Source of the DNA: Sipunculus nudus
Taxonomy: Eukaryota; Annelida; Sipuncula; Golfingiida; Sipunculidae
Assembly (NCBI GenBank): GCA_026874595.1
Contig: CM049310.1
Span: 77,431,056 to 77,495,055 of the forward strand
Direction of reading: 5' to 3'
Length of the DNA: 64,000 nucleotides
Part shown: in pieces, positions 1 to 64,000 of the stretch
Layout: each line of letters opens with the position of its first letter
How positions within the stretch are numbered: the first letter of the stretch is position 1
Notes under the pieces: model-generated
What the model saw: the letters and a program-made list of their open reading frames with translations, nothing else
Database searches by the model: none
What the model was told of the DNA's origin: nothing
Translations under genes and position numbers: made by a program

Positions 1-150
1 TGCAATAATTAGCAATTAACAAAAACTTTGTCCAAGGATTTTAGTGATAATTCTTCTCAATTTATTTAATACTGAGAATGATAAACTTCAATGAAGTATA
101 ATAATAGTGAAATCAAAATAACATATATATGATAAGTTTATCAACCTCAC

Positions 151-220
151 CTGGATGGCACACACATTCACTTCTATAATTGCATTTTCCATGACCACTG
201 CAGTCATTCAGACACTTGGG
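151..220 (-). CDS. Module 13, exon a (EGF; last exon in window)
   Basis: 70 nt. PKCLNDCSGHGKCNYRSEC then VCHP and the split Gly. Donor CCAG|gtgagg, so the gene continues past the left edge. Confidence 0.9.
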
Positions 221-590
221 CTGAAAAGCATAAATGCAACAATAACATATCAATCATTTTGTCATCTTATCTATCTCACCTTACTCATGCTGCACTGTAC
301 GTATTCCTATCTTAGTAAGATATTCAGAATTCTGACATAATAACATTTATACAAGTACATTTAACTGCTTCAAACTTTGCTCCTTAAATACTGTAGAATA
401 AGGAATGTGTGTTCATAAATAGATCTATTGGTACACTGCTATACCTATGTCATATGAAGAAATGATTTTCTATTTCATGTATACATCTCATAATAATTAA
501 AGCCAATAAAAATTAAATTTACTCAAAAACAAGTAAAATAACTGGAATTTCTTGGCACTGCAGGTGCCATAGTATCCCAAGACAATGATT

Positions 591-985
591 CCCCCTCCCC
601 CCCCCCCCCCCCCCCATTTAAGAACAGACCCCATCTTCAGCAACATATGCTGATACTTGGCAAGCAACCATGGTTTTTTCCATCTATCAACTTGACAATA
701 TTTTTCACCAAATATGGGTATATCCAAGGTCAAGGCGACTCTCATAGGAGAGGTCATGATCCCAATTTAAATATATTCAAACAAGAAAAGGACAGGTGGA
801 CCCACCTGTCTTCCACAGAAGACAAAGCTATCAAAGATCTTCATTCAATTTGTTTTTGGGACCAATCCATGCATCCCTTATTGAGATATATTTAAGATTT
901 TGTGTGATTTTTACCAAATACAGAAATATTCAAGGTCAAGGTCACTCTCATAGGAGATGTCATGACCCCAATTTAAAAATACATC
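591..985. repeat. Poly-C tract and two copies of a ~75-bp direct repeat
   Basis: A run of C with one T at 591-615. Segments at about 700-775 and 905-980 share CCAAATA..., CAAGGTCAAGG, ACTCTCATAGGAGA and GTCATGA-CCCAATTTAAA. They lie in the module 12-13 intron and are non-coding. Confidence 0.75.
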
Positions 986-1184
986 ATCCCATAACCCATA
1001 ACTATGTATATGCATAATATGAAGGAAATATGTCTGTTAGTTTTTTTACTTATAATGCTCATAGTACTGTCAAGCGGCAATGATGGGGTATTTAAAGGGT
1101 TGAAAACAGTAGGACAGAAGGTGGGGTCACCTTTTTTCTTTGTCTTCTATTTGACTCCTAACTGCTCTATTTTCAACAACTTAC

Positions 1185-1406
1185 TTGTGTATCTGAGCAG
1201 AAGGCACAGTTGATGTTGAAGCGTTTGGCTTCACTGGTTTTACTACCAACCACTATCTGCATTGAGTACCCATGACTGAGTCCGTAAGTGTAATCATCAA
1301 GCCAGGTAGTGACCGCTGGGACTGGACATTCCACTTTGCTGACAGGTTTTGCTGTACCCTTGAAACGGTATGTCTGCTCACCTTCTGTCCATGTTCCACC
1401 AGTTTT
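1185..1406 (-). CDS. Module 12, exon c
   Basis: 222 nt. KTGGTWTEG (no Pro after Trp), VECPVPAV, YTYGLSHGYSMQIVV, NCAFCSDTQ. Diverged like module 0 exon c, with Ser for the last Trp. Donor CAA|gtaagt. Confidence 0.9.
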
Positions 1407-1884
1407 CTGATTATGACATACTTTGGTTTTTATATAAATAAATTAAAAATATACATTACTTATATAAATTTTATATATCCCATTTTTCATAATGAGGTAT
1501 AGGTTAACTACTAGCAAGTTGCTCATCCTGAAAAACTGATTCATCCACTCCTTTTATCTGAACAAGGATTTACTTCTTACCAAATTAATTCAAAATTAAA
1601 CTTTAACTTATCATTTTTGTATCAGACTCATCAAATATGATAGAAAATTCTAATATGATAATACTTGTTCATCAAAGTACTTGCACAAATGAACAAATTA
1701 TATTATTTTTTAGATGAAACAGCAAGTCCAAAGCTGTTTCATTTAATTATAAAAATGACCACTGTTATAGACATTTTTCATATGTAACTTGAGACTTCTC
1801 AAGCTGAGCAACAGAAACTTAATTAGTACAAGACACTGTAAATGATAATACTGCTCAATCTTACTTTTAAATGATCACACTCAC

Positions 1885-2060
1885 CTTGACATACTTGACT
1901 ACACACAAGACATCATCCCGTGGGTCATAATTGTTGACTGCTAGAGTGACACTTGTACCGCATGTGTCTGTTCTGGCCTGGAGAGCACAGCTGGGAGGCA
2001 AAATGGCCGTTATCTCCGGAGGTCTATCCTTTACCACAGAACAGTCAAGTCCTCTGTACC
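1885..2060 (-). CDS. Module 12, exon b
   Basis: 176 nt. RYRGLDC, DRPPEITAI, C-x9-C with Gly after the second Cys, AVNNY (Tyr for the usual Phe) and LCVVKYVK. The most diverged b exon. Donor AAG|gtgagt. Confidence 0.9.
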
Positions 2061-2437
2061 CTAAAATGTACAAAATACAAACAGTGACAAACAAAACTCT
2101 CTATTGCCTTTCTTTTATTTGTATTAATAATACTAAGTCACCTTCATATTAAAAGGACAGCTAAGTATTATATAGATAAATTTACTTTGTATCAAAGAGC
2201 TTCAGTAAAGTATAAGATTCAAGAGACCTGTCTGAGAGCTTTAATTTTTGTCACTACAGGTGATACAATTTCACTTTTGGTAACAGAACTGATAAAAATA
2301 TTTCAGTTATAGTCCTTCTGGACTAGCTTGATTTCTGACATTAATATAACCCTTAAGTTTATTTCACCTGTGATTATGCATGTAATACTCCTCTAACATC
2401 AAATCTATGGTTGGGCAGAACAATATCTCATGCTTAC

Positions 2438-2507
2438 TTGTTTCACAGACACAAGTGTTTTCAGCAGTGCATCTTCCATGGTTACTGCAGTCATTTGGAC
2501 ATTTGGG
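2438..2507 (-). CDS. Module 12, exon a (EGF, junction Gly replaced)
   Basis: 70 nt. PKCPNDCSNHGRCTAENTC then VCET. The last base is A, so the split codon reads AGG (Arg) in place of Gly. Donor ACAA|gtaagc. Confidence 0.88.
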
Positions 2508-2883
2508 CTGCACATGAAACAAGGAACCAGTTAAACCTTAACAAATCACCATGCAGTGAATGAAAAAGTATAATATATTACCCTAGATTTGTTTCTGAAC
2601 AACAGGCTTAATTTTATCAGTTAAAATTTACTTAAACATTCTACAGGAACATTTTCAAAATTAAATTTGTATTTTTTAAATTAAAATTTAAGAATATGCT
2701 TTTAAAATATTTCCAGTTAAACACAGAATTCCTATGAATCTTCATTAAACTAAATACAGTTTAACAAATATGTTCAATACCTGCAAAGATGAATCATAAC
2801 TTTACTTGCAAGCAGAAATTAAGAGTGCTTGGAATGTGTGTAACAAGTATTTTTAGGCAACAATTAAAATTCTGTTTCCTTAC

Positions 2884-3105
2884 ACGACCAGCTGGACAGT
2901 GACTACATGTTATAGTGTAGGTAACTCCAGTGCTTGTCCTTCCATCAACCTCAACCTTCATCCAATAACCGTGAGTACGTCCATATGTGTACTGATCTAA
3001 CCAGGTCCTGACTCTTGGTACTGGACACAAGATGTTACCATCAGCATTCACACTTCCTTCTACTCTTTTTGTGTCCCATGTAAGTGGCCATTTTCCATCT
3101 GATTG
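2884..3105 (-). CDS. Module 11, exon c
   Basis: 222 nt. QSDGKWPLT, ILCPVPRV, YTYGRTHGYWMKVEV, TCSHCPAGR. Ends CGT|gtaagg; the alternative gt two bases earlier would break the phase. Confidence 0.9.
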
Positions 3106-3486
3106 CTGTAAAAGAAATACAAATACACAGGATGAGATTAATAAAGTAGTCCAATTCTCCTGTTCAGGTGGTAGAACATATAATATATGAGGCACTAGAT
3201 AAATGCTTCAATGTAAGGGTTCACATGTTATGTCTTTGTTAACTTACATGTCTATAACCGTTGTGCAGAGAGTTCTAAACTGCTAAATAAAGAGATATGT
3301 TATTAATAAATAATAACAGTAATGAATAAGCATGTGATAAGAAAAAAAAATCCAGTCAATTCCTATCAGTATTTATTAAATATTCCTGGGTAATATTTAA
3401 CTTTAATATCACCTGACCAGTCCTTTGTTATAGTATAATACAAGACAAACATCAACACAAAGACAGACCTGCATATATATTTTTAT

Positions 3487-3577
3487 GAATAACTTACCTT
3501 GCCATGAGCTACCAGACACCAGATAATTTTAATGTATTTTAGTATAACTTACCTTGCCATAAGCTACCATACACCAC
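3487..3577 (-). repeat. Short tandem copy of an exon end and splice donor
   Basis: Plus-strand ATAACTTACCTTGCCAT-AGCTACCA-ACACCA occurs at about 3490-3523 and again at 3544-3577. The second is the true 3' end and donor of module 11 exon b. The first lies downstream in the intron and keeps a perfect gtaagtta donor. Confidence 0.8.
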
Positions 3578-3728
3578 ACCTTGAGTGACTTATCAAAGTT
3601 GACCACCCTTAGAACAACCTTATCAGGGCAGTCATCAGTGATAGAGGACACAGTACATTTTGGTGTGAGGATCTCTTCAATGCTGGGTGGGAACTTGGTG
3701 TCCACAGAACAGTCACTTCCTGAGTAAT
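3553..3728 (-). CDS. Module 11, exon b
   Basis: 176 nt. YYSGSDC, KFPPSIEEI, C-x9-C, RVVNF, WCMVAYGK: the usual YVK ending is YGK. Donor AAG|gtaagt. A ~35-bp copy of this exon end and its donor lies just downstream in the intron. Confidence 0.88.
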
Positions 3729-3785
3729 CTGCAGAAACAGATCACAGTTTAATGAATTCACTTCCCATTACACTCAGAAAATCTC

Positions 3786-3994
3786 CAACTCTTGTATCAT
3801 TTAAAACTAATTTAAAAACATATCTCTTTGGGCAGGCTTTTGGTAATTAATATACATAATTTTTTTATTGGGTCAGGCATAGGGAGTAGATTTCCATGAA
3901 ATTGTATGTGGGTATGTGTGAGTGTAAATTGCGCTGTGAGTCCGGCCATCAGAGAATAGGCGCTATATAAATACTATATATTATTATTATTATA
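3786..3994 (+). mobile_element. 3' end of a CR1/L2-type LINE (or its SINE tail)
   Basis: Plus-strand reading near 3800-3841 gives FKTNLKTYLFGQAF, a familiar C-terminal string of CR1/L2-like reverse transcriptase ORFs. It is followed by GGCGCTATATAAATACTATA and an (ATT)n tail, as in the 3' ends of such elements. The rest of the element is absent: a 5'-truncated copy. Confidence 0.65.
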
Positions 3995-4455
3995 ATGAAC
4001 ATTTTTGATTATGAATGATTATTTTGATCCTGTAGTGGTGACACAACATTCTGGATAGGTCAGCAGGACTGCACCAGTAACCTGGTACACAGGAATCTAG
4101 CATTATACAGCTTCAAATAACAGTAAGTCTACCTGAGGTAAAGACTGTCATATAATAAACTGGATGGACAAAGGAAACACTATGCAAGGTTAAAAATCTG
4201 ATAAAATTAGCTCACTTTTGTCTGCCACAATGTTCTTACTGAAAACCTCTTGTATTTATTTCTAATTCATATTTGACCAGTATAATCTATTCAGCATATG
4301 CTGTTTTTCTGTGTCATGACTGAATAACAATTGAAAGAGCATAGCTTAAATAGCCTAATTAACATTAAAATACATGTATAAGACATTTCTATTTTCACAT
4401 GTGTGGATGAATGTTGGTAAAATGAGTAATTAAGGAAACTTTAATGATGACTTAC

Positions 4456-4525
4456 ACTTGTCACATTCACATTTCTGGTTTCTGTTGCACTGTCCCTGGC
4501 CACTGCAGTCATTTTCACAACGAGG
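4456..4525 (-). CDS. Module 11, exon a (EGF, junction Gly replaced)
   Basis: 70 nt. PRCENDCSGQGQCNRNQKC then ECDK. The last base is T, not G, so the codon split with the next exon reads TAT (Tyr) instead of the usual Gly. Donor AAGT|gtaagt is still good. Confidence 0.88.
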
Positions 4526-5379
4526 CTGCAGACAAATAGCAACAGGAAAATGGACCATACAATAAGAAAGAAAATTAACTCATGTTGTCAAGACATCAAG
4601 CTTAACATATTTAACTGACTCAAACAAGATAATGCATAGTTTTGCAATTAAATATATGGCATTAAATGCCAAATATTATCCTGTTCATAAAATTCATGGA
4701 AAATAAGTCAGATCACTTTAAACATTTACTGTTCTGTTGAACCACCTCAGCTGTCCTTTAGATCCTTTAATTTTCAAACTTAAGAACTCTGTAAGTTGAA
4801 ATTGGATATGAGGACAATGGATGGCACAACCTTTTATTTCTTACTTACAAGCAGACTTATACTTTTAATAATTTGTTAAATACATGATTTACGTTTATTT
4901 TTTTTTTCAAATTAAACAAATAAATGCCACCAACCAATGGTATTTGCAGCAGTAAATGTTTGTATGGAAACATCAGTGTTATGTTCTGTTCTGATTCCAA
5001 AAATCATTCTGAGTTGTGAATATAGAAATATTTGTTCCACTGACTCAAGACAAGTACAGGTTTTTGTAAATAAAAATGATAGGTCAGATTGATCACAGGA
5101 ATACCTTCACATGCACACAGCATGGTTTAACAATATTTTTTTATACTTGATGTTGAAATATATATTGCAAATAGAATCTTCTCAATCATTTGTTCATCAT
5201 TTTAATTTTTTTTCATAAAATTTAAAGCTCAGTAATTTCATACTGGTGGTTTGGAAATATATTTCAATTTAAGCATCTTTTAGTGGTACCTCTCCCCTCA
5301 ATGTGCCATGTATAAGTTTTATTATCTGTATTCTAACAAATATGACTACAAAGTGATTTATGAAGGAACATACATTTAC
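4526..5379. other. Intron, module 10c to 11a
   Basis: 854 bp of AT-rich sequence with poly-T runs. Nothing recognised. Confidence 0.55.
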
Positions 5380-5601
5380 CTTAGTCTGTGGACAATAAGA
5401 ACAGTTCAAGTGGTAAATCTGATGGTTACTCGTCAGATCATCTGCTTTCACCTGGATCCAGTAACCATGCCAACGGCCATGTGTGAACCTGTTCAACCAG
5501 GAGCTAATTGCAGGAATATCACACTCAACCCCGTCACTTGTGAGTCTTGCTACTGACGACTTTAGACCAGTCACAGACTTTGGCCAGCCAACAACACCCC
5601 T
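5380..5601 (-). CDS. Module 10, exon c
   Basis: 222 nt. RGVVGWPKS, GVECDIPAI (Asp-Ile replaces Pro-Val), FTHGRWHGYWIQVKA, NCSYCPQTK with an N-C-S sequon. Donor AAG|gtaaat. Confidence 0.92.
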
Positions 5602-5862
5602 CTGCAAATTTGAAAATAATTTTTTTCAAAATTTCTTTACATAAAATAATATAAAGATTAGGTTTAATAACAATCACTTCTTTGATTAGAACCAGCATAC
5701 ATAAGTTTTAGAAGGGCTGTTATAAAACTAAATATTTCAAGAAAATATTGATTTTGAAAGATAACCATATTTTTGAGTGAATACATATATATAATAACAT
5801 AAATTTCCGCTTACACAGCACTCATGACAATCCCCTTCATGACTGTATTAATTCACACATAC

Positions 5863-6038
5863 CTTGACATAATTGACCAAGCATGTCACACCAGTGGTCC
5901 TGACAAAGTTCCTGACTTCAAGCTGGACCTTGGTGGGACAGGAAGCCTGGGAACTGTTTATGTTACATGTAGCCGTTTTAATTCTAACAATGACTGGGGG
6001 TTGTCCTGCTTTAACAGAACAGTCTGCTCCAAGGAATC
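5863..6038 (-). CDS. Module 10, exon b
   Basis: 176 nt. GFLGADC (Phe for Tyr), GQPPVIVRIK, C-x9-C, EVRNF, TCLVNYVK. Donor AAG|gtatgt. Confidence 0.92.
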
Positions 6039-7081
6039 CTGTTAAATATAAAGTAATAGTTAAATAAACAAAACTTATACTTTATGGCATAAAAAGATGG
6101 TCTTCAGCATAATTAATTTCTAAATATAGCAAACAATTTATCAAAAACATTGCTTGATCTCTCTATCTCTATATGTAAATATTCTATGTATAACCATTTA
6201 TTAAAAAATATGAATGAAGATATATGACACAGGAGATATATACAGTTTGTTGGCCATTAAAATATAGTCTATCAGCTATGAAAAGTATTGAGGGGTTTCT
6301 TTAGCCTCTTGAGAAGATACTTTACCAGAGGGACAGCCCTTTCCTGACTGTCCATCAAGAATTTAGTCAAATCATTAAGTGTTGAGAAAACACATTACTT
6401 GATTGAGTGATTGGGAATCTGTTTTGGAAATCTGACCAATTGACCTAACCACAAGCTCTATCTGACCTTAATCACATATTCATTCAATGAATAATGATTA
6501 GAAGAGCAGTGGTGGGCAACCAATCAAGTTATCATTGGCAGTGTGCAGAATTTGCATAATTTGGGGGACTCTTGCCAAACAGAATATGTGTACTGATGTG
6601 ATCTGTACCAGTCCCTCTGTCACCATGTTTTTCAGCTACGGATATTCTTTATACAAATGAGACAGTATGAAAAATTCTAGGCCAAAAGTCACAGGAGATA
6701 TTCTGCCGACTGCTGAATAAATAATAATGTCTTAACTTGCACTTAATTCGTACAAGACAAATAATCCAAAAGTGGCAAAACACTTCTGAATGTTTACATA
6801 TATACATCACTGGAGTTCCAGAACAGAGATACAGCAATTCCAACTGATGACATCAGTCAATGCGAGGTCACATGCCACTGACCTCACTATAGTCTTATTA
6901 ACAGCTCTTGCAACCATAGGATAGAAAGCTTTTTGGGGCTCATTTGCATAATTAGGTCAAAGGTGCGAAGCATATGGGCTGTTGTGGTGGGGTCAATTTA
7001 TCTCAATAGAATAAGTGTTAGACATTATAAGGTTACATATACTAAATTACAATTTTTGTGAGAAATAACAAACTACATTAC
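6039..7081. other. Intron, module 10a to 10b
   Basis: 1.04 kb. The part from about 6290 to 7015 is less AT-rich and repeats the phrase TTTGCATAATT (near 6550 and 6945), so it may be an old repeat, but I could not place it in a family. Confidence 0.4.
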
Positions 7082-7151
7082 CTGCATTACATACACACTG
7101 GTTATTCTGGTTGCACTTTCCATTACCACTGCAGTCATTTGTACATGTAGG
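7082..7151 (-). CDS. Module 10, exon a (EGF)
   Basis: 70 nt. PTCTNDCSGNGKCNQNNQC then VCNA and the split Gly. Acceptor ttttag, donor GCAG|gtaatg. Confidence 0.9.
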
Positions 7152-7409
7152 CTAAAACATGAAGAAAATACAATACTCAGATAATATCAGTTATCTAATA
7201 GGAAATTAACCAATGAATCTGCATGATGGCATACACATATCAACAAAACAAAACCAAAATATTAGCAGAATAGCATTGTCACATTTCTAAATATGTATAT
7301 GAACTCCATGCAAATCATGTTTGACCTTCATTGAAGGACAAGAATTTCAACTGATGGTGTACAGAAAAAGTGTAGCTTATGAATACAACTATAAATACCA
7401 TAAACTCAC

Positions 7410-7631
7410 CCTGGAAGGAGGACAGTAGGCACAGTTGATGTTGTATATCTTCTGCTGACTGGTCTGTCCGTCCACCTGCACTTGTATCCAGTATCCATGC
7501 TGGCGTGTGTATGTGAACTGGTCAAGCCAGGAGGTCACTGGTGGAACTGGACACTCCACTCCTGTAGTGGTCACTTTACCAGCTATGGACTGCAGGTCTG
7601 TTACTGAGGATGGCCATCTGCCTTCTGTAGA
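7410..7631 (-). CDS. Module 9, exon c
   Basis: 222 nt. STEGRWPSS, GVECPVPPV, FTYTRQHGYWIQVQV, NCAYCPPSR. Donor AGG|gtgagt. The intron after it (258 bp) is among the shortest. Confidence 0.92.
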
Positions 7632-8270
7632 CTGTTAATACAAGACACACATAAATACTCCATCAACTCAGTGATGAATAAATAACTGATAACTATAAAT
7701 GAAAATTTATCTCATTTTACTCAAATTAAAAGTTCTATAGCTTGTAACTTAAAAACAAGTATTTCTTAAAATATCATGCTTTGGAAAGGAGAAAGAGGTT
7801 TAATTTCCCTACAACATCCCAGCACATTTGCTTTCAATGATAATACCCTGTAGAATGATGTTTGTTCAAAGACCAGTGCATGTTTACTTGATAACTGATC
7901 CCATATTATATATATTATTAAAAAAAAGCTCTTCTAAACTAGTTTATTTCCAGGCCATTTAATTGTTACTTTATTTTTGTCTGGCACACCACTGAGAGCC
8001 ATTTGCCTTGTTATTTCACTCAATATATTTTATGTGAAGCTATTTTTCCTGGCCAAGAATAACAAGGTGAACAAAGAGCAAAAGATGGTTAAGTAATAAA
8101 TGCAATTATTTTAGTATGTGGAAAATAGATAAGATTCTACTACCACTGCTTCAGAGAATACCAAATACACAAATTATAATAGCTATCCTTTTGGTCTCTA
8201 AAATAATCCAGTAACATAACTCTTACTGGATACTGCAGATCCCCTTTTTAAGCCTGCATGGTGAGTGGAG

Positions 8271-10906
8271 AAACAAGGGACCTATGGGTCACGACGCTCA
8301 GCTGTTATATATGATAAAAAAATATTATTTAGAAATGAGGCACATGCTGGTTTTGTGTGGTAATAAATATAAGCTGTATTATGAGTTGTTGTTGTTTAGC
8401 TTATGTATGATTTTGATAGTACCTTTGGAGACAGGGAAGAGGATTGATTTCATTTATTTTATTAACAAATGGAGTACTATTGTCACACAGATTTTGACTT
8501 GGCTATATAACTTATAAGCAGAACATATAATATAAGAGTTTAACTATTTATTAAAAAAAATACAAATATTGTCCTAAATATAATTTTTATTAAAAATAAA
8601 AAGAGAATCATATGATTTTTTCAAAATGAAATATAACTGATATGATTATTAAAATAATATTAAAGAATATATTCATGAATGCATTCATGAATACATTTTG
8701 AAAGTATTTGCACGAGTATTCATATATTTTCATTTTTACCTGAATTCCCATTCTTTATGCAAGAAATTTTATAATGGAGTACAAAATCATATTTGTATTT
8801 AAATACAATTACAAATTATTTGCACCATGTCTGGAATTTATTCAGTTTTCACCAAACAATGATGTTGAGAATCCAGAATATACAAAATTCACACATTTAA
8901 ATAATGATCATAAGTACCTGGTTTTATGGCTTTTATTTATATTAAAAAATAACTGTAAAAAATTCATTTTGGACTAATTTCACATCAATGTACACACTAG
9001 ACACAGCAGGAATCTAGATTAATATTATCAACTGCATCTTTGTCTAATTTCCTTCATATGATCCATAATGATTAGTAATGAATAATATGATTTACTTCTT
9101 TATCATTAAAATTGAACTGAAAAATGCCATAGGTGACTGCATGGTGTTATTTGGAATATGTGACATTCTACCCATCGATACAAGATTCTTATATCATCAG
9201 TAACTGCAAGTTAATTTCCTGTTATTATAAACTAACAAATTCCTTTTCTACTTTTCTTTAATTTGTTATTAAAAACCAATAAAAATTTATTAATTTATTG
9301 TTTTTTGTTATGTTCTTGGTTAAAACTACTAGATGAGTTGGGTTGGACACCTGGATCAACTGTGGCTTGCCATAAGCTGCCTGGATTCCATGTATGCCTC
9401 GCCTCAAGTGTGCATAATTTGATGAAAGGTCAACAAGGTCAACATACAGGTGACTCAAGAGGGGCTGGAGAGAGCCAAAGTCTGACAGGGTCTCATAAAA
9501 AACATTAATAAAAGCTACAATTTTTGGCCAATTTCTTTCAGCTTTCTAAACTAAAAAGCTGAAATGCTTATGTGTGCATGATATGAAAATTATATCAACA
9601 GTGCTCATGGGAAACAAACGTGCCATGGTCACAGTTGGGCAAAATTTAAGGTACTAATTTTATATTTATACTAAATAAAATTTGAAAAATTCAGAACTAA
9701 TTTTGGGTATTCAATTGAATTTTGATTAAATAATGTTACATCCCTGACAAAAAAATCTCTAGCTTCAGCAATGCTCTTGTTAAGGGAGTAAATATATTTC
9801 TTGATTTTTTACAAAGTGCATTATGTTTGGTCCCATAACTTAAAACAATTACACAGTACTGACATCATTCTGGCATGTGCATAGAGAATGAAAAATATGT
9901 ATATTATTTATGATTAAAGTCAGATCAGTGGTTTTGATATTAGGCAGTCTTGAAGTGTAACAATGGGTTTTTAATGGAAAAATGAAGTTTTTCATTAATA
10001 TCTCGAATGTCCTAGTGACCAAATTCTTGGCATGGTAGGGCATTTTGGAGACATCTAACTGTATGCCGAATTTAAGGAACTAAGAGCTGAAGCTGGGGAG
10101 CTGAGCTCTTGCAAACTGCATAACACTAGCTTGATGTAAACAATATGTTACATGGTGCTTGAAAACTTGAATAAAATCTACAGTTTTTGATCAACTGGTT
10201 TCAAATTTTTGGTGTTAACAGATGAAATGCTAACAAAAACATGCTGTGAAAATTAAATCCACAGTACTTACAGGAAAAAAACGTGCCATGGTCAAAGTTG
10301 GGCAAAATTTAAGGTACAAATTTTTTATTTTTATTAATATTTTAAAAAATTTAAAAGATTTTCATCTAATTTTGGGTATACAATTTAATTTTGATTAATT
10401 AAAGTTATATTACTGGAAAAAAGGTCCATAGCATTAACATTTTTTGTGTTAAGTGATCAAATATCTTTTCTGATTTTTTACAAAATGCATTATGTTTGGG
10501 CCCATAACTTTTTTAAATTAAATAATACAGACATAATTTCTGGCATGTACATAGGAACTATATAGAGGAATATTTATGGTAAATATGAGGTAAAACAGAT
10601 GAGTGGTTTTCATATTAGGCAGTCCTGAAGTGTGAAAATAGGTTTTTAATAAAAAATTGAGGTTTTTCCTTAATTTCTCAAAGGAACGAAGTTGCAAACA
10701 CCCAGTTTTCGGCTTGGTAGGAGATCTTGGGGACATCTAACATTATGCCGAATTTTGGATTCCTAGGTCTTACGGTTTCAAAACGTGCCACATCTACGGA
10801 CGGACGGACGGACGGACGGACGGACGGACGGACGGACAGACGGACGGACGACGGACAATGGACCACGACTATAGCTCAGATGACTTATAGTCAGCTGAGC
10901 TAAAAA
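8271..10906 (+). mobile_element. Long HINE/pearl-like element, copy 1
   Basis: Begins AAACAAGGGACCTATGGGTC and then CGCTCAGCTG. Ends with (ACGG)n, TATAGCTCAGATGACT, hairpin TGACT-TAT-AGTCA and GCTGAGCTAAAAA. The 5' GCTCAGCTG and 3' CAGCTGAGC are inverted repeats. The core has two ~660-bp units, each with CGTGCCATGGTCA...GTTGGGCAAAATTTAAGGTAC (9616, 10281). Non-autonomous: no transposase or Rep/helicase ORF. Near-identical over long stretches to 57953-60578. Confidence 0.8.
10796..10856 (+). repeat. (ACGG)n microsatellite inside HINE-like copy 1
   Basis: About a dozen ACGG units with a few ACAG and ACG variants, ~50 bp before the element's 3' end. Confidence 0.95.
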
Positions 10907-10974
10907 GTCCAGATTTTCAAATTTAAGTTTCTTATAATGGCGATGTCAATAAAGATGGGATCTAAAGTACCTAC

Positions 10975-11150
10975 CTTGACATATTTGACTAAACATGTGA
11001 CAGGTGACGTCTTGACAAAATTGGTGACTTTTAGCCTCAGTTTACTTGGACAAGTATCTGATCTGGTGTTTAATGTACAGCTTTCAGTCTCTATTTTCTC
11101 AAGGTCAGGAGGCTGCCCTGACACCACAGCACAGTCAGTGCCCTCATATC
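10975..11150 (-). CDS. Module 9, exon b
   Basis: 176 nt. GYEGTDC, GQPPDLEKIE, C-x9-C, KVTNF, TCLVKYVK. Donor AAG|gtaggt; the first long HINE-like copy ends only 68 bp past it. Confidence 0.92.
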
Positions 11151-11365
11151 CTTCAAAAGAGAGATACAGTATATAATCGCACATATTAATTCAAATTAAT
11201 ATAGCAGAACATAAAAAAGGCATTTATTTCTTACTTCAAAACTTTATCTGTTTAATACTGTGAGGCAAAAAATTTAGACTCAATTTTTAATATAAAAAGT
11301 TCAGAGATAATGTAAAACATGTTCTTAAAACCTTATATGGAAACAAAAATCAATAAATTGAACAA

Positions 11366-12550
11366 CTAGAATACGGGTAGTCGACAAGCGACTATGTGTA
11401 TCCGCCGAAATCAGAGTGGGACGGGTGATGTGAGGCATTGATTGAGTGGCAAGGGGAAATAGAGTGAGGTGTGTTGCATATTAGCATGGATGTCTGCAGC
11501 TGAAATGTGAATATAGGTTGCGCCACCTACCACAAATTCCAGAAAGCTGTTCAAGTTGTATACATATGCAAATTTTAGGCAGATAAGTTAAACGACTACT
11601 TGTATATGAGTGATTTTATCTGAGAGCAGACAAACAGAAGGACACTGTGCAAAAATGGTGGCAGGTGGTGCCACCAATCTTGTGTATGATTAAGAGCTAT
11701 GTGAGATCTATACACATGCAAAATTAGGGGGGATATGTCAAACGAGTCCTGAGATATAAGCCTGAATGTCTGCAGCGTCAACATAAATGTAGGTGGCGCC
11801 ACCTGCCACAAAATCGAGGAAGCTTACTAAGATGTATAAACCTGCAAAATTTTAGGCAGATATGTCAAACCACTGCTGAGATATGAGTGATTTTATCCCA
11901 CGGCAGACAAACAGAAGGACGCTGTGCAAAAATGGTTGCAGAAGTCACCACCAGTTTTGCATATGATAAAGAGCTATGTGATATCTATACACAAGCAAAA
12001 TTTTGGCCCAATCAATCAAATTGTTTCAGAGATATGAGCTTGGATGTCTGCAGCGTAAACGTGAATGTAGGTGGCGCCACCTGTCACAAAATAGAGAAAG
12101 CTATCCAGGATGTATACACATGCAAAATTCAGGTTGATAAGTCCAACTAATGCAGGGATATGAGTAATTTTATCCCAAGGCAGATGAACAGATGGATGCA
12201 GTTCAAAAATGGTTGCAGGTGGTGCTACCATTTTTAGTGTATGTTATAAAGCTATCCAAGGGCTACATTTGTGTAAAATTTTTAGCCCGATCAGTCAAAC
12301 GAGTCCAGAGATATGGGGGTTTATGTGTAAACACAGATGCACAAATGGACGCAGAGCGCAGAGGAAAGGTCAGAGGTCAAAACAAAATTGGGGCGCAGCA
12401 GTTCACATGTGACCCGAAGATAATCCTGGGTTTCGTAAAATTCCTCCCAGCGATTACGGAGGAGTTCTCTGGAAACCTACGCGGCCGCGGCGGCAGCGGC
12501 GTCAGACTGAAAACATAGTATCCGCTAAACTCTGTTTTGGCGGATACAAT
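11366..12550 (+). mobile_element. Family B Helentron-like repeat, copy 1
   Basis: Starts ATACGGGTAGTCGACAAGCG, where AGTCG-ACAAG-CGACT can form a hairpin, followed by GTATCCGCCGAAA. Ends with hairpin TATCCGC...GCGGATAC, which also inverts the 5' GTATCCGCC. The core is ~280-bp tandem units, each with CTGTGCAAAAATGGTTGCAG and most with a GGTGGCGCCACC-type palindrome. No coding capacity. Confidence 0.75.
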
Positions 12551-12909
12551 GAAGATAAAATCATTATTAGCCTTGCATACTTCTCACTATGACACTGCAT
12601 TTATGTGGCAGGGAGTGCATATAACTCTACTATCTTAAAGTATTTACAAAGTGTATAATTAGCAATTTGAGCACACTGTAGACAGAGGTCCCTGAGTGGA
12701 TCTCCAAAATGGATAGTCACAAACCCAAGGGAGAAAGGACAATTGCACTGGGCCTGCCAAAGTCTAATGAAACAGATTTAATATTTAAAAATATCTCAGC
12801 AGAGGCTTTATCTAAAACTTACATCTATGTTCTTGCAAAGTTTCTTGTAACAGCAAGTATAAAATGGCATAATAACTACAAATGATAAAATGAAAACTCT
12901 AAGCTATAC

Positions 12910-12979
12910 CTATGTCACATTCACATTGGTTGTCTCTGTTGCATCTTCCTTTTCCACTGCAGTCATTGACACAGTGAGG
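12910..12979 (-). CDS. Module 9, exon a (EGF)
   Basis: 70 nt. PHCVNDCSGKGRCNRDNQC then ECDI and the split Gly. Acceptor ttatag, donor ATAG|gtatag. Family B repeat copy 1 sits in the next intron. Confidence 0.9.
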
Positions 12980-14105
12980 CTATAAAATATAAACATTTAC
13001 CAGTAAAACATCAGCAACTTTATCATCCACTCATCAGACAACTCTTGTAAGCTTCTCATCCTACCCCTATAGATACTTTATTACATGGATGTCCTGTTAA
13101 AATAAGTAACAAATATATTTCCCAAAGATAAATTCAACCATAAAGAAAAACCATAAATCAATAGCATGATATATTTTATTCTGATTAATTATCAATACCA
13201 TATCATCACTGTGTTAGAAAAAAACAATATCTATTTCTTTTACAAATGTTAATTAAGGTTTGAATCTAGCTGCCATATATGGTCAAATATTTGAACATCA
13301 CTGGTTTGGAATTCTATTTTTTTTAATAAGTGAAATTCTAATCATTTGCTTTTAACTATATAGTAATTTTGTATCAACAAATATATGAACATTTGAAAGT
13401 TATCCAAAAGTACACTTCAAGTGAAACTCAATCTCCAGGTTTTACTTAACTGTTGATCAGTTAAAAAAAATATCAAACTTGAATTACCTTGTTTGGACGG
13501 CAGTAAGTACAATCTATCATGTATATTCGGTGGTCACTTGTCAAGTTACCAACAGCTACCTGGATCCAGTAACCATGCCAACGGCCATAGGTAAATCTGT
13601 CCAACCAGGACCTGACCGATGGGACGGTACACTCTATACTTGAGGTGGTCACTACAGCTGGACGGCTTGCTAAGTTGCTGACTACAGATGGCCAACGTCC
13701 ATTTTGTCTCTGCAACAAAGCCATTGCAAATGTCAATCTTTTATATCATATGTATCAATCTAAACATAAAATATGCCCAGTACTGCAATGGAAATAAAGA
13801 AGAATATTGTCAAATCCCATGGTGAAGCAATTTAATGAAAGAGTAACTAAAAAATATTTCTCATAAACCACTGTAATCAAACAGAAAATTTTTTTTTTTG
13901 GTTGATATGTATATGTATTTTGCCACTTCATAAAGATCTTTTCCCTTTATGTTCCTTAAGTTAACTTTTTTTGAGCAAAAACATGTGAAGAATTTAAAAC
14001 TTTCATAAGCAGGTGGTGCATGATCATGTGATTCATATGTAATCAAAATTAAAAATATATATCAAGAGGCAGCTGGGCCAGGCATAAAAACATCTGGCAG
14101 AAAAG
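12980..14105. other. Intron sequence flanking module 8 exon c
   Basis: 12980-13487 and 13710-14105 are AT-rich. Nothing recognised beyond short homopolymer runs. Confidence 0.5.
13488..13709 (-). CDS. Module 8, exon c
   Basis: 222 nt. RQNGRWPSV, IECTVPSV, FTYGRWHGYWIQVAV, a GNLTSD loop with a possible N-glycosylation site, DCTYCRPNK. Donor AAG|gtaatt. Confidence 0.92.
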
Positions 14106-14980
14106 ACAAGTGACCCAGGGGTCATGACGCTCAGCTGACCAGGAAGACATTGACAAAAGTAATTTTATCATCTGAATGTCAAATTTGAATGAAATACTTT
14201 TTCCAAACTTGACCTTTTGTATAAAATCATCCAATATTCATTGGGGTACTATGGAGCTCTGTAGCATGAAGGATATGGGTAACAGACACCTATTTTCAAG
14301 GTTTACAAGATGACTTTTCAGGGGTCTCCCAGCATGTCAAAAAATAAAATTCTAGGTCAAGTCATTATAATTTGTGCTCTGTTAACAGATGACCAAATCT
14401 TTATTCTGGGGAGTACTTCGGAGCCCCAGAGCATGAAGGATATGGGTAACAGACACCTTATTTCGGGTTTCCATGTAGACCTTTTATGGGCTTCCCTGGA
14501 GGTGAGGACAGAAGATTCTAGGTCATTATAGGTCATTATGATTTGTGCCCTGTTTACAGATGACCAAATGTTTAAGGATCACAAAAGTAGAGAAAAAAAA
14601 TCGTAAAAAATAAAAAAAAAATAGGTGGTGCCACCAATCTCCAGAAATTGATGAAACACTCCATGATCAATATCGATGCAAAGAATCATGGTGATTAATG
14701 CATTAGTTGTTCAGATACTTGAGCTTTTGTATTAAATTTTGCATTATTCTGGGGGGTACTTCAGAACCCCATAGCTCGAAGAATATAGGTCACAGTGACC
14801 TAATTTCAGGTTTACAAGGAGAATTTCCATAGACCTCCCAGGATTTCACGTAAGAAGATTCCCGGTCTAGCGGTTACAATTTGTGCCCTGTTAACAGACA
14901 GACGCCTGGATGGCCAGACGGACGACGGACAAAAGGTGATCCCTACAGCTCAGATGACTTTCAGTCAGCTGAGCTAAAAA
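14106..14980 (+). mobile_element. Family A HINE-like element, complete short form
   Basis: 5' end ACAAGTGACCCAGGGGTCAT then GACGCTCAGCTGAC; 3' end CAGATGACTTTCAGTCAGCT then GAGCTAAAAA. GCTCAGCTGAC and GTCAGCTGAGC are an 11-bp perfect inverted pair, and TGACT-TTC-AGTCA is a terminal hairpin. Contains core monomers with ...GGGGGTACTTC..GAGCCCCATAGCTC. Confidence 0.75.
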
Positions 14981-17756
14981 TTGAATATATACAGGTGGCG
15001 CCACCAGAATGCAGAAACTGATGAAACATTTCATGATCAATATCCATGCAAAGAATCATGGTAATCAATATAATAATTGTCCAGATACTTGAGCTTTTGT
15101 ATCAAATTTTCCATAATTCTGGGGGGTACTTCGGAGCCCCATAGCTCAGAGGTTATGGGTAACAGAGACCTAATTTCAAGTTTTAAGGAAACTTTTCATG
15201 GGCCTCTCAGCATGTCAAGAGAGAAGATTTTAGGTCCAGTTGTTACGATTTGTGCCATGTTAACAGATGACCGCATCTTATGAGGTCTCAAAAATAGAGA
15301 AAAAAATTCGTAAAAATAAAAAAAATACAGGTGGCGCCACCATACTGCAGAAACTGATTACACATTCCATGATCAATATCCATGCAAAGAATCATGGTGA
15401 TCACTGCAATAGTTGTTTAGATACTTGAGCTTTTGTATCAAATTGTCCATTATTCTGAGGGATACTTCAGATGACTTACAGTCAGCTGAGCTAAAAACAC
15501 TTAATGGTCAATATCCATGCAAAGAATCATGATGATCTCCGTATTAGTTGTTCAGATACTTCAGCTTTTGTATCAAATTGTCCATTATTCTGAGGGATAC
15601 TTCAGAGTCCTATAGCTTGAAGGATATGGGTAACAGAGACCTAATTTCAAGTTTCCACAGGCACCCTTCATGGGCCTCCTTGCATGACAAGAATGAAGTT
15701 TCTAGGTCCAGTTGTTGCAATTTATACCCTCTTAATAGATAACATAGGTGGCGCCACCAGTCTGCAGGAACTGATGGAACATCTCATAATCAATATGTAT
15801 GCCAAAAATCATGACCATCAGTGATGTAGTTATTGAGATATTGAAGTTTTTGTATGAAATTTTTGACTACTCTGGGGGGGTACTTTGGGGCCCCATAGCT
15901 CGAAGGATATGGGTAACAGAGACCTAATTTCTGGTTTCCATGGAGACTTTTCATAGGTCTTCTAGTGTGTTGAGAATGAAGATTCTAGGTCCAGTCGTTA
16001 CTATTTGTGCCATGCTAACAGATGACAGCATCCTTAAAGGTCTCAAAAATAGAGGAAAAAATCGTAAAAAATCGAACGATACAGGTGGCGCCACCAGTCT
16101 GCAGGAACAGATGACACATCTCATGATCAATAGTTATGCCACAAATCATGACCATCATTCAAGTAGTTAATGAGATATTGAAGTTTTTGTATGAAATTTT
16201 TTTTCTTTTCTTTGGGGTACTTTAGGGCTCCATAGCTCGAAGAATATGGGTAACAGAGACCTAATTTTGGTTTCCATGGAGACTTTTCATAGGTCTCTCA
16301 GTGTGTCGAGAATGAAGATTCTAAGTCCAGTCGTTATGATTTGTGCCACGTTAACAGTTGACAGCATCCTTAAAGGTCTCAAAAATACAGGAAAAAATCG
16401 TAAAAAATCAAACAATACAGGTGGCGCCACAAGTCTGCAGGAACTGATGGAACATTTCATAATCAATATGTATGCCAAAAATCATGACCATCAGTGATGT
16501 AGTTATTGAGATATTGAAGTTTTTGTATGAAATTTTTGACTACTCGGGGAGGGGGGGGGGGGTACTTTGGGGCCCCATAGCTCGAAGGATATGGTTAACA
16601 GAGACCTAATTTCTGGTTTCCAAGGATATTTTTCATGGACCTCTCAGTGTGTCAAGAATGAAGATTCGTAAAAATATAAAATATCAAATTCGTAAAAAAT
16701 CGAACAATAAAGGTGGCACCACCAGTCTGCAGGAAGTGATGACACATCTCATGATCAATAGTTATGCCACAAATCATGACCATTAGTCAAGTAGTTAATG
16801 AGATATTGAAGTTTTTGAATGAAATTTTTTACTTTTCTTGGGGGTACTTTGGGGCTCCATAGCTCAAAGAATATGGGTAACAGAGACCTAATTTCTGGTT
16901 TCCATGGAGACTTTTCATAGGTCTCTCAGTGTCTCAAGAATGAAGATTCTAGGTCCAGTCTTTACGATTTGTGCCTTGTTAACAGATGTTTACATTTTGA
17001 AAGGTCTCAAAAATAGAGAAAAAAATTCTTAAAAAATTGAACGATACAGGTGGCGCCACCAGTCTGCAGGAAGTGATGGAACATCTCATGATCAATATGT
17101 ATGACAAAAATCATGACCATCAGTCAAGTATTTAATGAGATATTGAAGTTTTTGTTTGAAATTTTTTACTTTTCTGGGGGTTAGTTTGGGGCCCCATAGC
17201 TGGAAGGATATGGGTAACAGAGACCTTATTTCCGGTTTCCATGGAGACTTGTCATAGGTCTCTCAGTGTGTCGAGAATGAAGATTCTAAGTCCAGTCATT
17301 ACGATTTGTGCCTTGTTAACAGATGTTCACATTTTTAAAGGTCTCAAAAATAGCGAAAAAAATTCGTAAAAAAACGAAAAAAATACAGGTGGCGCCACCA
17401 GTCTTCAGGAACTGATGGAACCTCTCATGATCAATATGTATGCCAAAAATCATGACCATCAGTCAAGTAGTTAATGAGATATTGAAGTTTTTGTATGAAA
17501 TTTGGACTTTTCTGGGGGGTACTTTGGGGCCCCATAGCTCGAAGGATATGGGTAACAGAGACCTAATTTCTGGTTTCCAAGGAGATTTTTCATGGACCTC
17601 CCAGGATGTCAAGTAAGAAGATTCCAGTTCTAGGGGTTACGATTTGTGCCTGGTTAACCGACAGACGGACAGACAGACGGACAGACAGACAGACGGACAA
17701 CGGACAAAAAGTAATCGCTATAGCTCAGATGACTTTCAGTCAGCTGAGCTAATAAA
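14981..17756 (+). repeat. Family A ~337-bp tandem array
   Basis: GGTGGCGCCACC-type boxes at about 14993, 15330, 15746, 16084, 16419, 16712, 17049 and 17389 give a monomer of about 337 bp, with one longer and one shorter unit. Each monomer carries CAGTCTGCAGGAA, TGATCAATATGTATGCC and TTTGGGGCCCCATAGCTCGAA-like text. Element 3' ends occur at 15496 and 17756, so the array is a chain of fused copies. ACGG/ACAG units lie at 17660-17703. Confidence 0.85.
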
Positions 17757-17817
17757 ACCATATAAAATAAGACTTTCTGACAAATTAGTTTCAATTAATC
17801 CTGCTGCTTGTACCCAC

Positions 17818-17993
17818 CTTAACATAAGCTACCATGCAGGTCAATGGGGTACTCCTGATAAAATTAGTGACTTCAAGTTTTATGGAGGTTTCACACTGTT
17901 TTTGTAAACTGTCCACTGTGCACATAGGAGTCACAAATCTCACAATGACGGGAGGTTGATTTGTCACCACAGAGCAGTCTTCTCCACCATACC
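17818..17993 (-). CDS. Module 8, exon b
   Basis: 176 nt. GYGGEDC, NQPPVIVRF, C-x9-C with Glu in place of the usual Pro after the second Cys, EVTNF, TCMVAYVK. A family A repeat ends 62 bp beyond the donor. Confidence 0.92.
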
Positions 17994-18813
17994 CTTTAAT
18001 TAACATAATGACAATTATCATCCGATATTATGACTGTGTAACAACATTAAGCAATGTTTTTTTCTACAAAGAATCAGGTAAAAACAAGTTAGGCTTGAGG
18101 GATAAGACATATTATTCTAAACAACTATGTTTATCAACCTAAATGTCTTCAATAATATAAATCATTAAAATAATGAGCTGCATTAGGACAAGCCTAAATA
18201 GTTTACTAACGATGTGCTTCTGAATTTTATATGGCAAAGTGGTAGATTGCTGGTCTAATCACAGGGCAGTGACTGCTGAGCAACTTGGAATTTGTGTAGG
18301 ACTATACCATTTTGACTGCTAGCTAGTGTATCATTGATGAAATATTTCCATTATCCTACAACTGCTCATAATTAAAACAGTGTTAAAGCATTGGTTTATT
18401 ATTCTATGTATGGATATTGCTATAGTGCCATCAACCATAGCACTTTCAAGTTAAAATTTGGGATATATTAAGCTTTTGCTAAAAAGGCTATCAATTAAGT
18501 CATGTTTTCCTGAAGAAAAAAGAATATGTCAAGAAAAAATATTCACTGACAGTTTTTCAGACAATATATAATTCAATATTCAAAGGAATTATACCAAAAA
18601 TAAGTGCTAACAAAATGGTTGGACTAATGAGTTTTAACATAGACAACACTATGTAAATTATATATACAAATGAGGATAATGTAGATGAAGTCAAAGTATT
18701 CAGTTGTACGATGTACATAAAGAGTTAGACAATATTAAAGAGCACTGCATAGATATGGTTCAAACCAGACTAGTTGTTCAAGGACATTCCTTTAATTTAG
18801 TCAACCAACTCAC

Positions 18814-18883
18814 CTTCTACACATTCACACATGTTGTTCCTGTTACATTTCCCATGTCCCCTGCAGTCATTCTTACAGGTAGG
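18814..18883 (-). CDS. Module 8, exon a (EGF)
   Basis: 70 nt. PTCKNDCRGHGKCNRNNMC then ECVE and the split Gly. The Ser after the second cysteine is Arg. Acceptor cttatag, donor GAAG|gtgagt. Confidence 0.9.
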
Positions 18884-19253
18884 CTATAAGATAAGATGAA
18901 GCAAAACAAATTAATAAGCACTGAACAGGTAAACATGTTAATAAAATAAATCAGGAATACATGAACACATGATAATCACATAAGTAACTTGAACAAACTA
19001 AATACCAAACATCAAAACTTACAATATCGAAAGGAAAATATCCATAATTAGACACAGAATAATTCAAGAAAATCAATGGACAAAATTCATAATAATTTAT
19101 GTATCTCACAATATCATCATTTCTGCAATATCAAACATTGGAATGGCCTCTAAATTATTGCACATTACTATTTTATCTTTGTTTCATCTAGCTTGTAAAT
19201 TGATTTGAAGACAAATCACTTTGATATCAAAATATTAAAAAAAATATGCATAC

Positions 19254-19475
19254 CTTTGTTGGAGGGCAGTATGAGCAGTCAATTTCAAAAACCTTCCCTG
19301 AGCTTGTCTGTCCATCTACCTGAATCTGGATCCAGTGACCATGCCAACGGCCCCAGGTAAACTCGTTATACCATGTGCTAATGGCTGGCACTGGGCATTC
19401 CACACCTGAACCAGACACCACTCCTGCGTATCGTTTGGTTTCTGTGACTGAGGTAGGCCACTTCCCTTCTTCTTT
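19254..19475 (-). CDS. Module 7, exon c
   Basis: 222 nt. KEEGKWPTS, GVECPVPAI, WYNEFTWGRWHGHWIQIQV (His for Tyr in HGYW), DCSYCPPTK. Donor AAG|gtatgc. Confidence 0.92.
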
Positions 19476-19991
19476 CTGAAAGTGTTGAAGAGAGATGCTG
19501 GTACAAATGTGTGTATGCATGTGTGTCAAATGTACATGATTGAAAAATCTGTACAAATTACTAGTTTTCTTGTCAATCAAAATATTTTTGCTGTCCAATA
19601 ATTACATTACTTCTATTGTTCTCTGCTTAAAAAAATAATTTATCAACAAATCTACAATTTCTTAATTAATATATGACATTCATTTTGGCATATATTATGA
19701 TTCTCTTATCTTTACCTTCTTTCAATTTCCAAAAGGTAATTAATCTGAGCAACAGTGGTGATTTTTTAATTTAGAAATGATCTATTAAACATACAGACAA
19801 TTAAGTTTGTTCACAAAGGCAGAAATTAAAATCCTAAGACTCTTTAACCCCTCCAGTCATGTTGGGTGGTCCTGTTACATTAAGATAAGAAAGTAATCTT
19901 TATACCAGATTGATTAAGTTTTGGTAATCAAACATGGATTTTACTGTATTAAAATCATATGCATAATGACCATTACTTTGAACATACTTAC

Positions 19992-20167
19992 CCTTACATA
20001 CTTTACCAAACAGGAGACAGTAGAGGTTTGGACAAAGTTACTGGCTTGGAACTTGATTTTGGTGGGGCACTCAGAGCTCAGGCTGGATAGAGTGCATGTT
20101 CCAGTGATAAAACGATCAATTGTTGGAGGCTTACCAGAGATTACAGAGCAGTCTGGACCGCGATATC
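19992..20167 (-). CDS. Module 7, exon b
   Basis: 176 nt. GYRGPDC, GKPPTIDRFI, C-x9-C, QASNF, SCLVKYVR. The last codon is AGG (Arg), not Lys; donor AGG|gtaagt. Confidence 0.92.
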
Positions 20168-20495
20168 CTGTCAAACAAGTACACAGCACTTCATCATCAG
20201 CTAATCTGACTCAGTACAATTTTACAGCTCAATTACATACAGAAGGCTCTTAAATTTACTACAGTGCCAATGATATCAACATTTTCCCATTTAATGCAAG
20301 GATCTCATTAAGGAAATACACACAGGTATATTCATAATAAGAATTATGATGAGCATATTAACAAATGAATTGAGGCAGTCAAAAATTCAGCTGCTTTGAG
20401 TTACAGTTTTTAAATGTATCTATCTATCATCATTCTCTTTATAAAATACATAAATATATTTAGTGGAGGAAAAATGATAGTAAAAAGGGCTGTAC

Positions 20496-20565
20496 CTTGC
20501 TGACATTCACACACACTGTTTCTGTTACATCTTCCATGACCGCTACAGTCACGCTGACACTGTGG
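20496..20565 (-). CDS. Module 7, exon a (EGF)
   Basis: 70 nt. PQCQRDCSGHGRCNRNSVC then ECQQ and the split Gly. Acceptor tttcag, donor CAAG|gtacag. Confidence 0.9.
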
Positions 20566-20861
20566 CTGAAAGAAAAGTATGATACAGGCTGTCAATATAA
20601 CATGCAAATTAAGCCAATAAACACAGGCTACTGAATAATATTACAACTGTATAGACTAATGATTGTCCATAATTTTAAAATTTCAACGAATATTTGTTTG
20701 TGGCTCACACATAATTACAAATTAAGACAGAATCAAATTCAGACTATATGAAAAGAAATACTTCCACTTATTAACTTGGATTTTCAAAGCATTAATTACT
20801 GATGTCAGTGTTTAACATTTCAGAACGTGAAAAAAAATTGTCAATGTTAAGAATGTCCTTC

Positions 20862-21281
20862 TTTTTTAATTTTTTGGGGTAGAGGTAACTGCCTCCATCT
20901 TTTAATGCAGACTAATCTAATCCTTAATCTGAGTATCTACATCTGCTGAGTTCAATTTCAGTTTGGGAGTATGTGACAGAGTTGGAGCACTCATTTCCTG
21001 TCATTTTATTTTTATCCTGGTGTTACCCAGGCCCTGTGTCTACTGCTCCTGTGGATCCTTGGTTTTTAATCAACCCTAATGTTAGGTCATATAACACTGA
21101 GGAAACCCCCAAAAGGCACACTCATTTGTTCGTGATGCATGGCTAAGGGGAACAGCCTTCCCATTGAGCATGCAGAGGGCTCAACTTGGGTAGGGGCTGG
21201 CATTTAAAAATCTCACTGAGATTTGAACTCGTGACCTCCTGGCCTAGAGTCCTGTGCTCTACCCCTGGACCACAGAAGCCA
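20862..21281 (-). mobile_element. tRNA-derived SINE-like element
   Basis: On the minus strand from 21281: a tRNA-like head with box A TGGTCCAGGGGTAGAGC and box B GAGTTCAAATCTC, then a body of about 330 bp, ending in an A-rich CCCAAAAAATTAAAAAAG stretch. The head does not fold as a clean tRNA (poor acceptor pairing). The right boundary is better defined than the left. Confidence 0.6.
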
Positions 21282-21316
21282 GTGTGTTAAAAATATAATT
21301 TTAACCTGCAATCTAC

Positions 21317-21538
21317 CTTTTGCTCTGGGCAGTATGAACAATCCATTCTGTACACTGCCTTTTCACTGGTTAAGCTCTCTGACTGAATCTGAATCCAGTA
21401 ACCATGCCAACGACCCCAGGTAAACCTGTCAAGCCAGGAAGCGGTTACAGGTACGGGACATTCCACTCCGCTGCTGGTGACTCTGCCAGGTGAGGTGATG
21501 GTCTCAGTTTCCCCACTGGACCAGCTGCCTCCGATCAT
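21317..21538 (-). CDS. Module 6, exon c
   Basis: 222 nt. MIGGSWSSG, GVECPVPVT, SWLDRFTWGRWHGYWIQI, DCSYCPEQK. The GRVTSSGVEC and LTSEK segments match module 5 exon c almost exactly. A tRNA-derived SINE-like element lies in the next intron. Confidence 0.92.
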
Positions 21539-22833
21539 CTGAAGAAGAAAAATATACAAAGCATTTACTCAAGCTTAGACATGAATATTTAATCAACATA
21601 ACCATCTGATACATAAGTAAAAACCCCATTACAGCAAATATTAAGCCTACACAGACTGAACCCTCTTCCTTATTTACCAATGAAAACTGGAATATTATTC
21701 ATGGATATAGGCAGCTTGTTTTGACAGGTATCTTTAAAAAATTCTGAGTATGAACCACAAGCTCAATTCCACCCCTTGTTCAATTAAATAAGTATTGACA
21801 AAATACTTTGTTTCTAGCTTTGCTTAATAGTTCTGTAATAACTGATATATCTGGTAAAGGAAAATTTCTGCATTGCAAAAAAACTGCAATAAAAATGAAA
21901 CATTTAGGTGACAGAATCTTCCAGATGTAGTTTTTTTATGAGGTGCATGACTCAGTAACATCATATGAGATAGACATTCATTATTGTATAAAGAAATCTT
22001 AATCATTTCATCATAACAATCAATATGATAAAACTATATGAAAGGTTCTGATGTAAGATAACCAACCTTGACATATGTGACCAAGCATGTGACTGGTTCT
22101 GTTGTAATAAAATTGGTGACTTTCATCTGTATAACAGAAGGGCAATGTGTGTCTGCACTGATTATATCACACACTTCTGTCTCAATCTGTTTAATAACAG
22201 GGGGCTGGCCTTCCACCACTGAACAATCAGGCCCACGATAACCTGAGCAGAAAGGATAAGATATTTAGTAGGTTTAAAATACAGACAAATAAGAAAGAGT
22301 GAAAATACAGTTAAAAACAACAAACGCAACAAATTGTTCAAATTACAGGTCGGTATATTGCTGTATTTATATGACTAAAATTATAATACATACCTCACAT
22401 ATTATCATATAAAACTGTTCTGTTAATAAATATATATATAAATAAAATTAAGGGAAGCTGATATGGACTTATTACGAAATCTTAACAGAAATGCCGAAGA
22501 TACAACATCATTAAATAATCAAATAGTTGTTGAATTTCATATCAAAATAAGTTGTGAAAAAATATGGTGGAGGAATATTTGAAAAGCTTTGAAAACAAGA
22601 ACATGTTCATGGGGACTATAACCATCAGACCACACTCAAACCAAAATTTCCAACTTTCAAACTTACCCATGGTTCCACTCACAGAGTGCTGATAATGAAC
22701 ACCCCACTCTACAACTATCATTATATCTTCTTGACAACATAAACTGACTGGGCATATAAAATTTGTGCAAACCAGGCCTGGTATCATATATTCTATAGCA
22801 GAAAGCAAGACAATATTAATGGATAAAACTGAC
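21539..22833. other. Introns around module 6 exon b
   Basis: 21539-22066 and 22243-22833: AT-rich; nothing recognised. Confidence 0.5.
22067..22242 (-). CDS. Module 6, exon b
   Basis: 176 nt. GYRGPDC, GQPPVIKQIE, C-x9-C, KVTNF, TCLVTYVK. Donor AAG|gttggt. Confidence 0.92.
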
Positions 22834-22903
22834 CTTCTTCACATTCACACTTGTTGTCCCTGTTACATCTTCCTCTGTCACTGCAGTCTTTCAGGCATCT
22901 TGG
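22834..22903 (-). CDS. Module 6, exon a (EGF)
   Basis: 70 nt. PRCLKDCSDRGRCNRDNKC then ECEE and the split Gly. Acceptor gttacag, donor GAAG|gtcagt. Confidence 0.9.
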
Positions 22904-23450
22904 CTGTAACAGAACATGTGTATAGTGTAGCTGAACACTTCAGAGTATCATAAGTGAAAATCTGTTGGGTGTAAGTTTTGTGACAGTTGTAATTTCAACA
23001 TGCATGTACTGTTGGTTTTCTTGGCTGCTGAATAAATGTTGTGTTTCATATGGGTTTATTACCTGAAATAAAAATATCTTATCTTAAAAGTGTCTTGTCA
23101 GAGTTCCAGGCTGCAAAAAAGACAAAAACTTTGTGGCAGGGATGGGACTCAATTACATTGAACTTATTTAACATTATTTTCCAAAGAAATGTTTGAAAAA
23201 AATAAACTGACAATAGGAAATTAACAGCATATTATTTACTGTAGAATTTACTGTTATAACTTCAAAATGTGGTGCAATAATACACTATATGTATAAACAT
23301 GTATTCTGAACAGGCAAAGTGCTTTCCCATCATAGAATCACCTCATAAACAGGACTAATCTGCTCTGTCAAGCACATTCTGAGGTCCTGAGGCTTGACTG
23401 CAGTCCAACAAGAGCCTCTCTCTAAAGTTGACAAATACAAATATTACATT

Positions 23451-23620
23451 TGGAAATTAAATTTGTAAGGTGCCTAGTGATACAACCCCATGATTATCCC
23501 CCCCTCCCTCTCGATGATGGCGACCCTTTTGATTTGGAAATTAAATTTGTAAGGCAGCTGGTGATAAAGCCCTGTGATTATATATATGTAACCTCTGTTC
23601 CCCATGATGGTGATCCTTTA
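23451..23620. repeat. Two tandem ~84-bp units
   Basis: TTGGAAATTAAATTTGTAAGG begins at 23450 and recurs at 23534. Each is followed by ATGATGG-GA-CCTTT near its end. Lies in the module 5c-6a intron. Confidence 0.8.
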
Positions 23621-23719
23621 TAACAGGAATAACTGTACTTACAAATATCATAGGTTTAACATTTCCACACAGGATGCACAGAACACACCTGAAGGAGGGA
23701 ATGAAATACAACATTGTAC

Positions 23720-23941
23720 CTGTTCATGTGGGCAATAACTGCAGTCCATTTTGTACACCATCTTCTCACTAGTTAAACCACTGGAGCGGATCTGGATCCA
23801 GTAGCCATGCCAACGACCCCACGTGAACCTGTCCAGCCAAGAGGAGACAGCAGGAACAACACACTCTACACCAGAACTGGTCACCCTGGCTGAAGTAGTT
23901 ATGAACTCAGTAGAGGGTGATAGCCAGTCTTCCCCCATACC
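23720..23941 (-). CDS. Module 5, exon c
   Basis: 222 nt. GMGEDWLSP at the start (no Pro directly after Trp), GVECVVPAV, SWLDRFTWGRWHGYWIQI, DCSYCPHEQ. Strikingly close to module 6 exon c in its second half. Confidence 0.92.
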
Positions 23942-25145
23942 CTGAAGAAATATTCAAACATTTACACATAATTTCGAGTGTGTACCACCAGTATAAAATA
24001 TATGTTACAACAGAATACAAATATTTAAAGTTATCTGCTGGTTTATCAGTATGAACCGAGTCTATACAAATTTTGCTAACGTGGCCTGATAAGCACATAT
24101 GTTATAAGACTGTAATGAAAAACATTTTTTTTATCATATCCACAGAGAGTAAGGCTATGATGGAGGGGGTAAAAACTTTTAAAACTAAGCACTGACAATT
24201 GACGTGACGGCGTGGACGAGTTAGCTCCGCCCACCTTGGATACGGTTGCTAGGTAGGACATTAAACCGAAAAAGCGTGCTTCTTATACACGTGGAACCGG
24301 CACTTCAGCCTTATATCGCACCTGGCTTCAAACAGTATTAATTTTACCAAGAAAGCACCCTAAGGTTAAAAGTGTACATACGTAGGCTACAGAGATGTTT
24401 TAAATATAAAATTGAGAAGTTTGATGAATTTGCGCCCGTTTCTGCTCGATACGGCTGGTGTCAGAGAACGAATCAGCTGACCCCTCTCATCAGCCTTGAC
24501 ACCTCAGCGGTTGGTTAAAATTTACAACTCGTTGAAGTCTAGCAGAACAAATTTGAAAAACAACAAAGTAACAGTTATTAAAATATTTGTCTATGACATA
24601 GGGTGCAGTTTCATCAAAAAATTAAAGATGACAACGTAAAAAGTGTTGCTTCCATACAAGTTAAAGTGACATATATGCTGTCATTAGATATAGGGGGGGG
24701 GGGGGGGAACAACTCATTTTTTATAAACATTAAAGGAAGCCTTGCTTAATATGTATTGCTCAAGCAGAGATTTTATAACCTTTGAAAGTTAGTTTATAGG
24801 TCATCTAATTAAAATTAATAATAAAAATCCAACAAGTGTCAATACCAGTATTTAAACAATAAATTATTGAAGGGCAAGTAAAATCATAGATGGTGTGTGA
24901 ACATCACGTGTTTTTTTTTATATATAAAATTTAATATTCTGAGAAAATTATGAAATAAAACTGAAGTTGAAATTATTATAAAATATTTCATGTATATTTA
25001 TGTTTTTAATAGGAAGCCTCCTGTTTATACACAGGAAGAAAGATGTGTGTACAAGAAGAAATTTAAATGAATGTATGATATAGATATTATTTATGAAGGT
25101 CCTTAAGTCTTTTGTATTGTTTTCAAAGATGTGGTGGGACAAGAG
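23942..25145. other. Intron, left part of module 5b-5c
   Basis: 24190-24530 is visibly richer in CpG (GACGTGACGGCGTGGACG, CTCCGCCC, CCACGTG-like words), unlike the AT-rich flanks; a G run lies at 24692-24707. No gene or TIR pair was identified. Confidence 0.4.
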
Positions 25146-25148
25146 CAT

Positions 25149-25218
<70 letters not shown>
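25146..25218. repeat. (AT)n microsatellite
   Basis: Nearly pure AT dinucleotide run with one AA interruption, directly abutting the MITE at 25219. Confidence 0.97.
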
Positions 25219-25221
<3 letters not shown>

Positions 25222-25410
25222 GGGCGATCCCGGGCGAATCAAGGGTTTGTAAAGGGGTGGGGCCAACCCAGGAAGACTAATAAGAAACCTATAAAAGGGT
25301 CCCCTGCTCCAGAATGTGACGGGTCCATGCAGGCCAGAAAAAATAGTTTAAAATTCTGAAGAAAGGTTGTTGCGGCTCAACCCCTCCCCCACGCCCTCTG
25401 GATCTGCCTG
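25219..25410. mobile_element. 192-bp MITE, probably hAT-type
   Basis: Left end CAGGGGCGATCCCGGG; right end CTCTGGATCTGCCTG, which inverts to CAGGCAGATCCAGAG. These imperfect TIRs resemble the CAGGGGCGGATCCAG ends of common animal hAT MITEs. The AT-rich flanks hide the target-site duplication. No coding capacity. Confidence 0.6.
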
Positions 25411-27557
25411 TATATAAACATTTGTGTTTATGTGTGAGGGTGTGTGTGTGCAAAATAACTGTTTTATTTTATACAGGTGCATATTATAGAAAATCTGCTG
25501 TTCTGTCAGTTAAGGCAACCTGTGGCAATAATTTTTAGAATCTTCCTTTAAACCCTCAGAGTCAGTGACTCATGTATGTAATAATATAAATATATTGTAT
25601 ATAAATATATTGTATTTATATTGTCAAGGAGAACTGAAGTGATGCTCCATTTGTGACATACCTGTGGTATTTGTTTAGTATAAAAGACACTGTGACACAT
25701 CAAAATATTATCTTAATAAAGATAATAACCATTAATGTTTAATGGTGTATTTATTTCATTTCTTTATAATTCAGTCATTGAAAGTAAACACCGTTTCACT
25801 TCGTTATTACAACTTGCAAGTATTTGTTATATATTCTGGTGTAATGCATCATTATAGCCTAAATGAACTGTGAATTAATTTTTAACGATTTCTCACTCAA
25901 TTTCAATGAAATGTACATAATAGGTGTAAACACATATTGTCAGTGAAAAATTTTATCTTGTTTATTGTTGAACAGGAACATCTTAAGGATTATTTTCTAA
26001 TTATGACTCATGGCTTTCATAATATCTGATTCCAAGTGGATTATAATAACAAATATGAATTTTTTATCCCTTTTTGTTTACTACTAGCTAAAAAATAGCA
26101 TTTTCCCTTCTCTTTCTTAAACCTCCCTGCCACCCCCCCCCCCCCCCCGCAGGATACATATGCGACCATAGAATGAAATATTATTATTGTTTTATATAAT
26201 AAAAAATCAACAAGCTATGAGATCACTTAATATATTAAGTTTAGTAAATAACAGACAAATGAACAGACCAAATTTTTGTGAAAAATATAAACATTATACC
26301 TTTAATATAGCCGACAGTTACACATATTAATTTTATTAAAGAACAGCTCAATGATTCAAGATTGTACCTTTGTCTTTCGGTAGTTTCTTGACGATTTTTT
26401 GTATTTTTTTTTTTTTTTGGTCAATTGAACAATCAGAAGATCTAGGTCGATCACCAAAATCTGAGTTCGCGCTTTTATCACACCAACAGGTCTGTGAGTT
26501 GTTAAGTTCTAACACCAGTAATCAGTAAGGCAGTAATAGCCGTCTTGCATCTTTGAGTGCCAATAAATGCACACTGTTATGTAAATTGTCGACATGGTTA
26601 CAATATAAAGCAGAGGGCTATACAATTAAACTTGTATCCTCGTCAATAAAAGTTACTGACCTTTTACCAGAGATATATCAAATATATTTTTGGTAACAGG
26701 AGCATATCGTCGCATTCATATATATGAACACATGAATACTGCATATCATCCCATGCACATGAACAAATGGGAGTGGGAGACGCTCTGATTCGACAGGGCC
26801 AAGATTGATACATTTTGTTTATACCCATCAACTTTAAAGAGTGAAGCGCTGGTGTGGGGAAAATGTAACACTTTTTAGCACTGGTTACAGGCCAGTGTTT
26901 ACCAATAGATGGTATATAGGATCATATAGACTGCGTCTTTTGACTAACTGAAAATTTCATGTGTCATTATGGACTCAATATATGACAGGGCCAAAAACGG
27001 GCCTGCCTTGTCCCATCCCTGCGTTTCTCCTCGTCTTGTGATTTTATTACGAAGAGAAGGAAGAAAACAGATTGCTGTTACTTTGAATGATACCTGGGGT
27101 AACTTTTATAAAAATTATCAACATATGCCTCGACCGTATTAAAAATAAAACATATTTATTATGAGAGGTCCATCGAGCATTTATAGTTGAAAGTTTACAC
27201 ACGTGTCAGGAATGTCCGACCTGATGTCCGACCTCCACGTGTGTTTACATGGCCTCGTTTTCAGTCCGGCAATAACGTTCGCTGATTGGCTAATAGAGCT
27301 GTCGATCACGCACTCGCCGTCAGGTCAATTAATGATGAAGCATGGATCAATCAAGCAAAGACCATGTGTTTTACCTGACCATTATATTTAAGTGTGGATT
27401 AAAACTTATATATGGTCTGACATTGACCAAAACCGCATTAGTTTAAAAGTTTAAAGAGCAAATTTAGATTTTGGTCTGTATTATACTTGGCAGATATGAG
27501 CCATTTAAAAAATTCCCACTTAATACTGTATATATATATATATATAATGTAACTCAC
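25411..27557. other. Intron, right part of module 5b-5c
   Basis: AT-rich with a C run at 26133-26148 and a T run near 26404. 27180-27350 has more CpG and contains CCGACCTGATGTCCGACCTC, a short direct repeat. No gene recognised. Confidence 0.4.
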
Positions 27558-27733
27558 CTTGACATACTTTACCAAGCACTCAGCTGGGAGAGTGTTGTCA
27601 AAGTTGGTGACTTCCAGTGTAATTGTTGTTGGACATTTGGACTGTAAATTGTTGATTGAGCAGGTCTGTGTGTCTATCCGACTTATGACTGGAGGACGCC
27701 CAGATAAAATAGAACAATCCTCCCCCTTGTATC
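27558..27733 (-). CDS. Module 5, exon b
   Basis: 176 nt. GYKGEDC, GRPPVISRID, C-x9-C, EVTNF and ECLVKYVK. Donor AAG|gtgagt. Confidence 0.92.
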
Positions 27734-28332
27734 CTGAGAAAAAAACAATCTCTCATTTAATATCACAACTCCATATTTTCTTAGGCTTTTTCACCCTTAC
27801 GACAGTGTTAAATCCTTGATGACATTAATTTCATTCCTTATTTTATATCTGAACAACTGATATATAAAACATCATTTCATGTGATACTGAACTTTGCCTT
27901 GATACTAGCCTTTTGAAATGTTTCTTTAATATTTAAGAAATATATCACTGTTTAATAATTACTGCAGGTTCATTGCTTATAAGGTCCAATGTTAGACCCG
28001 ATGTCAAAGTATATAAGCAAATTTAGGAAAAAATTACAAAATTCTTAGAGTTTTCAAAGGTCTCCTAGATATCCATTAAATTTCAAAATATCGTATTACT
28101 TCCAAGACCCACATGCGTCTAGAAAAATTAGGAACCTTGGTAGTAATTATCTAGCTGAATGCCGGACTCTGAAATTTATATCCATGCCATCACAACTGCC
28201 AATTTGGAGAAAATAATACCCTGTGATTAAAACATATCCAAACTAATATAAATTTTAGGTAACAGCTATACAACAAAATCTTTAAACCTCTGATTTATCA
28301 TGATTTTGCAAAGATAATAATATTCCACCTAC
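27734..28332. other. Intron, module 5a to 5b
   Basis: 599 bp with no recognised feature. Confidence 0.5.
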
Positions 28333-28402
28333 CAACATCACATATACACTTTCTGTCCATGGTGCATCTACCTCTATTGCTGCAGTCGTTCAGACACTTT
28401 GG
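28333..28402 (-). CDS. Module 5, exon a (EGF)
   Basis: 70 nt. PKCLNDCSNRGRCTMDRKC then ICDV and the split Gly. Acceptor cgctag, donor GTTG|gtaggt. Confidence 0.9.
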
Positions 28403-28632
28403 CTAGCGAAAGTAAAAAAGAAAAAAATAGAATGTCAGCAGAAGCTGACAAAAGCCCTCAGCCAAATGATCAGTGTGTATGGCTGGTAACATTAATAAGT
28501 TTGAAATATCTGTTCCCACATTGATGATATATTTTCTCCCCTTAAGAAATGATGTACTTATTTGTTTAAATTATTTTTGGATATGCTGCTCACAAAAAGG
28601 CAAAAAAATAATAACAAGGCCTACAGGCCTAA

Positions 28633-29081
28633 TGTGAATTAACCTGTGCAATTGGATTACACCAGGTATAATGCTTCAGTGCTGGACCATTACTTTTCAT
28701 GAACATGTGTAACATGTATATGAACAATGCAAGTTCTAAACACTCTGAACAAGAAACAATTACACAAACATCACTGCTGAAATTCTGGCATGGGTGCACA
28801 CAACACAAAAATGGTTGTAGCTTGCACCACCAGTCTTGTATACAACAAAGAGATATATACATCTACAATGTCAGACCGATATGTCTAACCCCTCCTGTGA
28901 AATAAGCGGGGACATACACTGTGCAAAGATTATTGTAGGTGGCACCACTAGTCTTGACATGATAAAGCTCCTGATATTTATAAATGTGCCAAATTTTAGG
29001 TTGATGTATCAAATTCCTCTGTAGAAATAAGCAGGCACATACACTGCAAAAGTCAATGTAGGTGGCACCACCTGTATGCAG
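28633..29081 (+). mobile_element. Family C repeat, 5' fragment
   Basis: AACCTGTGCAATTGGATTAC and then ACCAGGTATAATGCTTCA match the start of the 40101 copy. Two or three units carry ACACTGTGCAAA..TGTAGGTGGCACCAC. It stops at 29081 without the family's 3' end. 29082-29435 beyond it is unassigned. Confidence 0.65.
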
Positions 29082-29435
29082 GGCTGGCCTTGCCTATTCG
29101 CCATTTCGTCAATGGCTAGCAATGAGGAGATCTGGCGAAACAAAATCCTCTCTGGCTCATTTATTGGCAGAAACCATTTTTCCAAAGCCCTTAGGCCTAA
29201 AAAAATAGGTTCTTTGTGTCTGATTACAGTGGTAAAAAATTTAGAGTAGGTAGGAAGAGAATTTATTTTATTTTTTTTTTAATTTTTTTACCATGTGATA
29301 CAAAACAAGCTTTTTAGAAGACTATTTTTAGATTTGATTTTGCTGCTATTGCTCAGATTTATTTAATTCACACATAGGTATCAAGGAATTAATACAAAAT
29401 GTATATACCAGGCCCTCCCATGTTGTCCCACTGTC

Positions 29436-29620
29436 AAAACAAGTGACCCATGGGTCATGACGCTCAGCTGACTGGGAAGAGATTCACAAAAGGAAATTTT
29501 ATCATCAGAATGGTAGATACCCATTCAACTGAAGCATCAAACAGATTAACCAACAGGCCAAGATTTAGTCTGTATTTATATATCTGAAAAATAGAGAAAA
29601 AATGTGTAAACTTTAAAAAC
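29436..29620 (+). mobile_element. Family A element, 5' part (interrupted)
   Basis: CAAAACAAGTGACCCATGGG then TCATGACGCTCAGCTGACTG is a full family A 5' end. The element is cut by family B copy 2 and resumes at about 31198. Confidence 0.75.
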
Positions 29621-31197
29621 TAAAATACGGGTAGCCAACAAGTGACTACGTGTATCTACCAAAATCGAATAAGTGAGGCATGGATTGAGTGGCAAGGGGA
29701 AACAGAGTGAGGTATGTTGCATATTAGCATGGATGTCTGCAGCCTAAATGTGTATGTAGGTTGTGCAACCTACAACAAATCCAGAAAGCTGTCCAGGTTG
29801 TATACATATGCAAAATTTTAGGCAGAAAAGTCAAACCACTACATGGATATGAGTGATTTTAGCCCACGGCAGACAAACAGACAGACGCTGTGCAAAAATG
29901 GTTGCAGTTTTGTGTATGATAATGACCTATGTGAGATCTAAACACAAGCACAATTTTGGCCCAATCGGTCAAATGGTTCCTGAGATATTAGCTTGGATGT
30001 GTGCAGCGTTAACTAGAATGTTGGTGGCGCCACCTGTCATAAAATCAAGAAAGCTATCCAGGATGTATAAACCTGCAAAATTTTAGGCAGTTATGTCAAA
30101 CCACTACAGAGAAATGAGTGATTTTAGGCCACGGCAGACCAACAGACAGACGCTGTGCAAAATGTGCAAAAATGGTTGCAGGTTGCCCCTCCAGTTTTGT
30201 GTATGATAAAGACCTATGTGAGATCTATACACATGCAAAATTTTGGCCCAATCGTTCAAACGGTTCCCGAGATATGAGCTTGGATGTCTGCAGCATAAAC
30301 TAGAATAAAGGTGGCACCACCTGTCATAAAATCAAGAAAGCTATCCAGGATGTATAAAACTGCAAAATTTTAAGCACATATGTCAAACCACTGCCAAGAT
30401 GTGAGTGACTTTATTGCACGGCAGACAAACAGACAGACGCTGTGCAAAAATGGTTGCAGGTGGTGCCACCAGTTTTGTGTATGATAAAGAGCTATGTTAG
30501 ATCTATACACATGCAAAATTTTTGCCCGATCGGTCAAACGGTTCCCGAGATATGAGCTTGGATGTCATCAGCGTGAACGTGAATGTAGGTGGTGCCACCT
30601 GTCATAAAATCAAGAAAGTTATCCAGGATGTATAAAACTGCAAAATTTTAGGCAGATATGTCAAACCACTGCCGAGATATGAGTGACATTATTGCACGGA
30701 AGACAAACAGACAGACGCTGTGCAAAAATGGTTGCAGGTGGTGCCACCAGTTTTGTGAAGGATAAAGAGCTATGTTAGATCTATATACATGCAAAATTTT
30801 TGCCCGATCGGTCAAACGGTTCCTGAAATATGAGCTTGGATGTCATCAGCATGAATGAGAATGTAGGTGGCGCCACCTGTCATAAAATCAAGAAAGCTAT
30901 CCAGGATGTATACGCATGCCGAATCTCAGGTGAATTAGTCAAAGGCAGATGAACAGATGGACACTGTGCAAACATGGTTACAGGTGGCGCCACCATTTTT
31001 TGTGTATGTTATAGAGCTATCCAAGGGCTACATTAGTATAAATTTTATTTCCTGATCAGTCAAACGGTTCCCGAGATATGAGCTTGGAAAGCTGATAAAA
31101 TCAAGTCCCAGAGGAGCTCTCTGGAAACAAATGCGACAACGGCGGAGGAACCCGGTCAAAAACATAGTATCCACAAAACTTCGTTTTGGCGGGTACA
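29621..31197 (+). mobile_element. Family B Helentron-like repeat, copy 2, nested in family A
   Basis: Starts AATACGGGTAGCCAACAAGT and ends TTCGTTTTGGCGGGTAC. The core has about five ~280-bp units with ACGCTGTGCAAAAATGGTTG and GGTGG(C/T)GCCACC boxes. The 5' hairpin stem is degraded here compared with copy 1. Confidence 0.75.
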
Positions 31198-33427
31198 AAA
31201 ATACAGGTGGCTCCACCAGTCTGCAGAAACTAATAAAAACACTTACAAACATCAATATCCATGCAAAGAATCATGGTGATCTCCCCATTAATTGTTCAGA
31301 TACTTCAGCTTTGTATCAAATTGTCCATTATTCTGAGGGATACTTCGGAGTCCTATAGCTTGAAGGATATGGGTAACAGAGACCTAATTTTAAGTTTCCA
31401 CAGGCACTTTTCATGGGCCTTCTTGCATGACAAGAATGAAGATTCTAGGTCCAGTTGTTGCGATTTGTACCCTGTTGACAGATAACCACATCTTTAAAGG
31501 TAACAAAAAAAAGAGAAAAAAAATCGTTAAAAATTTGAAAAAAATAGAGGTGGCGCACCCAGTCTGCAGAAACTGATGGAACAGGTCATGATCAATATGT
31601 ATGCCGAAAATCATGACCATCAGTGTTGTAGTTATTGAGATACTGCAGTTTTTGTATCAAATTTTCCATTATTCTGGGGGGTAATTTGGAGCGATACAGC
31701 TTAAAGAATATGGGTAACAGAGACCTAATTTCAGGTTTCCATGGAGACTTTTCATGGATCTCCCTATGTGTCAAGAATGAAGATTCTAGGTCCAGTTTTA
31801 ATGATTTGTGCCCTGTTAACAGATGTTCATAACTTTAAAGGTCTCAAAAATAGAGAAAAAATTCGTAAAAAAACCCGAACAAATACAGGTGGTGCCACCA
31901 GTCTGCAGAAACTGATGAAACACTCCATGATCAATATCCATGAAAACAAATTATGGTGATCTCTGCATTAGTTGTTCAGATACTTCAGCTTTTGTATCAA
32001 ATTTTCCATTATTCTGAGCTGTACTTTGGAGTACCATATCTCAAAGGATATGGGTAAAAGAGACCTAATTTCAGGTGTCCATGGAGACTTATCATGGGTC
32101 TCCCTGTGTGTCAACAATGAAGATTCTAGGTCCAGTCCTTACGATTTGTACCCTGTTGACAGATAACTACATCCTGAAAGGTCTCGAAAATAGAGAAAAA
32201 AAAATTGTGAAAATTTGAAAAAATACAGGTGGAACCACCAGTCTGCAGGTACTGATGAAACACCTCTTGATCAATATGTATGCCAAAAATCATGACCATC
32301 AGTGTTGTAGTTATTGAGATGTTGCAGTTTGTTTTTATCAAATTTTCCATTATTCTGGGGGGTTATTGGGAGCCCCCCATAGCTCAAAGGATATGGGTAA
32401 CAGAGACCTTATTTCAGGTTTCCATGCAGACTTTTTATGGACCTCTCAGTGTGTCAAGAATGAAGATTCTAGGTCCAGTCTTTATGATTTGTGCCCTGTT
32501 AACAGCTGTTCACATTTTTAAATTCGTAAAAAATCGAAAAATTCAGGTGGCGCCACCAGTCTGCAGGAAGTGATGGAACATCTCATGATCAATACGTATG
32601 CCAAAAATCATGACCATCAGTCAAGTAGTTAATGAGATATTGAAGTTTTTGTATGAAATTTTTGACTTTTCTGGGGGGTACTTTGGGGCCCCATAGCTCG
32701 AAGGATATGGGTAACAGAGATCTAATTTATGGTTTCCACGCAGACTTTTAATAGGTTTCTCAGTGTGTTGAGAATGAAGATTCTAGGTCCAGCAGTTACG
32801 ATTTGTGCCACGTTAACAGATGACAGCATCTTTAAACGTCTCAAAAATAGAGGAAAAAATTGTAAAAAATCAAAAAATACAGGTGGCGCCACCAGTCTGC
32901 AGGAACTTATGGAACATCTCATGATCAATATGTATGCCAAAAATCATGACCATCAGTGTTGTAGTTTTTGAGATATTGAAGTTTTTGTATGAAATTTTTT
33001 ACTATTCTGGGGGGTACTTTGGGGCCCCATAGCTCAAAGGATATGGGTAACAGAGACCTAATTTCTGGTTTCCAAGGAGATTTTTCATGGACCTCTCAGT
33101 GTATCAAGAATTAAGATTCTAGGTCTAGGCTTTACGATTTGTGCCTTGTTAACAGATGTTCACATTTTTAAAGGTCTCAAAAATAGAGAAAAAAATTTGT
33201 AAAAAATCGAAAAATACAGGTAGCGCCACCAGTCTGCAGGAAGTGATGGAACATCTCATGATCAATATGTATGCCAAAAATCATGACCATCAGTCAAGTA
33301 GTTAATGAGATATTGAAGTTTTTGTATGAAATTTTTGACTTTTCTGGGGGGTACTTTGGGGCAGACAGACAACAGGCAAAGAGTGATCGCTATAGCTCAG
33401 ATGACTTTCAGTCAGCTAAGCTAAAAA
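31198..33427 (+). repeat. Family A ~337-bp tandem array, copy 2
   Basis: Boxes at about 31204, 31548, 31887, 32226, 32544, 32881 and 33219 give six to seven monomers of ~338 bp. It ends CAGATGACTTTCAGTCAGCT then AAGCTAAAAAA after a reduced GACAGACAACAGG microsatellite. The final monomer is cut at GTACTTTGGGGC. Confidence 0.85.
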
Positions 33428-34314
33428 AGGAGGAAGGAACCAGATTACAATATTACCCCCTCTCTGAATATAAAAGGCTGGAACATGGTAATCAGATAAT
33501 CTCCTGCATGAATATGTACACTGTAACTCTGTTACACATTTATACATAATTTTTCAATAAGATCATAGAACAAGTAACTGAATCATTACTGTGATATAAT
33601 TAGCTTAGATTTGTGACTTGTACAAATAACAAGATCTATGAAGTGTTCTTTTTGTACCCCATGGCTCAAGGCTCAAACCTAGACTGGCTAGGTTTTCTTG
33701 GAGTTGTGCCAGATACTGGAAACAAAGTACATTTTTTAGACTTTACTTGATCAGCAAAAACAATAGCCTTTAATATTGTGAAATAAAAGTTTATAAAGAA
33801 AGACTGGTCTACAGCTTATTTAATTATAATGATAAACTTAATGTTCAACGCAAGTCACACAGAATAATCATGAATTGCACTGTCCACACATCTTTTTATA
33901 TTCATATTTATACTGTCATGACATGATAAATTCATGATATTTCATATTCTGCTCAGCGCTTAAAGTGCTGGCTAAAGTGTTTCTGAAATGGCTAAAAAAA
34001 TTCCTGTTGGCTAATGTTGTATTAGTTGTAATAGTTGTAGGACACACAGACTTGACCATCACAGACTCACTTGAAGAGAACAATGCTTTGTCAGCTACAC
34101 ATGTTTTTTACTACAGCCTCTATATCCCAACCAGTCGACAATGCTCCTTAGTATCATACATCAATTATGCCATCAGGCACCGGCACCATCTTGAGACCCG
34201 ATTCTCCCCAAACGCAAGCGCAAGTACACGTTTTTACTAACGGTAATAGAACAGCTAAAACTTTGACTAAAGATTTTTTGGAAGCAGGGCGAGCCCTGGT
34301 CTTGTAAATGAGAA
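33428..34314. other. Intron part, module 4c to 5a
   Basis: No assigned repeat or RNA. A plus-strand reading frame here resembles the antisense of a b exon in a few residues only and is not supported as an exon relic. Confidence 0.4.
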
Positions 34315-36297
34315 TACCATCAAAGAAGCATAGACAAGTCAAGATATCAGGCCAATACATCAAACTTCCCTTGAGTTTGATGCACTGGCTGACAAGGCTT
34401 AGGTGAGTAAGGCAGTTGCCTCCGAGTGAACTGTGACAAATTGCTGCCTCAAGCTACATATTGCACTGAGTGAACTCTTGAACTGCACCTGGCTAAACTG
34501 AGAGAACTTTTGACCTGTACCTGGCTGCACTGAGTGAACCTTGACCTGTTGCATAATCTGACACAGTTGGCAGTCTGCCAAAGCTATAAATAGATCCAGG
34601 CTGAACTTTGGTGCTAGATCTGATGCAGTGAGCAGGCTGCCAAAGCTATAAATAGAATGCAGCTACTACACTGAGTGAACTCTTGACCTATACCTGGCTG
34701 CACTTCTTCCAATCCTGCCACTGTGCCAAAAATATTTATAGAGCTGACATCATTTTGGCCAATGGCCAACATCAAGGCACTGGCAATCTGCCAATGGTAA
34801 ACCAAGTGCTGCCATATGTACAAAAATTTGGTCCCTACTTGAAATAACTTTGAAAGTAATTTTCCCAATACATAATGCTTTTCAGCTGAATGTTTATAAA
34901 AAAAGAAATCAGGAATATATGTAAAATTATTACAGATGCATACTGAATTCAAAATTAAAATACAGATATATCTCATTGATGGCAAATTCTTGAATTAAGT
35001 TGAGTAGGGATACCTATAATTTATAATCCATGTACAGTTGTCTTTATATAGCCACAGAGAGCTGAAAACCATGATTGTAACATTGCCTGGTATGATGAAT
35101 AAATTAAATCATAAATCTAATTTTTTAAAAGCTTTTAAAAAAACTTTCTGTCAATATTAACCAAAGATAACCTGAAATCTAAATGTCTAGTGGCATGATG
35201 TAATAGATGCTGAAAAACTGGTGCAAGGCTAGATGTAACAGCATCACACCGCTTACATATATGGTAAAATGACTCAATTCAATCTCCATAATTCAGCCAA
35301 AAATCACTCATGTGGAACCATTAATGACAATTATTATAAGAATTATTGTGGAGATTATTCTTGTAAAATATTCAACAAACTGGCTTCAGTGGTGTCAGTC
35401 GAAAAACGTTTCGCAGGTTTATAACTCATAAGGGAAGATGCAGCAAACTGGCTATGTTCAGCTTCCTGTAACTCAGCCAAAAAGCACTGAACCAAAACTA
35501 TTTGAACAAACTTGAATTATCAACATCTGAGGATAATTAATGTCAGAGATTTAAGAATTTGGCCCATTGGTTTTTGAGAAGAAGATCTTTGTAGCCACTG
35601 AGCTAAAATGGGCTGTTATGGCATATGACTAAATTCAGCTTCCAATAACTAAGCCAAAAGTCACTGAACAGAGACAATTTGAACAAACTTCAGAAAGCAC
35701 TACCCTAGGATCATTTCTGTGCAATATTAAACATTTTGGTCATATGGTTTCAGAGAAAAAGTTTTTTGTAGCCCTCAGTGTGATACAGGCACTGATCACC
35801 CTGTACAAAAAAGGCCAATGCAGGTGGCGCCACCATTACCTCAGTTTCAGATATGACTCATGTGACCAACATTGGCATAAAATTTGGTGATGATAGCTCC
35901 AGCTGTTTCTGAGACTGAAATTTTAATATGCTTTTTTGGACAGATGACAAAGTTTAAATTCCTGTAACTTTGCCAAAATCTAACTGGAACCATTCAAACA
36001 AACTTGGAAGAAATTGTCCCAGGGATCATTTCTGTGAAATATTAGACAATCTGGCTGGACAGTATCAGAGAAGAAGATTTTCAAAGCTTTTTTAGCTTTT
36101 TCCCTATAAAATCTAACAAAATTTGATAGAGTTTTTCAGATGACTAATTATTTGCAAAAAATTTGGCGATGCTAGCTCCTGCCGTTTTTGAGATAGCTAT
36201 GGTTAATGTACAGACTACACACGATGCACAGCGTACAACACACAACACACGACGGACGACTCCACACAATCGCATAAGCTCACAGGTTCGCTAAAAA
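34315..36297 (+). mobile_element. Family C repeat, copy 2 (5' end missing)
   Basis: Runs parallel to 40433-41984, sharing CAAGGCTTAGGTGAGTAAGG-like text, CAAAGCTATAAATAGATCCA, TTATGGCATATGACTAAATT and the 3' end CATAAGCTCACAGGTTCGCT then AAAAA. A GGTGGCGCCACC box lies at 35823. An ACGACGGACGAC remnant precedes the end. Confidence 0.7.
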
Positions 36298-36863
36298 CCA
36301 TTGAAGTGGTTCCTGAAAAAAGTGGTCAGCAGTTTTTTATTCCATAAGCAGCAGTGTGACCATGAAAAATAGGTCTTGGTCAACCATTCTTGAAATTAAC
36401 CAAGAAGTTGCTATGTTAAATTATTTTTGAGATTAATACAGGAAAAAATTGATATACGGTGCAAACACCAAGTCATTGTGGTTAAGATGAAATTATCATG
36501 AGACAGCAACAGCAAATAAAGCCCTTTAAATAGTCTTCAAGATGTTGCTAGTGAGAGATCTGTGAGCTACTGTATCATATGACTCCACTTTAACTTAATC
36601 TACAACAATAACAATTTCTCATTCACAGGTTGGTCAGCCTGTCAATACCTAAGCACATGAATGGCAAATGTAATTGTTAAATATTCACACCAACAGGGTC
36701 TCCTTAATCATAATTAAGAGCAGTGGATCCCCCAGAGGCAGCAAAACACCAATATACAACAGAAATCTAGGAAAATCTGCTTGCCTTATTATTTATTTCA
36801 ATACTTGTGGGTCCTTCAATGAATGACTTATGACTAGATTTATTTCCATAGTATCTCACTCAC

Positions 36864-37085
36864 CTTGGTTGGAGGACAAAATGAGCAGTCCATCTCATAT
36901 ATCAATTTACCACTCTTAAGGCCTTCCACTTGGATCTGTATCCAGTAACCATGAGAGCGCCCCCAGGTGAACCGATCAAGCCAAGAACTGACTAGAGGAA
37001 CAGGACACTGTACTCCCGTGTCAGTGTGAACCCCAGCCATTGACTGCAGCTTAGACACAGTGGCAGGCCAACTTCCGTTTTCCTT
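36864..37085 (-). CDS. Module 4, exon c
   Basis: 222 nt. KENGSWPAT, GVQCPVPLV, FTWGRSHGYWIQIQV, DCSFCPPTK. Donor AAG|gtgagt. The intron after it is the largest in the window (8.5 kb) and holds nested repeats of families A, B and C. Confidence 0.92.
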
Positions 37086-37379
37086 CTGTAAAATATAGGT
37101 TTATCCTCAGTGTGGGTTCAAAGAGATTTTTGTCTCCATGGTATCTCAAGGACCTTAAAATAAACAGATATTTTGTATCTAACATGTAACATCTATGTGT
37201 GACAACCAATACTAGGATTTATAAATATGAACATATTTAGTCATACAGCTCACACCTAGTTATACAACCATGAAAACGTGATCATGATGAAGTGCTGCGT
37301 AAAAGAAAGTGCAAATTCTTAGATTTTTAAGTAAAAATGCAGTATTGCAAATGGTGAATAGCTTCTTACATCTTCACCA

Positions 37380-37823
37380 AAGAAATAAAATTCTTATTGT
37401 GAATACTTTTAGAGATATCCCGCTCACAAGGCCAAGTTGAAAAATCCAAGGAAAATTCATTAAAAATCAGAAATTGTAGGTGGCGCCCCCAAACTTGTGC
37501 AGCAGTTACAGACCATCAGTCCCTATGATCATAGTAAGTATTGTGAAAATCCACTCAAAGTCCCTGAGAAATTAGCTTCTACATGTTTTTCTTATAATCA
37601 GCTCTAAAATGTAGAGAAATATGTCAAGGTCACCCATCTTCGAACTTGACCTAGATTTTGTCGATATACATCTTTACCGAGGAAATAAAATTCTGACGGT
37701 GATTCCTTTTCCAGATATCCCACTCACAAGGTAAAAGTTAACGGACGCCGGACGGACGGACGGACGGACTGACAGCTTGGGTGACGACAATAGCCTATCA
37801 GCCTAAGGGCTGAGGGCTAAAAA
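37380..37823 (+). mobile_element. Family D HINE-like repeat
   Basis: Two related units (AGATATCCCGCTCACAAGG near 37415; AGATATCCCACTCACAAGG near 37714), a GTAGGTGGCGCCCCC box, (ACGG)n at 37740-37768, then TAGCCTATCAGCC and a CAGCC-TAAG-GGCTG hairpin followed by AGGGCTAAAAA. The 5' boundary is uncertain. Confidence 0.65.
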
Positions 37824-39399
37824 CCATCAGCTCCTTCCTAAGCCATGTTAACATAACATACAGAATTGTGTTTTTATTGCCTTCATCAGGAGGTTATGTG
37901 TTTATCCTCATTTATGTGTGTGTTTGTATGTGTTTGTTAACAACATTAATCATGCAATCATGAATGGAATCTCCTACAATTTTCAGGGCATTTCGAGAAT
38001 GGCTCAGCCAATGTAGAATAATTAAATTTTTGTTTGGTTCTGGCATATGATCCAGATTTAGAAATATATATCATCAAAGAATACTTACAAATGTAGTCAC
38101 TCATGCACGAAAGAACTAGGAATATGGATACCATCTTCCCCCAAATATAATCCCCATTTTTTGTCATAAAATCTTTAATAAAAACCTTGGTGCATATTAT
38201 ACATGGTGGCATAATTTCCTTACTATTTTTCATCTGCAGTGAACATTTGGAAGGCTGTAATACCACCAAATTATCTGCCGGTGTTGAGCGATATAAAGGA
38301 ATTTCAAGTAAATGAACACGTACTATTACATGGTTTAATTTTCAATTAGATAACACAAAGTTTGATCTTTTTATTGCTTTCATTTCAAAATACTTCATAC
38401 ATACTTTAATATGGCTTGCAACCCCAGAGAAATTATATGCCAACTCGGATATGCATGACCCCACCACTTGTTGACATCATTTGATACCATTGTTAGTTTG
38501 TAGATGGAAATAAATGCGCTAGCATTGGGCACTGTAAGGGCCATGGGATTTCTTTCATGGGTAAATGACCGATGACACACAAATTACTTTCAAAACAATT
38601 TGACCCAAGTGAGGAATACTGGTCCAAATGTTATTGCTTCCTTAGCTTTAATTGGCCCACTTGGGACAGCGCCATGGTCAGATTGATCAGTTAAGTGATC
38701 ACCCCACATCCAGCTCCAGCTCCCCTGGGCCTACCTACAGGATACTGGATATGTATGCACCACAAATGCAGTTTGGCCCCGCCTTGACCAAGGTACAGGT
38801 GATGCTCACTGTCAGGTCTGTGCACCCTGCCACTTTATATCTTACAAAAACAATTCCTTTCTGGCCTGAATGAGAACATTTCTTTAACACTTTTAAACTA
38901 AAGGAGAATAGACTATTTGCTATGATTTCAACTGTAACGCACTGATAGATGTGCTAGACCTAAGAAACTTTGTAAAGTTGGTCTGACTGTCATTCTTAAG
39001 TTCACCACAACAGAACCAGTAATTTTCCAATTACTAATGGAAATACAAAATACTTCATCAACGGTTTAGGCAAGAAATGGGGTGCGTATTATACACATGA
39101 TTAATGGTTTTTCCACCAGAACTGGGGCTCGAAATGGGTGTGCGGAATCTGTACGGTAGCTGATTATCTTTGGTGAAAGACAATAAATAAGTGAATGCAA
39201 ACACATTTTTGGAAGCATCCCACAAAAGGCTTGCACTCCTTAGTTTGCAGATTTCTGTTTTCAAATACTTACACAATGAAAATTTTGACTCCATACCTGG
39301 TTTTGACTAAGATGGTACATTTACGTGATGTCTCAACTGCAGTGCATTGTTAGAGATCTTATACCTATTTACTCAGGTTTTGTTAATCTAAAGACGAAC
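37824..39399. other. Intron, module 4b to 4c
   Basis: GTGCATATTATACATGG (38188) and GGTGCGTATTATACACATG (39080) are similar words in the same orientation, perhaps edges of an old DNA transposon. The GC-richer 38650-38830 stretch between them was not recognised. Confidence 0.35.
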
Positions 39400-39575
39400 C
39401 TTGACATATTGCACAAGACAAGAAACAGGAGAAGTCTTGACAAAGTTTCTGGCTTGTAGCCTGAGCCTGGTTCGGCATCGTGCATTAGGTCCAGACACAG
39501 TGCATTTTTCAGTTTCTATCCGGATGAGTACTGGTGGTTGTCCAGCCTCAACCGAGCAGTCATCTCCTCGCCAAC
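39400..39575 (-). CDS. Module 4, exon b
   Basis: 176 nt. Trp replaces the Tyr after the split Gly (GWRGDDC). GQPPVLIRIE, C-x9-C, a basic RTRLRLQARNF strand and SCLVQYVK. Donor AAG|gttcgt is the weakest donor in the gene by consensus. Confidence 0.9.
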
Positions 39576-39908
39576 CTGTACAGATACAACATTAAAGGAC
39601 TTAATTATTCAACGAATAAAACATGTAACAATTCTAATTTGCACAAATAGGCCTGAATTATGTTAACTACTATATATATTTTATTTTTGATGTTGAGAAA
39701 ACTCTAATCTATTTGAAACATAATCAACATAATCTATTTGAGAATACCAGTTAAAATAAATTAAATGTTATGATATTAACTTTTTTGCACAGAGTTATGC
39801 TTGATATACTTTCATGAATTGTACAAACAGTTTTTGATGTCATAATAATAAAACATTATCTAGGATAATCAATATCCAGAGCATCTTTATAAGAAAAGCT
39901 GTCTTTAC

Positions 39909-39978
39909 CTTCATCACATATACAACTTCTTCTTATGTTACAGCGGCCATGACTGGAACAATCATTCAAGCACTTAGG
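39909..39978 (-). CDS. Module 4, exon a (EGF)
   Basis: 70 nt. PKCLNDCSSHGRCNIRRSC then ICDE and the split Gly. Acceptor tttttag, donor GAAG|gtaaag. Confidence 0.9.
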
Positions 39979-40100
39979 CTAAAAAAATATGAAAGAAAGG
40001 GTAAACTGAGTTTTATCTACATGCATGATTAAATATACAAATGCAAAAAAAAATATTAGTTAAAAATTAAGTAAGAGGAGATGAGAAACAATGCCTAATG

Positions 40101-41984
40101 GGAACCTGTGCAATGGTTTATACACCAGGTATAATGCTTCAATGCTGGGCCATTACTTTTCAAGTAGGCCTACATGTCTTGTATACGACGAAGGTATCAG
40201 AGATGTATACATATGCCCATTTTCGGGCTGATATCCCCTCCTGTGAAATAAGCAGGGACATAACCTGTGCAAAATTTATTGTAGGTGGCGCCATCAGTCT
40301 TGTATACAACTAAGCTTAACAATATGTATGAATATGCCCATTTTCAGGCTGACATATCAAATTCCTCTGGAGAAATAAGCAGGCACGTACACTGTGCAAA
40401 GTCATAGTAGGTGGCGACACCTGTCTTGTGAATGATAAAGCCATCAATGACTCATAGACAGGTCAAAATATCAGGCTAATACATCAAAATTACCTTGAGT
40501 CTGATGCATGGGGCTGACCAGGCTTAGGTGAGAAAGGCACTTGCCCTGAGTGAACTGTGACAAATATGCTGGCTCAGGCTACTGCACTGAGTGAACTCAT
40601 GACCTGCACCTGGGTAGAATGAGTGAACTTTTGACCTGTTGCATAATCTGACACAGCTGGCAGTTTGCCAAAGCTATAAATAGATCCAGACTGACCTTTG
40701 TTGCCAAATCTGATACAATGGGCTGTCTGTCAAAGCTATAAATATAATGTAGCTACTGCACTGAGTGAACTTTTGACCTATACCTGGCTGCACTTAGTGA
40801 ACTCTTGACCTGTTGCCTAATCTGATATAGTTGCAAGTCTGCCAAAGCTATAAATAGATCCAGGCTGACCTTTGGCCTGTTGCAAAAACTGAATTATTTG
40901 GCAGTCTGCAAAGCTATAACCTGAAATGTAAATGTCTAGTGGCATGATGTTATAGATGCTGATAAACTGGTGCCAGGATAGATTTATCTGCTTCACACAG
41001 CTAACATATATGGTAAAATGACTCCGATTTTAATTCAATCTCCATAATTCAGCCAAAAATTATTCATGTGTAACAATTAAACACAATTATTTTAAGAAAT
41101 ATTGTGGCAATTTTTCTTGTAAAATATTAAACAAATTGGCTTTAGTGGCGTCAGTCGAAAAACGTTTCGCAGGTATATAACTCATATAGGATACAGCAAA
41201 CTGGCTATGTCCAGCTTCCCATAACTCAGCCAAAAATCACTAAACCAAAACCATTTGAACAAACTTGAATTATCAATATCTGAGGATAATTAATGTGTGA
41301 GATTTAAGAATTTGGCCTAGTGGTTTTTGAGAAGAAGATTTTTGTAGCCACTGAGCTAAATGGGCTGTTATGGCATATGACTAAATTCAGCTTCCCATAA
41401 CTCAGCCAAAAGCCACTAAACAAATACCATTTGAACAAACTTCAGAAAGCACTACCCTAAGATCATTTCTGAGCGATAACAAACAATTTGGCCATATGGT
41501 TTCAGAGAAGGTCTTTGTAGCCCTCAGTATGATACAGGCACTGATGACCCCTGTTCAAAAAAAGGCCAATGCAGGTGGCTCCACCAATAACTCAATTTCA
41601 GATATGACTCGTGTGACCAACACTGGCAAAAAATTTGGTGATGAAAGCTCCAGTGGTTCCTGAGATTGAAATTTTAGTAAGCTTTTTTGGACAGATGACT
41701 AAGTTCAACTTCCTGTAACTCGCAAAAAATCATTAAACAATTTGGTTAGACAGTTTCGGAGAAGAAGTTTTTTAAAGTTTTTTTTAGCTTTTCCCTAAAA
41801 AATCTAAGTCAATGCAGATAGCCAAAAAAAAGCGAAATCTGATAGTTTTTTAGATGTCTGGTTTTTTTTTTCATAAATTTTATGATGCTACCTCCTGTTG
41901 TTTTGAGATAGTACGGGTTAATGCTCAGATGACAGATGAAAGACGAGGCCACACCATTGCATAAGCTCACAGGTTTGCTAAAAT
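40101..41984 (+). mobile_element. Family C repeat, near-complete copy
   Basis: 5' GGAACCTGTGCAATGG and 3' GCTCACAGGTTTGCTAAAA form an inverted pair (AACCTGTG / CACAGGTT). The interior has GCAGGCACGTACACTGTGCA units, GTAGGTGGCGCCATCAG at 40282 and tandem CTGCACTGAGTGAACTCTTG units. No microsatellite is left at the 3' end. Non-coding. Confidence 0.72.
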
Positions 41985-42279
41985 AAAATTTTGCTTGCTA
42001 CAACAACTAAGGTCAAGATGACAGATAAGAACGATAGAACAGCACAAAGATAAAATGACATAATCTCCATGGTGAAACACACAACAACAAGCTTAAGGTG
42101 AAAACAGGGCACACCTACATCACTGCTGAATTACAAATGTATCATTAAAACATGCATCCTATAATGTATCAATTGATTATTCAATACGTTACTTGAATCA
42201 ATATGTAAATACTTGTTGACAATTTAGTACATACATGAACTATTCTCAACAATTACCAATTTATTTAGCAAAAGTTTAC

Positions 42280-42501
42280 CTGTTCTGCAGGACAGTAGGT
42301 GCAACGCATTTCGTAGATCTTCTGTTGGCTTGTTTTCCCACCGACTCTCACCTGGATCCAGTAACCATGCCAACGACCCCAAACGAACTGGTTCACCCAG
42401 GTACTGACCTTGGGGACTGGACATTCAACTGCATTTTCTGAGACAATTCCTTGTACTTCTTTAACTGCATCTGCAGTGGCTGGCCATTTATCATTGGTTT
42501 T
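42280..42501 (-). CDS. Module 3, exon c
   Basis: 222 nt. KTNDKWPAT at the start, AVECPVPKV, FVWGRWHGYWIQVRV, RCTYCPAEQ. Donor CAG|gtaaac. The next intron carries a near-complete family C repeat. Confidence 0.92.
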
Positions 42502-43859
42502 CTGTATGAAAATAATTGAACCAACATAAGGCAAAAAAAGGTGTTGCTAAGGCATTTTTCATAAATCAGTGTAGGTAGGCAATTTTGTTTTTACTTTTTT
42601 TTCCTTGTAATTTTTTATATAAATTTCATATGATGAGATGACATGATAATTATAGAATTGTTTTGCTAAACAGGTATAAACTCAGTATAGAGTGGAATAT
42701 TTTATCAAGATTTTATTTTATAACAGAAATTTCTGTTTGGTTTGCGCTTAAAATTGGTTAATAAAATTAAATTTTGGATGCAGCAAGTCAAAACTGACAA
42801 GTCTGGTGAGTGTGAAACCAACTTTTTTTTGCCTAATGGCTGACAATGTCTCCTTTATCTAGATATCATTCTATAAAGGTTAAAGGGTACCAGTTAAATG
42901 TGGGCAGTGGCTGAGACTGTCAGACTGCTAGTTTTTATCATATTCACAACTAGAGAAGTATGAGAATTTAGAAAGATCCAAAATCTTCCTGGACTATCAT
43001 TTCCTGAGTACATGCAAACTCACTAATTAATTCATTCCTTTTGGGCCAAACAGGTATTAGTATGAAATGGCCCTTATTCCATCTAAGAAAATATTCCATC
43101 TAAGATTTCTGGGGGACAAAAGGATTAGATAGGATGAAAATTCTCTTTCTACCATTGGAGTATTGCAATGCCTGATTTTCTAGAGGCTATTCCTTTTTTA
43201 TCTTAAAGAAAATAAGAGTTTCTTTAAAAGTCAAGGCTTAATACCCTGTTATATTTAAATTCTCAGGTTAAAAATCATGGGTCATCAATGAATATTATCA
43301 AATAATTAAAAGGCAAATCAGAAAATATTCTTAGGTCTTCTAGAGAAGGAATTTATATTCAAACTGGTTATGTTTGAGGGTATAATTTTAGACTGTAGCT
43401 GAGACACACATGCTGTATATTCTACCTACACAGACCACTATTTAAGCTGTTTTATGTTTCAAACATTTGGCTGGGTAATAATTTACTTCATCTCCATCCA
43501 ACCAAAAGCACAAAGTTTTTTTTGTTTTGTTAAAAAAATTCAGCTGATCCACAAATCTTGCAAAATATCTGAAGAATAGTTCCAGAGATAACATCAAATT
43601 TATTGCATCTAAGGATTCCATATCCAGCTTATAAAAATTGGGGTCAACCTACAAGTAAATTACCAACAGTTTGTACTATCTGACAGATTCTGTTAAAATT
43701 AGCCCAATCAAGGCATGCATGCTTTTTTTTTAAAATAACACCTACAGAGCCACCTATATTGTGTATCTTGTGAAATAATATTTGTTAATAATGTATAAAG
43801 CAAAGCCCAACACAACCAAACTTCATGGCCCTGTTCAGATATAAGCATCATAACAGGCA

Positions 43860-43912
<53 letters not shown>

Positions 43913-43996
43913 TTAGATATATATAAACCCAGCGCAGTGACATAACAGCACACAGGACTTGTATTTTGAAAAACATTTAGTTAAATAATGCATTAC
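42502..43996. other. Intron, module 3b to 3c, with (AT)n
   Basis: 1.5 kb of AT-rich sequence. An (AT)n tract occupies about 43868-43907. Nothing else recognised. Confidence 0.6.
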
Positions 43997-44172
43997 CTTG
44001 ACATACTGCACCAGACATACAACATCTGCAGTCCTGACAAAGTTGCTGACTTGGAGTGTCACAGACAGAGGGCACTGAGCCTCCTCTTTGTCCACAGTAC
44101 AGGATGAAGAAATAATTCTCTCGATAACTGGAGGCTGACCAGCAATAACAGAGCAGTCAATCCCTTCAAATC
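43997..44172 (-). CDS. Module 3, exon b
   Basis: 176 nt. GFEGIDC (Phe replaces the usual Tyr), GQPPVIERI, C-x9-C, QVSNF, VCLVQYVK. Acceptor ctgcag, donor AAG|gtaatg. Confidence 0.92.
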
Positions 44173-46256
44173 CTGCAGACAGCCAAAGCCATAAGCTTAA
44201 TCATCATGGATTCTTATTCAGTGCTAACAATTTGTGTATAATTAATCATATTCCTTAATTATATTTCTTCATATCAAAATTCATCAAGTTATTGAGCTTT
44301 TACCATAGCCATTGTATTACATTTTCATTATTTACTGGGACATTAGAAAATGACTATCTGAAAATCAGTTCAAATGCATAACAAAGCCTGCCAAACTCAA
44401 CATTATTTATAAGCCTGCACAAGCAAGACTGAAACATGCAGTGACACCAGTCCTGTTTCACAGGTAAAGAACTTAATAACCAACAAGTACAGATAAGTTC
44501 AATGCTATAAACAGGCACTACCATAAAATCTGTGAAATTTCGTACAGAAAAAAATAACTAAATTTGTGAAAGTCCGAAATTTAACAGACAATTTCAGCAG
44601 TTTTAATATCTAGTCTTGATAAGTTGAGATGCCTCATCGGCAGTGGGCAATAATAAGAGCCTCAAGTATTCACTCCTATTTTTGCATTCATCTGTGTGAA
44701 CCATGAACTTTCATGAATTTAAACATTATTTTCTATACTTATGTTTTTTTTTAATTAAAATTAGTTTGGAAAAGGAGCCTGAAAGGCATATCTGCAGGAT
44801 TTTATGCTATATAGCTGTCATGGAGCTCGACACTTGTACCTGCTTGCGTGACGTCCGGGGCTTTAAAGTTTCCTATTTAAACCTGGCTTATGCATGGAAA
44901 TCCCCTTTAATAGTGCAAGTAAAGCTAGAGGTCTTTAGATCACTTAAATCTGTGACTAAGCAAACTGGTGTACTACTCCGCCAAGTATACACATGTGCCG
45001 GGCCCCTGTGCAATTCATGCGGGATATTCAGCTTTTGAGAATAAAGGAAAATTCACTGATACTTAACTTGATTATTATAAACTGTTACATCAAATAATTT
45101 TATTGGCGGGTAACACAAACATCTACACCATTTCACACTTTCATGAAACTTTTTCATATGGCTGTGTGATGGAATAGAGGTAATATAGTTGGATTTATCA
45201 TCTTAATTAAGCATGATCGAGCACGTATAGTTTTTGGATATGAGACCATCCTAAACAACAGTTTACAATTGAACCTATACACTTTTAACAAGTTACAGGC
45301 CAGTAAAGCAAATCTTTTTTTAACTCTTTTTTCTTAATTGTTTTGCTATAAATGCGTCCGGTTCTGGTCTAACAGGCATATCAGTGGCCAATGGGTTCTC
45401 AGCGAGTGTATGGTAGCATTCCTACGGATGAAACAGCTCTGTGACTCCTGCGACGCAGCTGGCCCATGTTAGCACCTATTTACGAACATTCATAAATCTT
45501 ATGCAAATCATGGAATGTGCCTACTATGCCACTGATTCCACCAATCCACAGCAAAGGTAGCCCATCCGGGCTTTTCTCCCACAAAAAACATGGAGGTTAT
45601 GCATGAGAGGTTTTAGCTTGACTTTGACAAAAACTTAGAATGAGAAAATGATGAGAATATTTAAGCTTATTTGAGCATGGTTTATTTTTGGATGGGTAAA
45701 CCACATTGCCGTTTGGTGGATAAACATGAAACAAACTTAGAAACAAGGCAAGGTCTTCTTCTGTCAAGTGAATACCAGAGGACCATCATTAATTCACACT
45801 GAGTGGTGATCTTTTCATAAAGTAATGAAAATCCATTTCTTTAATAATTTTAGGTTTAGTCTTACATAGAGCAAGGCAACATGTGAGGTCTTGGTATTGT
45901 TATTAAATTAACAGAACAATATGAATTTTAAATACTCCATTTATCACTCACTCCATCTAACCGCTCATGTTCCAGAGGCTTCTCATCCAAATTGTTATAC
46001 AAATTAATCATCAACAGCATGACATTTACTATGATCAGACTGGTAGGCTTGTTCAAAACCAGATAACAGGGTGAGGTTACATCCATGTTACATTCACGGC
46101 GGTCCTGCTCATGTCAAATATGGTATAATAGACCATTGGCAGTTCAAAATTTAACAATTCATTTAAATAATTACAGTTACTGAAGAAAGACCATGTACAA
46201 AATTCACCAATGTACAAAATTTCACAGATTTTATGGTACTGAAAACCAGATCTTTT
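44173..46256. other. Intron, module 3a to 3b, right part
   Basis: No assigned element. 44780-45050 and 45355-45620 are less AT-rich than the surroundings; one plus-strand frame of 111 codons crosses the first but shows no domain I know. Confidence 0.35.
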
Positions 46257-46429
46257 TAGTTCAATCATACCAGGGAAACTCATAACAGATCAGAAAATGT
46301 TTTCGTGATTCTGGACATGTCAGAAGTTAAATGAGTAACACTATATATGGAAATACTGAGGAAGCTTGCATTTGGTTATGAAGTTGGTGTTGATATTACA
46401 AAGGATGTGTCAGGTCTTAAGGTGACTTA
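46257..46429. repeat. Local duplication, copy 1
   Basis: TTAGTTCAATCATACCAGGG through to GTCTTAAGGTGACTTA. It matches 47067-47266 closely; exon a of module 3 (46573-46642) sits between the two copies. Confidence 0.85.
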
Positions 46430-46572
46430 TGCAAATCATACCAGGGAAACTCATTTTGTTGAACATTGCATTATGGCAGTGATATATCCCATGAATTGAT
46501 GTGAGAAATAGTACAATAATAGGTCATGTAACCAGTAAAGACAAACTTTTTTAAGCAGGTAAACAGGCTTAC

Positions 46573-46642
46573 CTTCATTACATTCGCACTTTGAATCTCT
46601 GTTACATCTGCCTTGGCTACTGCAGTTGCGGGGACACACAGG
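46573..46642 (-). CDS. Module 3, exon a (EGF)
   Basis: 70 nt. PVCPRNCSSQGRCNRDSKC then ECNE and the split Gly. The N-C-S triplet is a possible glycosylation site. Donor GAAG|gtaagc. Confidence 0.9.
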
Positions 46643-47066
46643 CTGAAGGAAATCAGATATATAATTTGAGACACATAAACATTGTTTATATTGTGATGAA
46701 GTTAACATGATAAATAAGACGAAAAGTTACCACAAATTCTTTTTAAATGATTCTTTCAGCTTTCTTTTGCATTAAAAATTTGCATTTCCATATTATTTAG
46801 AACATGCATATAATTACCATAAAAAAACAAGACCTTCTGTTATTTCAGATTAAAACCCAGAACTTACAAAATGTCAGATAGACTTAGAATATGTCAGGTG
46901 GTGTTTGAGTGACTTAAAATATGTATGTATAAAACTCTGTGTCAAGAGATAATGGATGACTTACAATATGGTAAGATATGTATTAAGAATGACTTAGAAA
47001 GAGCTAAATTTGTAATAAGTTACATGAATTACTAACTAGACTAAATATTTGCAAGAAATGTTCTGA

Positions 47067-47266
47067 TTAGTTCAATCATACCAGGGAAACTCATAATGGA
47101 TCAGAAAATGTTTTGGTGATTCTGGACATGTCAGAAGTTAAATGAGTAACATTGGATATGAAATAAGGTTTTGATGTATATGGAAATACTGAGGAAGCTT
47201 GCATTTGGTTATGAAGTTGGTGAACATTAATATTACAAAGGATGTGTCAGGTCTTAAGGTGACTTA
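47067..47266. repeat. Local duplication, copy 2
   Basis: Same sequence as 46257-46429 plus about 27 extra bases after GAGTAACA. Same orientation. Confidence 0.85.
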
Positions 47267-47630
47267 GGGTAGGCCAGGAGGTACAAGGGTTCATTATGGA
47301 GAAGCATGGAAGCATATATGCAATAATTTTAATATGCCAGGATTCAGGGTCACATTGGATGAATCTAGAGGTGTAAGGTTACTCTGGATACTTCAGGTGG
47401 TAGGGTGACTCTGGATCTGCTGGAGGTGTTGGGGGATGTACCATGAAACATAAGCATGGCTCTTGGTGTGATAGGAGGCCTTAGGGTGACTCTGGTTGTT
47501 GGTGGGGTGACTCCACATGTGCTGGAGGTGTTGGGTGATCACAGATGTGCCATTAAGCATTAGCATGACAGTGGGTGTGATCAGGAGGCCTTAATTAGGG
47601 TGACTCTAGATATGTCAATTGTCAGAGTGA
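47267..47630. repeat. Degenerate minisatellite
   Basis: Repeated phrases GGTGACTCTGGAT, GCTGGAGGTGTTGGG, TTAGGGTGACTCTGG and AGCAT-AGCATG recur irregularly. Unit length is not constant. Confidence 0.65.
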
Positions 47631-47684
47631 GTTGTGAAGAGTTTTGACATGTGTATATTCCCTATCTGGTGGTAAGTACACTAC

Positions 47685-47906
47685 CTGAGCAGATGGACAA
47701 TAGGCACAATCCATGATGAACACTTCTCTTTTACTTGTAGCTCCACCAGATCGGATCTGGATCCAGTAGCCATGGAAACGACCCCAAGTGAACCTATTCA
47801 GCCAGGTCTGCACTGCTGGCACAGGACATTCCACACCTGTGGCTGTCACTGTTCCTGGGAAATGCTTGATACCAGTAGCACTTGATGGCCAGGACCCTTG
47901 TGTTCT
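47685..47906 (-). CDS. Module 2, exon c
   Basis: 222 nt, phase 0 to 0. Starts RTQGSWPSS; GVECPVPAV, FTWGRFHGYWIQIR and DCAYCPSAQ follow. Acceptor tttag, donor CAG|gtagtg. Confidence 0.92.
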
Positions 47907-48114
47907 CTAAACAAAGATACATCATATTATCCAATAGTTAAGCACAGATTTTATTTAGTATATCAAGCTGATCTGTCCAACAGATCTGATTAGTCCCCTA
48001 CCTATCACAGAAGTAGCTGTGAACCGTGAAGAGATGGAATACCAGTGGAAGATTCAATGGATACTAAAAACAGACTGATGACTGCCTATCGATCAGTAAT
48101 AAACAGCAATGACT

Positions 48115-48330
48115 GTGTGACCTTGAAAAATGTGCCAAGGTCATTCATATTCCAAACTGACCAAGCATTCCTTTTGATGCATCAAAGGTGTGAGTTTGAT
48201 GACTATGACTTAAATTATTTGAGTTAAAGTGCTAACACAATTATAGCAAAATAGGATCTGTGACCTTGAAAAATGTGTCAAGATCATTCATATTCACACT
48301 TAAACTAGCTCAAATAAGTCACATTCACCT
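48115..48330 (+). repeat. ~145-bp minisatellite relative, two units
   Basis: GTGACCTTGAAAAATGTGCC (48116) and GTGACCTTGAAAAATGTGTC (48259) lie ~143 bp apart and match the monomers at 61919-63065. Confidence 0.7.
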
Positions 48331-48432
48331 AATTTTCTGTATCCAATTATGACCTATCTGGACCTTACATGTTGTGAAGTTTGAACTTTTTGAATTTTAC
48401 AGTTAACTGTTACTTATACCCTGATAACAAAC

Positions 48433-50427
48433 AGATAGAGGGCTTCTGAAAATTTTGCTCCATAACTTGGGGAATATAGGTCACAAGTGACACCATTCTT
48501 TGGTTTCTACAGAGGACCTATCAAGAGCTCCCAGTAAGTGATGATTTAATTTCCATATTATTATGGTCTTATGATTAAAGACTTGTGCCCTGTTAGAGGA
48601 CAGATGATGTGTCTGAGGTTTTCACTCCAAAACGGGACTTTGAACTTTCAGGCCCTTACGGTAAGGATTTGTGCCTTGTTAACTGTCAGATGCTTTTCTG
48701 TGATATATCTATACCTGTTCTGAGACATTAATAAATGATCAGTTGTCCCTAGAGCATCAACAAACATAATTTGAATCTATTAATAAAATATATGGTCAGT
48801 AGGATTTTAAATAAAAAATTTGTCTTTTATTTTGCTTATTGATATACAAATTATGTTTAGGTATGTTATTCCAATGGTATGTGCATCAAAATGTTCATCT
48901 GTCATGGATATGTTTTCAAATTATCTATTAAAATTAAAATATGTAAGCCATTCTTCATTATACAAGTGGCCCATGGGCCATGATGCTCAATTGAATTCAA
49001 GGAACCTTGAACAATGGGTAAACTGACTCATAGAGTGCTCAAACTCATGCATTCTGTCAATAGTCCTCAGATATAGGCCACAGTGACCTTATTTGGGCTT
49101 TCCAAGAAGATTTTACCAGGAATTACCTGGATTCCAAGTTAAACATTTCTTTGTCCAACTGTAACAATATGTGCCCATCTGACTAATATAGTGTTAAAAT
49201 ACCATAAATCTTGTTTCTATGGCGGCATGTCTATTTATAGCCGCACCTGAGATTGCAAGGTCTCTTAAAGGAGCTCCCACTAAGGTCCAAATACCCAAAG
49301 ATCGCACCCCGACTCTCTGGCCTGAGAGTAATATAATCAGCTGCACGTAGCAATATAAATCACGACATAGCTGCTTTAGTGAAGACTAGAATAAAAAGTA
49401 TTAATTACAGAGGTTAAATATGTTGCCAGATTACTATATTAAATATATTTAAAGCTCAAGATAGGGACAAAATATCTGTATGTTACTAACGACTTTTGCA
49501 CATGGATGGGCAGGCATTTATCAGAAAAGGAAAGATTCCCCGAACGATCCTTTGTTTGAATGGTGGTTACGCAAAATGATTCTTGTATGCATCAAAATGC
49601 TTCTTTGCATGTACATGCAATTGTCAAAGACCATAGTATGAACACTGAATTGAGGTTTATATGTACATTTATTGAAGCAAAAAGCCAGAATATTATCCAC
49701 TATTACGCATCATCACGCAGTAGTGTTCAGGGGGCAACATGAAGGCTAAGACTGCTGAAACTTTCAGATTTTCAACCTGCACAAACTTAATCACGGCTCA
49801 TGGTATACATATAAAAATTTAAATGTAAAACCTTGACATGTATATCTTTCGTGCGATATATAACTTGTTATAAAAATCTTGGTAATTGTCACCAAATATT
49901 ACTTTTAAAACACCCCTGCTGTCACACAGCGGCCCACTTTGTTGGGCATGGTCAAGCAACATTGAAATAAATGCCTACTTTAAACTCATTTGCAGCATTA
50001 TTTAGCAATAATTATTTGTTTAGAAAGTAAAATGAATAAAAAGGCTTTTCAAAGAAGTTGGTTCTGTGACCTTGACCTTTGACCTTGTGACCTCAAAATA
50101 ATTATGGTTCTTCCCCTGTTGGGAGGTGAGCTGTATGTGAAAGACGGAAGGTTTGGGATGAAAATTTTGGCAAAAAGAATTATTATTGAGGGGTGCAAAC
50201 ACACCCCATAACTTCGAGAATATAGGTCGCAGTGACCTAATTTCAGGTTTGCAAGGAGATCTTTTTAGAACCTCTAAGACTGCATAGGGTTCATGGCCCT
50301 AGCCCCTAAGGTTACGATTTGTGACCTGCTAAGGGATGGACGGCCGGCCGGCCGGACAGACGGAAGTACGACGGACAAAGACCCATCGCTATAGCCCAGC
50401 ATGACTGAAAGTCAGCTGAGCTAAAAA
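48433..50427 (+). mobile_element. Diverged family A copies with an unidentified insert
   Basis: 48433-48700 is monomer-like (CATAACTTGGGGAATATAGG; CTTGTGCCCTGTTAGAGGAC). A 5' end (ACAAGTGGCCCATGGGCCAT) starts at 48962 and a 3' end (CTGAAAGTCAGCTGAGCTAA) closes at 50427, after GGCCGGCCGGCCGGACAGAC. About 49200-49930 does not match family A and may be a separate insert. Confidence 0.6.
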
Positions 50428-50929
50428 TGTCAGTAAGTAACCTGCTTAATTTGAAATTTTACAAAGATTTTATAGTGTTCTAAATTACATTTTTGATTTT
50501 CTGAATTCTTTTTATACAACATAGATTCCAAGGCAATCCGGCTCCATCAAAGTTTTGACCAGTAATTTTTCCAATAGACATCACTACTAGTCCTTGACAT
50601 GAATAATCTCATTCATTTTAATCTCGTAATAAGTGTTGTTATTGTTCAATGTTTATTGTTATTGTTCATTTGATTGCAAATAATTATTATCTTTAATATG
50701 AACATTTAGACTATACAATTTTATACAATAATTCAGTGACTACAAAGAGTGTTTCCTCTGTGGTGTGCTTGATCTCTTATTATGGCCCAAAGGAGCTCCA
50801 TGTCCAGGAGAGAGTTCTTCTCACAGTTCATTTCTGATAAACCATCTATTTAAGGCCACATCCCGAGTTCAGAAAAAAAGTCGAGATGTTCGATTTTGAG
50901 TTTGTTTTTAAGGCTGCTGCAATAAAAAC

Positions 50930-52100
50930 AGGATTTACAGTAATGTTCTTTCATACAGCTCACAGAATATAGGTGACACTGATATTATTTAAGGTTTCCA
51001 AGAAACTTTTACAGGAAGTTACCTGTATCTTAATCAAATTAGACTTTCTAGGTGCAACTGCAAAAAAATTATGCAAATCTTTTCAACAGTAAGCTCAAAT
51101 CATGTTCTTTCACATTTTAGGTTTCCATGGAGATTTGCCCAAGACTTCCCTGGATGTCACGATAGAATATTTTAGGGCTAGTGGATACAATTTGTTACCC
51201 GTCTGATTCACTGGGTGCTCAAAATCATGTTTTTGGTCAGTAGTACGAATAAATATAGGTTACCATGACCTAATTTCAGGTTTTCAAGGAGATTAAATTT
51301 GCCAAAGACTTCAATTGATGTTATAATAGAAGATTCTAGGGTTAGCAGATACAATATATGCCTCATCTGATACACTTGGTGCTCAAATTCATGTTTAATA
51401 GCTCATCCTTAGCAAAATATTGGTCACTATGACCTAATTTCATATTTCCAAGGAGATTTGCCTAGAAGCTCTGTGGATCTTTAGTTAAAAGTTTCAAGAT
51501 CTAACAGTTACGGTCTGTGCCCTCTTGACAGCTGGACTGCTTCATTAGAAAGTCTAAAAAAATTGAGAAAAAAAATTGTAAATATTAGAAAGAAATACTA
51601 GTTGTACCATCAGTCTTCAGGAAATGACGAAATACTTCATGATCAATATGCATGGAAAGAATCATGGCAATCAATGTATTAGTTATTCAGACTATGGAGC
51701 TTTTGTATCAAATTCATTATATTCTGGGGGGTATTTACAAGCCCAATAGCTCAAAGGATTTAGACTGCAGTGACCTAATTTCATTAGCCCACAGAGATTT
51801 TTTGAAGACCTCCCTGGAAAAAAAGTAAGAAGATTCTAGGTGAAACAGATAAGTTTTGTGCCTTGTCTGTCTGGGTGCTTAATATCAAGTTTTTGGCCAA
51901 TATCCTGCAATATAGGTGATCATGACCTAATTTCAGGTTTCCAAGGAGATCTTTTATGGACCTATATCGGTGGCCAGTTAGAACTTTCTAGGTCCAGCGG
52001 TTATGATTTATTCCTTGTTAACAGACAACCTGACTGACAGATAACGAACAAAGAGTGATCACTATAGCTTAGATGACTTTCAGTCAGCTCAGCTAAAAAA
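50930..52100 (+). repeat. Diverged family A tandem units with 3' end
   Basis: Four or five degenerate monomers (ATAGGT..C..TGACCTAATTTCAGGT phrases at about 50950, 51255, 51420, 51770 and 51912), ending CTTAGATGACTTTCAGTCAG then CTCAGCTAAAAAA. No 5' end found; 50428-50929 is unassigned. Confidence 0.65.
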
Positions 52101-52869
52101 CAGTATCTGTCACATATTGGATACAACAAAAATGGTCTTCAAGTGCAAAATAATTAACACTTATTATAAGCTAGTCATGGATAGGTGTAGCACAGGAAGG
52201 GCAGAAAACTAACTTTTTTTCCAGCATTTTAAAGCATTTTGACCAACAGCCAGACACAAGAAATCAGATTACTTAATAGAAAATAGTACCATGTATAGAT
52301 TTAAAGCAGATGATCACTACAAAAATGTAAGCAAATGTAACAAACAGAGATATTGATTCTATCATCATAAAATTACACATTGAGAATGGCAGGAGGAAAT
52401 AATGGTAGTTGAGGAGTCATCTCACAGTGTTTTGCAACAATTTCAAATGATTGTTTACAAATGTCAAAGGAATCATTGGTAATCAAAACATAATGCATAG
52501 TGGAAATTAAATAATTGAAGATACTCAGACTGTGAGTGGCCAGCATTTTTGGTAAAATGGGACTCAAAGGGCCGTGAGTTTTTTATTCCAAATCCTTTGG
52601 AACCTGAGACCAAAATAAGTTAAAATATGTATATATTGGTATAAAAGTAATGTATGGTGGGGTCTAAACTGACACCTGACTACATAAAATACAGTATGAG
52701 CACAGCATGATAAAGAATAGATGTCCTGCACAGATGTTTTTTTACCAGTACAAACAGCATGTAAGAGTATAAATATTCTGCACTCGAGACAGGCCATATG
52801 GTTTATGCTTAATGTATTCTGATTTATGTTAGGCCATTAGGAAAAAGTAGTTATATCAAAATCACTGAC
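52101..52869. other. Intron part next to module 2 exon b
   Basis: AT-rich; nothing recognised. Confidence 0.5.
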
Positions 52870-53045
52870 CTTTACATAAGCCACTAAACATTCCACTGCA
52901 GCTGATTTGTCAAAGTTGCTGACTGATAACTCGATCTTCTCAGGACATCTGGCTTGCAGAGTGTTTATTATACATTTGGAAGTTTCAATGCTGTCAATGG
53001 TTGGTGGGTGGCCAGCTCGAACTGCGCAGTCAGACCCAGTGTATC
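52870..53045 (-). CDS. Module 2, exon b
   Basis: 176 nt, phase 1 to 0. GYTGSDC closes the EGF; HPPTIDSIE, C-x9-C, SVSNF and ECLVAYVK follow. Donor AAG|gtcagt. The next intron, 5.0 kb, is filled with diverged family A repeats. Confidence 0.92.
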
Positions 53046-53797
53046 CTGTCAAAGAAGAAGTTATCTTAACCATAGCCATGAAGCCAGTTCTTCATTTCAT
53101 ATTAAACGCAAAATGATATCAGAGAATAATTATAACTGACCTATCCATCACAGCCTAAATGCTCCGCCCTTTTAACTTAATATTATAATGAGCCCCAAAA
53201 ATGCTCCTACACATATGGACCTCCATGCCCAGGGTAGCGAGATCCGATTATAACAAAAAAATGACGTTACAAAGGGTGATGGCGCATGACGTCGTATTGA
53301 CTGACATCACAAACTGGTATTACCTAACCACTGTTTACTATATCGCAGTCATATATGAACTGTGTTGCAATATATATTGGATTATTTGTCCCATACAATT
53401 TATGTGCCAGGTAAAACATTATTATTCACTCGGTAGTCACAGGAATGGCTCCCGCAACCTATAGCCTAGAAACATTTTATACTGTCTCCTTCGTATAGTA
53501 AAATATCCCAGAAAACATGACGACATGGGTACTGGTAGTATTTACAAACTACACGTGTACTGTTTGACAGAGCTCTGTCAAATTATGCAAAATTTTGTTT
53601 TTGTCAGTTGACTGACACTTTACAATGTTTAAGGTCACCTAATTGGTTGCTACTTAGTCCCATGCTTATGTTTATTCCTTGAATGAATATGAGATCAGGG
53701 TCGCATAGAGTTCATGGATAGGTCAATTATTATATGAATTTAAAGCCAGCTATTCACCTACCTTTTCTGTAGGATTTTTCTGATTTCTGGCTTACTC

Positions 53798-53838
<41 letters not shown>

Positions 53839-54976
53839 CCTCTAGGTAATTCCTTTTAAGAAAAATTCTTAAATTGCCTCTGTAAAGGATGTATGGGTTT
53901 GTTCATCAACAAGCTGTTTGTAAACACATCAATGTTGACAAATGGAAAAACCATGTAACCTAAGGTGGTAGGTTGATTGTATGCTGAATTTTAAAGGTCA
54001 CTAGTTGCAAAATGCCATATGCGAAACACTGGTTTGTCTGACTTGCTGCAAATTGTGCTTGGTGAATGTGTTTGGATTATTTTGGCTGGCTCCTACATGT
54101 GGATTTATTCAAAACAAACAGCCTGTGAGAGGTGGGATCGGCATTTTCTGGTCTATTTTTATTAACTGTTCAAGGGATTACCTTTAGTTAACAGACACCA
54201 GATATCAGAAAAGGCCCAATAATTTGAAGAAAAAAAATGTGTTTCTCCAGAAATAAGCAATTAAGTTAGATAGCTGGAATTCATAATATAGTCAGCAACA
54301 TGCCTGAAGACTGAGGAAACTAAGAACATTACTTGCTGTAATCCAAACTTCTAGGTTATCATTTGACTTTTGTCATGCAACTTCTCTGTTAGCTATGTCT
54401 TGGAAAAGCCCATTTTTGGTCTTGAACTGTCAGAAACCATGCCCAGTGTATCCTAAAGCGGAGGGGGATTTCCCATATTTTCAAACAAATTTGGAGAAAT
54501 TTGATATTTTCTTGTGAAGAAGCTATTCAATGCCATCTATCAGCCATTACATGAACTACTTATGAAAGAGCAATATGCTTGTAAGGAGAAACCTCAACCT
54601 TTTGAAACAGCACTAAAGATAATGGAAATTTGTGGATCTTTACAATAAAATTGGAAGGTCAGAATAAATCCCTAAGCTTTGAATGAACTGGAATATTTTA
54701 ATCATTTAATAACTTCACACTTGTGTATTAATACAGCTTTATGATATTCCCAGTGTACATGAATATATTTCTTGGTATGGCGAAATTAGTCAATATCAGA
54801 TACATTACAGTATATTTTGTAAGAAGTTTTGGTGATAATACCCTGCATATATGGAATATCACTAAACGTAGTAGTTTTTTTACAAGCATTATGTAAGCTG
54901 TTCATATTAATTGGCACACTGTCTTCTTTTTATAAATGTATTTAGTTCATTTATTGAGGTATAAATCTCATGTCAC
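53046..54976. other. Intron, module 2a to 2b
   Basis: 53200-53470 contains CpG-bearing words including ATGACGTCG (CRE-like) but no gene. An (AT)n tract lies at about 53802-53835. The rest is plain intron. Confidence 0.45.
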
Positions 54977-55046
54977 CTGTGTCACAAACACACTTCTGCT
55001 CCCTGTTACAACGTCCATGGCGACTGCACTGGTTCGGACACTGTGG
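54977..55046 (-). CDS. Module 2, exon a (EGF)
   Basis: 70 nt, phase 0 to 1. PQCPNQCSRHGRCNREQKC then VCDT plus split Gly. Acceptor cctcag, donor ACAG|gtgaca. All five expected cysteines are present. Confidence 0.9.
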
Positions 55047-55230
55047 CTGAGGAGAAAACATTGAAAATATACATATCATTACATATACATGTAAAACACT
55101 TTTTTTACAATTTGTGTTATATTTAACATGGATGTCAATGAAGCTGATCAAGGATCTGTCTTTGATCTGCATCTTAGAAAAGAATGAAATGGACCACAAG
55201 TTCAATGTATTCCTTTGGTGCAAATGTACT

Positions 55231-55263
<33 letters not shown>

Positions 55264-56377
55264 TCATTCTGACTAGAGTACTGCATAATATTTCAGTATT
55301 ACTTTAATAATGTACAATTTAATATTTAGAATTTAATTATATTTACAACAGCTAGCTCTATAATTAATAGGTTGAAAAAATTTATCTTTTAAATAGAGCA
55401 TTTAATTTTCAAATACTGTATGCGATTTTATAAATTTTATAAAGCTTTTATTCTAGTAAAATTTTAATTACATTCAACTAATTCATACAAAATTAAGATA
55501 TGTTTTAGATTATATCAAAATCAATTTTGTTAGTATTACATTTAAATAAATGTACATTACCCTGGTCTGAGGACAATAGGAGCACCGCATCTCAAAGATT
55601 CCCCGAGCACTCATCTGACCACTGACACGAATCTGTATCCAGTAACCATGCATGCGACCCCAAGTGAACTGATTGTACCATGTACTGACTGCAGGTACAG
55701 AACAGGTGACAGAGTCAGCTGTGACCACAGCATCAAACTCCTTTATGCCAACAGCTGATCCTGGCCAGCTACCTCCGTCTTGCTGTCAAAACAAGAAATG
55801 ACAAGTTTTTTGTATTTTATCATGACAGAATGAATGGTCATCACCGTTTTTTTTTTTTTTTTTCCTGTAATCAGTCACTGAAGGCAATTTAAATTTGAGT
55901 CTAGGTAAAAACAGGTTTTATGACATCATAAAACATAATATGATGAAAACTTCTGTTATTCAAGAGTTATTCAGTCTTCTGTATTAAACCAAGAGTAAAA
56001 TATACTTGTTTAAGGTAATGAGCATAGCCATGTTGAATGTATACTGCAACACTCGCTTTTTATCTCTCTGTCACTCTGTCCCTGGTGATATCTTGGACTT
56101 CGATTGTCGTCCTTGAAGTTTAAATATACCCTGGTCTCAGACTTATAAGCTTGTGGCCCTTGGTGTTCCTTAAACCACTAGGGGGAAAATCACTTGTTCA
56201 CTTGTCTATACAGAACACAAAATTCCAAACTGGTGATTAACTGGTCTAGTGGGTGTTTATTTGGAAACCAGATAAGATCATACTATGGAGAGTAAAATAA
56301 TGCAAACAAATACTTCATATTAACTCAGTTAACATATCAATTAATGTTACACTCTATGCTCCTGTTACCTCACTTAC
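55047..56377. other. Introns either side of module 1 exon c
   Basis: 55047-55560 holds an (AT)n tract at about 55235-55261. 55783-56377 holds a T run at 55847-55863. No other feature. Confidence 0.6.
55561..55782 (-). CDS. Module 1, exon c
   Basis: 222 nt, phase 0 to 0. Starts QDGGSWPGS, carries TCSVP in place of ECPVP, then the FTWGRMHGYWIQIRV strand and RCSYCPQTR at the donor (AGG|gtaatg). Confidence 0.92.
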
Positions 56378-56553
56378 CTTCACATAGGCTACCAGACACT
56401 TGACAGTCTGAGACCTATCAAAGTTGCTGACTCTGAGAACAATCCTGGTGGGGCATACTGCTTGAGCATTGTCCAGAACACATGGTGTGGTTGTGAAACC
56501 ATCAATGACTGGTGGCTGGCCACTCTGGATGGCGCAGTCAGGGCCTGAGTAAC
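56378..56553 (-). CDS. Module 1, exon b (EGF end + domain first half)
   Basis: 176 nt, phase 1 to 0. Begins with the split Gly then YSGPDC (EGF cysteine 6), then GQPPVIDGF, a C-x9-C pair, a RVSNF strand and KCLVAYVK at the donor (AAG|gtaagt). This is the typical form of the exon. Confidence 0.92.
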
Positions 56554-57952
56554 CTTGATAAAAAAAAATCTGTTCAACCCACCATTATCAAGTTAAACAT
56601 TTCTGGCATGCATGATGTTGCCATACAATTATCTATATATGTGGCAGCTGGTCTCAATTACCATCTAAAAATGCAATCTTGTCTTGGATCCCCACCAGGG
56701 GTCATACTCTTATAGTTTTTGCTTACCAGGTCACCCTTGTCACAATACTTCTTTTCATTTAGTCAAATTTTACAGGTTGCTGCTTTCCAAACAGGTTCTT
56801 TGCCATCTTATTTTTGTTTTTAAAAGAGAACCTCTTTTTAGTTTTGGTCATATCATACTACTTCTTTTCCTGAGTTAAGGTTGACAGACTGTGAGATAGC
56901 AAAGAATAAGACACACTATGCTGGAGAGGAAAAGGGAGGTTCTTACTTGATTTATTAAATATCTTCTTGTATCAACAAGTTTTTTCATGTGGTTCAATAT
57001 GCGTGTGCCTGAAACCAGTTTTACTAGGACACTTAGATACTGACAAAATACTCGTTAACACTGGACGTCCTCTAGCACATATTTGGAAGAGCTAAGTAGG
57101 TGGTGTCATGAGTCACTGCCTTGTTCAATGAATAAGCTGATCTTTGGCATGAATTTTCCTCATACTGGCCGAGTATAATATAAAGATTATTCTCCTTAGA
57201 ATCACGATCATGCTCCTAATTTGAAAAAGCTCTGACAATATCAATGTACCACAAAACTTTCTAAGATATCTACCTAAACATTTCTAATCATATTGCTCAG
57301 TTTGTTAGCAATAATACTTATCATAAAACCATATTAATTTGGTCTGCAATGTATTTCCAACATTTTAGGCTCACATGAGAAGACTGAAGGATAGATTTCT
57401 AGATTGTTTAAAAACCAAAATTAATGTCTTTTTCATTATGTTTTTCTTACCTTTTAATAAATATGATAATAATAAATTCTTCAAATTTCACATTTCCAAT
57501 TTTCTTGTTTCAAATTAGGGTGATCTTATCAAAATGTGAGTTAAAGTTTTTCATAAACCATAATAGAAATAATATAAAAAAAGAGCATGCTAATACAGAT
57601 GCATGTATTGCTTGTACTGAGCAATCTTATAAGAAAATAACTGGATCTTTTTTTCTTGAGAATCAAATCCATCTGATATTCTTAGCAGTTTGCACAAGCA
57701 CAATTGCATACCTAACTTCAGTAGGCCAGAAAAAGTCAAAAGAATTACACAGTAAGTCAAGTAATGGAAAATCTGACTTTTTCTCAAGGGTTTCAAAACC
57801 GTACTGGTAGGTAATGTTAGCAGATTAAATTTTAGTCACATCCAATAAACCACTTTTCAACCAAGTGTTTTTTTATAATGTAATAATTAACTGTTACAAA
57901 TTTACTTAACTGTTCAATTGTATTAACAGGCTAAAGAAACAAGTTCCTTTCA
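56554..57952. other. Intron part, module 1a to 1b
   Basis: 1.4 kb of AT-rich sequence. Plus-strand 57424-57810 is open for 128 codons but low-complexity in character and not recognised. Confidence 0.45.
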
Positions 57953-60578
57953 AAACAAGGGACCTATGGGTCACAGCGCTCAGCTGTTATAAATGATAAA
58001 AAAATATGATTTAGAAATGAGGCACATGCTGGTTTTGTGTGGTAATAAGTATAAGCTGTATTATGAGTTGTTGTTGTTATGCTTATGTATGATTTTGATA
58101 GTACCTTTGGAGACAGAGAAGAGAATTGATTTCATTTATTTTATTAACAAATGGAGTACTATTGTCACACAGATTTTGACTTGGCCATATAACTTATAAG
58201 CAGAACATATAATATAAGAGTTTAACTATTTATTAAAAAAATTACAAATATTGTCCCAGATATAATTTTAATAAAAAATAATAAGAGAATCGTATGATTT
58301 TTAAAATGTAATATAACTGAAATGATTATTAAAATAATATTAAAGAATATATTCATGAATGCATTCATGAATACATTTGGAAAGTATTTGCACTGGTATT
58401 CATACACTTTCATTTTTACCTGAATTCCCATTCTTTATGCAAGAAATTTTATAATGGAGTACATATTCATATTCGTATTTAAATACAATTGCAAAGTATT
58501 CCCACCATGTCTGGTATTTATTCAGTTTTCACCAAACAATGGTGTTGAGAATCCAGAATGTACAAAATTCATACATTTAAATAATGATCATAAGTACCTG
58601 GTTTTATGGCTTTTATTTATATTAAAAAAAATAAATGTGATATATTCATTTTGGACTAATTTCACATCAATGTACACACTAGACACAGTAGGAATCTAGA
58701 TTAATATTATCAACTGCATCTTTGTCTATCATTAATTTCCTTCATATGATCCCTAATGATTAGTAATGAATAATATGATTTACTTTTTTATTATTAAAAT
58801 TGAACTGAAAAATGCCATAGGTGACTGCATGGTGTTATTTGGAATACGTGACATTCTATCCATCGATACAAGATTCTTATATCATCAGTAACTGCAAGTT
58901 AATTCCCTATTATTATAAACTAACAAATTCCTTTTCTATTTTTCTTTAATTTGTTATTAAAAACCAATAAAAATTGATGAATTTATGGTTTATTGTTATG
59001 TTGTTGGTTAAAACTACTAGATGAGTTGGGTTGGACACCTGGATCAACTGTGGCTGGCCATAAGCTGCCTGGCTGCCCCAGTATATGCCTCGCCTCAAGA
59101 GTGCATAATTTGCCGAAAGTTCAACAAGGTCAGCATACAGGTGACTCAAGAGTGGCTGGAGAGAGCCAAGGTCTGACATGGTCTCATAAAAACATTTATA
59201 AAAGCTACAATTTATGGCCAATTTCTTTCAGCTTTCTAAACTAAAAAGCTGAAATCCTTATGTGTGCATGATATGAAAATTATATAAACAGAGCTCACAT
59301 GAAACAAAAGTGAAATGGTGAAAGTTGGGCAAAATTTAAGGTACTAATTTTATATTTATACTAATAACTTATAAATATTTAAAAATTCAGAACTAATTTC
59401 GGGTATTCAATTGAATCTTGATTAAATAATGTTACATCCCTGACAAAAAACCTCTAGCTTCAGCAAGCCCCTTGTTAAGGGAGTAAATATATTTCTTGAT
59501 TTTTTACAAAGTGCATTATGTTTGGGCCCATAACTTAAAACAATTACTCAATACTGACATCATTTCTGGCATGTGCACAGAGAAGGTATAGAAAAACATG
59601 TATATTATATATGATTAAAGTCAGATCAGTGGTTTTGATATTAGGCAGTATTGAAGTGTAACAATGGGTTTTTAATTGAAAAATGAAGTTTTTCATTAAT
59701 ATCTCACAGGTATTAAGTCCTAGTGACCAAATTCTTGGCATGGTAGGGAATTTTGGAGACATCTAATTGTATGCCAAATTTTAGGAACTGAGAGCTTAAG
59801 CTGGGGAGCTGAGCTCTTTCAAACTGCATAACACTAGCCTGATGTAAACAATATGTTACAAGATGCTTGAAAACTTGAATAAAATCTACAGTTTTTGATC
59901 AACTGGTTTCAAATTTTTGGTGTTAACAGACAAAATGCTAACAAAAACATGCTGAGAAAATTAAATCCACAGTACTTACAGGAAAAAAATGTGCCATGGT
60001 CAAAGTTAAGCAAAATTTAAGGTACCAATTTTTTATTTTTGTTAATGTTTTAAAAAATTTAAAAGATTTTGATCTAATTTTGGGGATACAATTTAATTTT
60101 GATTAATCAAAGTTATATTACTTGAAAAAAAGTCCATAGCTTGTACAAGTTTTGTGTTAAGTGATCAAATATCTTTCCTGATTTTTTACAAAATGCATTA
60201 TGTTCTGGCCCATAACTTTCTTAAATTATATAATACAGACATAATTTCTGGCATGTACATAGGAACTATATAGAGGAATATTTATTGTAAATATGAGGAA
60301 AAACAGATGAGTGGTTTTGATATTAGGCAGCCCTGAAGTGTGAAAATAGGTATTTAATAAAAAATTAAGGTTTTCCTTAATTTCTCAAAGGAACAAAGTC
60401 GCAAAGACCCAGTTTTCGGCTTGGTAGGAGATCTTGGGGACATCTAACACTATACCGAATTTTGGATTCCTAGGTCTTACGGTTTCAAAACGTGCCACAT
60501 CTACGGACAGACGGACGGACGGACAGACAACGGACCATGACTATAGCTCAGATGACTTACAGTCAGCCGAGCTAAAAA
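57953..60578 (+). mobile_element. Long HINE/pearl-like element, copy 2
   Basis: Matches 8271-10906 end to end in the same orientation, with scattered substitutions and small indels. The (ACGG)n tract is much shorter (about 60505-60527). The 3' inverted repeat carries one change (CAGCCGAGC); the TGACT-TAC-AGTCA hairpin is intact. Confidence 0.8.
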
Positions 60579-60691
60579 TCTGCTGCTGTTATTATAATTC
60601 AGGTCCAGACACAAAAAGAATGAATATGGGAACTTAGTCATGACATCATTCTAAAATTTATATCATTATTGCTCTACTAAATAATACATAC

Positions 60692-60761
60692 CTGGATCAC
60701 AGTCACATTGCTGATCCCTATAACAGCGCCCATGGCCACTGCAGTTATTTGCACACTGGGG
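60692..60761 (-). CDS. Module 1, exon a (EGF cysteines 1-5)
   Basis: 70 nt, phase 0 to 1, acceptor ctcag and donor CCAG|gtatgt. Encodes PQCANNCSGHGRCYRDQQC and then DCDP, with the Gly codon split across the next intron. N-C-S forms a possible N-glycosylation sequon. The following intron is 4.1 kb and holds the second long HINE-like copy, which ends 113 bp from this exon's donor side. Confidence 0.9.
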
Positions 60762-61122
60762 CTGAGTTGAAATTAAACAAACTTATTATTTTGATATGAT
60801 CACAGTTAATAGCAAATTAGTTTCTATAACAGCTTCAGTATCTCACATAAATTTACCATCCAAAGGGAAGTCTACCATAGACAAATAGGATTAGATTTAT
60901 CTGGTATCACATATGATAGTTTACCATGACCCGAGTCTCTTATTTGTACATCATCAGAAATGTATGACATGATAATGAGGTGTATTATTCTAATAATGAG
61001 AAGAGACTTTCAACAAGCTAGGTCATGTTTTTTTTCTAAATGATTTTGAAAAAAAAAAAACTGAGTTTCCCTTCTATTAATGCATAATAATGATTTCTTT
61101 AAAACACACTGTTTTTACATAC
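60762..61122. other. Intron, module 0c to 1a
   Basis: 361 bp with an A run near 61050; nothing recognised. Confidence 0.55.
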
Positions 61123-61350
61123 CTTTGTGGCAGGGCAATAGAGGCAGTTCATTTGATAGATTGCCCGTGCACTAATTTTTTGATGCCCCTGAACACGAAG
61201 CTGGATGGAGTAACCGTGCCACTGACCCCAGGTATATCTGTTAAACCAGGTGCCCACTGCTGGAACTGGACATGTGACCGTGTCACCACTCACACTCCCC
61301 AGGACCTCATTTGGTGTGGGTGTCGCAGGCCAAGTCCCATCAGCTCCTCT
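61123..61350 (-). CDS. Module 0, exon c (domain second half; first exon in window)
   Basis: Acceptor cag at 61351-61353, donor gt (AAG|gtatgt) at 61121-61122. It encodes 76 residues, phase 0 to 0. It is the only c exon longer than 222 nt: two extra codons lie in the loop after the QLRVQG strand (HQKIS in place of a shorter loop). The CPVP, WHGY and NCLYCP signatures are present, but the Trp of HGYW is Ser. The upstream a and b exons are not found between here and position 64000. Confidence 0.9.
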
Positions 61351-61526
61351 CTGAATCATTAAAATATATAAAATATATCAATATGTTAAATAAACAAGGG
61401 ACCCATGCTGGTGCTCAGCTGAAGTTAACCTTGACTGAAAAAATCTTACATAATAACAAACGGAGATATACAGCCTGAGAATAAAAGGTAACATAGGCTA
61501 AGGTATGTTGATAAGACAGGTTTGAA

Positions 61527-61721
61527 TTAAAGAGTAAAGAATAGTTGCAATAATATTTTGTGATCTGACCATGTGTTTTCTAATGGTTTAACTGAAGCAT
61601 GTGAGCAGTTTGTAAACACAAGATCTATACTATTACCATGATCATTGGTTGGCTCTTTGATAAGTTGTTGACAGTTCAGCAGTTCACACATTTGTTCAAT
61701 GAGATCCAAATTTTTTATCAT
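61527..61721 (-). pseudogene. LINE endonuclease fragment
   Basis: Minus-strand translation contains LIKEPTNDHGNSIDLVFTN and later SDHKILL, the typical core of the AP-type endonuclease of CR1/Jockey/RTE-like LINEs (GN-xLDLVFTN and SDHK motifs). Only about 60 residues remain, with no reverse transcriptase nearby. A truncated insertion upstream of the first exon in the window. Confidence 0.7.
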
Positions 61722-61918
61722 ACCATTTTTTTTAAATTTTATAAACTGTATACAGTTGCAATTAAACTATACAGGTGCACAGGTGCAAGTACTCAATTGA
61801 GGGGGGGGCAGCAAGTTATAACATCTCTCCATATACATACAGGATAAGAAATTTAATTCAACAGTGCTTACAGGAAGAAAAAGTTTATTCACATTTATTG
61901 AATATTTAACAAGGGAAT

Positions 61919-63065
61919 GCTGATCTTTGGGATATATCTAGTATGTCCCCCACCTGTTGTGGAAAAAGCTGAAAATCTGTATGAAATCTGAGAAGGGTCA
62001 ATGTCACCAACTCAGATTACCTCTAAGACCTTGAAAACTGCATCAAGGTCATCCATGTTTAAAACTGACCTAGCCTTTGAAATTTAAGATGCATCAATGC
62101 TGCAAGTTTGGTGACTGTACCACAAATTCTTTTGGAACAAGGGCAAAGTTGATCTGTGAAACAGATCTAGTATGTCCCCCGCCTGATATGGGAATATTTA
62201 GAAAAAAGTTGTGAATACATGTATGAAATTAGAGATAGGTCAATATCACACAGGCAGATTACCTCTGCAACCTTGAAAACTGCAAGAAGGTGATCCATTT
62301 TTTAACCTGACCTGGCCCTTGAAGAGGTTTATCAATGCTGAATGTTTGGTGACTGTGCCTCATATTCTTTTTGAGTAATATTGCATCAACATCATTTTAG
62401 CTTTGTTGCCGCTGTGCTCTTGAAAAATGTGTCAAGGTCATCCATGTATGAACTTGATCTAGCCCTTGATAAGGTTCATCAAGGCTGCAAGTTTGGTGAC
62501 TGTACCTCAAATTCTTTTTGAGTTATTGCATCAACATCATTTTAGCATTGTAGCCGCTGTGCTCCTGAAAAATGTGTCAGGGTTAATCCATGTACGAACC
62601 TGATCAAGCCCTTGATAAGGTTCATCAAGGCTGCAAGTTTGGTGACTGTACCTCAAATTCTTTTTGAATTATTGCATTAATATCATTTTAGCATTATCAC
62701 CTCAGTGATCTTGAAAAAATACATCAAGATCATCAGTGTTTGAACTTGACCTAGCACTTAATTAGATTCATCAATGCTGCAAGTTTGGTGACGGTACCTT
62801 AAATTCTTTTTGAGTTATTGCGTTAACATTATTTTAGCATTATCACCACTGTGACCTTGAAAATGTATCGTGGTCATGCATGTTCGAACTTGATCTAGCC
62901 CTTGATATGGTTCATCAAGGCTGCAAGTTTGCTGACTGTACCTCAAATTCTTTTTGAGTTTTTGCCTTAACATAATTTTAGCATTATCACAGCTGTGACC
63001 TTGAAAAATGCGTCAAGGTCATCCATGTTCAAACTAGGCCTAGTCCTTGATAAGGTTCATCGGAT
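61919..63065 (+). repeat. ~145-bp minisatellite
   Basis: GCAAGTTTGGTGACTGTACC-like starts at about 62102, 62338, 62487, 62632, 62778 and 62922 give a period of ~145 bp after a longer first interval. Each unit has TTTTGAGTTATTGC, ATTTTAGCATT, TGACCTTGAAAAATGTGTCA and AGGTCATCCATG. An element 5' end-like phrase (AACAAGGGACCCATGCTGGT) lies at 61396. Confidence 0.85.
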
Positions 63066-63507
63066 TTTATATGAAATTTATTGTAACAGTGCCTCAAGTA
63101 CCAGAAAATTAAAGTTGATTCATAATTATTAAATATTTAAAAAGTCGTCAGAGAGATGGACAAACAAAGCTGATCACTTTATTTCCCATTTTGCTGAGAC
63201 AGGAAAATATATTCTTTAAATTTGCAAATAATAAATAACTGAAAACTCTGGAAAAATATTTTCAGCACTACAAACAACATGGCCCCCATTCAAGTCTCAG
63301 TGTCCAAATTTTACCTTTTTAATTTCCTAGCTGTCAACATCTGTTCAAAACACAAATCTAAAAACATTTTTTTTTCTTGGGGATTTGGGGCATGGCATAA
63401 CTCACTGGTGTTTTCCTCTACTTTATATTTATTATATTCATTTTGAACTCTTAAATTTTTAATATTCAGAGAAATAATAATGTTGAGTTTTAGGCAAGAT
63501 TTAATGT

Positions 63508-63638
63508 AGAATACAGGTAGCTAGTCCACAAGCGACTACGTGTATCTGCTGAAATCAGAGTGGGACGGGTGAAGTGAGGCATGTATTGAGTGGCAAGGGG
63601 AAATAGAGTGAGGTGTGTTGTATATTAGCATGGATGTC
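63508..63638 (+). mobile_element. Family B repeat, 5' fragment (copy 3)
   Basis: GAATACAGGTAGCTAGTCCA then CAAGCGACTACGTGTATCTG matches the start of copy 1 through GCATGGATGTCT, where the LTR begins. Downstream of that point copy 1 reads GCAGC. Confidence 0.75.
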
Positions 63639-63815
63639 TGTTGTGTATGAATCATATTCAATATTAAAAAATCACATGGTCAAACTTACACAGTCACATG
63701 ATACACCGAGTCGCGTGATATGTATGGCACAAGTTTGCCACCATCTTGAGTAATCAGTAAACATTGTTAAGTTACTCAGTCGTGGTGTCAGTCATTTACA
63801 TACACGAACACAACA
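63639..63815 (+). mobile_element. 5' LTR of a Ty3/gypsy-like retrotransposon
   Basis: 177 bp beginning TGTTGTGTATG and ending ATACACGAACACAACA: TGTTGTG and CACAACA are inverted and the ends are TG...CA. It is followed by TCTGGCGACAAAGATGG, the usual place of a primer-binding site, and a gag-like start. The matching 3' LTR is beyond the window. Confidence 0.72.
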
Positions 63816-63830
63816 GATCTGGCGACAAAG

Positions 63831-64000
63831 ATGGCTGAGTCTCACCTCCCACCTCCTCAGCCATTCCTTGACAGTCCTGGTGAACCTTTGATACCATGGT
63901 CACGTTGGTACAACTCCTTCAATATGCACATGGTTGCCACGTGCCTTGATCAAAGAGACATTGCCGACGTTCGTAAACGCGCAGTCCTTCTCCATTGCCT
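63831..64000 (+). CDS. Gag-like N-terminus, partial (retrotransposon)
   Basis: The ATG at 63831 opens a frame that is still open at the window edge (56 codons). It has a Pro-rich start followed by PWSRWYNSF, an Asp/Arg helix and RKRAVLLHCL. The W-x-x-W-x-x-x-F and K/R-R-x-x-LL-x-x pattern is typical of the N-terminal capsid region of Ty3/gypsy Gag. It lies 15 bp after the LTR. No frameshift or stop is seen, so the copy may be fairly young. It belongs to the transposon, not the host gene. Confidence 0.65.
   Translation, partial: MAESHLPPPQPFLDSPGEPLIPWSRWYNSFNMHMVATCLDQRDIADVRKRAVLLHC

Follow-up and report, generated by a model that had tools for sequence, protein, structure and literature searches.

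What keeps the exons of a long repeat array equal in length when the protein they encode varies widely? The question is raised by a 64,000-nucleotide stretch of the Sipunculus nudus genome (the window, that is, the whole stretch of DNA analysed), in which 38 exons of three kinds follow one another on the minus strand in a-b-c modules: exon a (70 nt, n=13), exon b (176 nt, n=12) and exon c (n=13; 222 nt in 12 of the 13). The reading frame passes through exon a from phase 0 to phase 1, through exon b from phase 1 to phase 0 and through exon c from phase 0 to phase 0. Very probably, the array belongs to the gene of a giant single-pass membrane protein, arose by tandem duplication and owes its exon lengths to descent combined with selection against indels.

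Exons of the array

The exon search in the window used preset lengths and phases, and its result is that AG and GT stand at the expected ends of all 38 exons (Table 1). In a second choice of sites, candidates up to 30 nt away were scored at 3-nt intervals, by which the frame was imposed; the same lengths were returned for 35 of the 38 exons. The scored choice preferred 61 over 70 nt for exon a of module 7, 167 over 176 nt for exon b of module 1, where two AGs stand 9 nt apart, and 228 over 222 nt for exon c of module 10. In these three exons the site homologous to that of the other modules was taken by hand, and their lengths are less certain. All junctions are predictions from the sequence. 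The lengths of 70, 176 and 222 nt with fixed phases, which the earlier note had proposed, are borne out by both procedures to this extent, and so is its single deviant among the 38 exons, the 228-nt exon c of the partial first module. The introns of the 12 complete modules measure 258 to 8461 nt, in agreement with the range of about 260 bp to 8.5 kb given before.

Table 1. Predicted exons of the array in the window, in the order of transcription
Feature	Position	Strand	Length (nt)	Remarks
First (partial) module, exon c	61123..61350	-	228	sole deviant; two extra residues before conserved Ser (visual comparison with module 1)
Module 1 exon a (EGF)	60692..60761	-	70	
Module 1 exon b	56378..56553	-	176	higher score for an acceptor 9 nt inside
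Module 1 exon c	55561..55782	-	222	
Module 2 exon a	54977..55046	-	70	
Module 2 exon b	52870..53045	-	176	
Module 2 exon c	47685..47906	-	222	
Module 3 exon a	46573..46642	-	70	
Module 3 exon b	43997..44172	-	176	
Module 3 exon c	42280..42501	-	222	
Module 4 exon a	39909..39978	-	70	
Module 4 exon b	39400..39575	-	176	
Module 4 exon c	36864..37085	-	222	
Module 5 exon a	28333..28402	-	70	
Module 5 exon b	27558..27733	-	176	
Module 5 exon c	23720..23941	-	222	
Module 6 exon a	22834..22903	-	70	
Module 6 exon b	22067..22242	-	176	
Module 6 exon c	21317..21538	-	222	
Module 7 exon a	20496..20565	-	70	internal donor scored higher
Module 7 exon b	19992..20167	-	176	
Module 7 exon c	19254..19475	-	222	
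Module 8 exon a	18814..18883	-	70	
Module 8 exon b	17818..17993	-	176	
Module 8 exon c	13488..13709	-	222	
Module 9 exon a	12910..12979	-	70	
Module 9 exon b	10975..11150	-	176	
Module 9 exon c	7410..7631	-	222	
Module 10 exon a	7082..7151	-	70	
Module 10 exon b	5863..6038	-	176	
Module 10 exon c	5380..5601	-	222	higher score for a donor 6 nt beyond
Module 11 exon a	4456..4525	-	70	
Module 11 exon b	3553..3728	-	176	
Module 11 exon c	2884..3105	-	222	
Module 12 exon a	2438..2507	-	70	
Module 12 exon b	1885..2060	-	176	
Module 12 exon c	1185..1406	-	222	
Module 13 exon a	151..220	-	70	exons b (C5:77430496-77430671) and c (77425304-77425525) outside window

Extent and ends of the gene

The window would lie in the middle of a single giant gene on the minus strand. 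The uninterrupted array, an exon c followed by 39 a-b-c modules, occupies C5:77355501-77492405 and comprises 118 exons, all with AG/GT ends, one exon a outside the window having been entered by hand. The twelve modules counted earlier are correct for the window, but as a total they are an edge effect. No stop codon interrupts the spliced reading, and chance can be excluded because the frame, spliced with the neighbouring exons, is open over 6,206 codons. Exon a measures 70 nt in all 39 modules, exon b 176 nt in 35 of them (range 167-182 nt) and exon c 222 nt in 21 of them, otherwise 219-234 nt. The alignment puts the indels of exon c ahead of a conserved Trp and ahead of the Ser in the last third. 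The a-b-c units are 456-483 nt long, every one a multiple of 3, and AG/GT sites that give phase 0 at both module borders exist in all 39 modules, with the frame imposed.

Downstream of the array, a 153-nt transmembrane exon (77354847-77354695) and a tail exon (77354162-77352738; 474 codons and a stop) are both readable in phase 0. The predicted C-terminus consists of a hydrophobic helix, the residues CRKKKK and a long Ser/Gly-rich tail. From the first exon c of the window to the stop codon, the protein has at least 6,731 residues.

Upstream of the 39-module run, about three more modules are partly seen, and the EGF exon expected between the exon c at 77515009 and the exon b at 77512993 was not found. 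The 5' module count comes from the sequence on either side of C5:77525056-77561055 and is therefore partial. A frame at C5:77578254-77578033 matches VWD (PF00094) with 24.8 bits against a cut-off of 22.9, over the final 42 positions of the 156-position profile and with putative junctions to the array; two other frames upstream of this exon gave no domain match. In a genome-wide VWD search (E up to 0.001; 150 of 284 candidates scored), neither this locus nor its paralogue was among the at least 125 matches. That the VWD and the array are linked is suggested by position, strand and the order in the paralogue. Located at 14.98-15.03 Mb of this contig, the paralogue has a VWD-like motif (22.6 bits, just below the cut-off of 22.9) and EGFs, together with a hydrophobic helix and with b-like and c-like exons, of which there are about ten and eleven, respectively. 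The gene probably encodes a giant membrane protein of VWDE-like type, in which the VWD would be followed by modules of an EGF and a six-cysteine domain, the transmembrane helix and the tail. Two 5' copies are under purifying selection, as judged from a pooled dN/dS of 0.35 over five of seven exon pairs, a pair with a TAG and the exon-a pair 77567761/77663901 having been left out.

Divergence and length change among the modules

One way to obtain equal lengths is recent exchange: gene conversion or unequal crossing between copies would homogenise the exons, as the earlier note had suggested at exon level. Aligned runs common to modules are indeed present, the longest being 31 identical nt in modules 8 and 10, and four-fold sites are slightly more often identical than random, both in the window (728/2055 = 0.354 against 0.305) and in modules m01-22 (0.346 against 0.304). 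This excess and the 31-nt run may leave room for short conversion tracts. However, the window modules share only 35-61% of their residues (mean 47%), their median pS is 0.735 (NG86, 66 pairs; lowest 0.60), and dS is above 1.5 or infinite in 63 of the 66 pairs. The homogenisation of exons is thus not supported, because the silent sites are near saturation. Between intron repeats of 2.6-2.7 kb the similarity is 92-94%, a closeness that the neighbouring exons lack; this argues against recent exchange across the array. The identity matrices of the three exons are also correlated (Mantel: b-c r 0.48, p 0.001; a-b weak, r 0.12, p 0.029), so that their histories do not appear separate. Homogenisation is a highly improbable cause of the equal lengths.

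Identity drops with the distance between modules (Mantel r 0.28, 0.39 and 0.51 for a, b and c; p 0.001). The pattern is that of symmetric modules multiplied by tandem duplication, in which adjacent modules are more alike than distant ones and the exons of one unit share a history. The tree of modules supports m01-10 (100/99), m12+m13 (100/98) and m01-22 (94/81, or 95/95 after the addition of six paralogue modules), as well as the sister pairs m01/m02, m05/m06 and m12/m13. Only six of the about ten paralogue modules entered the second tree, and their rows do not fall together on one side of a branch, making the rooting imperfect. Mapped on the module tree, the length changes number 0 in exon a, 4 in b and 10 in c, or about one per 364 substitutions; these counts are rough, since 21 of the 36 inner branches have support under 80 and the bootstrap is unsettled. 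The available parts of two papers on indel rates (PMC3001449, PMC2151769) offer no yardstick in the same units.

Could the lengths be a hard structural rule, with 70, 176 and 222 nt required for the domain to fold or for a rod to pack regularly, and no change possible? The constancy of exon a in all 39 modules speaks for such a rule, as do the 12 window modules, which show no length change where 3.5-4.6 would be expected (P about 0.03 or 0.01, post hoc), and the clade m01-22, which holds 2 of the 14 changes (hand-counted; binomial p 0.014). The zero of the window is only mildly low, and a 228-nt exon c sits inside it. Under the sites chosen, a strict rule against indels fails for exons b and c beyond the window, where the same gene has the ranges given above. 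In the portion of the paralogue used for this comparison, free site picks gave 64, 70 or 88 nt for a, 167-179 nt for b and 207-243 nt for c, the last two ranges coming from 7 exons each, some possibly mis-picked. A rule of this kind is accordingly unlikely. The earlier view that the domain accepts substitutions but hardly any indels is for the most part correct, except that short indels do occur. Exact invariance is a property of a single clade, m01-22, and even there m16 departs from it (b 173, c 225 nt) and accounts for both changes of the clade.

The same phase 0 borders would be expected if the array were a set of cassettes for alternative splicing, whose fixed lengths let any subset of modules be joined in frame, and under the chosen sites all 39 units do have the borders and the multiples of three that this needs. 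But tandem duplication alone gives the same borders, and skipping requires multiples of three only, for which 228 or 234 nt would serve as well; the exact lengths are left unexplained, and there is little probability that splicing accounts for them.

The preferred explanation, descent with selection against indels, can be described as follows. The entire a-b-c unit would have been duplicated in tandem, and gain or loss of a unit would keep the frame because both outer boundaries are in phase 0. The equal lengths would reflect one inherited unit and selection removing most indels: the spacing of the cysteines would fix the length of the EGF, and the fold encoded by b and c would accept indels mainly at two places in exon c. 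The 222-nt exon c of the window would then be the length inherited by m01-m22, and no rule for the domain. Frame-neutral duplication of modules in tandem is well known, and the exact invariance teaches little beyond it.

The encoded protein and comparable systems

The EGF is encoded by exon a and the start of exon b, and the rest of b together with c encodes a six-cysteine domain of roughly 125 residues after each EGF. Pfam hmmscan of one spliced module, 16 b+c sequences, the end exons and other spliced pieces gave credible matches to EGF and VWD only. The 16 b+c sequences scanned (out of 39) had no significant match; the best were TrbM (E 0.018) and TIG_plexin (E 0.025), in one of the 16 each, and a profile built from them had 0 matches among PDB sequences at E up to 10. 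An assignment of b+c to IPT/TIG or another catalogued domain is not supported by these 16 sequences, which have no match above the curated Pfam cut-off or to a PDB sequence. An AlphaFold2 model of exon c alone from the 13 window sequences (pLDDT 62.3, pTM 0.39) is not usable. Among the titles and abstract openings surveyed, none describes this array or the b+c domain, which is weak evidence of absence. Both the domain and the membrane-anchored VWDE-like architecture are possibly new.

The ectodomain might act in adhesion or in the binding of ligands as a long rod held by disulfide bonds, a reading to be held with somewhat more doubt than confidence. The number of modules would set the reach of such a rod, and the copies would be free to diverge at exposed residues. 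In this genome the paralogue would have about ten such modules and the main gene about 42. A more tentative proposal is that b+c is an uncatalogued six-cysteine domain whose fusion with the EGF defines membrane-anchored giant receptors derived from VWDE, in which frame-neutral gain of modules, and perhaps splicing of modules, could tune the length of a recognition or adhesion rod and its binding repertoire.

As a natural data set the array is a clean one, since a single protein carries 39 copies of the unit, with silent sites near saturation and few length changes; it gives a rough ratio of indels to substitutions for one fold and shows where that fold allows indels. The larger interest is in the protein itself: its size, a membrane anchor that the available part of PMC9117669 does not mention for VWDE, and the b+c domain without a significant Pfam or PDB sequence match.

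VWDE combines a VWD domain with many EGF-like repeats and is treated as a secreted class in the available part of PMC9117669. The present protein resembles it in its multiple EGF repeats (39 EGF exons) and may resemble it in a VWD, for which the partial upstream match lies above the Pfam cut-off. Unlike VWDE, each EGF is followed by the domain of about 125 residues, and a transmembrane helix with a tail of 474 residues is predicted at the C-terminus, whereas VWDE, in the same source, is secreted. It is called VWDE-like, and not VWDE, because of the predicted C-terminal membrane anchor, and is set apart from VWDE by description.

With teneurins and tenascins, the likeness is in the EGF, which matches EGF_Teneurin (PF23106) in the modules scanned and also EGF_Tenascin (PF18720) in a stretch of three modules; the EGFs here, however, alternate with another domain and do not form a run of adjacent EGFs. 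Teneurins are type II membrane proteins, whereas the transmembrane helix of the present protein is C-terminal to the array.

Stereotyped repeat exons are found in fibrillins and other multi-EGF genes. The exons of fibrillar collagens are predominantly 54 nt long, 36 and 45 nt also being common, according to the available part of PMC4838654. The array shares with collagens and fibrillins the presence of many exons of one length and phase; it differs from them in that three exons make up its unit, joined at two inner junctions of which one splits a codon, and in that the unit encodes disulfide-rich domains.

Exons of the array and its extent

The window covers the middle part of a giant minus-strand gene (the main gene), proposed to encode a VWDE-like membrane protein and built from modules of three exons, a, b and c. 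A search on the minus strand finds 38 exons in the window, each flanked by acceptor AG and donor GT: 13 a (70 nt), 12 b (176 nt) and 13 c. Exon c is 222 nt long in 12 of its 13 occurrences and 228 nt in one. Since lengths and phases were preset, this search shows only that splice signals stand at the required positions in 38/38. Scored splice-site choice in 3-nt steps returned identical lengths for 35 of the 38 exons; for the other three, the site homologous to that of other modules was chosen by hand. The introns of the 12 window modules range from 258 to 8461 nt. The 38 exons, the single deviant and the wide intron range claimed in the earlier note are all confirmed.

The window (C5:77431056-77495055) is a slice of a larger array, as exon-b matches (44 in a genome search, which gave 46 for exon c) reach far outside it. 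Window and flanks together splice into a c(abc)x39 series of 118 exons, with AG/GT ends throughout and a single reading frame that runs through 6,206 codons without a stop. One exon a (70 nt, AG/GT ends), missed by the first profile, was added by hand. Two exons 3' of the array are readable in phase 0. The first, 153 nt long, encodes a hydrophobic helix and then CRKKKK; the second, the tail exon, has 474 codons and a stop. The exons found 5' of the array, in the sequence on either side of C5:77525056-77561055, amount to about three additional modules. Also upstream is a frame that aligns with the final 42 positions of the VWD profile at 24.8 bits, above the cut-off of 22.9; the locus is absent among the 125 matches of a genome-wide VWD search in which 150 of 284 candidates were scored.

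Features of the main gene, its surroundings and its relatives (C5 is contig CM049310.1)
Feature	Location	Remarks
Deviant exon c	window 61123-61350	228 nt
Spliced array	C5:77492405 down to 77355501	minus strand
Upstream exons b	C5:77512993, 77571953	
Upstream exons c	C5:77515009, 77570509	
Upstream exon a	C5:77567761	
Weak exon a match	C5:77572987	E 0.26
Module 39	C5:77355501-77360018	membrane-proximal; b without one conserved cysteine, c with one extra; possibly a shifted disulfide
Interspersed repeat, 2.6-2.7 kb	window 8271-10910, 57953-60578; C5:77427304-77429942	three copies in introns of the main gene, 92-94% identity, far younger than the surrounding exons
Intronic tandem arrays	window 15746-17658, 31298-33359	unit 336-337 bp, mutually related
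Further arrays	window 11478-12314, 29905-30912	277-278 bp units, similar by eye
Tandem array	window 62287-63061	146-bp unit, 5.3 copies
875-bp stretch	C5:77495150-77496024, 77500353-77501227	two copies, 99.4% identity, directly outside the window
5' copy	C5:77641742-77664477	partial second copy of the main gene's 5' part
Paralogue	C5:14981056-15031055	compact
Exon-b-like match	C1:57620997-57621191	weak (E 0.0025); perhaps a more distant relative

Exon lengths and divergence of the modules

The exact invariance claimed earlier holds in the window, with its one exception, but not gene-wide. Among the 39 modules of the uninterrupted array (m01 to m39), exon a is always 70 nt (one site hand-chosen, one exon hand-added). 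Exon b is 176 nt in 35 (one hand-chosen) and 173, 179, 182 and 167 nt in one each. Exon c is 222 nt in 21 (one hand-chosen), 234 in six, 231 in five, 225 and 228 in three each and 219 in one. The unit length is 468 nt in 22 of 39. In the alignment, the length variants of exon c lie mostly before a conserved Trp and before a conserved Ser of the last third.

The earlier note had offered two explanations, a domain accepting few indels and an array homogenised at exon level. On the module tree (length 32.0, about 5,095 substitutions over 159 columns) no length change is needed for a, four for b and ten for c, or one per ~364 substitutions; indels are thus few, although b spans 167-182 and c 219-234 nt in the array. 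Homogenisation is not supported by the silent sites. The 66 window module pairs show 35-61% residue identity (mean 47%), with pS of 0.60-0.87 (median 0.735) and dS above 1.5 or infinite in 63 of 66. Four-fold identity is slightly above the random expectation, both in the window modules (728/2055 comparisons, 0.354, against 0.305) and between neighbouring modules across the entire array (0.346 against 0.306). Small conversion tracts may have passed between modules, as modules 8 and 10 have an identical stretch of 31 nt in common. The identity matrices of exons a, b and c are correlated (0.12 for a-b, p 0.029; 0.18 for a-c and 0.48 for b-c, p 0.001), and identity declines with distance along the array (0.28, 0.39, 0.51; p 0.001), both as whole-module tandem duplication predicts.

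The 12 window modules form a subtree of length 7.97, for which the overall rate predicts 3.5 length changes and the rate outside it 4.6; the probability of none is then 0.031 or 0.0097. This deficit is mild, because the pattern was seen before the post hoc test and the 228-nt exon was left out. Clade m01-22, which makes up 48% of the tree, accounts for 2 of 14 changes (p 0.014), identified by hand count as those in b and c of m16. Most of the first module tree was poorly supported (21 of 36 inner branches below 80, bootstrap not settled). In a tree that includes six paralogue modules, m01-22 form a single clade (95/95), suggesting descent of the 222-nt exon c from a longer form. The root is unsure, since the paralogue rows do not group together.

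Encoded protein and relatives

According to domain matches, exon a together with the first part of b encodes a teneurin-type EGF. The remainder of b and exon c form a unit of ~125 residues with six cysteines, three per exon, invariant in 16 aligned sequences. The odd cysteine number on either side of the b/c junction suggests one domain bridged across it. A Pfam scan of 16 of the 39 b+c sequences gave best E values of 0.018 and 0.025, for one member each, and the b+c profile had 0 matches in the PDB. The AlphaFold2 model of exon c alone (pLDDT 62.3) was too poor for use.

In the 5' copy, the exon corresponding to the 228-nt one matches it at 94.7% identity, gap-free, and contains a TAG. Pooled dN/dS between main gene and copy is 0.35 (5 of 7 exon pairs seen). 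The copy seems to be of mixed age, because one of the five pairs is identical over 192 nt and the remaining four show differences at 15-33% of their silent sites. The paralogue repeats the order of the main gene, with a VWD-like motif (22.6 bits, marginally below the cut-off), EGFs, about ten modules' worth of b- and c-like exons (~10 and ~11) and a hydrophobic helix. Its freely picked lengths in the part first covered are unlike those of the main gene: 88 nt for a in 3/5, 170 for b in 4/7 and 207-243 for c (n=7). Several of its 88-nt a exons carry a PPTTPAP-like linker.

Mechanism and known systems

The modules are homologous units with frame-neutral borders, multiplied by local duplication, of old silent divergence and with rare changes in length. 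Selection on cysteine spacing and packing would purge most indels. The VWD match, the EGFs, the predicted membrane anchor and the tail suggest that the protein might serve as an adhesion or receptor rod.

Repeated exons of uniform length and phase are familiar, and the length invariance, as worded, is ordinary. More worth following are the repeated b+c domain and the protein's sheer size. Collagen genes have mostly 54-nt exons (PMC4838654). VWDE proteins combine a VWD domain with EGF repeats and are treated in PMC9117669 as a secreted class; the main gene differs by its predicted membrane anchor, and is therefore called VWDE-like rather than VWDE proper.
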